NCBI GenBank assembly: GCA_947166515.1
Contig: CAMVEM010000005.1
Span: forward strand, 1-42,442
Reading direction: 5' to 3'
Length of the DNA stretch: 42,442 nt
Source: an uncultured Clostridia bacterium
GTDB taxonomy: Bacteria > Bacillota > Clostridia > Oscillospirales > Ruminococcaceae
The notes under the pieces are model-generated. The model did no database searches. It saw only the letters and a program-made list of their open reading frames with translations, and had not been told where the DNA came from. The stretch's first letter is position 1. The number at the start of each line of letters is the position of its first letter. The translations under genes were made by a program, and so were the position numbers. Positions 1-42,442 of this stretch are shown piece after piece.

Positions 1-2
1 TG

Positions 3-68
3 GAAGTCGGAGTTCTTCCGCGCAGCATGAAAAAGACCGCCCGTGTTATCGACGAGCGTTTTGATTGA
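3..68 (+). CDS. C-terminal end of an AMP-forming acyl-CoA ligase (phenylacetate-CoA ligase-like), partial
   Basis: Only the last 21 codons are inside the window; the gene runs in from the left edge. The tail reads EVGVLPRSMKKTARVIDERFD and then stops. The pattern of a leucine-proline-arginine-serine turn, a lysine pair and then RVID resembles the extreme C-terminus of phenylacetate-CoA ligase family adenylate-forming enzymes, where the C-terminal lid domain ends in a similar lysine-rich strand. That family activates aryl or acyl acids to CoA thioesters using ATP. The assignment rests on a short tail recalled from family knowledge, so it is tentative. A hairpin terminator follows closely. Confidence 0.45.
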   Translation, partial: EVGVLPRSMKKTARVIDERFD

Positions 69-76
69 TAAAATGT

Positions 77-110
77 GCCCCACCCCTCCCAATGGGAGGG
101 GGCTATTTTT
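77..110 (+). terminator. Rho-independent terminator with GC-rich hairpin
   Basis: CCCCTCCC (83-90) pairs with GGGAGGGG (94-101) across a 3-nt AAT loop and is followed by CTATTTTT. It closes the gene ending at 68. The arms resemble the short palindrome at the ends of the E elements elsewhere in the window. Confidence 0.7.
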
Positions 111-164
111 GTTATCCTGACGGACTTCGTCCCCCAGGACCCCACCTGTTTTTTAGCGCAAAAT

Positions 165-194
165 AAAAATCCCCACAGAAAAACATCTGGGGGG
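165..194 (-). terminator. Probable terminator of tRNA-Gly
   Basis: On the minus strand a C-rich arm with AGA pairs, with a small bulge, to TCT and GGGG across a T-rich loop. ATTTTT follows. It lies just downstream of the tRNA. Confidence 0.5.
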
Positions 195-217
195 AAATGT
201 CGCTCCGGCCGTGCCGG

Positions 218-291
218 TGGAGCGGACAACGGGAATCGAACCCGCCTCGTCGGCTTGGGAAGCCGAAGTTCTACCGATAAACTATGTCCGC
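218..291 (-). tRNA. tRNA-Gly (anticodon CCC)
   Basis: The minus strand folds into a full cloverleaf. The acceptor stem GCGGACA pairs with TGTCCGC. The D arm is GTTTATCGGTAGAAC. The anticodon stem TCGGC/GCCGA encloses the loop TTCCCAA, which gives anticodon CCC and reads GGG codons. The T arm contains the GTTCGATTC signature. The 3' CCA is encoded in the DNA. Length is 74 nt including CCA. It has its own promoter just upstream and a hairpin terminator downstream, so it looks like a single-gene transcription unit. Confidence 0.96.
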
Positions 292-305
292 AGATAACAA
301 AATAT

Positions 306-334
306 ATTATACATTATATATCCGGATTTGTCAA
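306..334 (-). promoter_or_regulatory. Sigma-A type promoter of tRNA-Gly
   Basis: On the minus strand TTGACA (329-334) and TATAAT (306-311) are both perfect consensus boxes with a 17-bp spacer. The -10 box ends 14 bases before the mature tRNA 5' end. Confidence 0.85.
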
Positions 335-357
335 TCATTTTTAAGCGATCGCGTGAT

Positions 358-389
358 AAAAAATCTCCCCCCGCCGCTGCGGGAGGAGA
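358..389 (-). terminator. Terminator of the sensor-GGDEF gene
   Basis: On the minus strand TCTCCTCCCGC pairs with GCGGGGGGAGA across an AGCG loop, with one mismatch region, and is followed by TTTTTTA. It lies directly after the stop codon at 395. Confidence 0.8.
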
Positions 390-394
390 CGATC

Positions 395-2299
395 TCAGTT
401 TCTTCCTTTTTTTCGTGACGCCTTGTTCGCGTACATTCTTTCGTCCGCGAGTTTCAGACATTCATCTATATTCTCGTAATTATCCGTAAAGTCAATGAAG
501 AATCCCGCGCTCATTCCGACATGATAAGGTTTCTCCGCCGACGCGTTGTATCTTGCGAGATATCCGTCGATACGGCTGCGGTAAAAGATCGGTATGGCGT
601 TATCATAATCGTATGTTCCGAATATTATGAACTCGTCGCCGCCGGAACGCACACAGTACTCTCCATTTCCGCAGCAGGTCTGCAACGCACGCGCACATAC
701 GTTTATCGCAGTATCTCCCTCGCCGTGGCCGTAAGTATCGTTGATTTTTTTCAGATCGTCAAGGTCGGCAACGATCACAAGAAGCTTCTGCTTCTTCTCC
801 CTTGCGGTCTCGAAGACCTGCTTGCTGTAAAGCTCATATCCCTGGCGATTGTAAAGACCCGTCATTCCGTCACGTATGGAATTTGCGAACGCGCGGTTAT
901 ACATCAGCTTCATGCGTTCCTGAACACGCATATATTCAAGCGATACGCTTACCGCAGACGCCCATGAATGATATATGTCCTCGGGGGTCGTGAACTCATC
1001 GTTTTCAAATCTTATGACCTGATAGCCGAAGCATCTGTCCTCGAAATGCACCGAATTGAAATAACAGGTGACCGGTGTATCTTCAAGCAGCATATCCTGC
1101 GGGAAAAGCTCAGACTTCTTAAACGGAACATTACGCTTCTCGCCATTATCAATTTTATAGAACAGCGCCTCGAACATATCATCCTGATAGCCTTCTTTTA
1201 TATATTCGCTGTCGTCCTCACGGAAGAGATTCCAGTCCTTGTTGAGGCACAGTGCAAATGCCGATACACCGCGGAGCAGATATACTCTTGAGAAGATCAT
1301 TGTGATAAGCTGATCGAATGTTTCCTGCGCCATGAGCGATTCCTGCATACTGCAGAACCTGAAATTGCTCGCTGACTCCTGTTCATGCCTGTCTGTCTCG
1401 TTATACTTATGCGCAAAGGCAACATCTCTGTGACAGCCGCAGCTCTCGCCGCACACCAGAAATCCTTCATCGGGATCTTCGGGCTCAACAGTCTCGCCTG
1501 TTATCATTCTGTGCAGTTCACAGATGCAGCGTTCACCCATAAATATATCGGGACGCATACAGGTCGTAACAGAAGGATCGTTGGTTATCGCTTCACCTGA
1601 AAGATCGTATCCCGTAACCGCGATCTCGCCGGGCACATCTATGCCCCGCTCAACGAGCTCATTTGCAAGTGTGACCGCAGCCTTGTCACATGCGCACGCT
1701 ATAGCTTCGGGACGTTCTATCTCGCCGCTTGCGATCTTTTCCGCCATATCGGTCGCAGCCATAGTCCAGAAATCACCGAAGAATACGTATTCATCCTTCG
1801 GGTCAAGACCATGCGCTCTCATAGAATCTTTATATCCGTTCAGTCTCAGGTGAGAAACAGGATATATCTCTGCACCGGTAAGACAGTATACCTTCTTGAA
1901 TCCATGGACCTCGATAAGATGATCCACCACCGCGGCAAATCCCTTGCGGTCGTTTGAGAGTATTCCCTCATAGTTCTCTATGCCGTCATTATCAAGAACA
2001 ACAAGCTTAAGATCCGGCATAGTGCGGAACATATCCAGCATTTTCTGCCTTACTTCGTCCGCCCAGAAAGTATAGTCGACAAAAACGACTCCCGCGATCT
2101 CAGAAGTCTTAAGAAGGCTGTATATGTTTTCTTCACCGATCTGGTGCTTGGTCCTTTCGCCAGTAAGTGTGAATACCGAGAATACCGCGATATTATAATC
2201 GAGCCTCTTTGCCTGCCTGATTATGCCTATCAGCGATCTGTTCCGATAAAATCCATCGGTAGTACCCACAACGACAGCGATGGTTTTTCTCTTTTTCAT
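395..2299 (-). CDS. Diguanylate cyclase with an N-terminal LacI-type ligand-binding domain
   Basis: The 634-residue protein begins directly with a periplasmic-binding-protein-like fold of the LacI/GalR sensor type (about residues 5-290, starting TIAVVVGTTDGFYRN). There is no helix-turn-helix, signal peptide or membrane segment, so it should be a cytoplasmic small-molecule sensor. A linker with CGESCGCHRD follows, then an unassigned middle region to about 470, then a GGDEF domain. SGGDEF is intact at 552-557, and DLDDLKKIND supplies the metal site, so c-di-GMP synthesis is expected. The usual RxxD inhibitory site before GGDEF is replaced by GNGE, so product inhibition is probably absent. It lies 17 bp behind the dCMP deaminase gene and is probably co-transcribed with it. 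The ligand is unknown. Confidence 0.9.
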   Translation of the reverse strand: MKKRKTIAVVVGTTDGFYRNRSLIGIIRQAKRLDYNIAVFSVFTLTGERTKHQIGEENIYSLLKTSEIAGVVFVDYTFWADEVRQKMLDMFRTMPDLKLVVLDNDGIENYEGILSNDRKGFAAVVDHLIEVHGFKKVYCLTGAEIYPVSHLRLNGYKDSMRAHGLDPKDEYVFFGDFWTMAATDMAEKIASGEIERPEAIACACDKAAVTLANELVERGIDVPGEIAVTGYDLSGEAITNDPSVTTCMRPDIFMGERCICELHRMITGETVEPEDPDEGFLVCGESCGCHRDVAFAHKYNETDRHEQESASNFRFCSMQESLMAQETFDQLITMIFSRVYLLRGVSAFALCLNKDWNLFREDDSEYIKEGYQDDMFEALFYKIDNGEKRNVPFKKSELFPQDMLLEDTPVTCYFNSVHFEDRCFGYQVIRFENDEFTTPEDIYHSWASAVSVSLEYMRVQERMKLMYNRAFANSIRDGMTGLYNRQGYELYSKQVFETAREKKQKLLVIVADLDDLKKINDTYGHGEGDTAINVCARALQTCCGNGEYCVRSGGDEFIIFGTYDYDNAIPIFYRSRIDGYLARYNASAEKPYHVGMSAGFFIDFTDNYENIDECLKLADERMYANKASRKKGRN

Positions 2300-2309
2300 C
2301 TGCTTTAAG

Positions 2310-2792
2310 TTATACCTCTATTGTCACAGCTCTGCCGGAGGGTCTGTACTGTTCAACGGCTATGCCGCACTTTTCAAAAAGCATTGCCGAGGCTTTCACG
2401 CCGTCGGTGTCCGCGTATTTATTATCGAAATATACGACGCGCTTTATGCCGCATTGAATGATCGCTTTTGCGCATTCGTTACACGGAAAGAGCGTCACAT
2501 ACAGAGTTGATCCGGAAAGCGAAGGGATACTGCTGTTGAGTATCGCGTTGAGTTCAGCATGGCAGACGAACGGATATTTTGTATCGAGCGTGCTGTCCGC
2601 GCTGCGCTCCCACGGCATATCATCGTCATCGCAGCCTACCGGCATACCGTTGTATCCGACCGATACTATCTTTTTATCATCGTTCACGATACATGCTCCG
2701 ACCTGTGTGGAATTATCCTTGCTTCTCTGTGCAGAGAGCAATGCTATCCCCATAAAATATTCGTCCCATGTTATGTAATCGGTACGCTTCAT
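2310..2792 (-). CDS. comEB: Deoxycytidylate (dCMP) deaminase
   Basis: This zinc-dependent enzyme converts dCMP to dUMP, feeding dTMP synthesis. The 160-residue protein has the cytidine/deoxycytidylate deaminase signature: HAE (zinc-ligand histidine and catalytic glutamate) and PCNEC (two zinc-ligand cysteines). It also has the early STQVGACIV strand and the NGMPVGCDDD substrate loop typical of dCMP deaminases. The ATG at 2792 was chosen over the GTG at 2798 because an AGAGG sits 7 bases upstream of it, while the GTG would be too close. It has its own promoter and runs into the sensor-GGDEF gene. The symbol follows the Bacillus name. Confidence 0.93.
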   Translation of the reverse strand: MKRTDYITWDEYFMGIALLSAQRSKDNSTQVGACIVNDDKKIVSVGYNGMPVGCDDDDMPWERSADSTLDTKYPFVCHAELNAILNSSIPSLSGSTLYVTLFPCNECAKAIIQCGIKRVVYFDNKYADTDGVKASAMLFEKCGIAVEQYRPSGRAVTIEV

Positions 2793-2828
2793 AGCCACGC
2801 CTCTTTTCCGATAAATATACTCTTTTTT

Positions 2829-2857
2829 ATTTTATCACTTTTTGAGAAAAATTGCAA
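2829..2857 (-). promoter_or_regulatory. Promoter of the dCMP deaminase / sensor-GGDEF unit
   Basis: Minus strand TTGCAA (2852-2857), 17-bp spacer, TAAAAT (2829-2834). Confidence 0.65.
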
Positions 2858-2891
2858 TACTTTTTTTATTTTTTTCGTTATTTGCGGAGTT

Positions 2892-3101
2892 CCCCACCCC
2901 CTGCCCCCTCCCCTGAAGGGGAGGGGGTTCTTTTTTTGTGGGGGCTACGCCCCCACACCCCTTACAAGGTGGCTTTCCGTTCGCCCCCTTGACCCCTTCG
3001 GGTGCACTCCCCAAAATCATCATAAACCCGATAGTTAGAGCGGCGAAGCCCCACAAAAAACAATACCCCCTCCCCTGAAGGGGAGGGGGTAGGGGGTGGG
3101 G
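2892..3101. repeat. E element: 210-bp repeat with palindromic, G/C-rich terminal inverted repeats
   Basis: The left end CCCCACCCCCTGCCCCCTCC and the right end, its near-complement GGAGGGGGTAGGGGGTGGGG, form terminal inverted repeats. Each end also contains its own short palindrome, CCCCTCCCCTGAAGGGGAGG. The interior holds a further hairpin, GTGGGGGC-TAC-GCCCCCAC. No credible protein is encoded. The left palindrome followed by a T run could act as a terminator. A second full copy lies at 28623-28852, and a fragment lies around 33936-33995. It fills most of the gap between the dCMP deaminase promoter and the RpiR gene. Confidence 0.75.
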
Positions 3102-3109
3102 CGATCCAC

Positions 3110-3979
3110 TTAAACGTTCTCGTCGTCCTTTTTATAGGCGTCGTTCTCTGCCCAGAGCTCCTCAAGCCTCGTGAGCGTTTTTTCAAGCTTATCGCTGTTG
3201 CGTATGCCGACGGCTGCGACCAGCGCGTTCACAAGGCTGAGCGGTGCGGCAAGACTGTCAGTATAGCTGATGATGTCGCTCTTTGCAAGCAGGAGCTGAT
3301 CTGCATATTCCGCAAGCGGAGAAGCTTCCGAATCGGTTATCGCTATTATGTCCGCTCCGCATTTTTTCGCATACGCGGTAGCTGTGAGCGTGTTCTTGAA
3401 ATATCTCGGGAATGATATGGATATAAAGACGTCTTCCTTACCGAGCCGTATGAGCTGCTGTAGGATACCGCTCGAATTTATCGGCTGAACGTGTATCACA
3501 TTATCGCAGGAGAGCTGGAGATAATTGCTCAAAAATCTTGCAAGGATATCGCTGCTCATAGCTCCGAAAATATATACGCAGCGCGCACCGGTTATCTTAT
3601 CGACAGCGGCATTGAAGGCATCCTCCGACATATTTTCGAGTGTGTAGCGTATGCGCTCGATATCCTGCGTCATAACACTTTTGAGCAGTCCGTCCTCGCC
3701 GAATCTGTCGCTCGATATATCAAGTCTCTGCAAAGTTGTGAGCCTGTTGCGGCCGTAGCTTCGCAGCGCCTTCTGCATTCCGGGATAACCGTCGAACCCG
3801 ATCTCATCTGCAAATCTGACCACTGTGCTCTCGCTGACGCCTACCGCCGCGCCGAGCTTCGCAGCAGTCATGAATGCTGCTTTCTCGTAGTGTTCCGTTA
3901 TATATTTTGCGATTATCTTCTGACTTTTTGAAAATTCAGGCATTCGCTTTTCGATCTCTGCAACAAGATTTTCTGACAT
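3110..3979 (-). CDS. MurR/RpiR family transcriptional regulator
   Basis: The 289-residue protein has the RpiR layout: an N-terminal helix-turn-helix of the HTH_6 type (about 1-80, with KLGAAVGVSESTVVRFADEIGFDGYPGMQ) and a SIS sugar-phosphate isomerase-like domain (about 115-260, with the serine-containing DVFISISFPRYFKNT and IIAITDSEASPLAEYAD). Such regulators bind phosphosugars and usually control sugar or amino-sugar catabolic genes. No sugar operon lies beside it, so its target is not shown here. The start is supported by CCGGAGGAATAAG upstream. Its promoter overlaps a long palindrome. Confidence 0.92.
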   Translation of the reverse strand: MSENLVAEIEKRMPEFSKSQKIIAKYITEHYEKAAFMTAAKLGAAVGVSESTVVRFADEIGFDGYPGMQKALRSYGRNRLTTLQRLDISSDRFGEDGLLKSVMTQDIERIRYTLENMSEDAFNAAVDKITGARCVYIFGAMSSDILARFLSNYLQLSCDNVIHVQPINSSGILQQLIRLGKEDVFISISFPRYFKNTLTATAYAKKCGADIIAITDSEASPLAEYADQLLLAKSDIISYTDSLAAPLSLVNALVAAVGIRNSDKLEKTLTRLEELWAENDAYKKDDENV

Positions 3980-4015
3980 ATACGCTTATTCCTCCGGGTA
4001 AAAGTGTTATTATGT

Positions 4016-4044
4016 ATTATACAACATTCCGACAAAAAAATCAA
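4016..4044 (-). promoter_or_regulatory. Promoter of the RpiR regulator
   Basis: Minus strand TTGATT (4039-4044), 17-bp spacer, TATAAT (4016-4021). The -35 box sits in the tail of the preceding palindrome, so termination from upstream and initiation here share DNA. Confidence 0.7.
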
Positions 4045-4045
4045 G

Positions 4046-4085
4046 GCGAAAATGCAATTTTTTTCAAAGCAAATTGCATTTTCGC
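4046..4085 (-). terminator. A/T-rich palindrome, probable terminator of darA-holB-ricT
   Basis: GCGAAAATGCAATT pairs perfectly with AATTGCATTTTCGC. T runs lie on both sides (CTTTTTT on the plus strand, CTTGATTTTTTT on the minus strand), so it could stop transcription both ways. On the minus strand it follows ricT. Confidence 0.65.
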
Positions 4086-4179
4086 TTTTTTCGTTCGAAG
4101 TTGTCATATCATTCAATTGGATTTAGTTGAGACAAATCATTATTTGCAGAGCCCTACCACCGCCCCCTCCCACTAAATC

Positions 4180-4244
4180 GAAGGTTTCTCTGATGCGCGC
4201 ATCGTGCGCGCTTTTGGAAACCTTCTGTACGGCTTCCTGCCGTA
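4180..4244 (+). repeat. Three-stem module M1
   Basis: Stem A GAAGGTTTC (4180-4188) pairs with GAAACCTTC (4217-4225). It encloses hairpin B, GCGCGCA/TGCGCGC with loop TCG. The internal-loop segments are TCTGAT and TTTTG. Two bases later hairpin C follows, TACGGC/GCCGTA with loop TTCCT. The module is flanked by GCCCCCTCC and GGAGGGGGC, so it sits in the loop of a G/C-rich palindrome of the E type (about 4157-4264). Related modules are at 33871, 34006, 34186 and 34269. Confidence 0.75.
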
Positions 4245-4275
4245 AATGGAGGGGGCTGGGGGTGAGCTCACCATA

Positions 4276-5142
4276 TCAGTCTTCAAGATCCTTGAGGGCT
4301 GCAAGCTCGTCGCGGTTTATGCGGATCTTCGAGTCCTTCAGCAGCTTCACCTCATCACGTCTGAACGGCTGTGCAGGCGCGTCAGGATTGCTTTTCAGCT
4401 TGACTTTGAGCATTCCGGTCAGAAGGTTCGATTCCTCGACCTGACCCTGACCATTCGGTGTATCAACGATAGCACCCACCTTCGGAGTTATCTTAAGCAG
4501 CGCGTCATAGCTGTCCTGCTCATATTTCAGACAGCACATAAGTCTGCCGCAGGTTCCGGATATCTTAGTAGGATTGAGCGAAAGTGACTGCTCCTTCGCC
4601 ATTTTTATGGATACCGGCTGGAATTCTCCCAGAAAGCTCGCGCAACAGAACGGCCTTCCGCAGATACCGAGACCGCCGAGCATCTTCGCCTCATCCCTTA
4701 CGCCTATCTGACGAAGCTCGATACGCGTTCTGTAAACTCCCGCAAGATCTTTTACAAGCTCGCGGAAATCCACTCTGCTCTCAGCGGAGAAATAAAACAG
4801 TATCTTGCTCCCGTCAAACGTGTATTCAACGTTGATAGGCTTCATTTTCAGCCCGTGCTCATTTATTTTCTTCGCAAAGGTCTTCATTATCTCGTTTTCC
4901 TTTGCCTTGTTGTCTTCTATCCGTCTGAGATCATCAGCGGTCGCCTTGCGCATGATAGGCTTGAGCGGCTGGATAATGACGTTGTCTTCCACTTCGCGGT
5001 TTTCTATGACCACCTCGCCGCACTCAATGCCTCTTGCGGTCTCGACTATGACCTTATCACCCGCCGAAAGCTTCTTGCCCGCCGGTGAAAAGTAATATAC
5101 CTTACCGATCTCCTTGAATCTTATTCCGATTATCTCTGTCAT
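4276..5142 (-). CDS. ricT: PSP1-domain protein RicT (YaaT), Y-complex subunit
   Basis: The 288-residue protein carries the PSP1 domain and the paired-cysteine motifs of the RicT/YaaT family: CGRPFCC near residue 155 and GTCGRLMCC near 190. In Bacillus subtilis RicT works with RicA and RicF in an iron-sulfur complex that helps RNase Y in mRNA processing and affects sporulation and biofilm. The start at 5142 gives MTEIIGIRF, with AAAGGA six bases upstream. Upstream in-frame ATGs overlap holB and lack a better ribosome-binding site. It follows holB by 19 bp, and darA-holB-ricT matches the conserved Firmicute order (yaaQ-holB-yaaT), although the intervening yaaR is absent. A G/C-rich repeat carrying module M1 lies just downstream. 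Confidence 0.92.
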   Translation of the reverse strand: MTEIIGIRFKEIGKVYYFSPAGKKLSAGDKVIVETARGIECGEVVIENREVEDNVIIQPLKPIMRKATADDLRRIEDNKAKENEIMKTFAKKINEHGLKMKPINVEYTFDGSKILFYFSAESRVDFRELVKDLAGVYRTRIELRQIGVRDEAKMLGGLGICGRPFCCASFLGEFQPVSIKMAKEQSLSLNPTKISGTCGRLMCCLKYEQDSYDALLKITPKVGAIVDTPNGQGQVEESNLLTGMLKVKLKSNPDAPAQPFRRDEVKLLKDSKIRINRDELAALKDLED

Positions 5143-5161
5143 TTTGTTCCTTTCTTGCATA

Positions 5162-6133
5162 TCACGGATTTTCCGCCGCATTGAAAAGCGCGCTGCAGCA
5201 TTCCGCCGCAAACAGCTTCACATTCGGGTTCGTGAACGACATTCCGTACAGCCGGACTGCCTCGTTGTAAAGTCTTGATACAGCTTTAAGACTGTAGGCG
5301 CCCGCAAGGCGCTCCGTCTGTGCGCGGTATGACCCGTATGAAGGATTCCCCGCTTTAACAGTCGCAGTATTTCCGAAAATATCGGACAGTATGCCGAGAG
5401 CGTCAAATATCTCTTCCCTTGTTTTCAGCGACAGAAACGCATTCAGACAGTCGAGCTCCTTTTTCGCCGCAACAGCGTCCGCCGCTTTTATCGCGGCGCT
5501 CAGATATTGTATCTCGCCGCCGCCGTTTTCAAATCCGAGCGCAGCGCCGATATTCCCGCCGAAGCGCTCAAACAGCTCCGCCGCGCGTACGCGGTCGATA
5601 CCGTTATCCGTCATAGCCCGGGTGAATTCTGCCTCGTCCGCGCCGTCAACCTCAACTGCCGTGACTCTCGACAGCACCGTCTGGAGCACAGGCGTTCTGC
5701 TCTTTGCGATAAAGATATAGCGGTTGAATTCGAGCGGCTCTTCTATGAATTTGAGCAGCGCGTTCTGGCAGATAGGCGACATCTCATCGAGATCCTCAAA
5801 TACGCACACTCTTATATCGCCGTCATTCGGCTTTGTGTAGCAGCTCGTTATGAATTCTCTCAGCTCTTCGACATGATAAGTATTCTTTTCCATTGAGGAA
5901 AGCGGATATACCACATCCGGGTGGATATGCTGCTCAGTACGCCGGCAGCCGTCGCAATGCCCACATGGACGTTCTCCGTCCCCCGCGCACATATACATCA
6001 TAGCCGCATAGTCGGCGATAATGTGTTTTCCGATGCCCTCAGCCCCACAGAACAGAAGCGCGTGGGGAAATCTCCCCGACCGTCTGAAATCCGCGAGCCG
6101 CGCGAGAGCATGTTTTTTTCCGTACAGCTCCAT
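5162..6133 (-). CDS. holB: DNA polymerase III delta-prime subunit
   Basis: The 323-residue protein is the delta-prime clamp-loader subunit. It begins with an AAA+ domain (FPHALLFCGAEGIGKHIIADYAA), has the zinc cluster CGHCDGC near residue 60, and has the conserved LLKFIEEP segment near 130. The Walker A ends in GKH rather than GK[ST], and the SRC arginine-finger motif reads SRVT. Delta-prime subunits commonly do not hydrolyse ATP, so the first change is not disabling. The changed SRC is a departure. The stop of darA and the start of holB overlap as TAATG, showing translational coupling. Confidence 0.93.
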   Translation of the reverse strand: MELYGKKHALARLADFRRSGRFPHALLFCGAEGIGKHIIADYAAMMYMCAGDGERPCGHCDGCRRTEQHIHPDVVYPLSSMEKNTYHVEELREFITSCYTKPNDGDIRVCVFEDLDEMSPICQNALLKFIEEPLEFNRYIFIAKSRTPVLQTVLSRVTAVEVDGADEAEFTRAMTDNGIDRVRAAELFERFGGNIGAALGFENGGGEIQYLSAAIKAADAVAAKKELDCLNAFLSLKTREEIFDALGILSDIFGNTATVKAGNPSYGSYRAQTERLAGAYSLKAVSRLYNEAVRLYGMSFTNPNVKLFAAECCSALFNAAENP

Positions 6134-6459
6134 TACAGCTTCTCGAACCGCTCAATGTCCGTGACGAACACAGTCGCACCGCCGACGCTAACCTCAACGG
6201 GATAGCTTTCCGGCGCTTCTTTTGCAGTAAGCGACGCGGCATTCGGGACATACTGCTTTCTCTTGCGCGAATTATGCGCGATTATCGAGATCACCCCGTC
6301 AACTCCGGAATTCTCACAGGCGATCATGAACGTTGTGTTGCCCGCCATCAGAAATCCGCCTGTGGACGCAAGCTTTGTCGCAGAATAACCGCCCTGTGTG
6401 AGCGCGGACGCGACCGTATGCGCATCGTCATTGTTTACTATTGCGAATATGAGCTTCAT
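6133..6459 (-). CDS. darA: Cyclic-di-AMP receptor of the PII-like DarA/PstA family
   Basis: The 108-residue protein begins MKLIFAIVNNDDAHTVASAL and contains GYSATKLASTGGFLMAGNTTFMI, the hallmark of the DarA/PstA (YaaQ, formerly DUF970) family. These are trimeric PII-like cytoplasmic proteins that bind c-di-AMP. It heads the darA-holB-ricT operon and has a near-consensus promoter and a leader with a 10-bp inverted repeat. Its output partner in the cell is not known from this sequence. Confidence 0.95.
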   Translation of the reverse strand: MKLIFAIVNNDDAHTVASALTQGGYSATKLASTGGFLMAGNTTFMIACENSGVDGVISIIAHNSRKRKQYVPNAASLTAKEAPESYPVEVSVGGATVFVTDIERFEKL

Positions 6460-6496
6460 ATATTTGCTGTCCTTTTCTGTGATATGATCACTATCG

Positions 6497-6538
6497 ACAA
6501 CTTAAGATATTATTCGTTTCATTTTTCGCTTAAGTTGT
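6497..6538 (-). promoter_or_regulatory. 10-bp inverted repeat in the darA leader
   Basis: ACAACTTAAG (6497-6506) and CTTAAGTTGT (6529-6538) are perfect complements separated by 22 bases. They lie between the darA -10 box and its start codon. They could be an operator or an RNA hairpin. No T run follows, so this is not a terminator. Confidence 0.5.
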
Positions 6539-6562
6539 GAATATTGAAGATACAATAAAAAT

Positions 6563-6591
6563 ATTATATCACATTTTTTTCTAAATTGCAA
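6563..6591 (-). promoter_or_regulatory. Promoter of darA-holB-ricT
   Basis: Minus strand TTGCAA (6586-6591), 17-bp spacer, TATAAT (6563-6568). It is divergent from the promoter at 6643. Confidence 0.75.
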
Positions 6592-6642
6592 TACGGGAAA
6601 AATATATCATTTTTATCTGCAATTATTTCTTTGAAAAAGCCC

Positions 6643-6671
6643 TTGAAATATGTTCTCCGCTGTGATATAAT
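6643..6671 (+). promoter_or_regulatory. Promoter of the 6809-10723 gene run
   Basis: TTGAAA (6643-6648), 17-bp spacer, TATAAT (6666-6671). A leader of about 130 bases follows with no recognised riboswitch. Confidence 0.75.
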
Positions 6672-6808
6672 ATAGATGTATCGGCTCTGACGAGCCTGTA
6701 GTATTCCGGGATATGCGAATTTTGTCTTCCGGATGATACGGCTCAGCCGGCTGTCACCGCTGTCAATGATTCATAAAACAGCATAAAACGGTAAAGGGGT
6801 AAGATCAT

Positions 6809-7762
6809 TTGAAAACCGTTATCACAGACAACACACTTTCTTACATGAAATATAATAAAGATCACGTTTCCGGCGACACGCTCGCGCTTTACGCAAAATC
6901 CATATTCTCGTGCGGCGCCGACTATATCGAGATCAGCACAGAGACCGCCATACACATGGCGCTCGACGACTATTCCGAGAAATACATACTCCGCGCGACG
7001 AGCCCGTACGACCTCGGTTACTGCATGGGAGTACAGTTCGCTTATGTCTGCGTTCCGCTGAAACTTGCGCCGAGGATAGAACGCCTCCCCGAAAATCAGC
7101 AGGTGATACTCGAAATAAACGCCGATGAATACAGCGCACAGGCACTGATACTGTATGCGAGAAGATACACGTTCTTCCGCAGAGTTTCGGCAGTACGCCT
7201 CACCGGAATACTCGACAACTCCGGCGACAACATGAATAAGCTCCTGAAATGGTGCCGGAACAATCTTATCGTCCCGATAGATATCTGCCCGCTGAACACA
7301 ATGCTCACCGGCGTATCCGATGCCGTAAACGCCTGCATCTCGGGCGCGGCAATGATAACGCTTTCGTTCGGCAGGAACTATTACTACACATCGCTCGAAC
7401 AGTATCTTATCGGCCTGCATATAACCCGCAGGACGCTCATGCGCGACGATGTCATAAGAGCAATATGCGTTGCGAGCTTCCTCTTTGCGGAGATATTCTC
7501 CGTTATTCCGACAGGACTCGCCAACATCATCGACATAGACAGCGAGATATCGACCTCGATATATGATATAGAATCCGGCATCATATACCGGCCGTACAGA
7601 TCAAGGCCGAAGCCTCACGCCGTTAAGACAGAGACCGCCATTGACCGAAAGATACGTAGCATAGGTCTCGAACACGATATAGAAAACGCAATAATCGACA
7701 CACTCAAAAAGGTGAATTTCAGCTTCTACAAGGAGATCTCAAAGAGAGAACCCATAGATTGA
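6809..7762 (+). CDS. DRE-TIM metallolyase-like protein without catalytic residues (homocitrate/isopropylmalate synthase fold)
   Basis: The 317-residue protein follows the fold order of NifV/LeuA-type synthases but not their chemistry. Residues 157-181 (IDICPLNTMLT...SGA) line up without gaps with the family segment containing HxHND; the two metal-binding histidines become Cys160 and Leu162. The N-terminal DTTLRDG becomes DNTLSYM (7-13), so the arginine and metal-binding aspartate are lost. DIESGI (253-258) and ETAIDRKIRSIGL (275-287) match the ESGI and HSG-xAI-xxKL-xxLG parts of the C-terminal region. It is therefore probably a pseudoenzyme or has a new activity. The start is TTG with a strong AAAGGGG ten bases upstream. 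It leads a likely operon with the zinc-ribbon gene 19 bp downstream. Confidence 0.65.
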   Translation: MKTVITDNTLSYMKYNKDHVSGDTLALYAKSIFSCGADYIEISTETAIHMALDDYSEKYILRATSPYDLGYCMGVQFAYVCVPLKLAPRIERLPENQQVILEINADEYSAQALILYARRYTFFRRVSAVRLTGILDNSGDNMNKLLKWCRNNLIVPIDICPLNTMLTGVSDAVNACISGAAMITLSFGRNYYYTSLEQYLIGLHITRRTLMRDDVIRAICVASFLFAEIFSVIPTGLANIIDIDSEISTSIYDIESGIIYRPYRSRPKPHAVKTETAIDRKIRSIGLEHDIENAIIDTLKKVNFSFYKEISKREPID

Positions 7763-7781
7763 ACAAACGCGGAGGATATTG

Positions 7782-8864
7782 ATGAGCACCGATATAGTTG
7801 CATATAAATGCCCGTCATGCGGAGCACCACTCTCATACACGACAGAATCACAGGATTTCGCCTGTCCTTACTGCGGCTCACACTTCACACAGGCTCAGCT
7901 CGACGGTCCGCTTGAGGGCACCTCGACCGACACAACGCCCGAACAGGCAGGCTTAGAGGAAAAGCAGAAACAGTTCGGCGACGAGAACAGATTATATACC
8001 TGCCCCGGCTGCGGAGCCGCAATCATCACGGATTCCGAGCTCGACGCGTCGGCGGAGTGCGTTTACTGCCACAGCCCGGTTGTGCTTTCCGGAAGACTTT
8101 CGGGAGAATTCCGCCCGGACAAGGTGATACCGTTCAAGAAGTCCCGCGGAGAAGCGATCATGGGGTTCAACAAGTGGACAAAAGCCAAGAAGTTCTTTCT
8201 CGCAAAAGGATTCGGAAACGCGGATCATCTGTCCAAAATCCAGGGCATATATATCCCCTTCTGGCTCGCCGACACCTGCGTGGAAGGCTCGCTCAGCGCC
8301 GACTGCTTCAAAACTCTAGGAAGCACACGGCACGGAGATTACATAGTCAAGACCGAAGCCAAGAGCGCAGCCGAAAGAGAAGGCAGCGTAATATTCCAGG
8401 GAGTGCCTGCGGACGGCTCGTCAAAAGCCGATGATGCTCTTATGGACAGCATAGAACCGTTCAATTACGGCGAACTGGTGGATTTCGACATGTCTTATCT
8501 TTCCGGTCACAACGCGCTGCGCTATGACGTTTCAAAAGATCAGGTATATGAGCGCGTGGAAAAGCGTGTCAACAGCACGGCGGAAGAGCTGTTCTCCGGC
8601 TCGATAACCGGGTACAACATTGTAAAAGTCACTTCAAAGAATTTCAGAGTCACCAACATCAACTGGCAGAATGTCATGCTGCCGATGTGGTTCCTCACAT
8701 ATCCGTACAAAGAAAAGATGTATTATTTCGCAATGAACGGTCAGACCGGGAAATTCGGCGGAACGCTCCCGATAAATAAGGGAAAACTCGCACTGTTCGC
8801 TTTCGGGATACCTTTCGCGGCGGCAATAGTGATATCTGCGCTGCTGGCGTTTCTGGGGGTCTAA
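7782..8864 (+). CDS. Zinc-ribbon (TFIIB-type) protein with C-terminal membrane anchor
   Basis: The 360-residue protein has two N-terminal treble-clef/zinc-ribbon units: CPSCGAPL...CPYCGSHF (about 10-35) and CPGCGAAI...CVYCHSPV (about 73-98). A central soluble domain contains the segment GIYIPFWLADTCVEGSLSAD, and one or two hydrophobic segments lie at the extreme C-terminus (ALFAFGIPFAAAIVISALLAFLGV). Similar Firmicute proteins are called TFIIB-type zinc-ribbon proteins; their role is not established. The ATG at 7782 has GGAGG six bases upstream. The next gene starts 3 bases after the stop, so the pair is coupled. A membrane-linked quality-control role is only a guess. Confidence 0.75.
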   Translation: MSTDIVAYKCPSCGAPLSYTTESQDFACPYCGSHFTQAQLDGPLEGTSTDTTPEQAGLEEKQKQFGDENRLYTCPGCGAAIITDSELDASAECVYCHSPVVLSGRLSGEFRPDKVIPFKKSRGEAIMGFNKWTKAKKFFLAKGFGNADHLSKIQGIYIPFWLADTCVEGSLSADCFKTLGSTRHGDYIVKTEAKSAAEREGSVIFQGVPADGSSKADDALMDSIEPFNYGELVDFDMSYLSGHNALRYDVSKDQVYERVEKRVNSTAEELFSGSITGYNIVKVTSKNFRVTNINWQNVMLPMWFLTYPYKEKMYYFAMNGQTGKFGGTLPINKGKLALFAFGIPFAAAIVISALLAFLGV

Positions 8865-8867
8865 GAT

Positions 8868-9719
8868 ATGGCAAAGAAAATATTTCTTATCTTTATCTCA
8901 TCGCTCATAGCTGCAGCGTTCCTGTGTTTTCCGGCTGCTGCCGACGATCAGCAGTACGGACCGAAAGCACTGCTGATAGATATGGCCGATGTCATTCCTG
9001 CAGAGAACGAACCTGAGCTGCTCCAGAAGATCACTTCCGCAGTCGAAAAGACCGGGTTCAGCATCATAGTCTCGTCAACGAACGACATAGGCTCGCCTAA
9101 AACGGATGCCCGCACGGTAGCATACGCGGACGATCTGTATGAGGAATACTGCGGAAAGGACACCGACGGAATACTGCTGCTGATAAACTGCGATACCGAG
9201 TACGACTATATCTCCACAAGCGGCGTGTGCATCAACTATTTCAGCGACTACCGCATTGAGCTTATTCTTGACTCGATATTCGACGATCTCGTTGCTCACA
9301 GATTCACAAAGGCTGCAGAAACATTCGTAAAGAAAGCCGAATACTACTACGATCAGGGAAAGGCTAACCACCAGCAGGAGATACTCGGGCAGGAAGTCGA
9401 TCTTTATGATTTCTCTGCCGCTTTCATAAGGCTGATGTTCTTTACCGGATTTGCCGCACTGATAGTATCTGTCAGCATTTACTCATATTATGCGTCGCAT
9501 TATAAGCTCCAGGCGCCGACCACCCAGAACTATATGCTGAAGGATTCGCTTTATTTCACCAGGAAAAACGATGTGTTCATCGGCAACATAACCACCCGCA
9601 TATATTCTCCGCGTTCATCATCTTCGGGCGGCGGACATTCGTCCGGCCACTCGCACCACAGCTCAACGCACCATTCCAGCAGCGGCGGAAGACACGGCGG
9701 CGGCGGAAGACACAGATAA
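8868..9719 (+). CDS. TPM-domain membrane protein with His/Ser/Gly-rich tail
   Basis: The 283-residue protein has a signal peptide (LIFISSLIAAAFLCFPAAADD), an extracytoplasmic TPM domain (TLP18.3/Psb32/MOLO-1 fold, about 30-165, with LIDMADVIPAENEPELLQKI and GILLLINCDTEYDYISTSG), a transmembrane helix at about 186-206, and a cytoplasmic-side tail. The tail ends in a low-complexity stretch of serine, glycine and histidine (about 248-283), which could bind metal. TPM proteins are linked to photosystem repair in plants and to membrane or envelope upkeep in bacteria. It is tightly packed between the zinc-ribbon gene and the efflux adaptor. Confidence 0.85.
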   Translation: MAKKIFLIFISSLIAAAFLCFPAAADDQQYGPKALLIDMADVIPAENEPELLQKITSAVEKTGFSIIVSSTNDIGSPKTDARTVAYADDLYEEYCGKDTDGILLLINCDTEYDYISTSGVCINYFSDYRIELILDSIFDDLVAHRFTKAAETFVKKAEYYYDQGKANHQQEILGQEVDLYDFSAAFIRLMFFTGFAALIVSVSIYSYYASHYKLQAPTTQNYMLKDSLYFTRKNDVFIGNITTRIYSPRSSSSGGGHSSGHSHHSSTHHSSSGGRHGGGGRHR

Positions 9720-9745
9720 CCGCGGCACACCGAAACAGGAGAAAC

Positions 9746-10723
9746 ATGAAAAAAAGATATTTTGCGGCATTTACGGCCGCTGTACTGATGCTGGCCTGCA
9801 GCTGTTCAAAGCCTGCTGAAAAAGCGGAAATAAAAATCCCGATACTCGAAGGCGATTCCTCAAAGAGCTACAAAACGGCGGAAGCAGCCTGCCGCGACCT
9901 TGAATCATACACGAATATCGCCGGAACGGTGGAATACGCCTACGCTGAGACTCTCACGATAGATCACGACACCAATATCCTCGAATATAATGTGACCAAA
10001 GGAGATCACCTCAGCAAAGGAGACGTAATAGCAGTATTTTCCTCGGCAGACATGAACTATGAATATCAGAGCCAGAAAATACTGACCGACAACGCCTATT
10101 CCGCCTATACCGCTTCGGGAACAGAATCCGCAAGGCTTGAATATGAGCAGCAGAAGCTCCGGCTCGATCTCGTCCAGTACAAAATAGACAGCTATACGAT
10201 CAGAGCTCCGTATGACTGCATCATATCCAACATCAGCTTATTCGAAACGGGAGACGCAGTTGCTGCGGGAACACCGGTCTGCACCGTCGCAAAACCCGGC
10301 GATGTTTATGTGTCTGTGGACAGAAATCTGGACAAGTTTTCCTTAGGCACGCCGGTAAAGCTGAAATTCGGCACCGACGAGACCTACACGGGAAAAGTCG
10401 TTATGCCGTACAACAGCAGATATAACAGCGGCGTAGGCGCAAAGGTACTGATAGCGTTCGACGAGGGCGAATACGCACGCGCCTCAGGGGATATAGGAAA
10501 TCTTGTTACAGCGGGCTGGGCTACAGTCTCGGTAAAGGTTTATGACAAGCATGACGCACTTTGCATACCCAAAGAGGCGGTCATGGTATATTCCGGCACA
10601 ACATACTGCTATATCGTGAACGACGGCACGCGCACAAGAATACCGATCGAGACCGGCGAAACAGTCAACGATCTCACAATAGTATTGAGCGGTCTCACCG
10701 AGGGAGACATCGTATCATACTGA
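9746..10723 (+). CDS. HlyD/RND-type efflux adaptor lipoprotein (orphan)
   Basis: The 325-residue protein has a lipoprotein signal (MLACSC). It has the two half-lipoyl strands of an adaptor (ILEYNVTKGDHLSKGDVIAVF and YTIRAPYDCIISNISLFETGDAVAAGTPVCTVA) flanking a helical hairpin with QSQKILTDNAYSAY and EYEQQKLRLDLVQYKIDSY. A beta-barrel and a C-terminal membrane-proximal domain follow (ALCIPKEAVMVYSG...VSGLTEGD-like end). Such proteins bridge an ABC or RND transporter to the exterior. No transporter subunit lies beside it, so its partner is elsewhere or it serves the preceding membrane proteins. A complex terminator region follows. Confidence 0.83.
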   Translation: MKKRYFAAFTAAVLMLACSCSKPAEKAEIKIPILEGDSSKSYKTAEAACRDLESYTNIAGTVEYAYAETLTIDHDTNILEYNVTKGDHLSKGDVIAVFSSADMNYEYQSQKILTDNAYSAYTASGTESARLEYEQQKLRLDLVQYKIDSYTIRAPYDCIISNISLFETGDAVAAGTPVCTVAKPGDVYVSVDRNLDKFSLGTPVKLKFGTDETYTGKVVMPYNSRYNSGVGAKVLIAFDEGEYARASGDIGNLVTAGWATVSVKVYDKHDALCIPKEAVMVYSGTTYCYIVNDGTRTRIPIETGETVNDLTIVLSGLTEGDIVSY

Positions 10724-10733
10724 TTTAATATAA

Positions 10734-10810
10734 AAAAACAGACGAAAGGCATATTTGTTTATCCCCCCGCCTCCGGCGGGGGATAATCGGAAATAAAACC
10801 TGTCTGTTCT
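10734..10810 (+). terminator. Terminator-like hairpin with an inserted G/C palindrome
   Basis: An outer stem ACAGAC/GTCTGT encloses an inner near-perfect palindrome, TTATCCCCCCGCC-TCC-GGCGGGGGATAA (one bulged C), and is followed by TCTTTGG. The inner CCCCCGCC...GGCGGGGG hairpin recurs at 38744-38782. The arrangement looks like a repeat inserted in the loop of an older terminator. Confidence 0.5.
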
Positions 10811-10822
10811 TTGGATAAGCAT

Positions 10823-10853
10823 AACAAAACTCCGGCAGCACACGCTGTCGGAG
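10823..10853 (-). terminator. Terminator of rpmE
   Basis: Minus strand CTCCGACAGC pairs with GCTGCCGGAG across GTGT, with one mismatch, and is followed by TTTTGTT. Confidence 0.8.
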
Positions 10854-10870
10854 TAATTGTTTTTTGAAGC

Positions 10871-11071
10871 TCACTTGATATTGTATTTCTTCTTGAACTT
10901 ATCAACGCGTCCGCCTGCATCAACAAGCTTCTGCTTTCCGGTGAAGAAAGGGTGGCAATTGGAGCAAATTTCTACTTTGATGTCCTTTTTAGTGGAACGT
11001 GTTTCAAATGTAGCTCCGCACGCGCACTTTATCGTTGTTGCTTCATACTTGGGATGGATTCCCTCTTTCAT
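10871..11071 (-). CDS. rpmE: 50S ribosomal protein L31, zinc-binding form
   Basis: The 66-residue protein begins [20 protein letters not shown] and has the two cysteine pairs CAC and CSNC that bind zinc, marking the C+ form of L31. The start at 11071 is supported by AGGCGGTG seven bases upstream; the longer reading frame adds 15 unrelated residues. It is a single-gene unit with its own consensus promoter and terminator. Confidence 0.97.
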
Positions 11072-11140
11072 TGCCGTCACCGCCTTTTTCCAGATAATAG
11101 CATCAATGGGGAGCAACCCAATGACGACTGCTGAGAATAA

Positions 11141-11169
11141 ATTATATCACTGTCCGCACGATTTGTCAA
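11141..11169 (-). promoter_or_regulatory. Promoter of rpmE
   Basis: Minus strand TTGACA (11164-11169), 17-bp spacer, TATAAT (11141-11146). Both boxes are perfect consensus. A leader of about 65 bases follows. Confidence 0.87.
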
Positions 11170-11220
11170 TACCTGTTTCGCGGATTTTGAAATATTTTTT
11201 CTTGTTTTACGAGCGCCGGA

Positions 11221-12267
11221 TCATTCTGCCGGAGCAGTGGTCTCTTTCCTGAGAAGCTCCTCAAAAATGCCCGTATTTGCCGGTTCAATGGGATTCTGCA
11301 CAGGCGGGTTCTGTGTGAAGTCTATCTCGGTCTCAATGAGCTTTCCGGATCTTCCGGTGGTACGGCTCGTTACCATAATAGTATATGTGTGAACGTCCGT
11401 TGCGCTGACTTCCCAGTCGATCACTCTCGTCAAACTTATCTCTTTTATGACTGTCTTCTCCTCGACAAGCGTGCCGTCGATATAGAATTTTACTTCAAAT
11501 TCAGCCTCAAGCTTTGAATCTATCGGCACTGAGATAGTCGATGTCTTTATGGCTCTTTCGCCGGCTACCGTGACCTCGATGCGCTGATTGGGCTCCACTA
11601 TGGTGTTGGGGTCAACGCTCTGCTCAATGATTGTACCGGGCTCCTGCTGTGAGGTGTCGTCATATTTCGGGACGAGCACTATTCCCTTTGCGAGCTTTAC
11701 AGCTTCCTCAAAGGACATTCCCACCATTCCGGGAACTCTTATCTCCTGCTGCGGAGAACCGAGGCTTACAAAGCAGGTGATCATTGTACCCTTATCCACC
11801 ATTGTTCTCGCGGCGGGCGTCGTACTGATGACGCAGTTGCGCTGAACGGTATCGCTCTCAACATACTGTATCTCATATTTAAGGCCCTGCTTTTCTATCA
11901 GCGTCTTTACGGCTTCGATGTTCTGGTCCTTGTAATCATCCACCTCGACCTGCTTTGCACCGATGCTTATAGTCACGGATATCTCGTCGGCCTTCTTTAT
12001 CCTTGTGCCGGGATCGGGAGACTGTGCTATAACAACATCCTGCTTTGCATTATCATCGTACTTATCAATATAATTGAAATTGAGGTTGGAATACTTCATT
12101 TCAAGCTGATAGCGCTCAAGGCCGATAAGCTTGGGAACTTCTATCGTGTTCGGATCTTCCGTTGTCGTGACCTCGGCATTCTTGTCAGGCTTTTTCTCAT
12201 CGCTGCCGCAGGACGACATACAGAGCACCATTATAAATGCGGCAAATACCGCGAATATCTTTTTCAT
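11221..12267 (-). CDS. PASTA-repeat lipoprotein
   Basis: The 348-residue protein has a lipoprotein signal (ICIRY-free: MKKIFAVFAAFIMVLCMSSC), then three PASTA repeats at about 40-105, 106-175 and 180-240. Each has the VPxLxGxxxxxA-like start and a Q-P-G/T-turn (QSPDPGTRI, TTPAARTMV, QSVDPNTIV). A beta-sandwich-like region and a threonine/proline-rich tail follow. PASTA domains bind peptidoglycan fragments and usually sit on Ser/Thr kinases or penicillin-binding proteins. Here there is no kinase or transpeptidase domain, so it is a secreted, lipid-anchored wall-sensing or wall-binding protein. The start at 12267 was chosen because the signal peptide begins there and an AGAAAGGA lies upstream. 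Confidence 0.88.
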   Translation of the reverse strand: MKKIFAVFAAFIMVLCMSSCGSDEKKPDKNAEVTTTEDPNTIEVPKLIGLERYQLEMKYSNLNFNYIDKYDDNAKQDVVIAQSPDPGTRIKKADEISVTISIGAKQVEVDDYKDQNIEAVKTLIEKQGLKYEIQYVESDTVQRNCVISTTPAARTMVDKGTMITCFVSLGSPQQEIRVPGMVGMSFEEAVKLAKGIVLVPKYDDTSQQEPGTIIEQSVDPNTIVEPNQRIEVTVAGERAIKTSTISVPIDSKLEAEFEVKFYIDGTLVEEKTVIKEISLTRVIDWEVSATDVHTYTIMVTSRTTGRSGKLIETEIDFTQNPPVQNPIEPANTGIFEELLRKETTAPAE

Positions 12268-12374
12268 TTCCGTGCAGATGTCCTTTCTCTGATGATAGAT
12301 CACAGCTGCCGTCACATAATGTGTGGTATTTTGTCTTTCTCCCCTCATTGACGGCACAATAATCATACTTTACT

Positions 12375-12403
12375 ATAATAGCATAGTTGCGCTCATTTGT
12401 CAA
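12375..12403 (-). promoter_or_regulatory. Promoter of the PASTA lipoprotein gene
   Basis: Minus strand TTGACA (12398-12403), 17-bp spacer, TATTAT (12375-12380). Confidence 0.8.
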
Positions 12404-12550
12404 TCGGAAAAATAAGGCGATTTCACCAAACGCAGAAGCAAATCTATTGCATTTTAGGAGAATTTGTGGTATTATTATCCTATATCGCGCTTACTGAAAT
12501 AAAAAAACAGAGTATCTCCCGGTTTTATTCAAAAAAATATACAAAACCCC

Positions 12551-12579
12551 TTGACAAGTGAGCAAATATGTGCTAAAAT
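12551..12579 (+). promoter_or_regulatory. Promoter of the rpmG-secE-nusG-rplK-rplA operon
   Basis: TTGACA (12551-12556), 17-bp spacer, TAAAAT (12574-12579). About 150 bases of leader follow, with a hairpin CTGTGC/GCACAG at about 12614-12632 and a second short hairpin CCGTT/AACGG near 12691-12707. No known riboswitch or tRNA was recognised in the leader. Confidence 0.82.
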
Positions 12580-12731
12580 ATGCTTACCTCGTTAAAAGGG
12601 GCTTATTTTTTTGCTGTGCGCAAAAAGCACAGAACCGCAAAAATACGCTTCTTCCGCGGTCATAAGGACTTCGGGCATGAGGGAGGCTTAGTCCGTTCGG
12701 TGTAACGGATAATAAAATAGGAGGTGCCGAA

Positions 12732-12881
12732 ATGAGAGTTAAGATTACACTCGCATGCACAGAGTGCAAGCAGCGCAATTACAACACCAAGAAAAACAAG
12801 AAGAATGACCCCGACAGGATCGAAATGAACAAGTACTGCAGATTCTGCCGCAAGCACACTCTCCATAAGGAAACCAAGTAA
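12732..12881 (+). CDS. rpmG: 50S ribosomal protein L33, zinc-binding form
   Basis: This short gene of 49 codons encodes [20 protein letters not shown] and ends KHTLHKETK. The cysteine pairs CTEC and CRFC mark the zinc-binding form. A GGAGGTG sits just upstream, and the gene leads directly into secE, the conserved order in Firmicutes. Confidence 0.97.
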
Positions 12882-12891
12882 GGAGGATCGT

Positions 12892-13152
12892 ATGGCAGAC
12901 AAGGAAAAAGCGCTCGAAGCGGCGAAGGCTGCTGCGGCTGCAAAGCCGAAGAAAAAGCGCTCGATACGCAAGTATTTCAAAGATGCCAGGTCCGAATTCA
13001 AAAAGGTTGTGTGGCCGTCAAGGAAACAGGTGTTCAACAACACTACGGTAGTTATCATTTCCCTGGTGGTATCCGGCGCGGCGGTATGGCTGCTCGACAC
13101 GGGCTTCGGCTCGCTGATCAAGCTTATGCTCGGCAAGTTCGGCCAGCAGTAA
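12892..13152 (+). CDS. secE: Preprotein translocase subunit SecE
   Basis: The 86-residue protein has a charged alanine/lysine-rich N-terminus, the conserved amphipathic segment FKDARSEFKKVVWPSRKQVF, and a single transmembrane helix (about 50-70). This is the minimal Gram-positive SecE, which clamps SecY in the translocon. It lies 10 bases after rpmG and 23 before nusG, inside a transcription/translation operon. Confidence 0.96.
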   Translation: MADKEKALEAAKAAAAAKPKKKRSIRKYFKDARSEFKKVVWPSRKQVFNNTTVVIISLVVSGAAVWLLDTGFGSLIKLMLGKFGQQ

Positions 13153-13175
13153 TGTATTAGGTAAGGAGTTTATCA

Positions 13176-13715
13176 ATGTCGGAATCCAAATGGTATATCC
13201 TTCACACCTATTCCGGTTACGAGAACAAGGTGGCGAATGACATCAAGACACTCGCGGAAAACAGAAATCTTCAGAACCTTATCGAAGATGTAATGGTACC
13301 GATCGGACCCGCTACTGACGAAGTCACGGGAAAGCCGATACTCGACAGAGAGGGCAACCAGAAGGAAGAAAAACTGTTCCCCTGCTATGTGTATGTCAAG
13401 ATGGTCATGACAGACGAGACTTGGTATATCTGCCGCAATACCCGCGGCGTTACGGGATTTGTAGGTCCCGGATCCAAACCGATACCGCTCACGGATGAAG
13501 AGATCGAAAATCTCGGCGTGGCAAAGAAGACCGCAGGTCCTTCCGTAAAGGCGGGAGACAGAGTGAACATCATATCCGGTGCGCTCAGCGGTTTTGAAGG
13601 TACTGTCAAAGAAGTCGATGAAGCGGAGAGCAAGGTGCTCGTTACCGTTTCCATGTTCGGAAGAGAGACTCCGACAACACTCGACCTTTCGGCAGTGGAA
13701 AAGATCAATGTTTGA
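13176..13715 (+). CDS. nusG: Transcription termination/antitermination factor NusG
   Basis: The 179-residue protein has the NGN domain starting SKWYILHTYSGYENKVA and the conserved NTRGVTGFVG segment, followed by a KOW domain (about 125-178, with GDRVNIISGALSGFEGTV). NusG binds RNA polymerase clamp helices and affects pausing and coupling to ribosomes. An AAGGAG lies upstream. Position between secE and rplK is canonical. Confidence 0.97.
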   Translation: MSESKWYILHTYSGYENKVANDIKTLAENRNLQNLIEDVMVPIGPATDEVTGKPILDREGNQKEEKLFPCYVYVKMVMTDETWYICRNTRGVTGFVGPGSKPIPLTDEEIENLGVAKKTAGPSVKAGDRVNIISGALSGFEGTVKEVDEAESKVLVTVSMFGRETPTTLDLSAVEKINV

Positions 13716-13748
13716 TCGTTCTTTTAATTTTTTTGGAGGTAAAATAAA

Positions 13749-14174
13749 ATGGCTCAGAAGGTAGTCGGATTTATCAAATTGCAGATACCCGCAGGAAAAG
13801 CTACTCCTGCACCGCCGGTAGGACCCGCACTTGGTCAGCACGGCGTAAACATCATGGCGTTCACAAAGGAATTCAACGAGCGCACAAAGAATGACGCCGG
13901 TCTTATCATACCGGTAGTTATCACAGTATATGCGGACAGAAGCTTCACTTTTGTTACAAAGACTCCGCCCGCAGCAGTCCTCATCAAGAAGGCTTGCGGC
14001 ATCGAGACAGCTTCGGGAACCCCGAACAAGACAAAGGTCGCAAAGATCACAAAGGCTCAGGTTAAGGCTATCGCAGAACAGAAGATGCCCGACCTCAACG
14101 CAGGCTCCGTAGAAGCAGCTATGTCCATGATTAAGGGAACAGCTCGTTCAATGGGCGTAGAAGTAGTTGACTAA
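13749..14174 (+). CDS. rplK: 50S ribosomal protein L11
   Basis: The 141-residue protein has the N-terminal [34 protein letters not shown]-type motif with its proline-rich turn and the C-terminal RNA-binding domain ([24 protein letters not shown]). It binds the GTPase-associated centre of 23S rRNA. A strong GGAGG precedes the ATG. Confidence 0.97.
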
Positions 14175-14187
14175 ACAAAATGTATCA

Positions 14188-14215
14188 GTGGGAGGTCTAT
14201 TGACCGTCTGACCAC
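14188..14215 (+). promoter_or_regulatory. Putative L1-binding mRNA hairpin before rplA
   Basis: GTGG (14188-14191) pairs with CCAC (14212-14215), and inside it GGTC pairs with GACC. An asymmetric internal loop (GA against GTCTGA) separates the two helices. This two-helix shape with a purine bulge resembles the site that ribosomal L1 uses on 23S rRNA and, for autoregulation, on L11-L1 mRNA. The ribosome-binding site AAGGAGG follows immediately. Confidence 0.5.
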
Positions 14216-14232
14216 AAGGAGGATTATATAAT

Positions 14233-14925
14233 ATGAAGCACGGAAAGAAATATAGCGAAAGCGCAAAGCTTGTTGATTCCACAAAATTATATGAAGTAGC
14301 GGAGGCTTGCGATCTCGTATGCAAAACCGCTAAGGCAAAGTTTGACGAAACAGTTGAACTTCATGTAAGACTCGGCGTTGACTCCCGTCACGCTGACCAG
14401 CAGGTAAGAGGCGCCGTTGTTCTCCCCAACGGTACCGGTAAGACCGTTAGAACACTCGTATTCACAAAGGGCGATAAGATCAAGGAAGCAGAAGATGCAG
14501 GTTCTGATTACATCGCTGATGACGATACCGTAAAGAAGATCATGGACGGCTGGATGGATTTCGACGTAGTTATCGCATCTCCCGACATGATGGGCGTTGT
14601 AGGACGTCTCGGTAAGGTGCTCGGTCCGAGAGGACTCATGCCGAACCCCAAGGCAGGTACTGTAACTCCCGAAATAGGCAAGGCTATCGCTGATGCCAAG
14701 GCTGGTAAGATCGAGTACAGACTCGATAAGACCAACATCATCCACTGCCCGATCGGTAAGGCTTCTTTTGGTCAGGAAAAGCTCTCCGAGAACCTCGAAG
14801 CTCTCATGGGCGCTATCGTAAAGGCTAAGCCTGCTGCAGCAAAAGGCCAGTATATCAAGAGCTGCGTGGTTACTTCCACAATGGGCCCCGGCGTCAAGAT
14901 CAACCCCGTTAAGTACGGCGCATAA
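14233..14925 (+). CDS. rplA: 50S ribosomal protein L1
   Basis: The 230-residue protein has the L1 signature: [20 protein letters not shown] and [16 protein letters not shown], then [15 protein letters not shown] near residue 134. It binds the L1 stalk of 23S rRNA and often represses its own operon. It starts after AAGGAGGATTATATA. Its last codons and stop lie inside the first unit of a 23-bp tandem repeat that is part of a G element, so the gene end has been shaped by a repeat. Confidence 0.97.
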
Positions 14926-14993
14926 GACTTTTAGTCGCTCGCGCATAAGACTTTTAGTCGCTCGCGCTTGAGACTTTTAGTCGCTCGCGCTTG
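14918..14993 (-). repeat. 23-bp tandem repeat, three units and a partial fourth
   Basis: Units begin at 14918, 14941 and 14964, each starting GCGC(A/T)T(A/G)AGAC and ending AGTCGCTC, with a partial unit from 14987. On the minus strand the unit is the tail of a G element (TCTCAAGCG...GCGAC), which is present once or twice in the other copies. The first unit contains the rplA stop codon. Confidence 0.85.
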
Positions 14994-15057
14994 AGATTGG
15001 GGGAAACCTTTTGTGAACAAAAGGTTATCCCCCAAACCCCTTTCCAAAAAACTTTAC
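14994..15057 (-). repeat. G element copy 1
   Basis: On the minus strand it runs GTAAAGTTTTTTGGAAAGG, then a long palindrome with AACCTTTTGT and ACAAAAGGTT arms around a two-base loop, closed by outer G5/C5 runs, then AATCT. It is almost identical to copy 2 at 22561. The gap 14926-15281 contains only this, the tandem tail, the terminator at 15105 and the promoter at 15212. Confidence 0.85.
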
Positions 15058-15104
15058 ATGCTTCGCGTGTTATTAATAAGTTTTTTGGTTATTATAAAAA
15101 TAAC

Positions 15105-15137
15105 CGACCCGTTTCAATCGAAGCGGGTCGATTTTGT
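15105..15137 (+). terminator. Terminator of the ribosomal protein operon
   Basis: CGACCCG (15105-15111) pairs with CGGGTCG (15124-15130), extended by TTC/GAA, and is followed by ATTTTGTTT. Confidence 0.8.
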
Positions 15138-15211
15138 TTGTAAAACCGTAGCAAATAGGAGCGTGAGGGCACAGCACGGCCAAGGGAACATGGGGTTGGG
15201 CATCTGCAATA

Positions 15212-15240
15212 TTGACATTTCCGAATAATTATAGTATAAT
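15212..15240 (+). promoter_or_regulatory. Promoter of the lipoprotein gene at 15282
   Basis: TTGACA (15212-15217), 17-bp spacer, TATAAT (15235-15240). Both boxes are perfect consensus. Confidence 0.85.
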
Positions 15241-15281
15241 GTTAGAATATTAAATCAGCCGACAGCTCCAACGGAGGAACT

Positions 15282-16316
15282 ATGAAAAATAACAGCTTGA
15301 AATGGATGTTGGTGCTCACAGCATCTTATATCACCCTGCTTTCCGCGTGCGGACAGAATACCGGAAACAATGCGGAATCCACGACTACCACTGCCGCCGA
15401 AACAAGCATATCGCAGGAGATGGCAACTGCACCCGAAAGCACAGCAAAGACAACTGACGCTCCGGCGCAGGAAACATCCGATACCGCAAAACAGACAGCT
15501 CATACCGTAGATAAGTCGAACTGGCCGATAATGACCGTAAACGTCACCGGCAGCAAGACCGCCGATATTACAGTTCAGTCCGGAGGCCGCGTTTATTACG
15601 GACTCAGCATAAGCCTGGTTGATCCCACGCTCCCCGGTTACGATACAGGCACTTTCTTCTCATTGTCCCTCACTTATTTTCAGGAAACCAATGAGCGTTG
15701 GTGCTGGCTGAAGCATCCGTATCCAACCTATCCCGTTGATGAACCCGACATCGAAGTTCCCTATGAAAACATAGGCGGAAATGATTATGTGTTCCATGTT
15801 ACGCTTCCCGAAAGCACAAGCGTCACGTTCGGCAATATCACCGAGTACGCGCTCTGGCTTCAGGAAAACCCCGCCGAGACAAGCTTCAACGTTGTCGGAC
15901 CTTACTCTGCCGTAGATGTGACAGCAGAAGGCTCGGATTTCTCAGAAACGCCCGAGTCCGATCTCCCTATGTCCGAAGCCGACAAACAGAGATTTGAAGC
16001 CGCGATCGTTGCCGTTGCCGGAAGCTACCGCGACGATAAAGGGCACAGCCTCTATCTGGACGGAGCAAACGGAAGCTATCTCTTCTGGCCGTCCGGATTT
16101 GAACTTTATGATAAGATAGAAGTGTACGACTGGCAGGAAAATGAGTATTACGAAATCAGAAAATCCGTTGACGCGAGCGGCACTGCAACAGTAGATATCA
16201 AATGCGTAAAGGGTTATAACGAGGGCAAGAGCATAAAATTCGTGATAAGCGGCAGCACCATAACAGTAAGCTGTGCCGGTGAGACCGCGACCTTTGACCC
16301 AGGCAACAAGATATGA
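15282..16316 (+). CDS. Lipoprotein of unknown function
   Basis: The 344-residue protein has a signal peptide ending in a lipobox (TLLSAC, cysteine at 23), then a long threonine/alanine/glutamate-rich linker (about 25-78), a beta-rich domain with several tryptophans and prolines (about 80-210), and a C-terminal beta domain (about 225-344, with GSYRDDKGHSLYLDGANGSYLFW). No catalytic motif was seen. It is anchored outside the membrane. The start is supported by CGGAGGAACT just upstream, and the gene has its own promoter. Confidence 0.8.
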   Translation: MKNNSLKWMLVLTASYITLLSACGQNTGNNAESTTTTAAETSISQEMATAPESTAKTTDAPAQETSDTAKQTAHTVDKSNWPIMTVNVTGSKTADITVQSGGRVYYGLSISLVDPTLPGYDTGTFFSLSLTYFQETNERWCWLKHPYPTYPVDEPDIEVPYENIGGNDYVFHVTLPESTSVTFGNITEYALWLQENPAETSFNVVGPYSAVDVTAEGSDFSETPESDLPMSEADKQRFEAAIVAVAGSYRDDKGHSLYLDGANGSYLFWPSGFELYDKIEVYDWQENEYYEIRKSVDASGTATVDIKCVKGYNEGKSIKFVISGSTITVSCAGETATFDPGNKI

Positions 16317-16339
16317 ACCGAAAAATTTACGCAAATCTA

Positions 16340-16368
16340 TTGACAATTTGAGATAATGGTAGTATAAT
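16340..16368 (+). promoter_or_regulatory. Promoter of the ECF S-component gene
   Basis: TTGACA (16340-16345), 17-bp spacer, TATAAT (16363-16368). The leader after it contains a 9-bp hairpin, CCAAACATA/TATGTTTGG (about 16389-16415), of unknown role. Confidence 0.83.
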
Positions 16369-16444
16369 ATAGAAAAGAAATAAATAATACCAAACATATA
16401 GGATTTGTATGTTTGGCTAGAAAAAACAAAAGAAGGCGATAATT

Positions 16445-16960
16445 ATGAATGAAAAGGTAAGAAGAACGGTAATTGCGGCAATGTTTGCGGCACTTATCTG
16501 TGTGGCTACACTGCTGATTCAGATCCCGACGGTAACAAAGGGATACGTCAATCTCGGCGACTGCTTTGTGCTGATCGCAGGCTGGATATGCGGCGCAAAC
16601 TGGGGATTTGCCGCAGCAGCCATAGGCTCGGCGCTCGCAGATGTTATAGCGGGATATGCGATATTCGCACCGGCGACGTTCCTTATCAAGGGAATAATGG
16701 CGCTGATCGCGGTATTTGCCGCTAAAGCATTCGCATCTCACGCAGCAGTCGGCAGAATATTCTCCGCTGTATGCGCAGAGCTTTTCATGGCGTTCGGCTA
16801 CTTTGTGTTTGAGTGGATATTCATTACAGGCAACATCGTTTCAGCAGCTGTGGGTATCCCTGAGAACCTTATACAGGGCGGTGTGGGAGTACTCGCCGCA
16901 GTCGCTATCATGACTGCGCTCGAACGCACGCGGGCCGCGGAAATGCTCAGATTCAAGTAA
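16445..16960 (+). CDS. ECF transporter S component, substrate unknown
   Basis: The 171-residue membrane protein has about five or six hydrophobic helices and the motifs GYVNLGDCFVLIAGWICG and GSALADVIAGYAIFAPATFLIKGIMALIA. These are typical of substrate-binding S components of energy-coupling factor vitamin transporters. It would dock on a shared EcfA-EcfA'-EcfT module encoded elsewhere. It has its own promoter and a structured leader, which is common for vitamin-regulated S components, but the leader does not match a riboswitch class I know. Confidence 0.85.
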   Translation: MNEKVRRTVIAAMFAALICVATLLIQIPTVTKGYVNLGDCFVLIAGWICGANWGFAAAAIGSALADVIAGYAIFAPATFLIKGIMALIAVFAAKAFASHAAVGRIFSAVCAELFMAFGYFVFEWIFITGNIVSAAVGIPENLIQGGVGVLAAVAIMTALERTRAAEMLRFK

Positions 16961-16982
16961 ACAGGTACAATAAAGCAAACAG

Positions 16983-17022
16983 CTCCGTCATCGGTGATTT
17001 TCCCGGTGACGGAGTTTCTTTT
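16983..17022 (+). terminator. Terminator of the ECF S-component gene
   Basis: CTCCGTCA pairs with TGACGGAG around an inner CGG/CCG pair, and is followed by TTTCTTTTT. It also lies just after the convergent esterase gene. Confidence 0.85.
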
Positions 17023-18840
17023 TCAGCCAAGCGATATAGACTCGTCCATATTCTCCCATCGCTGATATTTATACCACATATATTCCTGCTTAAGGTGGCT
17101 TTTGCCGTCATATTCATTATTGCTGCATGTATAGACTGCTTCAAGCCCGTTAACATATTGGCCGAGGTATTTTTCTTCTTCGTCCTTAAATCCAACAGGA
17201 AGGTTGGTCATTTCCTCCTCACTGTATATTACAGCGCATTTCCCTTCCTGAAGCAGGAAGATCACCGATCGTCCGTCCGAAGCATCGAGATATGTCCATT
17301 CACAGTTATAATAACCGTCCCATTCCCATGGTATCGGCTCGGCAAGCTCACTGCCCAGCTTTTTGCACAGCTCACCGAAGCGCAGCCCGAAAAGCGAATT
17401 ATCAACATAGAACACACCACTACTGCTCCAGCGATAAAGAGGACGATCCTCCGGCGGCGTGTATGAATCGTCGAATTTTCCTGCAGCTTCCGCTCTTATC
17501 GCTTTGCCGTCCTTGAATGTGACATTGATCTCGGAAGTGAATATATAATTCTTATCGCCTCTTGTATACAGAGTTCCCCGCATGATGTCTTTCGAGATTT
17601 CAGGCTTTACGATAAATTCTCCGTCCGGCGTAACGATCTTCACATTACTGAAAACATCGAGCATCTCGGGACACAGATATATTTTCAGAGTGCCGCTGTT
17701 CGTAAAGGCTTTCTCAATATTGACCGAATTGCCCTCTTTGTTATATGAGACCTTGAATATAGAATGATCAAGCCCTCCGTCCCTGTCGAGCCAGTAAAAC
17801 GCCTGAGTCTTCCGCAGAGACGCATTTACATCAGTGTTCCACAATATCGTTTCGGGAAGCGGATCACGTTTATATTTGCTGACCCACGTTACAGCGCAGG
17901 TGTTTTCATAGGATAACGCGGCTTTTTCGCGTGCATGCAGCCACATTACCACCTCATTTCCGGTATATACCGGCTGCATCCTCGTTTCAAGATCGCTCCA
18001 GTGCTCGTTATGCGTACCGTTTTTATGTATAAATGTTTCGTAGGTGCACTTTACGCCATATACAGCGTTCACACTCAGAAGCATAGAGTCATACTCAGCC
18101 GCCATAGTGTTCCTGTTGTATGCGGTATCATTTTCGCCCATCTGTATGCATATCGGAAGATTTGCCATATTCTCGAGGCGCTGCTCATTAGGATAGCCCG
18201 CTGACATATTGACCGCAGCGAATCTGTCGGCTATTCGCGGGGACGCAGCATAAACGCCGTCTCCACCGGAAGAAAATCCAAGCAGATATACTCTGTTCGG
18301 GTCAACGTTGTAAAACGCTATCGCATCTTCTATTATCCTGTCATAAAACTGAAATGACTCCGGGCGGAAGTGCTCATCCCACGATGCTCTTACACAGCAC
18401 GGAACAACATAGATACCGTTATCAATGTTACAGCTGTAGTAGTGCTGCATAAACTCATACTGTTCTAAGGCAATGTTCTTATCGCAGTTTCCTCCGCCCC
18501 TCAGACCTATATAGAGAGGATATCCGTTTTCGTCGGGCTTCCCTATCTTCTGAAATGAAATATACTGCTTTACACCGTCAATTGTCATGCTGCCTGACTC
18601 AAGCTCATCTCTTCTTCCGGAAATGTCTTCTAAATACTGACTGTATAATTTATCCTTATAGGCATTGATACCTTCAATGCTTGTGAGATCTGTAACTTCA
18701 GGAGCCGGAACTGCAGTTGATTCAGACGATTCTGAGAGCGAGCTTTCTGCGGTGTTCTTGTCATTGCCCGAAGAGCAGGCCGATAATACTGTAAATGCTG
18801 CTGCAAGAAACACCGATAGTTTTTTTCTGTATTTTTTCAT
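17023..18840 (-). CDS. Secreted esterase lipoprotein (polyhydroxybutyrate depolymerase/feruloyl esterase-like)
   Basis: The 605-residue protein has a lipoprotein signal (VLSAC), a serine-rich linker, and an alpha/beta hydrolase domain (about 90-330). That domain has the oxyanion region LYIGLRGGGNC, the nucleophile elbow GFSSGGDG, and a downstream HNEHW segment that could supply the histidine. A beta-rich C-terminal region (about 340-605) may bind carbohydrate or be structural. Related fold members cleave esters in plant or storage polymers. The start at 18840 is preceded by GGGAGGAAAA, which is decisive against the upstream ATGs. It follows the two CPBP genes by 41 bp and may share the glmU transcript. 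Confidence 0.82.
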   Translation of the reverse strand: MKKYRKKLSVFLAAAFTVLSACSSGNDKNTAESSLSESSESTAVPAPEVTDLTSIEGINAYKDKLYSQYLEDISGRRDELESGSMTIDGVKQYISFQKIGKPDENGYPLYIGLRGGGNCDKNIALEQYEFMQHYYSCNIDNGIYVVPCCVRASWDEHFRPESFQFYDRIIEDAIAFYNVDPNRVYLLGFSSGGDGVYAASPRIADRFAAVNMSAGYPNEQRLENMANLPICIQMGENDTAYNRNTMAAEYDSMLLSVNAVYGVKCTYETFIHKNGTHNEHWSDLETRMQPVYTGNEVVMWLHAREKAALSYENTCAVTWVSKYKRDPLPETILWNTDVNASLRKTQAFYWLDRDGGLDHSIFKVSYNKEGNSVNIEKAFTNSGTLKIYLCPEMLDVFSNVKIVTPDGEFIVKPEISKDIMRGTLYTRGDKNYIFTSEINVTFKDGKAIRAEAAGKFDDSYTPPEDRPLYRWSSSGVFYVDNSLFGLRFGELCKKLGSELAEPIPWEWDGYYNCEWTYLDASDGRSVIFLLQEGKCAVIYSEEEMTNLPVGFKDEEEKYLGQYVNGLEAVYTCSNNEYDGKSHLKQEYMWYKYQRWENMDESISLG

Positions 18841-18881
18841 TTTTCCTCCCGTATTCATCTGAATAAAGGGTACCTCTAAAA

Positions 18882-19889
18882 TCAATACAAATTCATAAAC
18901 GCTACAACGAGCGAAATAACAGTTCCGATAATGATGAGCGGATTTGTGAAGATAACAGCAAGCTGCTTCCCAACACTTATTCCTGCCTCACTTTTCAGCT
19001 TCAGCAGTTTCAGCAGCGCCGCCGCGACCAGAAACAGCGCGCCGCCATAGAACACTATTGTCTGTATGATCGCCACGATGCTTCTGAAAGCGGCAAAAAA
19101 TGCATCTGCACCGGCGTCGCCGAGAGTTTGGGGAAGATACGTCCTTACGCCGACAAAGACATTATTAATGACATGACAGATTATGCACGGAACTACCGAC
19201 CCGCTGCGAACCGCGATCAGTGCGAGGAACGCGCCGAACATGAAGGCATACAGAAACTGGTCAAAATTGAAGTGGGCCATAGCGAACATCAGCGCAGAAG
19301 TGATGACTGCTGCGGCATCGCCGTATTTTCTGAGCGGCTTCACCAGAAAATGGCGATAGATGAGCTCCTCACATACCGGAGCAATGATAACGCTCCCGAT
19401 CTCGAATGCGATGAACTGATATGCATTCTGGGGCATAAGATTCGAAAACGCGGTTTTAGTCTCCGGTACACTGTACAGCGCGTTCAGCCACTTCGAAACC
19501 AAGCCGGTGATAAGCCCGCCCATCATAGCCGCCCACATACCGCTGACGAACAGCATCGCGGTCTCGCCGGGTATCCTGCGGTATTCCTCTTCCCCGCGGA
19601 ATGGGAGTATGCCGCCCTTTTTCGGCATATCACTGCGGAATATCAGCGCTAAAGCAACCAGCGGCACAAGATATGACATAACGCCGTTCATGAATATCAC
19701 GAATGCGTATTTCTGATCTATGGCATCGCTGCCGAAAGAATTTTCTATGAAAGAAAGTCCCGGCACCAGCATCAGATCGCGAAAAGCATAAGCAATGTAC
19801 AGATAGTTAACGATAAAAATGATCACAGCCGCGCCGTATTTATAAGCAAGGCCTTTAAAGCCGTCGATCCTGCTATCGGAAACGAACAA
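18882..19889 (-). CDS. CPBP-family intramembrane protease (second copy)
   Basis: The 335-residue polytopic membrane protein has the CPBP (CAAX protease and bacteriocin-processing) motifs in order: EELIYR (EExxxR), FAMAH (FxxxH) and HVINN (HxxxN). These supply the glutamate, histidine and asparagine of the intramembrane metal site, so it should be active. Members cleave prenylated or peptide substrates and some give self-immunity to bacteriocins. It lies 11 bp after a paralogue of similar layout. No bacteriocin precursor is seen nearby. Confidence 0.88.
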   Translation of the reverse strand: MFVSDSRIDGFKGLAYKYGAAVIIFIVNYLYIAYAFRDLMLVPGLSFIENSFGSDAIDQKYAFVIFMNGVMSYLVPLVALALIFRSDMPKKGGILPFRGEEEYRRIPGETAMLFVSGMWAAMMGGLITGLVSKWLNALYSVPETKTAFSNLMPQNAYQFIAFEIGSVIIAPVCEELIYRHFLVKPLRKYGDAAAVITSALMFAMAHFNFDQFLYAFMFGAFLALIAVRSGSVVPCIICHVINNVFVGVRTYLPQTLGDAGADAFFAAFRSIVAIIQTIVFYGGALFLVAAALLKLLKLKSEAGISVGKQLAVIFTNPLIIIGTVISLVVAFMNLY

Positions 19890-19900
19890 TAGTTTTCACC

Positions 19901-20986
19901 TCACTGTGCGCTCAGCGCGGAAAATATGATGTTGCTGAGCACTCCTGTAAACGTATCGGCTATCATCACCAGAGAAATCAGCGCCGGCACCGTAAATATC
20001 AGCATAAGCGCCTTTTTCCCGTTGGAGATCTCCGGGCAGACTTTTTTGACCTTATAGCGCTTTATCTTCCTTATCTTGAGTATCGCCGACACAACACCGA
20101 CTATGGCAAAAATGATGATACTTACCATGAATATCCCGTATATTGCCACCCAGACCATATCCTCGTCCGGAATAGTTCCTGTGTTTCCTTTAAGGATAAA
20201 CTCCTGCACGCCGTTGGTCGTCATCAGAAGTATCATTATACCGCCTATGCCGTTGACCATCGCGTGTATTATCATAGTCGGGAATATCGAACCGGTAACA
20301 TTTGCAATATATCCGAGCGCTATGCCTATCACCGCGGTATAGAAGAACTGCTGGAAATTTCCGTGGTAGAGCCCGAACATAATGCCGGTGGTGATTATCG
20401 CGAAACCGTTGCCGTACTGCTTAAGTTCGTCCATTATGAGCCCTCTGAATATGAACTCCTCAAATACCGGCGCTATAACGACCAGCATAAAGAACATGAA
20501 CAGAGCTTCGCCGAAACTTCCGGAAGCCTGCGCAACGACTGTGTTGAGTTTTCTTGCGATATCGAAGTTAATGGAAATTATGAACATTATCAGCATGGTC
20601 AGCAGATTTATCACCTGTGCCATTCCATACACTGCGGGAAAATTCCCTATTGCGCGCGAACAGTTTTTCGGCACCTTATAAAGTGTCTTTATGCCCTTCC
20701 CGTCTTTACCGAGACGTCCGAACAGCACCGCGCCGACAACGGACGGCAATATCTGTAAAAACAGACCCGAAAACGACAGCTGTATGATGTACATTGCCGA
20801 ATGCGAAACTCTTTCGTTCAGATCCGAATATACCGCGGTTATCAGAAAAACGGCAAGATACCTAAGAACAAATATTATCAGTATAAACAGTCCGACTTTC
20901 AGTGCGGATCTTCTGAATTCCGGCACTGTCTTCTGCGGCGTTTCACCCTCTACAATACCGGTTTCTTCAATGATATCGGAACTCAT
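19901..20986 (-). CDS. CPBP-family intramembrane protease (first copy)
   Basis: The 361-residue membrane protein has EEFIFR, FGLYH and HAMVN, the three CPBP motifs, within a core of about eight hydrophobic helices. Its start overlaps the glmU stop by four bases (ATGA-type), so translation is coupled to glmU. The paralogue immediately downstream differs considerably in sequence, suggesting an old duplication or separate acquisition. Substrate unknown. Confidence 0.88.
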   Translation of the reverse strand: MSSDIIEETGIVEGETPQKTVPEFRRSALKVGLFILIIFVLRYLAVFLITAVYSDLNERVSHSAMYIIQLSFSGLFLQILPSVVGAVLFGRLGKDGKGIKTLYKVPKNCSRAIGNFPAVYGMAQVINLLTMLIMFIISINFDIARKLNTVVAQASGSFGEALFMFFMLVVIAPVFEEFIFRGLIMDELKQYGNGFAIITTGIMFGLYHGNFQQFFYTAVIGIALGYIANVTGSIFPTMIIHAMVNGIGGIMILLMTTNGVQEFILKGNTGTIPDEDMVWVAIYGIFMVSIIIFAIVGVVSAILKIRKIKRYKVKKVCPEISNGKKALMLIFTVPALISLVMIADTFTGVLSNIIFSALSAQ

Positions 20987-22368
20987 GCTTTCTTTATCCT
21001 CTTTGAATTCTTTTCCCAGTGATCGATTATCTTTGTCTGAGCGCGTTCAACAGCAAGGCTGTCGGGCGGTACGCTCTTCGTAATGGTTGAGCCTGCCGCA
21101 GTTGTGGCATTTTCTCCTATCTCGACCGGCGCGATAAGATTTGTGTTGCAGCCGATGAACGCATAGTCGCCGATCTTCGTGCGATATTTGTTTATGCCGT
21201 CATAGTTTGCGGTAACGCAGCCGCATCCGAAATTAACGCCCTTTCCGACATCGCTGTCGCCGACGTATGTAAGATGCGCAACTGCGGTGTTTATACCTAT
21301 CTCGGAATTCTTGATCTCAACGAAATCGCCGATCTTCACACCGTCATGCAGCACGGTTCCGGGGCGCAGCTGAACGAACGGACCCGCCTTTACACGGTCG
21401 GCTATCCGCGAATCGTAAGCCTGAACATTGTTGAGCGTAACGCTGTTTCCTATTTTGCAGTTCTCGATAAGGGTATTGGGACCGAGCACGCAGTTCTCAC
21501 CGATTACGGTGTTCCCGCGGATTATCGTGCCGGGAAGTATGCGGGTATCTCTGCCTATCGAAACGTTCTTTCCGATTATTACACCATCGGTTGATACGAA
21601 TTCCACGCCGTCGTCAAGGAGCTTTCCGATGACCGCCATTTTTGCGATGATATTGAGCTGCAAAAGATCTGCGCGGCTGTTTGCACCGAGTACAACTCCG
21701 GGATCCGGAGCTGTGAAAATGCCGGCTTTTCCGCCGTTTTTGCAGATTATCTCAACGGTATCGGTAAGATAGAACTCACCGCTCGCATTGTTGTCCGAAA
21801 GTCCGGGCAGCGCATTTTTGAGCGCGTCCGCTCTGAACCAGTAAACACCGGAGTTTATCTCGGTTATCTGAAGCTGTTCGAGCGTGCAGTCCTTTTTCTC
21901 AACGATAGCGGAAAATGCACCGTTTTCATCTCTTATTATCCTGCCGTAGCCTGCGGGATCGTCAAACTCCGCGCTGACGACGGTAACATCATTCCCGCTG
22001 TGTGTATGCTCGTTCAGTGCGGCAGCAATGGTGGCGCTGTTAACGAACGGTGCGTCACCGCAGAGCACGAGCACGTTATTTCCGGAAACAAGCATTTCCT
22101 CTGCCTGCATTACTGCGTGACCGGTGCCTTTGCGCTCCTTCTGCATAAATGTGCGGAACTCTCCGCGCGACGTGAGGTATTCTTTTACAATCTCGGCGCC
22201 GTTTCCGACTATGACTCCGATATTTTCATCGGGGATTCCGGCTCCTTTAACGCTGTCGAGCACCCAGCCTATCATAGGCTCGCTGAGGACCTCGCACATT
22301 ACCTTCGGCTTTGAAGAATTCATTCTTTTGCCGTCGCCCGCGGCAAGTATTATCGCATTACAGTTCAT
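20983..22368 (-). CDS. glmU: Bifunctional N-acetylglucosamine-1-phosphate uridyltransferase / glucosamine-1-phosphate acetyltransferase
   Basis: The 461-residue protein makes UDP-GlcNAc for peptidoglycan. The N-terminal pyrophosphorylase domain has LAAGDGKRMNSSKPKVM (about 7-23). The C-terminal left-handed beta-helix (about 255-440) has the hexapeptide repeats and the acetyltransferase histidine segment AVAHLTYVGDSDVG, with NYDGINKYRTKIGD following. The start at 22368 is the normal MNCNAIILAAG with AAAGGAG upstream; the longer frame adds 25 residues of leader. It heads a run glmU-CPBP-CPBP-esterase. Confidence 0.95.
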   Translation of the reverse strand: MNCNAIILAAGDGKRMNSSKPKVMCEVLSEPMIGWVLDSVKGAGIPDENIGVIVGNGAEIVKEYLTSRGEFRTFMQKERKGTGHAVMQAEEMLVSGNNVLVLCGDAPFVNSATIAAALNEHTHSGNDVTVVSAEFDDPAGYGRIIRDENGAFSAIVEKKDCTLEQLQITEINSGVYWFRADALKNALPGLSDNNASGEFYLTDTVEIICKNGGKAGIFTAPDPGVVLGANSRADLLQLNIIAKMAVIGKLLDDGVEFVSTDGVIIGKNVSIGRDTRILPGTIIRGNTVIGENCVLGPNTLIENCKIGNSVTLNNVQAYDSRIADRVKAGPFVQLRPGTVLHDGVKIGDFVEIKNSEIGINTAVAHLTYVGDSDVGKGVNFGCGCVTANYDGINKYRTKIGDYAFIGCNTNLIAPVEIGENATTAAGSTITKSVPPDSLAVERAQTKIIDHWEKNSKRIKKA

Positions 22369-22469
22369 TCTGTACAGATCTCCTTTCGATAACGTCTGCG
22401 GCGATATTTCCGCAGGCTCACAACTTATTCTATTATTGCACATTTTTCCAAAATAATCAATAGGTTTTA

Positions 22470-22498
22470 TTGATTTTAATGAACAAATGTGTTATACT
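22470..22498 (+). promoter_or_regulatory. Promoter of the secA2 gene run
   Basis: TTGATT (22470-22475), 17-bp spacer, TATACT (22493-22498). It lies between glmU (minus) and G element copy 2, so the transcript would start with the G element in its leader. Confidence 0.65.
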
Positions 22499-22560
22499 CT
22501 ATTATATGACACACTACCTGTCAAAAAGGGCAGAAACTTACAAATACAAATGCGAAGCGA

Positions 22561-22655
22561 GTAAAGTTTTTTGGAAGGGGGGTTGGGGGATAACCTTTTG
22601 TTCACAAAAGGTTTCCCCCAATCTCGAGCGGAGCGACAAAATCTAAAGCGGAGCG
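22561..22655 (+). repeat. G element copy 2
   Basis: GTAAAGTTTTTTGGAAGG, then a palindrome with ACCTTTTGT/ACAAAAGGT arms and G5/C5 outer runs, then AATCT at 22621-22624. Two tail units follow (CGAGCGGAGCGACAAAATCT and AAAGCGGAGCGG). The second tail unit lies next to the secA2 start codon at 22664 and probably supplies its ribosome-binding site (GGAG). Confidence 0.85.
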
Positions 22656-22663
22656 GCGGAAAA

Positions 22664-25066
22664 ATGATAAAAGGATTTGAAAAAAAGCCGGCGGCGTTTG
22701 CTGCCGAAGTCAGGAATACGGCAGAAGAGCACAGTCTTGAAGAGCTTATCGACAAGGCGCGCTCCAAACAGGACGCTGTATCCGCTTACGCGGCAGTGTT
22801 CCTTGCAGTACAGAAAAGTCTTAAGCTTACACCTTTCGACACGCAGATAATAGCCGGAGGATTTCTCGACGACGAGAACATCGCGGAACTCGCTACCGGC
22901 GAGGGAAAGACGATAGCTGCGGTATTCGCAGCTTTCATGTCGGTGTGCAGAGGCGAGCGCGTCCATATACTCACATTCAACGACTATCTGGCAAAACGCG
23001 ACCGCGAGTGGATGAAGCCGGCGTACGATCTTCTTGGCGTATCGACTGCGTACATCACCGAAGCTGTTCCGCGCAAGGAACGCAGAGCCGCTTACAAAGC
23101 AGACGTGCTGTATTCCACAGTCAAAGAATGCGGATTCGATTTTCTGCGTGATTTTCTCGTGTTCCCGCCGGACGAACCGGTCGCCGGATATTACGGGAAA
23201 GTGATCGTTGACGAAGCGGATTCGCTGCTTATCGACGAAGCGAGGATACCGATGATCGCCGCCGGAGTCATGGACGTTGACAAGGACGAGGAGCTCCCGG
23301 ATATCCTATCGTTCGCAGAACAGCTCGGCGAGCAGGATTTCGGCACGGACGAGAGCACAGGTCAGGCATTCCTCACGCCGTCCGGAGAAAAAAAGGCGGA
23401 ACAGCACTTCGGGCTCGACAACATCTACGACGAAGAAAACAACGACCTTCTGTCAAAGCTGAATGACTGTCTGAAAGCGCTTTATGTTCTGAAAGAAGAC
23501 AAGGATTATATCGTGAAGGACGGCGCGGTGCGCATAATCGACGTGTTCACGGGACGCGTCGCCGAGAATCGCAGCTACCCCGGCACGCTGCAGTCGGCTG
23601 TAGAGCTCAAACACGGACTTTCCGTGACCGAGCGCGGCGTTATCATGGGAAGCATACCGGTGCAGTTCTTCCTGCGCCAGTATAAGAGCGTCGCGGGAAT
23701 GACCGGCACCGCCATGAGCGCGAAGGACGAGTTTGCGGAGCTGTACGGCCTGATCGTAAAGCACATCGACCCGAACACTCCCTCCCGCCGCGAGGATCTT
23801 CCGATAGCCGTTTACTACGACGAGGACAGCAAACTGAAAGCAGTCGCGGAAGAAGTCGTAAAAGCGCACGAAAAGCGTCAGCCTGTGCTTATCGGAACTG
23901 CTGATATATCACAGAGCGAGAAGCTCTCCGCCATTCTGAACGAAGCCGGTATAGAGCATAACGTCCTGAACGCAAAGAACGACGAGCTCGAAGCGGAAAT
24001 AATCAAGAATGCCGGAATGCCCGGAGCAGTCACGGTCTCGACCAATATGGCAGGACGCGGCGTTGATATAAAGCTCGGCGGCGCAGACGAGAAATTCCGC
24101 GATGAAGCTGTCGAAACCGGCGGATTGTACGCTATCGGCACATTTCTCGCCGAAAGCGCGCGCATAAACGACCAGCTCCGCGGACGTTCGGCGCGTCAGG
24201 GCGACCCCGGGCAGAGCAGGATCTTCGTATCGCTCGACGAACCGATCATGAAGATATGCAAGCTGAAAAAGCTCGTAGGAGCAGGCAGATATCCCGATCC
24301 GACCACGGAAGAGATCACCGAAAAAGCGGTGGTGAAGGAAGTATCGCGGCTGCAGGTGATAATGCAGGGCAAAACGCTCGACGAGCGTGTAAGACTGCTG
24401 AAATTTACGACAATAGGCGAAAAGCACCGCGACCTGACATTCGGACTGAGACGCAGATATCTCAGCGGAGAAAAAGAACCCACGATCTGGCAGAACAGCT
24501 TCCCGGATCTGTATGAAGAAGCGGAAAAGAAATACGGCGCGGACGCGCTGCGTAAAACGCAGGCCGAATATGTCTCCGCGTTGATAAACATACACTGGAA
24601 CAGATATCTTGAATATACCTCATTCCTGCGCGAGGGCATACATCTTACCGCGATAGGCGGCAAAGACCCTGCCGAGGAATACAACATCGGCTGCGAGGAA
24701 TACTATGAATCGATAGGAGAAAGCATAACTGAGGACATGGGCACCGCTCTGGAAGAGCTTATCGAAAAGACTCCCGACGGGCTTAAGATACCTGTCCCGA
24801 AGAAGATATACACCTACCTGCTCGAAGATACCGGCGACGAGCTCGAACGCCGCACTCTTGCGGAATTTCTCGACGGCCCCGACACAGAGGACGAGGAATA
24901 CGCCGAATACTACTCCGACGAAGCCGACGAACAGGAAGAAACATCGGAAGAAGAAACTTTGGAAAACGAGCCGGAAGATAAACAGAAAAACGAACAGGAA
25001 GCTCCGGCAAAGGAGAAGAAAGGCTTCTTCTCGAAGCTGTTCGGAAGCCGGAAGGACAGCAAATGA
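22664..25066 (+). CDS. secA2: SecA-type preprotein translocase ATPase, accessory form (SecA2-like)
   Basis: The 800-residue protein has all SecA helicase motor motifs: Walker A ATGEGKT (77-83), Walker B/DEAD-like VDEADSLLIDEAR (182-194), GMTGTA, STNMAGRGVDIKLG and LRGRSARQGDPG. It lacks the C-terminal cysteine zinc motif that binds SecB and phospholipid in housekeeping SecA. Instead it ends in a long acidic stretch followed by KKGFFSKLFGSRKDSK, a short basic amphipathic end. Length and tail suit an accessory SecA2. No SecY2 or Asp protein is nearby. The start ATG at 22664 gives MIKGFEKKPA, and the earlier frame lies inside a G element. The stop overlaps the next gene by 4 bp. Confidence 0.85.
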   Translation: MIKGFEKKPAAFAAEVRNTAEEHSLEELIDKARSKQDAVSAYAAVFLAVQKSLKLTPFDTQIIAGGFLDDENIAELATGEGKTIAAVFAAFMSVCRGERVHILTFNDYLAKRDREWMKPAYDLLGVSTAYITEAVPRKERRAAYKADVLYSTVKECGFDFLRDFLVFPPDEPVAGYYGKVIVDEADSLLIDEARIPMIAAGVMDVDKDEELPDILSFAEQLGEQDFGTDESTGQAFLTPSGEKKAEQHFGLDNIYDEENNDLLSKLNDCLKALYVLKEDKDYIVKDGAVRIIDVFTGRVAENRSYPGTLQSAVELKHGLSVTERGVIMGSIPVQFFLRQYKSVAGMTGTAMSAKDEFAELYGLIVKHIDPNTPSRREDLPIAVYYDEDSKLKAVAEEVVKAHEKRQPVLIGTADISQSEKLSAILNEAGIEHNVLNAKNDELEAEIIKNAGMPGAVTVSTNMAGRGVDIKLGGADEKFRDEAVETGGLYAIGTFLAESARINDQLRGRSARQGDPGQSRIFVSLDEPIMKICKLKKLVGAGRYPDPTTEEITEKAVVKEVSRLQVIMQGKTLDERVRLLKFTTIGEKHRDLTFGLRRRYLSGEKEPTIWQNSFPDLYEEAEKKYGADALRKTQAEYVSALINIHWNRYLEYTSFLREGIHLTAIGGKDPAEEYNIGCEEYYESIGESITEDMGTALEELIEKTPDGLKIPVPKKIYTYLLEDTGDELERRTLAEFLDGPDTEDEEYAEYYSDEADEQEETSEEETLENEPEDKQKNEQEAPAKEKKGFFSKLFGSRKDSK

Positions 25067-26631
25067 CACTTTACATGACCGACCTTGACGGCACGCTGCT
25101 CGACAATTCCGGAAAGCTGAAACCGAGAGCTGCCGATATGCTAAACAGCTTCATCGAAAACGGCACGCTGTTCTCATACTGCACCGCGCGCGGGATAGCT
25201 ACCGCCGGAGAGATAACGAAGCGGCTACAGCTGCGCACTCCGGTGTCGGTGATGAACGGTGTGTTCATCTACGACCCGGTGACCGGCGAATATCCCGTGA
25301 AGAACATTTTCACGGCAGAACAGGCGAAGCTTCTTAAAAAAGCGATAACCGAAAACTCCGAAACTCCCATGGTATTCGCCCTTATCGACGGGAAAGAGCG
25401 CGTCAGCTTCATTGAAAACTCTCCGAACCTGAAAGGACATCTTTCAAGGCGTAAAGGCGACAGGCGCCGCCGGCCGCTCAGCGACTATGACGGGCTTTTC
25501 GACGGCGAAGTATATTATGCGGCATTCATAAATCCGAAGAACAAGCCGGAGCTCGACCGTGTGTTCTGCGCAGAAAACGGCTTTATGAGCACATACTACA
25601 CCGATACATATGACACCCGCGACAACTGGTATGAGATATTTCCGATAACTGCAGGAAAAGCCAATTCAGCCCGGAAAATCAAGGAGCTCACAGGCGCGGA
25701 CGAGCTGGTCGTGTTCGGAGACAACGCAAACGATATATCCATGTTCGCGGCGGCCGACAGAAAATATGCGGTAGAAAACGCAATACCCGAGCTGAAAGAG
25801 CTCGCAGACGGCGTTATCGGATCAAACGAGCGCTGCGGCGTACCCGAATTCATCGAAAAGGATATATATCCGGTGTTCGGCTATACGCGCCCTGAGACGT
25901 CCGAGCCGGACGAAGCGCGGTTCGCCGCGTCCGTCGCGAAAGCTCTTGAGCGCGAAAGGACAACTATCGGAACTCTCAACGAAAAAACAGTGCATCACAC
26001 ACTCAAATGCTATTACTGCGACGAATCCGGCCACGAGGCAAAGATAGGCGGTCTGTATGCCGACGGCGTGGGCGAAAACGGCATTTTTGAGATACAGAGC
26101 GCTAATTTCGGCTATCTTTCAAAAAAACTGCCGCAGATGCTATCGGCGAGCCATGTGACGGTCATCTACCCGTACGCGAAGATAACGCACAACTATTCGA
26201 TAAACAGTCAGACCGGCGAGATAATGTCCGTCACGAAGCATACCGACAGCTCTTATTCAAAGCTGTTCCTTGAGCTGTACCGGATGAAGGCGTTTCTCAC
26301 AAATCCGAACCTCACGGTGCTGATATCGTTCCTGGAAATCGACAAGAAGCTGTTCTACAAGGACGAACGGAAGATACGCCGGAAGGGAATGAAAAAAGAG
26401 AAGATCCCGAAGAAGCTGCTCAGCGAGATACGCCTCGACTGTGCGGAAGACTATAAGGTATTTCTGCCGGAAGGACTGCCAAAGCGTTTCACAAAGGCGG
26501 AGCTACAGAAGCTCATACGCACGACGGACGCGGGGCTGATGCTCTCGGTGCTCGAATTTGTTGGAACAGTCATACGCGCAGGAAAAAGCGGAAACAGCAT
26601 AGTTTATGAACTTGTGGAAACGGAGCAATGA
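25063..26631 (+). CDS. HAD phosphatase fused to PD-(D/E)XK-like and winged-helix domains
   Basis: The 522-residue protein begins with a Cof-type HAD hydrolase (1-270): DLDGT at 7-11, the lysine of GKA at 199 and GDNANDISMF at 219-228. These are complete catalytic motifs for a small-molecule phosphatase. Residues 300-470 form a separate domain, starting TLNEKTVHHTLKCYY, with Asp334 in YADG and Glu343/Gln345 in FEIQ. The spacing resembles a PD-(D/E)XK nuclease core with glutamine in place of lysine. Residues 472-522 (KRFTKAELQKLIRTTDAGLM...IRAGKSGNSIVYEL) look like a winged helix. Such nuclease-like plus winged-helix proteins also occur alone in Firmicutes, so this is a fusion. It overlaps secA2 by 4 bp. 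Confidence 0.75.
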   Translation: MTLYMTDLDGTLLDNSGKLKPRAADMLNSFIENGTLFSYCTARGIATAGEITKRLQLRTPVSVMNGVFIYDPVTGEYPVKNIFTAEQAKLLKKAITENSETPMVFALIDGKERVSFIENSPNLKGHLSRRKGDRRRRPLSDYDGLFDGEVYYAAFINPKNKPELDRVFCAENGFMSTYYTDTYDTRDNWYEIFPITAGKANSARKIKELTGADELVVFGDNANDISMFAAADRKYAVENAIPELKELADGVIGSNERCGVPEFIEKDIYPVFGYTRPETSEPDEARFAASVAKALERERTTIGTLNEKTVHHTLKCYYCDESGHEAKIGGLYADGVGENGIFEIQSANFGYLSKKLPQMLSASHVTVIYPYAKITHNYSINSQTGEIMSVTKHTDSSYSKLFLELYRMKAFLTNPNLTVLISFLEIDKKLFYKDERKIRRKGMKKEKIPKKLLSEIRLDCAEDYKVFLPEGLPKRFTKAELQKLIRTTDAGLMLSVLEFVGTVIRAGKSGNSIVYELVETEQ

Positions 26632-26632
26632 T

Positions 26633-27100
26633 ATGGGGCTGTTCGGAAGAAATTACGGAAATGACAAAGAATATGATGATGACACAGAGATCTACGATGC
26701 GGACGAGGAATACGACCTGTACGCAGACAGCGCTCTGTTCATCGAGGCACCGCCCTTGCAGACCACGACGCTGACCGTATATCCAAGAGATATTTACAGT
26801 CTCGATACCGATGCTGTGCTTGAAAATGCTAACGAGCTGCCATATGATCTCAGATATTATCTCGACACAAGGCGCGCGTTCTCGCGGGCTCTTGAAAGCT
26901 GCCGCGAGGAGATCACGGGCTTTGAGAGCTATGAGGGCGGGCGGTCTGCGGAATACTCCGCCGGCTTCGACTATGACGGAAACGACATAATGATATATTT
27001 TACTCTGAGCCGTGAGGGCGACAGCGCAGGATATGTGTTTACGGCACATATCATAGTAAACGGACAGTCTGCACCGCAGCTCGAAACAACATACTATTAA
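26633..27100 (+). CDS. Small acidic protein of unknown function
   Basis: The 155-residue protein starts MGLFGRNYGN, followed by an Asp/Glu/Tyr-rich stretch (about 11-33), then a compact alpha/beta region with RDIYSLDTDAVLENANELPYDLR and a beta-rich end. No signal peptide, membrane segment or catalytic motif is visible. The ATG at 26633 lies 1 base after the HAD-fusion stop with GGAG seven bases upstream. It is part of the secA2-HAD run and may act with it. Confidence 0.7.
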   Translation: MGLFGRNYGNDKEYDDDTEIYDADEEYDLYADSALFIEAPPLQTTTLTVYPRDIYSLDTDAVLENANELPYDLRYYLDTRRAFSRALESCREEITGFESYEGGRSAEYSAGFDYDGNDIMIYFTLSREGDSAGYVFTAHIIVNGQSAPQLETTYY

Positions 27101-27119
27101 TTCGGGAGGTATGAACTGC

Positions 27120-28613
27120 ATGATAAGACCCGCACCGCTTTTCAGCGACAATATGGTATTACAGAAAGGAAAGAACATCGCCGTTTTCGGCAAAGGCGCC
27201 GACGGCGAACGCGTGAACGTCAAGTTCGGAAGCGATACCGCGTCCGCGGTCGTTTCCGGCGGAGAGTGGAAAGTAATGCTCCCCGCGCGCGAAAAATACG
27301 AACGTTACCTTGAAATGACCGTCACGGGCGAGGGATATTCCCGCACATTCAGAAATATCGCAATAGGCGAAGTATGGCTCGCCGGCGGCCAGTCGAATAT
27401 GGAGTACGAGCTGCAGAACTGCACCACCGGAAAACAGCATTTAGAGAACGACAAGCCGGACGTGCGCTTCTATTACACACCGAAAATAAACAGTCTTGAG
27501 CCCGACTACGAAAAAACAGTGGCAAACACCGGCTGGAACCTTTTCGAGGGAGAGAGCCCCAAAAGCTGGTCGGCAGTCGGATATATCTTCGCAAAGGAGC
27601 TTTCCGAGCGACTCGGCTGCACAGTCGGCGTTATCGGCTGCAACTGGGGCGGCACGAAAGCCTGCCACTGGATGAGCGAGGAAAGCTTAAAGAGCGACAC
27701 AGATATGCGTTTCGACTATGACAAATACCTCGCGCTCATCAAAAACAACTCCCCCGAACAGCTCACCGAAATATACCGCGAATACGAGCGCTACAACGCC
27801 GACTGGGAGCACAGAAGAGACGAATATTACGCAAACACTCCCGACCCGACATGGGAAGACTGCCTTAAAGCATGCGGAGAGTGCCGCTATCCCGGACCTC
27901 CCGTTCCGCTCAATCCGTTCAGCCCCACCGCGCTCTACCGAAGCATGATAAAAGTCGTGTGTCCGTACACGCTCGCGGGATTTATTTACTATCAGGGCGA
28001 GAGCGACGACGACAACCCCGGTGCTTACTACAAGATGCTCCGCGGACTTATCGGACTCTGGCGCTCCGACTGGGGCGATGACGAGCTCCCGTTCATGATC
28101 GTCCAGCTCCCCATGCACAGCTACGTCGGCGATACGCGCACCGAAAACTGGTCGGTGATACGCGAGGCGCAGGACAAAGTGTACCGCACGATAAAGAACA
28201 CCGGACTTGCCGTCTGCATAGACTGCGGCGAGTTCAACGAGATACACCCGCATGATAAAGAGCAGGTCGCGCACAGACTTTGCTTACAGGCAATGTATAA
28301 TGTTTACGGCGACAGAAATGAAGAATACAACGCGCCGATATTTGATTCCTGCGTACAGAAAAACGGCGGCATCGAAGTCACTGTCAGAACTTCAACACCG
28401 CTCGAAAAGCGCACGGAATTCACCGGTTTCAAGCTCGCCGGAGCTGACGGCGAATACAAGCCCGCAGACTGCACATTAAGCGGCAATAAGATCTTCGTGT
28501 CCTCGCCGGACGTTCCCGAGCCGCTCCATATCCGCTATCTGTGGATCAACTATTCGGCGGATATCCCGATATACAATAAGGCGGGACTGCCGTTAGCCCC
28601 GTTCAGAGCGTGA
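27120..28613 (+). CDS. Sialate O-acetylesterase (SGNH hydrolase), cytoplasmic
   Basis: The 497-residue protein belongs to the SIAE family, which removes O-acetyl groups from sialic acids or related sugars. It starts IRPAPLFSDNMVLQKG, a typical SIAE N-terminal strand. It has the nucleophile block AGGQSNMEYEL (about 83-93), the oxyanion region IGCNWGGTKACHWM, WYQGES-like IYYQGESD, and a DxxH-like block EIHPHDKEQVAHRL. It lacks a signal peptide, so the substrate must be imported. The ATG at 27120 was preferred because GGGAGG lies ten bases upstream; the ATG at 27111 is too close to that site. Confidence 0.9.
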   Translation: MIRPAPLFSDNMVLQKGKNIAVFGKGADGERVNVKFGSDTASAVVSGGEWKVMLPAREKYERYLEMTVTGEGYSRTFRNIAIGEVWLAGGQSNMEYELQNCTTGKQHLENDKPDVRFYYTPKINSLEPDYEKTVANTGWNLFEGESPKSWSAVGYIFAKELSERLGCTVGVIGCNWGGTKACHWMSEESLKSDTDMRFDYDKYLALIKNNSPEQLTEIYREYERYNADWEHRRDEYYANTPDPTWEDCLKACGECRYPGPPVPLNPFSPTALYRSMIKVVCPYTLAGFIYYQGESDDDNPGAYYKMLRGLIGLWRSDWGDDELPFMIVQLPMHSYVGDTRTENWSVIREAQDKVYRTIKNTGLAVCIDCGEFNEIHPHDKEQVAHRLCLQAMYNVYGDRNEEYNAPIFDSCVQKNGGIEVTVRTSTPLEKRTEFTGFKLAGADGEYKPADCTLSGNKIFVSSPDVPEPLHIRYLWINYSADIPIYNKAGLPLAPFRA

Positions 28614-28622
28614 GAAGATTCG

Positions 28623-28852
28623 CCCTACCCCCTGCCCCCTCCCCTAAAGGGGAGGGGGTTCTGTTTTATTCCGCGGGGGGGCGGAGCCCCCCACACCCCT
28701 CCTGTTTGCAGGGTGCGGGGTGTCTCCCCGAACGCGGGCGAGGTGGAGCTTTTGCAAAGCAAAAGCCACAGAGAGGGCTGACCGACAGACTCGAAACCCC
28801 ACAAGAAGAAAAAACAAGCCCCCTCCCCTTGGGGAGAGGGTTGGGGGTGGGG
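28623..28852. repeat. E element, second full copy (230 bp)
   Basis: Ends CCCTACCCCCTGCCCCCTCC and GGGGAGAGGGTTGGGGGTGG form inverted repeats, as at 2892-3101. The left end has the palindrome CCCCTCCCCTAAAGGGGAGG. Inner hairpins include CGGGGGGGCGGAGCCCCCC and GCTTTTGCAAAGCAAAAGC. It fills the gap between two convergent genes. Confidence 0.75.
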
Positions 28853-28856
28853 CCAC

Positions 28857-29279
28857 TCATTCTTTATACGGCCTGCCGCATTCGCTGCAGAATCTTCCTT
28901 TGTTCTCAGTTCCGCAGTCCGGACATTTCCACGGCTTTATCGGTGCTTTCCCACCGCACTCCGGACAGAACTTCGATGTGTTCTCACTTCCGCAGCCGCA
29001 TACCCAGCGCGTATCGTCGATCCATTTTCCGGTAGAAACCGGAGATCCCGGCATACCGTTGCTGATCAGCTCGTTAAAACCGCCGGGATTCATCATATTG
29101 GGCGGACCATACATCATCTGAGGCGGTCCATAAAGCGCCTGCACAGGCGGCTGCATCTGCACAAGTCCCTGAAGCTGAGGCTCATTACTGAGCATCTCTT
29201 TAAACTTACGCTCAATCTCAGCTTTCTCTTCATCTGTCATTTTACCATTTTTATTGCTCTTTCCGTGGCTCTTCATCAT
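28857..29279 (-). CDS. Small protein with two C-terminal zinc ribbons
   Basis: The 140-residue protein has a charged N-terminus (about 1-40), a proline/methionine/glycine-rich linker (ALYGPPQMMYGPPNMMNPGG), and two zinc-ribbon units: CGCGSENTSKFCPECGG and CPDCGTENKGRFCSECGR. Such double ribbons often mediate protein or nucleic-acid contacts. The function is unknown. Its start overlaps the stop of the upstream flippase-like gene by 4 bases, so it is translationally coupled and probably acts with that membrane protein. Confidence 0.78.
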   Translation of the reverse strand: MMKSHGKSNKNGKMTDEEKAEIERKFKEMLSNEPQLQGLVQMQPPVQALYGPPQMMYGPPNMMNPGGFNELISNGMPGSPVSTGKWIDDTRWVCGCGSENTSKFCPECGGKAPIKPWKCPDCGTENKGRFCSECGRPYKE

Positions 29280-30352
29280 TGCTCTCCTTTTGCTTCGATC
29301 TCCTTCATTACATCTGCCGCATTGGTGAGATCCACGCCGCTCTTCGCCATTTTCAGATTAATGCCTATGCCGACGATTATCGGCAGATAAAATGTCAGGA
29401 AACGCCAGATAAACATCGAAACTCCGGTGTAATAGTCGCCGAATATAGGCTTGAAAAACGCCGCGTAGCTGCCTTCTGCTGCTCCCATAGCTCCTGGGAG
29501 CGGTACGAATGCCGAGATCATCAGCACGAACGCCTGGCACGAAATGATCGTGAAGAAATCCGTATCATGCGGGATATCAAAGCCTATGTAGATCACAAAT
29601 GTGATCGAGAAATACACCATAAGCTGTATGACCGTCACGATGAACATTTTGAAGATCATCATAGGCTGGCTTTTTATGAAGATGAAATTCTTGTAGTAAG
29701 TCTCAAGCTCGCGGTCAATGTATTCGAGCGCATAATCAACGTTCTTTATTATGCGTATCTTTCCGAGCAGTCTCACCAGAATGTGCGCCAGCTTGGTAGT
29801 AGCTTTTCTGAAAAACGCGAGCATAAGCAGCAACACGATAACGATCGTATTAACGATAAATCCGACTATAACGAGGAAAGTCAGCGGTTTCAGATCTCCA
29901 TCGGTGAACATCGGAAGCTTGCACACCAGAAAAATCACCGAATATACAGTCAGCGTGAACTGATATACGATGAACTTGCTCAGAAGCGCCGTCATAGCCG
30001 TTCCAAGAGAAACTCCCTTCTGCATGTAGGTATATACCTGCATGGGCTGGCCTCCCGAAGCGAACGGCGTTATGCAGTTGAAATACTGCCCGACCATGGT
30101 GACAAGAAACGTCGTTCTGAATTTGATTTTCGGGTCAAGACTTCTCGCCGCAAAATGCACAGCTATGCCTTCTGCAAGCCAGTAAACCACCATGCATAAC
30201 ACTGCAAGCACCAGAAACAGCGGGTTAAGCTTCGCCAGAGCGCCGAATATGTTCTCGGGACCTTCCATGAACAGAACGACGACCATTATCACGAATGCTA
30301 TGCCGCAGATTATCAGATTTAATTTGTTGCTCTTCTTTTTTCCCATTAACAT
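29276..30352 (-). CDS. Lysylphosphatidylglycerol synthase-type flippase domain membrane protein (YbhN/UPF0104-like)
   Basis: The 358-residue protein has about eight transmembrane helices and the family motif GQYFNCITPFASGGQPMQVYTYMQKG, with LPGAMGAAEGSYAAFF near the C-terminus. This is the integral membrane half (flippase) of MprF-type proteins, here without the aminoacyl-transferase domain. Such stand-alone domains may move lipids or lipid-linked sugars. It lies between metG and the zinc-ribbon gene. The ATG at 30352 follows AAAGGTAATTG. Confidence 0.83.
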   Translation of the reverse strand: MLMGKKKSNKLNLIICGIAFVIMVVVLFMEGPENIFGALAKLNPLFLVLAVLCMVVYWLAEGIAVHFAARSLDPKIKFRTTFLVTMVGQYFNCITPFASGGQPMQVYTYMQKGVSLGTAMTALLSKFIVYQFTLTVYSVIFLVCKLPMFTDGDLKPLTFLVIVGFIVNTIVIVLLLMLAFFRKATTKLAHILVRLLGKIRIIKNVDYALEYIDRELETYYKNFIFIKSQPMMIFKMFIVTVIQLMVYFSITFVIYIGFDIPHDTDFFTIISCQAFVLMISAFVPLPGAMGAAEGSYAAFFKPIFGDYYTGVSMFIWRFLTFYLPIIVGIGINLKMAKSGVDLTNAADVMKEIEAKGEQ

Positions 30353-30395
30353 CAATTACCTTTATCTGAAGACAGGACCGGATATATCCGTGCCG

Positions 30396-32324
30396 TCATC
30401 TTACCGTGCTTCCGTTAGGAATATCACCGTCAAGGAACACCACGCGCACATCGTCGCCCGCGTCACATGCGAGAAGCATTCCCTGGCTCTCTTCCCCGCA
30501 GAGCTTAGCCGGAGCAAGGTTCGCCACGAAGATTATCTTCTTTCCGATCAGGTCTTCCGGCTTATAATATTCCGCGATGCCTGAAACTATCTGTCTGCCG
30601 TTTCTGCCGTCATCGACCTGTATCTTTAAGAGCTTCTTCGATTTCGCTACCTTCTCACAGGCGGTTATCTCGCCGGTGCGGAGCTTTACTTCCGCGAATT
30701 TGTCGATATTTATGATATTCGCCTTGTCGAGGTCTTCGTCCTCTTTTATCGTCTTCTTGGGAGCGAGCATAGCATTGAGCTCGTCGATCTCCTTGTCTAT
30801 ATCTATGCGCGGGAACAGTATCTCTCCCTTGTGAACGGTGACATTTGCGGGTAGAACGCCGAATTCCGCAGCCTTTTCGTATGTCACATCGGCTTCAACC
30901 GCTCCTATCTGCTCCCACACCTTGGGCATGGTCACAGGCATGAACGGATAAAGCATCGTCGAGCACACCCTTATGGTATCGAGCAGAGTATAAAGCACGG
31001 TCGCAAGGCGCGCCTTGTTGGATTCGTCACGTCCGAGCACCCACGGCTCGGTCTCGTCAATATACTTGTTCGCACGGTCGATGACCTTGAATATCTCCGC
31101 AAGCGCGAGCGAATGCTGAGCTTCGTCAACAAATTTCGCCACCGGATCGCGCAGAGCCTTAGCCATAGATATGAGCTCATCATCTATCGCTTCGGGCTTT
31201 CTGTCGGTCGGAAGAGTGCCGCCAAAATATTTGTCTGCCATGGCAACTGTACGGGAAACAAGGTTTCCGAGTGCGTTGGCAAGGTCGTTGTTGATTCGCC
31301 CGATCATTATCTCATTCGAGAAGTTCGAGTCCGAGCCGTAGGGCATATCGCGGAGTATCTGATAGCGCACCGCGTCAACGCCGTAGCGCTCGCCGAGAAT
31401 GAACGGGTCAACGACGTTTCCGAGCGATTTGGACATCTTCGCACCACCGAAGGTTATCCAGCCGTGACCGTAGAGGCGCTTCGGAAGCGGTATATCGAGC
31501 ATCATAAGCACAGCCGGCCATACGATAGAGTGGAAACGCACTATCTCCTTGGCGGTCATGTGCATATCCGCGGGCCAGTACTTGTCGAAATCATTGTAGG
31601 TATTGTTCTCATAGCCGAGCGCGCTGATATAGTTGATGAGCGCGTCGAGCCACACATAGACGGTGTGCTTCTCGTCGAACGGAACGGGTATTCCCCATTT
31701 CACCGATGTTCTTGAAACGCAGAGATCCTCAAGTCCATCCTTTACGAAATTGTTTATCATCTCATTAACGCGGCTCTCGGGGCGCAGATAGTCGGTATTG
31801 CGCAGAAGCTCAGTCACGCGGTCGGTCATTACGGAGAGCTTGAGAAAATAAGCTTCCTCCTCAGCTTCAATGACATCTCTTCCGCAGTCGGGACATTTGC
31901 CGTCAACGAGCTGGGTCTCTGTCCAGAAGCTCTCGCACGGAACGCAGTATTTGCCCTTATATGTGCTCTTGTAGATGTAGCCCTTGTCGTAGAGCTTTCT
32001 GAAAATGTTCTGAACGGTCTCGATGTGACAAGGGTCGGTGGTTCTGATGTAGCGGTCGTAGCTTATGTTCATGAAGCTCCAGAGCTTCTTGAAGTTAGCG
32101 ACTATCCCGTCAACATACTGCTGCGGCGTCATTCCCTCGGATTCCGCCTTCTGCTGTATCTTCGCGCCGTGCTCATCGGTACCGGTGAGGAACATAACGT
32201 CATAGCCCTGCATTCTCTTCATACGTGCGATAACGTCGCACGCCACTGTCGTGTAGCAGTGTCCGATATGGGGGTTGCCGGACGGATAGTATATCGGGGT
32301 GGTGATATAATATTTCTTGTTCAT
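30396..32324 (-). CDS. metG: Methionyl-tRNA synthetase
   Basis: The 642-residue class I synthetase has the HIGH-type motif PSGNPHIGHCY (about 12-22), a zinc knuckle (CVPCESFW...CPDCG), KMSKSLGN near 300, and a C-terminal tRNA-binding OB domain (EVKLRTGEITACEKVAKSKKL). Length is usual for the Firmicute form. The start MNKKYYITTPIYY at 32324 has GCGGAGGTCTTT directly upstream. The short leader has no T-box. Confidence 0.97.
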   Translation of the reverse strand: MNKKYYITTPIYYPSGNPHIGHCYTTVACDVIARMKRMQGYDVMFLTGTDEHGAKIQQKAESEGMTPQQYVDGIVANFKKLWSFMNISYDRYIRTTDPCHIETVQNIFRKLYDKGYIYKSTYKGKYCVPCESFWTETQLVDGKCPDCGRDVIEAEEEAYFLKLSVMTDRVTELLRNTDYLRPESRVNEMINNFVKDGLEDLCVSRTSVKWGIPVPFDEKHTVYVWLDALINYISALGYENNTYNDFDKYWPADMHMTAKEIVRFHSIVWPAVLMMLDIPLPKRLYGHGWITFGGAKMSKSLGNVVDPFILGERYGVDAVRYQILRDMPYGSDSNFSNEIMIGRINNDLANALGNLVSRTVAMADKYFGGTLPTDRKPEAIDDELISMAKALRDPVAKFVDEAQHSLALAEIFKVIDRANKYIDETEPWVLGRDESNKARLATVLYTLLDTIRVCSTMLYPFMPVTMPKVWEQIGAVEADVTYEKAAEFGVLPANVTVHKGEILFPRIDIDKEIDELNAMLAPKKTIKEDEDLDKANIINIDKFAEVKLRTGEITACEKVAKSKKLLKIQVDDGRNGRQIVSGIAEYYKPEDLIGKKIIFVANLAPAKLCGEESQGMLLACDAGDDVRVVFLDGDIPNGSTVR

Positions 32325-32417
32325 AAAGACCTCCGCGTAATGATATTTTTTCATTTTCATTATTCCCGTAAGAATCGCGGATAATGAAAACGGGTTATTC
32401 AGCTATTGATAAGAGAT

Positions 32418-32446
32418 ATTATACCACAAAAAGCCCGTCTTGGCAA
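32418..32446 (-). promoter_or_regulatory. Promoter of the metG operon
   Basis: Minus strand TTGCCA (32441-32446), 17-bp spacer, TATAAT (32418-32423). It is divergent from the promoter at 32495. Confidence 0.75.
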
Positions 32447-32494
32447 TATATAAAATATTTTACAAGAATTTTTTACATTTTTCACAGAAAAGAC

Positions 32495-32523
32495 TTGATT
32501 TTTTTTCAATTTTCTATTAAAAT
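32495..32523 (+). promoter_or_regulatory. Promoter of the CdaR-family regulator
   Basis: TTGATT (32495-32500), 17-bp spacer, TAAAAT (32518-32523). About 150 bases of leader follow (32530-32675) without a recognised riboswitch. Confidence 0.6.
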
Positions 32524-32675
32524 AGAAGTTGTATATATATTTGTGCGATGCACAGATGAGAATTACATACGAATACCCCGCAAAAGTGTGATAGCGCCGC
32601 GCCAAAAGGTTCGGAGAGTCATTAATAAGCACAGGCGGGAAAGGGCTGAAGCCTCAGAAAGGAAAGGACAGTATT

Positions 32676-33761
32676 ATGTCAAACAGATTATTCCAGGGAG
32701 TAGTTCACCAGATGAGAGATACCGTCGGAAGAGTCATCGGCGTTATCGACGAGAACGCTACTATCGTAGCGTGCAGTGAGCTGTCGAAGATCGGCACATC
32801 AAACGATTTCTTCTCGATAGAATTCAGCGATTCGCATGACATTTTCATCCGCGACGGATACACTTATAAGCCGTTCGGAGTACATGTCAAGCCCGATTAT
32901 GCGGTATTTGTCGAAGGAACGGATGAAATGGCGGGCAAATACGCATCCATACTCGCGATATCACTGTCGAGCATCAAGCAGTATTACGACGAAAAGTACG
33001 ACCGCAACAACTTCGTCAAGAACATAATCCTCGACAACGTACTGCCGGGAGATATAAGCATAAAATCGAGAGAACTCCACTTCAATGCGGATATCAACCG
33101 CGTGGTGTTCCTGATAAGCATAGTTTCGTCGAACGACGTTTCTGCATATGACGTTATACAGAACCTGTTCCCGGACAAGAACAAGGACTTCGTGTTCAAC
33201 ATTGCAGAGAGCGAGATAGTGCTCGTCAAGGAAATAAAGAGCGGCATCGACGTCAAGGATCTCGAAAAGCTTGCGCGTTCGATAGCTGACACGCTCCAGA
33301 CAGAGTTCTTCACCCGCGTCAACATCGGTATCGGAACCCCCGTTATCGGCGTAAAGGACCTCGCGCGCTCATTCAAGGAAGCACAGATAGCGATAGAAGT
33401 CGGAAAGGTATTCGACACCGAAAAGAACATCGTAAGCTACGACAACCTCGGTATCGCAAGACTTATCTATCATCTGCCAACGACGCTCTGCGAGACATTC
33501 CTCAAGGAAGTGTTCAAGAAGGGCTCGATAGAGTCTCTCGACCACGAGACTCTGTTCACTATCCAGCGTTTCTTCGAGAACAATCTGAACGTGTCTGAGA
33601 CATCGAGAAAGCTCTTCGTACACAGAAATACTCTCGTTTACAGACTTGACAAGATAAAGAAGCTCACAGGACTCGACCTGAGAGAATTCGACCATGCCAT
33701 TATCTTCAAGATAGCGCTCATGGTCAAGAAATATCTCTCCGCAGACCCTGTGAAGTTCTGA
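32676..33761 (+). CDS. CdaR/PucR-family transcriptional regulator
   Basis: The 361-residue protein has an N-terminal sugar-diacid-recognition type domain (about 1-115), a central GGDEF-like degenerate domain (about 130-250, with NIGIGTPVIGVKDLARSFKEAQIAI), and the C-terminal PucR-type helix-turn-helix (FFENNLNVSETSRKLFVHRNTLVYRLDKIKKLTGLDL). These are activators that respond to metabolites such as diacids. The target genes are not evident. It has its own promoter and a strong terminator, so it is a single unit. Confidence 0.88.
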   Translation: MSNRLFQGVVHQMRDTVGRVIGVIDENATIVACSELSKIGTSNDFFSIEFSDSHDIFIRDGYTYKPFGVHVKPDYAVFVEGTDEMAGKYASILAISLSSIKQYYDEKYDRNNFVKNIILDNVLPGDISIKSRELHFNADINRVVFLISIVSSNDVSAYDVIQNLFPDKNKDFVFNIAESEIVLVKEIKSGIDVKDLEKLARSIADTLQTEFFTRVNIGIGTPVIGVKDLARSFKEAQIAIEVGKVFDTEKNIVSYDNLGIARLIYHLPTTLCETFLKEVFKKGSIESLDHETLFTIQRFFENNLNVSETSRKLFVHRNTLVYRLDKIKKLTGLDLREFDHAIIFKIALMVKKYLSADPVKF

Positions 33762-33779
33762 TAAGACCGACATATCATA

Positions 33780-33815
33780 CGAGGCGGAATCACCCTCCGC
33801 CTCGCGTGTTGTTTT
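33780..33815 (+). terminator. Terminator of the CdaR-family gene
   Basis: CGAGGCGGA (33780-33788) pairs perfectly with TCCGCCTCG (33796-33804) and is followed by CGTGTTGTTTT. Confidence 0.85.
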
Positions 33816-33870
33816 CGCAAAAACAGATCGCTGCGCTCGAGACTGGGGCGCGTCTGTCGGAGTCAGCTAT

Positions 33871-33932
33871 GACCGCTGTATAGCGCGCATCAATGCGTGC
33901 CTTTGGGCGGTCAATCGTTGCATCGTGCAACG
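33871..33932 (+). repeat. Three-stem module M4
   Basis: Stem A GACCGC (33871-33876) pairs with GCGGTC (33907-33912). Inner hairpin B is GCGCGCAT/ATGCGTGC (one G-U) with loop CA. The internal segments are TGTATA and CTTTGG. Three bases after stem A comes hairpin C, CGTTGCA/TGCAACG, with loop TCG. Confidence 0.7.
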
Positions 33933-33935
33933 ACC

Positions 33936-33995
33936 CTCCGGCTCCTTCGTCGCCACCTCCCCGTGTTCGGGGAGACACCCGACACCCGCTTCTTT
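33936..33995. repeat. Fragment of an E element
   Basis: The segment around CCACCTCCCCGTGTTCGGGG and AGACACCCGACACCC resembles, in reverse complement, the inner part of the E element at 28623-28852 (GGGGTGTCTCCCCGAAC...GGTGG). It lies between modules M4 and M5 in the 632-bp gap before ftsE. A lesser match is seen in the 2892 copy. Confidence 0.5.
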
Positions 33996-34005
33996 TCGGA
34001 GGCGA

Positions 34006-34070
34006 CGCAGCAAGGAAGCTGCGGCAGTTTCGCCCAAGAGCGCGCAATGATGCGCGCATAAAAGCGAAAC
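34006..34070 (-). repeat. Three-stem module M5
   Basis: Read on the minus strand: stem A GTTTCGC/GCGAAAC encloses TTTTAT, hairpin B GCGCGCA/TGCGCGC with loop TCAT, and TCTTGG. Then TGC, then hairpin C CGCAGC/GCTGCG with loop TTCCTT. The arrangement matches the other modules although stem A and stem C differ in sequence. Confidence 0.72.
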
Positions 34071-34185
34071 GAAAAGGAAGGCAAAAGCGACTCGCTTCGC
34101 ATTTGAATATGTAAGTCTGTGCTTTTATTTGTACGTCATCTTGTATTATGCCAAATGTGTAAAGTTTTTTGGAAAGGGGTCTGCT

Positions 34186-34251
34186 GAAGGTTTCTTTTAT
34201 CGCCGCATCCTTGCGGCGTTCTGGAAACCTTCTGTACGACATCCTGTCGTA
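34186..34251 (+). repeat. Three-stem module M2
   Basis: Stem A GAAGGTTTC (34186-34194) pairs with GAAACCTTC (34224-34232). TTTTAT, then hairpin B CGCCGCA/TGCGGCG with loop TCCT, then TTCTG. Hairpin C is TACGAC/GTCGTA with loop ATCCT. It shares stem A with M1, but B and C differ by complementary changes. Confidence 0.78.
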
Positions 34252-34268
34252 GGGGATAACCTTTTGTT

Positions 34269-34331
34269 CACGGCAGAAAGCCGTGCAGTAAATTTCCAAA
34301 AGACCGCAGGAGGCGGTCAATAAAGAAATTT
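34269..34331 (-). repeat. Three-stem module M3
   Basis: Read on the minus strand: stem A AAATTTC/GAAATTT encloses TTTATT, hairpin B GACCGC/GCGGTC with loop CTCCT, and TTTTG. Then ACTG, then hairpin C CACGGC/GCCGTG with loop TTTCT. It occupies the apical loop of G element copy 3. Confidence 0.75.
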
Positions 34332-34394
34332 CCGACACAAGAAAGGTTTCCCCCAATCTAAAGCGTCAGCGATAAAGATCTCAGGAGTAAGTTA

Positions 34395-35081
34395 ATGGTA
34401 GAATTAAAGAATGTTGACGTTCACTATGTGGACGGCGCAAAGGGCGGAGTTGACGCCCTGAACGATGTGAATATCCGTATAAACGATGGCGAATTCGTAT
34501 TCATTGTCGGCGACAGCGGCGCGGGCAAGAGCACGCTTTTAAAGCTTCTGACCCGTGAGATACAGCCGACAGGCGGACGCGTGTTCGTGAACGGATACAA
34601 TCTGTTAAAGCTGAAAAACCGCAAGCTCCCGTATTTCAGGCGTTCGCTCGGTATGATATTCCAGGATTTCAGACTCATACCGACGCTTACCGTTTATGAA
34701 AACGTGGCGTTTGTTCTTCGTGTTATAGACAAATCCAAGAAATATATAAGACAGCGTGTTCCGTATGTTCTCAACCTTGTAAAGCTGAACGACAAAGCGA
34801 AGGCATATCCCGGACAGCTCTCCGGCGGCGAGCAGCAGCGTGTGGCTATTGCCCGCGCTTTTGCGTGCGACCCGAAAATAATCATAGCGGACGAGCCCAC
34901 CGGTAACATCGACCCCCGCCTTTCATACGAGATAGTCGAGCTTCTGCAGGATATAAACGAGTGCGGAACGACCGTCATAATGGTAACTCATAACCACGAC
35001 CTTGTGAAATATTTCGGGGGACGCATAATCAACCTGAAAGACGGAAGCGTCGCTTTTGACGGATGCATAGAAGGAGAATGA
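34395..35081 (+). CDS. ftsE: Cell-division ABC transporter ATPase FtsE
   Basis: The 228-residue ATPase has Walker [10 protein letters not shown], signature LSGGEQQR, Walker [11 protein letters not shown] and the switch histidine in VTHNHD. With FtsX it forms a mechanotransmitting complex that switches on peptidoglycan hydrolases outside the membrane. AGGAG lies eight bases before the ATG, directly after the G element tail. The ftsX gene follows after 7 bp. Confidence 0.96.
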
Positions 35082-35088
35082 ACAGTTA

Positions 35089-35991
35089 ATGAGAATGTCT
35101 AATTTTGGCTATCTCGTAAGACGCGGGATAGGCTCGGTATTCAAAAACACGATGATGTCAATAGCAAGCTTCAGCGTATTGCTGGTATGCCTGCTGCTCA
35201 TCGGACTTTCCGTCATAGTCGCTCTGGATATAAACATAATAATGACAAATATCGAGGACAGGAACGAGATAGAAGTGTTCGTCTATGACGACGTCACCGA
35301 CGCGGTGCTCACGCATATATCCGACGCTGTCAGCAGCAACCGCAACACCGCAAGCGTCAAGTTCTACTCAAAAGACGAGGCGTGGGCAGATTATCAGGAG
35401 AAAATGCCGCAGTTCAAGGAGCTCTACGCGAGCCTCCCGAGAAATCCGATGCCCTATACGTTCAGAGTCACCGTAAAAGATATCAAGTCGATATCCGATA
35501 CCGCCGCAGAGCTCCAGACAATAGAAGGCGTCGAGAAAGTGACCGCGCCCTATAACTTTGCGTCAGCACTTGTTGATATCCGCTCTACGCTGTCGATAAT
35601 CGCCGGAGCAATGCTTATAGTTATGACGGTGACAAGCGTCATTATCATCTACAATTCTATCAGAAGCAGCGTTTTCACGCGCAAAAAAGAGATAAATATC
35701 ATGAAGGTGGTCGGCGCGACCAACTCGTTCGTAAAGATACCGTTCTTCATTGAGGGAACATTCATCGGAATAGTCGCAGGCGCAGCGGCGTGGATACTCA
35801 CAAAGCTGACCTACGAAGCGATAGTAAGGCTCTTTGAGGGCGATATAACAATATGGCAGGTGTTCGGACTTGTGAACATAATACAGTTCGACAGCATCAC
35901 ATGGTACGTGCTCGCCGCGGACTGCCTGCTCGGAGCTATCCTCGGAGCAGTCGGAACAACGTTCAGTACCGGAAAATATGTAAAGGTCTGA
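35089..35991 (+). CDS. ftsX: Cell-division permease FtsX
   Basis: The 300-residue protein has the FtsX layout: an N-terminal helix (about 25-48), an extracellular loop (about 50-165, with the PFTF-like NPMPYTFRVTVKD), then three helices at the C-terminus around SIIAGAMLIVMTVTSVIIIYN and FIGIVAGAAAWI. FtsX carries the FtsE signal to a periplasmic or wall hydrolase. The next gene, an M23 hydrolase with coiled coil, starts 4 bases after and is the expected partner. Confidence 0.95.
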   Translation: MRMSNFGYLVRRGIGSVFKNTMMSIASFSVLLVCLLLIGLSVIVALDINIIMTNIEDRNEIEVFVYDDVTDAVLTHISDAVSSNRNTASVKFYSKDEAWADYQEKMPQFKELYASLPRNPMPYTFRVTVKDIKSISDTAAELQTIEGVEKVTAPYNFASALVDIRSTLSIIAGAMLIVMTVTSVIIIYNSIRSSVFTRKKEINIMKVVGATNSFVKIPFFIEGTFIGIVAGAAAWILTKLTYEAIVRLFEGDITIWQVFGLVNIIQFDSITWYVLAADCLLGAILGAVGTTFSTGKYVKV

Positions 35992-35995
35992 TAAA

Positions 35996-37375
35996 ATGAC
36001 AAAAAAACGAATAAATAAGATCAGAAGCGCGGCGGTCTCCGCAATACTCAGCGCAGCGGTCATCATATCCGGCCAGCCTCCGCTCACGGAACCGCTCATA
36101 TCTTACGCGGATACACAGGCCGATCTTCAGAAGAAGATAGACGACGCCGACGCAAAGATAAAAGAACTTGAAAAGAAGATCAAGGAAGCGGATTCCGGTA
36201 TAGCCGCAAACGCCGAACAGCAGAACATCTACTGGGATTATATCACCACAACTCAGACAAAAATAGACCTTGTAAATGAGAAAGTGGCGGCAAAGCAGGA
36301 AGAGATCAACCAGAAGGAAAACGAGATAACGCTCAAAGAGGCGGAGATAGACGCCGCCCAGCTGCTCATCGACGATACCGACAAGAAAATACATGACACA
36401 GAGCTCCAGATAAGCGACCTTGAAACGCAGAACGCTCTCAACCTCGACAAATGCTGCTCTATGATCCACGCAATGTACATAACCGGATCTGACGATTATC
36501 TGTCGATACTCGCCGGATCGTCCGATTTCTACGACATTTTTGTCCGCAGCGAAGTCACTGAGAGCATAAATCAGCAGAATCTCGATTTCATGAACCAGCT
36601 TCTCAGCGACATACATAAGCTTGAAGACGTCAAGGACGACCTCGGCAAGACCAAGGACAAGCAGAAGCAGGACAAGCAGAAGCTCGAAGACGACAAGAAT
36701 GCTCTTGTAAAACAGCGTACCGATCTTGAAGACGCCAAGACCGAGCTCGACGAGCAGGTCAAGTACTATAACGACCTCAACAGCGGTTATTGGGGCAAGT
36801 ATAACACATATTCGGCACAGATACAGGACCTCAAGGACCGTCAGGCCAACTATCAGCAGCAGAAGAAGATAACCCAGGCGGACAGAGAAAAGGCTCAGAA
36901 AGAACTCGAAGAAGAGATCCGTCAGGCAGAGCTCCGTGCAAAGCGCAATACGGTATATGATACCGGCGAATGGGCATGGCCGCTCGATCTGCACTTCCAC
37001 CTGATAACCACATACTTCGGATATGACTCATGGAGAGGCGGAAATCACGGCGGTATAGACATCGGAAACAGCGGTATCATGGGTGCGAATATCTACGCTT
37101 CAAAGGGCGGAGAAGTCATCGTCGCAAAGACCACCTATGTTCCGGGCAAAGACTATGGAATGTATGTCGTTATCGATCACGGAAACGGCTATCAGACTCT
37201 TTACGCGCATTGCAGCGCACTGTATGTCAAGGTCGGCCAGGAAGTTAATAAAGGCGACTGCATAGCGGCAGTAGGCTCGACAGGCTGGTCCACCGGCGCG
37301 CATCTGCACTTTGAGGTGCGCAAGGACGGCGTAAGACAGGATCCGTTCAACTATGTTAAACTGCCCACAGTCTGA
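35996..37375 (+). CDS. Coiled-coil M23 peptidoglycan hydrolase, FtsEX partner
   Basis: The 459-residue secreted protein has a signal peptide (about 1-40), a long coiled coil of lysine/glutamate/aspartate heptads (about 40-315), and a LytM/M23 domain (about 325-455). Zinc ligands are intact: HGGIDIG (HxxxD) and HLHFEV (HxH), with LYAHCS between them. By analogy with EnvC and PcsB the coiled coil should contact FtsX, which opens the hydrolase. Unlike EnvC it keeps its metal site and should be active. It follows ftsX by 4 bp. Confidence 0.92.
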   Translation: MTKKRINKIRSAAVSAILSAAVIISGQPPLTEPLISYADTQADLQKKIDDADAKIKELEKKIKEADSGIAANAEQQNIYWDYITTTQTKIDLVNEKVAAKQEEINQKENEITLKEAEIDAAQLLIDDTDKKIHDTELQISDLETQNALNLDKCCSMIHAMYITGSDDYLSILAGSSDFYDIFVRSEVTESINQQNLDFMNQLLSDIHKLEDVKDDLGKTKDKQKQDKQKLEDDKNALVKQRTDLEDAKTELDEQVKYYNDLNSGYWGKYNTYSAQIQDLKDRQANYQQQKKITQADREKAQKELEEEIRQAELRAKRNTVYDTGEWAWPLDLHFHLITTYFGYDSWRGGNHGGIDIGNSGIMGANIYASKGGEVIVAKTTYVPGKDYGMYVVIDHGNGYQTLYAHCSALYVKVGQEVNKGDCIAAVGSTGWSTGAHLHFEVRKDGVRQDPFNYVKLPTV

Positions 37376-37401
37376 AAACTTACTGTCAGATACCCAAAAC
37401 G

Positions 37402-37450
37402 CCGCTCCGCAAAGAAAAAATACTCCTCTCTTTTGGGAGTGACAGAGCGG
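37402..37450. repeat. Nested hairpin between the M23 and S41 genes
   Basis: CCGCTC (37402-37407) pairs with GAGCGG (37445-37450) and encloses ACTCC/GGAGT. On the minus strand the inner hairpin is followed by ATTTTTTCTTT, so it would end transcription opposite to both flanking genes. Its role is unclear. Confidence 0.45.
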
Positions 37451-37469
37451 AAGAAAACAAGGATATGTT

Positions 37470-38720
37470 ATGAATAAAAAAATATCACTCGGCATAGCCA
37501 TAAGCATAGCGGCTATCGCCTGCGCGGTGACGTTCGTCATAACGATGACCGTCTCGCTCAACAACTACAACGGCAAGATCGCCAATGTCCAGCAGCGTGA
37601 AGAGATATACACAAAGCTGCAGGAGATCGACTCTTATGTGCGAAACTACTCGCTGTATGAGATAAACGAAGAAGAAATGAAAAACGGCGTATATTCGGGA
37701 TATCTGACCTGTATCAAGGATCCCGGCGCCAAGTACTACACCACAGACGAATATTACTACAAGACACGTTTTGAGAGCGGAAGAGTAGTGAGCCTCGGAT
37801 TCGTGTTCGAGAAAGAGAGCAGCGGATATATACACATCACAAACGTATATGACGGCTCCCCTGCCGCAGCAGCCGGAATACTCGCGGGCGACGACATAAT
37901 CTCAGTCGAGGGTGTGAGCGTACTTGAGCTCGGATACGACGCGGCAAGCGAACAGCTCCGCTACGGCGACGAAGGCACAAAGCGCAGATTCGTGATACGC
38001 CGCGCCGGAGAAGAGACCGAATACAACCTGACAAGAACGTCCTTTGATATTCCCACACTCGACGCGGTGCTGCTCGATAACGGGATCATCTGCTTCACGT
38101 TCTCGTCGATAAACGCTGCGACCGGAAAGAAGATGCAGGAGCTCCTTGAAGCATATTCCTCAACGCAGGCTACGGGCTATATCTTTGATCTGAGAGGCGT
38201 TTCGAGCAATGTATATTCGTCGGTGTCGGAAATATTGACGCCGTTCATAAGCCCCGGAGAAGTTGCATTGGCCGTTTATAAGAATAATTCGACAAAAATC
38301 GTGGCGGAAACGGACGGCGGGGACTTTACAAAACTGCCGATAAGTATTATAATAGATGAAACGACCGCCGGCTCCGCAGAACTTATCGCGGAAGCTCTCC
38401 GCGACAAAGGAAACGGACATACCGTCGGAGAAAACACCTCCGGCTACGGCACTCTCCGCGAAACAAGAACGTTCAACGACGGAACGGCTATCGAGATCTC
38501 GGTCGCAGTGATTCGCCCTTCGGCAGAAGAGGGAATGTACAACGAGACCGGTATCGCTCCGGAATTCGCGGTCGAATACGACGGTCAGAGAGAGACAAAC
38601 CCCACAAATTACGCATCTACCGAGGATGCTCAGCTCAAAAAAGCAGTCGAGGTCATAAGCAGCAAGGCGGCGGCAGCCGCGGAAAACGCAGCGGAGACAT
38701 CAGCACCCGAACAACAGTAA
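37470..38720 (+). CDS. S41/C-terminal processing protease-like protein with PDZ domain, catalytic dyad lost
   Basis: The 416-residue protein has an N-terminal membrane anchor (about 5-28), a PDZ domain (about 104-188, with GSPAAAAGILAGDDIISVEG), and an S41 core (about 195-375). In active Ctp enzymes a serine lies three residues before the glutamate of S-A-S/A-E, and the lysine lies in GKG. Here the matching segments are TTAGSAEL and SGYGTLR: the serine position is Gly301 (a serine is next to it), and the lysine is Tyr326. The DLRGNPGG-like motif is DLRGVSSN. It is therefore probably a non-proteolytic scaffold. It follows the FtsEX-M23 genes by 94 bp. Confidence 0.78.
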   Translation: MNKKISLGIAISIAAIACAVTFVITMTVSLNNYNGKIANVQQREEIYTKLQEIDSYVRNYSLYEINEEEMKNGVYSGYLTCIKDPGAKYYTTDEYYYKTRFESGRVVSLGFVFEKESSGYIHITNVYDGSPAAAAGILAGDDIISVEGVSVLELGYDAASEQLRYGDEGTKRRFVIRRAGEETEYNLTRTSFDIPTLDAVLLDNGIICFTFSSINAATGKKMQELLEAYSSTQATGYIFDLRGVSSNVYSSVSEILTPFISPGEVALAVYKNNSTKIVAETDGGDFTKLPISIIIDETTAGSAELIAEALRDKGNGHTVGENTSGYGTLRETRTFNDGTAIEISVAVIRPSAEEGMYNETGIAPEFAVEYDGQRETNPTNYASTEDAQLKKAVEVISSKAAAAAENAAETSAPEQQ

Positions 38721-38743
38721 AAATAACCAATATCAGATTATTT

Positions 38744-38782
38744 GTTTCTGTCTCCCCCGCCGGAGGCGGGGGAGACAGAAAC
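38744..38782. repeat. Perfect 18-bp palindrome
   Basis: GTTTCTGTCTCCCCCGCC (38744-38761) pairs perfectly with the segment at 38765-38782 across a 3-nt GGA loop. The CCCCCGCC/GGCGGGGG core is shared with the hairpin at 10764-10791. A short outer stem ATCAG/CTGAT flanks it. No T run follows. Confidence 0.75.
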
Positions 38783-38841
38783 GTAGATCCTGATTTCCGG
38801 TAAAATAGCAGAATTTTATATACAAGAAAGGAATTATCACC

Positions 38842-39318
38842 ATGGCAGCTAAACAGACAGTATTGACACAGGAAGGACTTGAAGCGCTCGAAGCCGAGCT
38901 CGAAAACCTCAAGACCGTCAAAAGAAAAGACATCGCCGAGAAGATCAAAGTAGCCCTCTCGTTCGGAGACCTTTCCGAAAACTCCGAATACGATGAAGCC
39001 AAGAACGAACAGGGTATTATCGAAGCTCGTATAGCTGAGATAGAAGCTACCCTCAAAAATGTCGTTATAATCGACTCCGACAGCCTCACCACCGAGCACG
39101 TTCAGCACGGTAACAAGGTAATAGTCAAGGATATCGAGGAAGATGTAGAGCGCGAGCTCCGTATCGTAGGCTCGAAGGAGGTAAACGTAAAGCAGGGCAA
39201 GATATCCGACGAATCGCCTATCGGCAAGGCTCTGCTCGGCCATAAGAAGGGCGACATAGTTGACGTTGAGACTCCCTCCGGCATTCTCCAGTTCGAAGTG
39301 CTTGAAATAAGCAAGTGA
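38842..39318 (+). CDS. greA: Transcription elongation factor GreA
   Basis: The 158-residue protein has the coiled-coil N-terminal domain with the acidic tip LSFGDLSENSEYDEAKNEQG, which reaches the RNA polymerase active site and stimulates cleavage of backtracked RNA. The C-terminal FKBP-like domain ends SPIGKALLGHKKGDIVDVETPSG. AAAGGA precedes the ATG. A G element follows directly after the stop. Confidence 0.97.
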   Translation: MAAKQTVLTQEGLEALEAELENLKTVKRKDIAEKIKVALSFGDLSENSEYDEAKNEQGIIEARIAEIEATLKNVVIIDSDSLTTEHVQHGNKVIVKDIEEDVERELRIVGSKEVNVKQGKISDESPIGKALLGHKKGDIVDVETPSGILQFEVLEISK

Positions 39319-39413
39319 GAAAGATTTTTCGCTTCGCTTGAGACGCAGGGAGAAAAGGGGAATGGGACCCCATTTCTGTACGCAGAAATGAGGTTCCCTC
39401 CCCGCACCCCTCC
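39319..39413 (-). repeat. G element copy 5 (divergent)
   Basis: On the minus strand there is a long imperfect palindrome, with GGAACCTCATTTCTG and CAGAAATGGGGTCCC arms around CGTA. It is followed by a tail resembling TCTCAAGCGAAGCGAAAAAT. The stem sequence differs from the other copies but is still paired. It starts immediately after the greA stop. Confidence 0.65.
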
Positions 39414-39475
39414 ACACCCTCACCCTCCTGAAAGACGGCATGATATATTAAAAACAAGTAAAAGGACGTAAATTT

Positions 39476-40990
39476 ATGGCAGAAGAAATTACAAATGTTG
39501 AGCTGACCGAGGAAGAAGAACTCGCCAATCTCTCGGAACAGCACAGAATAAGAATAGAAAAGCTGAATAAGCTCAAAGCCGACGGCAAGGACCCGTACAC
39601 AATAACAAAGTTCGATGTTTCACATCTTGCTAAAGATATAAGAGACAATTTCGACGAGCTCGAAAATAAGGACGTCTGCATTGCAGGCCGTGTAATGAGC
39701 CGCCGTATTATGGGTAAGGCAAGCTTCGCGGACGTTCGCGACGCTTCCGACAGAATGCAGATATATGTTCGCATTGACGAAGTAGGAAAAGACCGCTTCG
39801 ATGAATTCAAAACATGGGATCTCGGCGATATTGTAGGCGTTACCGGCTATGTGTTCAAGACAAAGACCGGAGAGATCTCCGTTCACGCAAAGAGCATAGA
39901 GCTGCTCTCGAAGTCGCTGCTCCCGCTTCCCGAAAAGTGGCACGGCCTCAAAGACAAGGAAGAGCGCTACAGAAAACGCTATCTCGACCTTATCGCAAAC
40001 CCCGAGATAAAGGATACGTTCGTAAAGCGCTCGCTTATCCTCAAAGAGATACGCAGCTATCTTGACGGTCTCGGATATATCGAGGTGGATACGCCAATAC
40101 TGCTCCCGCTGGAGATAGGCGCGGCTGCAAGACCTTTCAAGACGCACCACAACTCGCTCGACATTGATATGTACCTGCGTATAGAGACCGAGCTCTGCCT
40201 GAAAAGACTTATCGTCGGCGGCTTCAACAAGGTCTATGAAGTAGGCCGCATCTTCCGCAACGAGGGCATGGACGCCACGCACAATCCCGAGTTCACATCA
40301 ATAGAAATGTATCAGGCATACACCGACTATTTCGGAATGATGGATATAATCGAGAACCTCTACCGCACGGTAACGCTCAAAATATGCGGAACCGACACTG
40401 TCCCCTATCAGGGCAAGGAAATTGCTGTCGGAAAGCCGTGGGAGCGCCTCACAATGATCGAGGCGGTAAAGAAGTACGCGGGAGTGGATTTTGCAGACTG
40501 GACAGACGACGAGACAGCGAGAAAGGCTGCCGCAGAAAAGCACGTCGAGCTTGAAAGCAAGACCGCTACAAAGGGAGAAGTCCTTATAGCCTTCTTTGAG
40601 GCGTTTGTTGAGGAAAACCTCATACAGCCCACGATAATATATGATTATCCCGTAGAAAACTCGCCGCTCGCAAAGAGAAAGCCGAAAGACCCGATGTTCA
40701 CCGAGCGCTTTGAGTATTTCATCAACGGCACCGAATTCGGCAACGCATTCTCCGAGCTGAACGACCCGATAGACCAGCGCGAGCGCTTCGAGAAGCAGGT
40801 AGCAGCAAAGCGCGCTCAGGGCGGAAACGACGCTCAGGTCGATGACGACTTCATCACTGCGCTCGAATATGGCCTGCCGCCTACCGGAGGACTTGGCTTC
40901 GGTGTGGACAGACTCGTTATGCTGCTCACCGACAGCGCTTCCATCCGAGATGTGCTGCTGTTCCCCACGATGAGACCGGAGAAAAAATAA
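39476..40990 (+). CDS. lysS: Lysyl-tRNA synthetase, class II
   Basis: The 504-residue protein has an N-terminal OB-fold anticodon-binding domain (about 60-160, DVCIAGRVMSRRIMGKASFADV) and the class II catalytic core. Motif 2 is FRNEGMDATHNPEFTSIE, and motif 3 is GLPPTGGLGFGVDRLVML near the C-terminus. AAAAGGACG lies before the ATG. It follows greA in the common greA-lysS order. Confidence 0.97.
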   Translation: MAEEITNVELTEEEELANLSEQHRIRIEKLNKLKADGKDPYTITKFDVSHLAKDIRDNFDELENKDVCIAGRVMSRRIMGKASFADVRDASDRMQIYVRIDEVGKDRFDEFKTWDLGDIVGVTGYVFKTKTGEISVHAKSIELLSKSLLPLPEKWHGLKDKEERYRKRYLDLIANPEIKDTFVKRSLILKEIRSYLDGLGYIEVDTPILLPLEIGAAARPFKTHHNSLDIDMYLRIETELCLKRLIVGGFNKVYEVGRIFRNEGMDATHNPEFTSIEMYQAYTDYFGMMDIIENLYRTVTLKICGTDTVPYQGKEIAVGKPWERLTMIEAVKKYAGVDFADWTDDETARKAAAEKHVELESKTATKGEVLIAFFEAFVEENLIQPTIIYDYPVENSPLAKRKPKDPMFTERFEYFINGTEFGNAFSELNDPIDQRERFEKQVAAKRAQGGNDAQVDDDFITALEYGLPPTGGLGFGVDRLVMLLTDSASIRDVLLFPTMRPEKK

Positions 40991-40993
40991 GAA

Positions 40994-41030
40994 AAAAGGT
41001 GTGACCCGTCTGAGTCGCACCTTTTGTTTT
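40994..41030 (+). terminator. Terminator of lysS
   Basis: AAAAGGTG-T-GAC pairs with GTC-G-CACCTTTT and is followed by GTTTTATT. The A run before it means it could also serve the convergent gene at 41029. Confidence 0.85.
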
Positions 41031-41256
41031 ATTCCGTTTCCTCGTCGTTGTAATCGTCGAGCTCAATGTAAATATCTCCGGTATCGTCGAGCAGGGGCGT
41101 AACGGAAACACCGCCGTTCACGGTATTTGTCGCAATGATATAATTCACGCCGGTCTCGTTATCACGGATTATCCTTGTTTCTACAAGTCCGAAGCTCTGG
41201 ACCGATTTCTCGGTGAATCTTTCAGGCTGTTTTTCCTTGTTATCAAATATTCCCAT
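41029..41256 (-). CDS. DUF6440-like small protein
   Basis: The 75-residue protein has the core ETRIIRDNETGVNYIIATNT followed by GGVSVTPLLDDTGDIYI, which resembles the small Firmicute family DUF6440. No function is known. It has no signal peptide. It starts 1 base after the ThyX-like gene ends, with AAAGGAG before its ATG, so the two are coupled. Confidence 0.75.
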   Translation of the reverse strand: MGIFDNKEKQPERFTEKSVQSFGLVETRIIRDNETGVNYIIATNTVNGGVSVTPLLDDTGDIYIELDDYNDEETE

Positions 41257-41257
41257 T

Positions 41258-41833
41258 TTATTCTCCTTTGTTGTTTTTTCCGACTATCAGCTCCATAGCA
41301 TAAGGGAGCTTCTCTATCTCTTTGCAGAATTCTCTCCATTCGGGAAGCCTGTGGTTCTTTCTCTGCGAATAGATAGTCTTCAATGCGCGGTAGTTAGTCG
41401 TAAGACGCGCCGTGAGCTCGAAGCCGCAGGGATTGCTGTACAGAAGTCTTAGGTAATCCTCGGGGTCCTGTGTTTCGTTGTAACGGTCTTTGAGTTCGTT
41501 CATTATCTCTATCATGCGCGGATCAACGTATTTGCAGTACTGTTTCGAGAGGTCGAACTTTGCGATCCTGTGCATTGTGGACTGGCTGGACACAAATTCG
41601 AGGAAACGGTATCTTTCCGCTTCTGTCCACGCTTTTACGGTGAATGTGAGATCGAATGCAACGCGGATGCCGGTCATGAACTGGTCATGACCTTCTCCCT
41701 TTCCGGACTGCGCAAGGCTTACTATGCGGTCGGTGATATCGCCGTTTACGGAACCGGTATCTACCGCCATGGGATATTTACTTGCCTTGAAGCTTTCTTC
41801 AAGGTCATATACTTTGATGTTTTCTATCTTCAT
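41258..41833 (-). CDS. ThyX-like protein, phage-type and divergent
   Basis: The 191-residue protein has FVSSQSTMHRIAKFDLSKQYCKYVDPRMIEIMNEL-type helices and TTNYRALKTIYSQRKNHRLPEW. These resemble the flavin-dependent thymidylate synthase (ThyX) fold as found in some phage proteins. The standard RHR-x7-S motif is not present, so thymidylate synthase activity is uncertain. The ATG at 41833 is preceded by AAAGG; the longer frame runs into a G element. Its product, if active, would use dUMP, which the dCMP deaminase at 2310 makes. Confidence 0.55.
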   Translation of the reverse strand: MKIENIKVYDLEESFKASKYPMAVDTGSVNGDITDRIVSLAQSGKGEGHDQFMTGIRVAFDLTFTVKAWTEAERYRFLEFVSSQSTMHRIAKFDLSKQYCKYVDPRMIEIMNELKDRYNETQDPEDYLRLLYSNPCGFELTARLTTNYRALKTIYSQRKNHRLPEWREFCKEIEKLPYAMELIVGKNNKGE

Positions 41834-41888
41834 TATACTGCCTTTCTGTAAAACGGAGCAGTTACTTGCCGCCTGAAATGCGAAGCAA

Positions 41889-41996
41889 GTAAAGTTTTTT
41901 GGAAAGAAAGAGAGGGGTTTGGGGAGAGAGAGGAGAACCTTTTTTTCAAAAAAGGTTTCCTCTCTCTCCCCAACTCTCAAACGAAGCGACCAAATC
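41889..41996 (+). repeat. G element copy 4
   Basis: GTAAAGTTTTTTGGAAAG, then a palindrome with outer arms GGGGAGAGAGAGG/CCTCTCTCTCCCC and inner arms AACCTTTTTT/AAAAAAGGTT, then AACTCT and a tail AAACGAAGCGACCAAATCT. Outer arms differ from copies 1-3 but stay fully paired. Confidence 0.8.
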
Positions 41997-41998
41997 TC

Positions 41999-42442
41999 TT
42001 ATTCCTGTAACATGAACATATTGTAGATAACGCGGATAGCTTCTTCGAAATCCTCTTCTCTGATACCGATGATGATGTTGAGCTCGGAGGAACCCTGATC
42101 TATCATCTTGATGTTGATGTTAGCGTGCGAGAGCGCCGCGAAGATGCGGGTAGCTGTACCCTTTGTCGCCTTCATTCCGCGCCCGACTACCGCGATAAGT
42201 GCGATGTCGTCGTCTATCTCGATGTGGTTCGGATTTGAAACTTCCTTTACGCGCTCGACAAAATCCGGATGCTTTTTAAGATCATCTCTGTCGATGATAA
42301 GGTTCATCGTGTCGATGCCGGTCGGGATATGCTCGAAGTTTATCTTCTCAACGTCCATAAGCGTTAGGATACGGCGCAGGAAGCCTATCTCGGAGTTCAT
42401 CTCGTCCTTTTCGATGCAGACTGCGCTGAAATTCTTCTTTCC
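41999..42442 (-). CDS. Aspartate kinase, C-terminal ACT domains (partial)
   Basis: The last 147 residues are inside the window; the gene continues past the right edge. The sequence KNFSAVCIEKDEMNSEIGFLRRIL starts an ACT domain, and ALIAVVGRGMKATKGTATRIFAALSHANINIKMIDQGSSELNIIIGI is the second. Together they are the paired ACT regulatory domains of aspartate kinase, which bind lysine or threonine for feedback control. The catalytic kinase domain lies outside the window, so the isozyme cannot be named. Confidence 0.88.
   Translation of the reverse strand, partial: GKKNFSAVCIEKDEMNSEIGFLRRILTLMDVEKINFEHIPTGIDTMNLIIDRDDLKKHPDFVERVKEVSNPNHIEIDDDIALIAVVGRGMKATKGTATRIFAALSHANINIKMIDQGSSELNIIIGIREEDFEEAIRVIYNMFMLQE

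Follow-up and report, generated by a model that had tools for sequence, protein, structure and literature searches.

The question raised by this locus is why a 42,442-nt stretch of clostridial DNA (the window, here always taken at its full length) holds several copies of one folded module whose stem letters differ from copy to copy and nevertheless pair, and at which step such a fold is kept. The preliminary description had placed five three-helix modules, M1 to M5, in this DNA, and their positions, their strands and their one common layout were confirmed by a check of the sequence and by a search with R1, a covariance model built from 25 copies of the module in its own genome, M1 to M5 among them. 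In the window search with R1 the five modules were matched with E values between 2.7e-21 and 9.4e-11, and the sole further match up to E 1 was the reverse strand of M1 (E 0.073). They lie as follows:

4178..4244, plus strand: module M1 (TC plus 65 nt), 87.2 bits with R1; helix A at 4180-4188/4217-4225, hairpin B at 4195-4211 within A, hairpin C at 4228-4244
33868..33932, plus strand: module M4, 47.6 bits with R1 and 48.9 bits with R2, the lowest-scoring of the five; its 5' boundary is uncertain (33871 with R1 and in the preliminary description)
34006..34070, minus strand: module M5, 57.2 bits, in a CTTTTC/GAAAAG host hairpin close to its tip (from the flanks and the predicted fold)
34184..34251, plus strand: module M2 (CT plus 66 nt), a 68-nt insertion relative to the empty E1 repeat at 14988-15066
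34269..34335, minus strand: module M3 (TC plus 65 nt), a 67-nt insertion in the tip of an E1 hairpin

The element takes in about 2 nt 5' of helix A (67 nt in all for M3, 68 nt for M2). For M1, the 5' TC was assigned from the unit length at other sites, and its E2 host may hide more element bases. The element of about 67 nt consists of two hairpins, A/B with a T-rich 6x5 internal loop and, 1-2 nt further on, C, and its RNA fold is predicted to be stable. The 5' internal segment of exactly 6 nt reported for M1 to M5 is true of these five and of 143 of the 191 distinct copies (7 nt in 31), and the 3' internal side measures 5 nt in 184 of the 191 if the last G of YTTGG pairs with the last C of helix A. 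What had been described as a pyrimidine-rich loop of hairpin C is better termed a cap, NTCN(N)T, since it is common to hairpin B as well; 181 of the 191 distinct copies carry it on both hairpins. The TTTTAT-like and TTTTG-like internal sides and both caps are unpaired and similar across these distinct copies.

Although the five copies are real, they are a small part of the true number. Searching the genome with a covariance model, as the preliminary description had proposed, yielded at least 133 copies in the module's own 3.1 Mb draft genome (83% complete), seven of which, M1 and six others, share an identical 65-nt core and score. The corresponding search of related genomes found it in 32 of 71 from the genus, with a patchy presence among relatives both across genus genomes and at comparison loci, and searches of the family and the order added matches in just one other genus. 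Head-to-tail arrays with a period of 66-72 are present, one copy is nested in the B hairpin of another, and some high-copy groups travel within the larger repeats E1, E2 and E5, so that the boundaries of the element are hidden there. The exact core pattern had 0 matches in viral contigs, and no match was obtained for M2 against plasmids or for M1 against phages. At the gathering score, Rfam reported one tRNA in the window and nothing over the modules; permissive scans of a window stretch and 15 loci returned weak matches only, none above the gathering score, among which an FMN riboswitch (L098) is taken as real and as part of the host, not of the module. Among the titles and abstract starts listed from the open-access literature, no description was recognised as this element.

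The window also holds host repeats of the modules, with E1 present in both filled and empty versions:

34148..34372, plus strand: E1 host repeat filled with M2 and M3, used for the filled/empty comparison
14988..15066, minus strand: empty E1 host repeat, the reference for the M2 insertion
22552..22630, plus strand: empty E1 host repeat, the query that gave 42 E1 match rows in its own genome
41878..41973, plus strand: E1-like host repeat with an empty tip (sequence comparison)
4162..4170, plus strand: 5' arm of the host hairpin (E2-type repeat) around M1, GCCCCCTCC
4248..4256, plus strand: 3' arm of the host hairpin around M1, GGAGGGGGC

Relative to empty E1, M2 adjoins the foot of the hairpin and M3 occupies its tip, both as clean insertions, and the E1 host arm differs by 2 nt beside M3. 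Around M1, the complementarity score of the flanks (11.0) exceeds the 99th percentile of mispaired flanks (8.5), and the predicted fold comprises the host stem, A/B and C. A host stem of at least 6 bp surrounds the module at 25 of 106 distinct sites (3.5 expected), and a flank stem of at least 8 bp at 12 of them (0.29 expected). Since the other 81 sites are without a perfect host stem of at least 6 bp, hairpin loops represent a preference and not a rule. Many copies are located at gene 3' ends, in terminators. When L206 was compared with L072, the terminator loop was empty in the relative, with the joint AATT|GACA by inspection; a like terminator without the module was found at 7 of 7 comparison loci for L267, and a module-free terminator at 8 of 9 loci for L250 (three of like sequence, five with another stem), the ninth having no clear terminator. 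Empty sites were also sought for L111 at ten loci, which do not share its gene order, and for L251 at twelve loci, where no conserved terminator was found. In addition, the hairpin of the FMN riboswitch (L098) carries a module that is reversed relative to the riboswitch RNA, and a DUF6076 gene (L027) is split by a module in such a way that excising exactly 64 nt restores one family-matching frame through the joint. By crude gene calls, an open frame of at least 90 codons encloses 48 of 156 copies, L027 included; among eight others of these that were examined, L087 occupies a recognisable gene, and L024 and L035 have their module ahead of the likely start.

The insertion of M2 entailed no target duplication. 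Short repeats, GTG beside M3 and TT beside L072, flank other copies in our own reading of the alignments, and a duplication of 2-3 nt is therefore excluded only for M2 and L087 (paralogue comparison). Judged from the sequences compared, there is no target duplication of fixed length. The 5' flanks of 75 copies with distinct flanks are T-rich and end mostly in C, G or T, and no fixed tetranucleotide was found in the left flank of these copies.

The proposal that structure is being kept gained support: the further copies that it predicts were found, and between families most of their stem changes are compensated. In the set of 25 copies, 89.6% of helix cells are paired, double changes occur at 15 of 21 pairs, and the covariation score of 0.407 is far above all slid versions and above the 0.144 of shuffled alignments, none of 500 reaching it. 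In 75 more diverse copies (74 distinct), whose alignment was fitted to the covariance model and is thus biased towards structure, 96.3% of cells are paired and 442 cells show a double change, as against 105 in shuffles (0 of 500); on the same set, 34 and 18 of 500 shuffles reached the values of two weaker measures. Compensation is the exception, however, in the eight recent families of the own genome that were compared, where 5 changed stem pairs have it and 23 lack it. The uncompensated changes in further copies that had been named as evidence against a kept structure are in the minority between families and in the majority within recent ones. Because the modules appear as copies of a mobile repeat and because compensation is so rare within families, the fold is probably kept at the copying or insertion step rather than locally. 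Within the recent families, base changes are nevertheless rarer in stems (about 33 in 2,220 sites) than at unpaired positions (56 in 1,345 sites), which makes some local constraint or correction possible.

In summary, the dispersed high copy number, the clean difference between filled and empty sites, the excess of hairpin-loop sites over chance and the arrays indicate, at the level of sequence, that the modules are mobile. We consider it likely, with a probability of roughly two in three, that they are non-autonomous, fold-recognised mobile elements of about 67 nt inserted by a putative enzyme acting in trans, perhaps of the HUH type. Such an enzyme would recognise the folded single strand by its internal loop and its two similar caps and would insert a copy wherever a loop is exposed, perhaps acting on single-stranded DNA in the manner of HUH (Y1) transposases. 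Copies that fold badly would not be passed on, and changes between families would therefore be compensated. For an insert in the loop of a terminator, the predicted fold keeps the host stem closed, so that termination would probably survive and the insertion be tolerated; the folded insert may in this way spare its host, and terminators, usually seen as end points, here look like landing pads. A design of two hairpins with one cap predicts that a single protein reads both, which would provide a direct route to the enzyme. The many copies with free stem letters are also a natural experiment on how covariation can arise from selection at the copying stage instead of from local function, and they call for caution when RNAs are discovered by covariation alone. 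More tentatively, and at somewhat less than even odds, the modules might constitute a distinct class of mobile element defined by its fold and not by its sequence, with two same-cap hairpins, a putative enzyme and copies of about 67 nt that stand singly or head-to-tail. That the targets of such a class would be apical loops (of terminators, riboswitch helices and its own hairpin), with no fixed duplication, is held equally tentatively, as is a route that might run through folded single-stranded DNA or RNA.

The strong covariation, the conserved caps and internal loop, the many copies in terminators at gene 3' ends, the stable predicted RNA fold and the slower change of stems within families would also be accounted for by a cis-acting structured RNA, transcribed in 3' ends, that binds a protein or stabilises or terminates the mRNA and has spread because it is useful. 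However, orientation to genes shows no clear bias: tandem-gene intergenic copies are sense in 18 cases and antisense in 27, gene ends are sense-only at 25 and antisense-only at 15 of 106 distinct sites, and 32 listed sites (with L123 entered twice, and L071 and L118 one locus under two names) divide into 8 sense-only, 4 antisense-only, 12 both and 8 neither. Wobble pairs likewise point to no clear strand, as G-T mismatches do not greatly exceed A-C mismatches overall (74 versus 54), with 25 versus 32 and 25 versus 14 in the first two sets and 3 versus 13 within recent families. The orientation of T-tracts (9, 12 and 4 ties) is uninformative, because a perfect stem swallows the tract. The reversed module in the FMN riboswitch, the mostly uncompensated stem changes within recent families and the patchy presence in relatives also argue against a local cis-RNA function, which is not supported and which we regard as unlikely. 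A slightly lower probability still is given to movement through an RNA or reverse-transcribed intermediate, a small folded RNA entering the hairpin loops of transcripts or exposed DNA before it is copied back; this would agree with clean insertion, gene-end hairpin-loop sites and conservation at the level of structure, but not with the lack of a clear sense bias or of a strong one-strand wobble preference.

An ordinary miniature inverted-repeat element of a DDE transposase would be short, dispersed, mostly intergenic and gene-free, as the modules are, and the carriage of some copies within larger palindromic repeats and the 2-3 nt repeats beside M3 and L072 are compatible with it. Yet no terminal inverted repeats were seen by eye at the ends of the 67-nt unit, duplications have no fixed length and are absent for M2, and the stem sequence is free where the fold is kept, all of which renders such an origin improbable. 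Template switching can make compensating changes in one step, and quasi-palindrome correction by this route, with no selection for the fold, had been put forward as a DNA-level alternative. It should, however, tend to make the internal loop complementary, whereas internal sides and caps stay unpaired in the 191 distinct copies, and it leaves insertion at new, unrelated sites unexplained; as the sole cause it is most improbable.

Mobility by a trans-acting enzyme, the reading preferred here, directs attention to candidate proteins. A search for Y1_Tnp found no match in the own genome (the 83% complete draft) or in the module-rich genomes G034, G007 and G015. Of 36 genus genomes, 13 have the domain: it is present in 8 of the 16 with modules and in 5 of the 20 that have none. 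This excess is mild, at least three of the eight positive genomes with modules (G002, G008, G024) hold fragments, and the domain was not found in several module-rich genomes, so that the comparison does not point convincingly to a Y1 transposase as present-day partner. No Y2_Tnp was found in 71 genomes in a search that had no control match and is hence uninformative. Among 12 Y1 loci searched with R2, a module lies nearby in two, and no full-length IS200/IS605 relative with the same end hairpins was found at these loci. The module in G014 (L083/L140), 473 nt upstream of a Y1 match, was dismissed as an end of that IS, whose end hairpins, read by eye, are separate from it and differently capped, and the neighbourhood is therefore probably due to chance. 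The Y1 match near a module in G024 (L146), a fragment with a truncated reading frame, was also rejected as a partner.

In kind, the modules are closest to REP, BOX and double-hairpin elements, with membership shown for none. To our knowledge, mitochondrial hairpin elements lack genes. They are mobile hairpin or double-hairpin elements like the modules, but they are organellar, and in those of sponges it is the stems that are conserved and the loops that vary, opposite to the pattern found here (PMC7218506, PMC2800124). Pneumococcal BOX, RUP and SPRITE are described as mobile structured Firmicute repeats that are enriched between convergent genes and insert into each other, one BOX forming a composite RNA with T boxes (PMC3049150). 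Unlike the modules, BOX and RUP are bounded by terminal inverted repeats and make target duplications, and by their description their size and modular plan are different (PMC3049150). IS1272 likewise targets an inverted-repeat or stem-loop structure and not a sequence, without target duplication, but it is an autonomous IS that replaces its target repeat, whereas the module has about 67 nt and the host stem is kept (PMC5678879). REP elements, which go with the IS200/IS605-like HUH transposases TnpAREP/RAYT, resemble the modules as short, palindromic, intergenic, high-copy repeats that form an imperfect hairpin with an internal loop or bulge, have a short motif 5' of the hairpin foot, occur as single and grouped copies and are often restricted to a species or genus (PMC8266576, PMC6006769, PMC3733652). 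In contrast to REP, the module is without a GTAG or CGTC tag (neither is among the 15 commonest 5'-flank tetranucleotides of the 75 copies), consists of two hairpins that differ in build and share one cap, prefers hairpin loops, and had no TnpA partner in our searches. Transposition of IS200/IS605 elements leaves no target duplication, in which M2 resembles them, a 2-3 nt repeat being possible at the M3 and L072 joints. Their left and right end hairpins are recognised as folded single strands (PMC6006769). Elements of this type, of which the modules would be non-autonomous derivatives, also have fixed cleavage tetranucleotides and guide sequences, whereas the 5' flank of the module showed only its richness in T. 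The modules differ by eye in their caps from the end hairpins of the one IS200-like copy in G014. The palindromic elements of Rickettsia are larger and are found within both protein-coding and RNA genes, their insertion into genes being typically in frame, whereas the module in the DUF6076 gene shifts the reading frame.

The preliminary description had reported five copies of a three-stem module in the window; all five were found in place, and R1, a covariance model trained on 25 copies from the window's own genome (GCA_947166515.1) with these five among them, recovered each of them (gene names are those of Pfam):

4178..4244, plus strand: M1, flanked by the genes of an RpiR/SIS regulator and of a PSP1-domain protein
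33868..33932, plus strand: M4, flanked by the genes of a PucR-type regulator and of an ABC ATPase
34006..34070, minus strand: M5, between the same two genes as M4
34184..34251, plus strand: M2, between the same two genes
34269..34335, minus strand: M3, between the same two genes

The ABC ATPase flanking the group of four looks like FtsE. The sole further R1 match in the window at an E value of 1 or below was the reverse strand of M1 (E 0.073). Across the 25 own-genome copies, 89.6% of the stem cells were paired, double changes occurred at 15 of the 21 stem pairs, the covariation score was 0.407 versus 0.144 for shuffles, and a partner shifted by 1-3 columns gave only 37-53% pairing. For 75 copies drawn from across the genus and from one further genus, the alignment of which was fitted to the model, 96.3% of the stem cells were paired, and double-change cells numbered 442 versus 105 when shuffled (reached in 0 of 500 shuffles).

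The letters of the stems are free, whereas the hairpin caps and the internal loop between helix A and hairpin B are far less variable. Among 191 distinct copies, 143 had 6 nt and 31 had 7 nt on the 5' side of this loop, and 184 had 5 nt on its 3' side, the commonest sides being TTTTAT and TTTTG, respectively; the cap NTCN(N)T was present on hairpin B in 187 copies, on hairpin C in 185 and on both in 181. Upstream of helix A, 75 copies with distinct flanks had a T-rich 5' flank, the last base of which was mostly C, G or T. Head-to-tail arrays were found in several genomes, and from their periods the unit of about 67 nt consists of two 5' nucleotides and a 65-nt core:

Genome G086: three full units, period 67, plus one shortened unit without part of hairpin B
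Genomes G076 and G077: three units each, period 67
Module dimers: period 66 to 72

In the own genome, a draft of 3.09 Mb in 271 contigs that is 83% complete, M1 as a BLAST query gave 41 matches and R1 at least 133, with 150 of 1,924 candidates scored. R1 matches were present in 16 of 60 genomes (own included), all 16 belonging to the same genus (36 of the 60), and none was found in the 24 genomes from elsewhere in the order; genus-wide, 32 of 71 genomes had matches at E 1e-4 or better. A family search of 297 genomes, with few candidates per genome scored (17), gave matches confined to the genus and to another genus, g118 (G272 and G331), and an order search of 394 genomes with the broader model R2, again with few candidates per genome scored (13), matched seven, namely six of the genus and G272; absence from genomes in these wide searches would count as a weak negative, since so few candidates were scored. 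One genome consisting of a single 2.7 Mb contig (G014) gave 13 R2 matches from 13 scored candidates, and the element is therefore not an artefact of fragmented drafts. The exact core occurred in 23 stretches of named records, all of them MAGs labelled Ruminiclostridium, Ruminococcus, Ruminococcaceae or Clostridia and several from ruminant stomachs, and was absent from the viral contigs searched; M1 matched no phage and M2 no plasmid in the respective searches. In the scanned stretches no Rfam family matched the module above gathering score, and no description of it was recognised in the literature searched. The module is alike in kind to REP, BOX/RUP/SPRITE and mitochondrial double-hairpin elements, and akin in target choice to IS1272, which is described as recognising inverted-repeat structures and not a sequence (PMC5678879); the membership tests run placed it in none of these.

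The 288 matches in the analysed loci were reduced to 262 units by merging arrays, to 256 with flanks and to 106 distinct sites by removing similar flanks, a filter that also discards some true sites (e.g. L111). A perfect host stem within 10 nt on both sides of the module, of at least 6, 7, 8 and 9 bp, was found at 25, 17, 12 and 10 of the 106 sites versus 3.5, 1.2, 0.29 and 0.10 expected from mispaired flanks, respectively. A gapped flank test of 72 sites agreed: relative to mispaired flanks, 18 sites reached the 95th percentile or more and 11 exceeded the 99th. Under the strict test a perfect stem of at least 6 bp was absent at 81 of the 106 sites, and insertion into hairpin loops is a strong preference and not a rule. 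Many of the host stems look like terminators. In an FMN riboswitch (L098:1939-2460) the module, reversed in orientation relative to the RNA, occupies the loop of the Rfam model's second hairpin, which we take to be P3 (69 nt versus 14 in the model); this match scores 58.6 bits, under the Rfam gathering score of 66.2, perhaps because of the insert. Beside this riboswitch lie tandem modules, and others are present on both strands no more than about 500 nt away. In addition, two modules sit nested in the B loop of another copy.

Two larger host repeats, E1 and E2, recur in the window:

14988-15066: E1, empty, a 79-nt host hairpin
22552-22630: E1, empty, a 79-nt host hairpin
34148-34372: E1, filled with M2 and M3
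41878-41973: E1, empty tip
82-110, 2893-2940, 3055-3102, 28624-28671 and 28806-28853: E2, a C/G-rich terminator-like repeat

Once 68 nt (M2) and 67 nt (M3) are left out, the filled repeat matches E1 again, the remaining differences being scattered mismatches and 2 nt next to M3. No direct repeat flanks M2, and GTG stands on either side of M3; judging from the sequences, a fixed target duplication is excluded and a short one possible at M3 (GTG) and at locus L072 (TT). By a count from listed spans, 38 of the 42 rows matching E1 in the own genome pass through the tip without insertion, and other tips carry one of two different modules. Since the empty tips differ in paired fashion (CCTTTTGTTCACAAAAGG, CCTTTTCTTCAGAAAAGG, CCCTTTTTTCAAAAAGGG), E1 may also be conserved for its structure. 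Immediately next to the empty E1 at 14988-15066, a 23-nt unit (GCGCATAAGACTTTTAGTCGCTC-like) is repeated three times in tandem (14918-14996). One form of E2 carries M1.

In G007 (L072) the module occupies a terminator loop behind a gene, and the corresponding terminator of G070 is empty, AATT and GACA meeting at the joint. The terminator AAAAAGCTCCG...CGGAGCTTTTTT of L267 (G071) carries a module, and a like terminator without it was present at seven of seven loci of other genomes, some of them possibly paralogues, the upstream gene having several matches per genome. Nine loci were compared with L250, the triple array of G076: on inspection, eight have a module-free terminator, similar in sequence in three and with a different stem in five, and the ninth has no clear terminator. 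The 12 loci compared for L251 showed no conserved terminator, and the 10 for L111 did not share its gene order. Genes are also interrupted: a DUF6076 gene of the own genome contains a module (L027:2003-2066) that shifts the frame when left in, and removal of exactly its 64 nt yields a continuous frame, with the family match spanning profile positions 9 to 157 across the joint. A G007 gene placed only by its resemblance to this one is interrupted as well (L087:1501-1566). Such comparisons indicate that the module is mobile. A larger repeat, E5 (L254-L263 and L271; G071 and G060), carries near-identical modules shortly before a C-rich/G-rich hairpin.

Movement by a DDE enzyme would sit poorly with the absence of a target duplication of fixed length. 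The cap shared by both hairpins suggests that one protein would read both, in which the module would resemble the IS200/IS605 elements, whose left-end and right-end hairpins are read by the transposase (PMC6006769). Searches for Y1_Tnp gave no match in the own genome (83% complete) or in the module-rich G034, G007 and G015, and the chance that an HUH enzyme moves the module is put at about one in three.

By crude gene calls, 48 of 156 copies lay inside an open frame; outside frames, 18 were sense and 27 antisense to tandem genes, 27 lay between convergent and 16 between divergent pairs, and the others were without a neighbour. Nearby gene 3' ends were in sense alone at 25 of the 106 distinct sites, in antisense alone at 15, in both orientations at 15 and in neither at 51. 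Mismatches in the 191 copies included 74 G-T and 54 A-C, and the changed pairs of eight recent own-genome families were 13 A-C, 3 G-T, 7 other mismatches and 5 compensated. Most of the cells that changed between the 38 cluster consensuses (4,094 of 6,502, the pairwise counts not being independent) were Watson-Crick pairs in both members compared. Such a pattern fits a fold selected along the lineage of active copies rather than in every copy at rest. Within families stems change less than unpaired positions, which leaves room for some local constraint.
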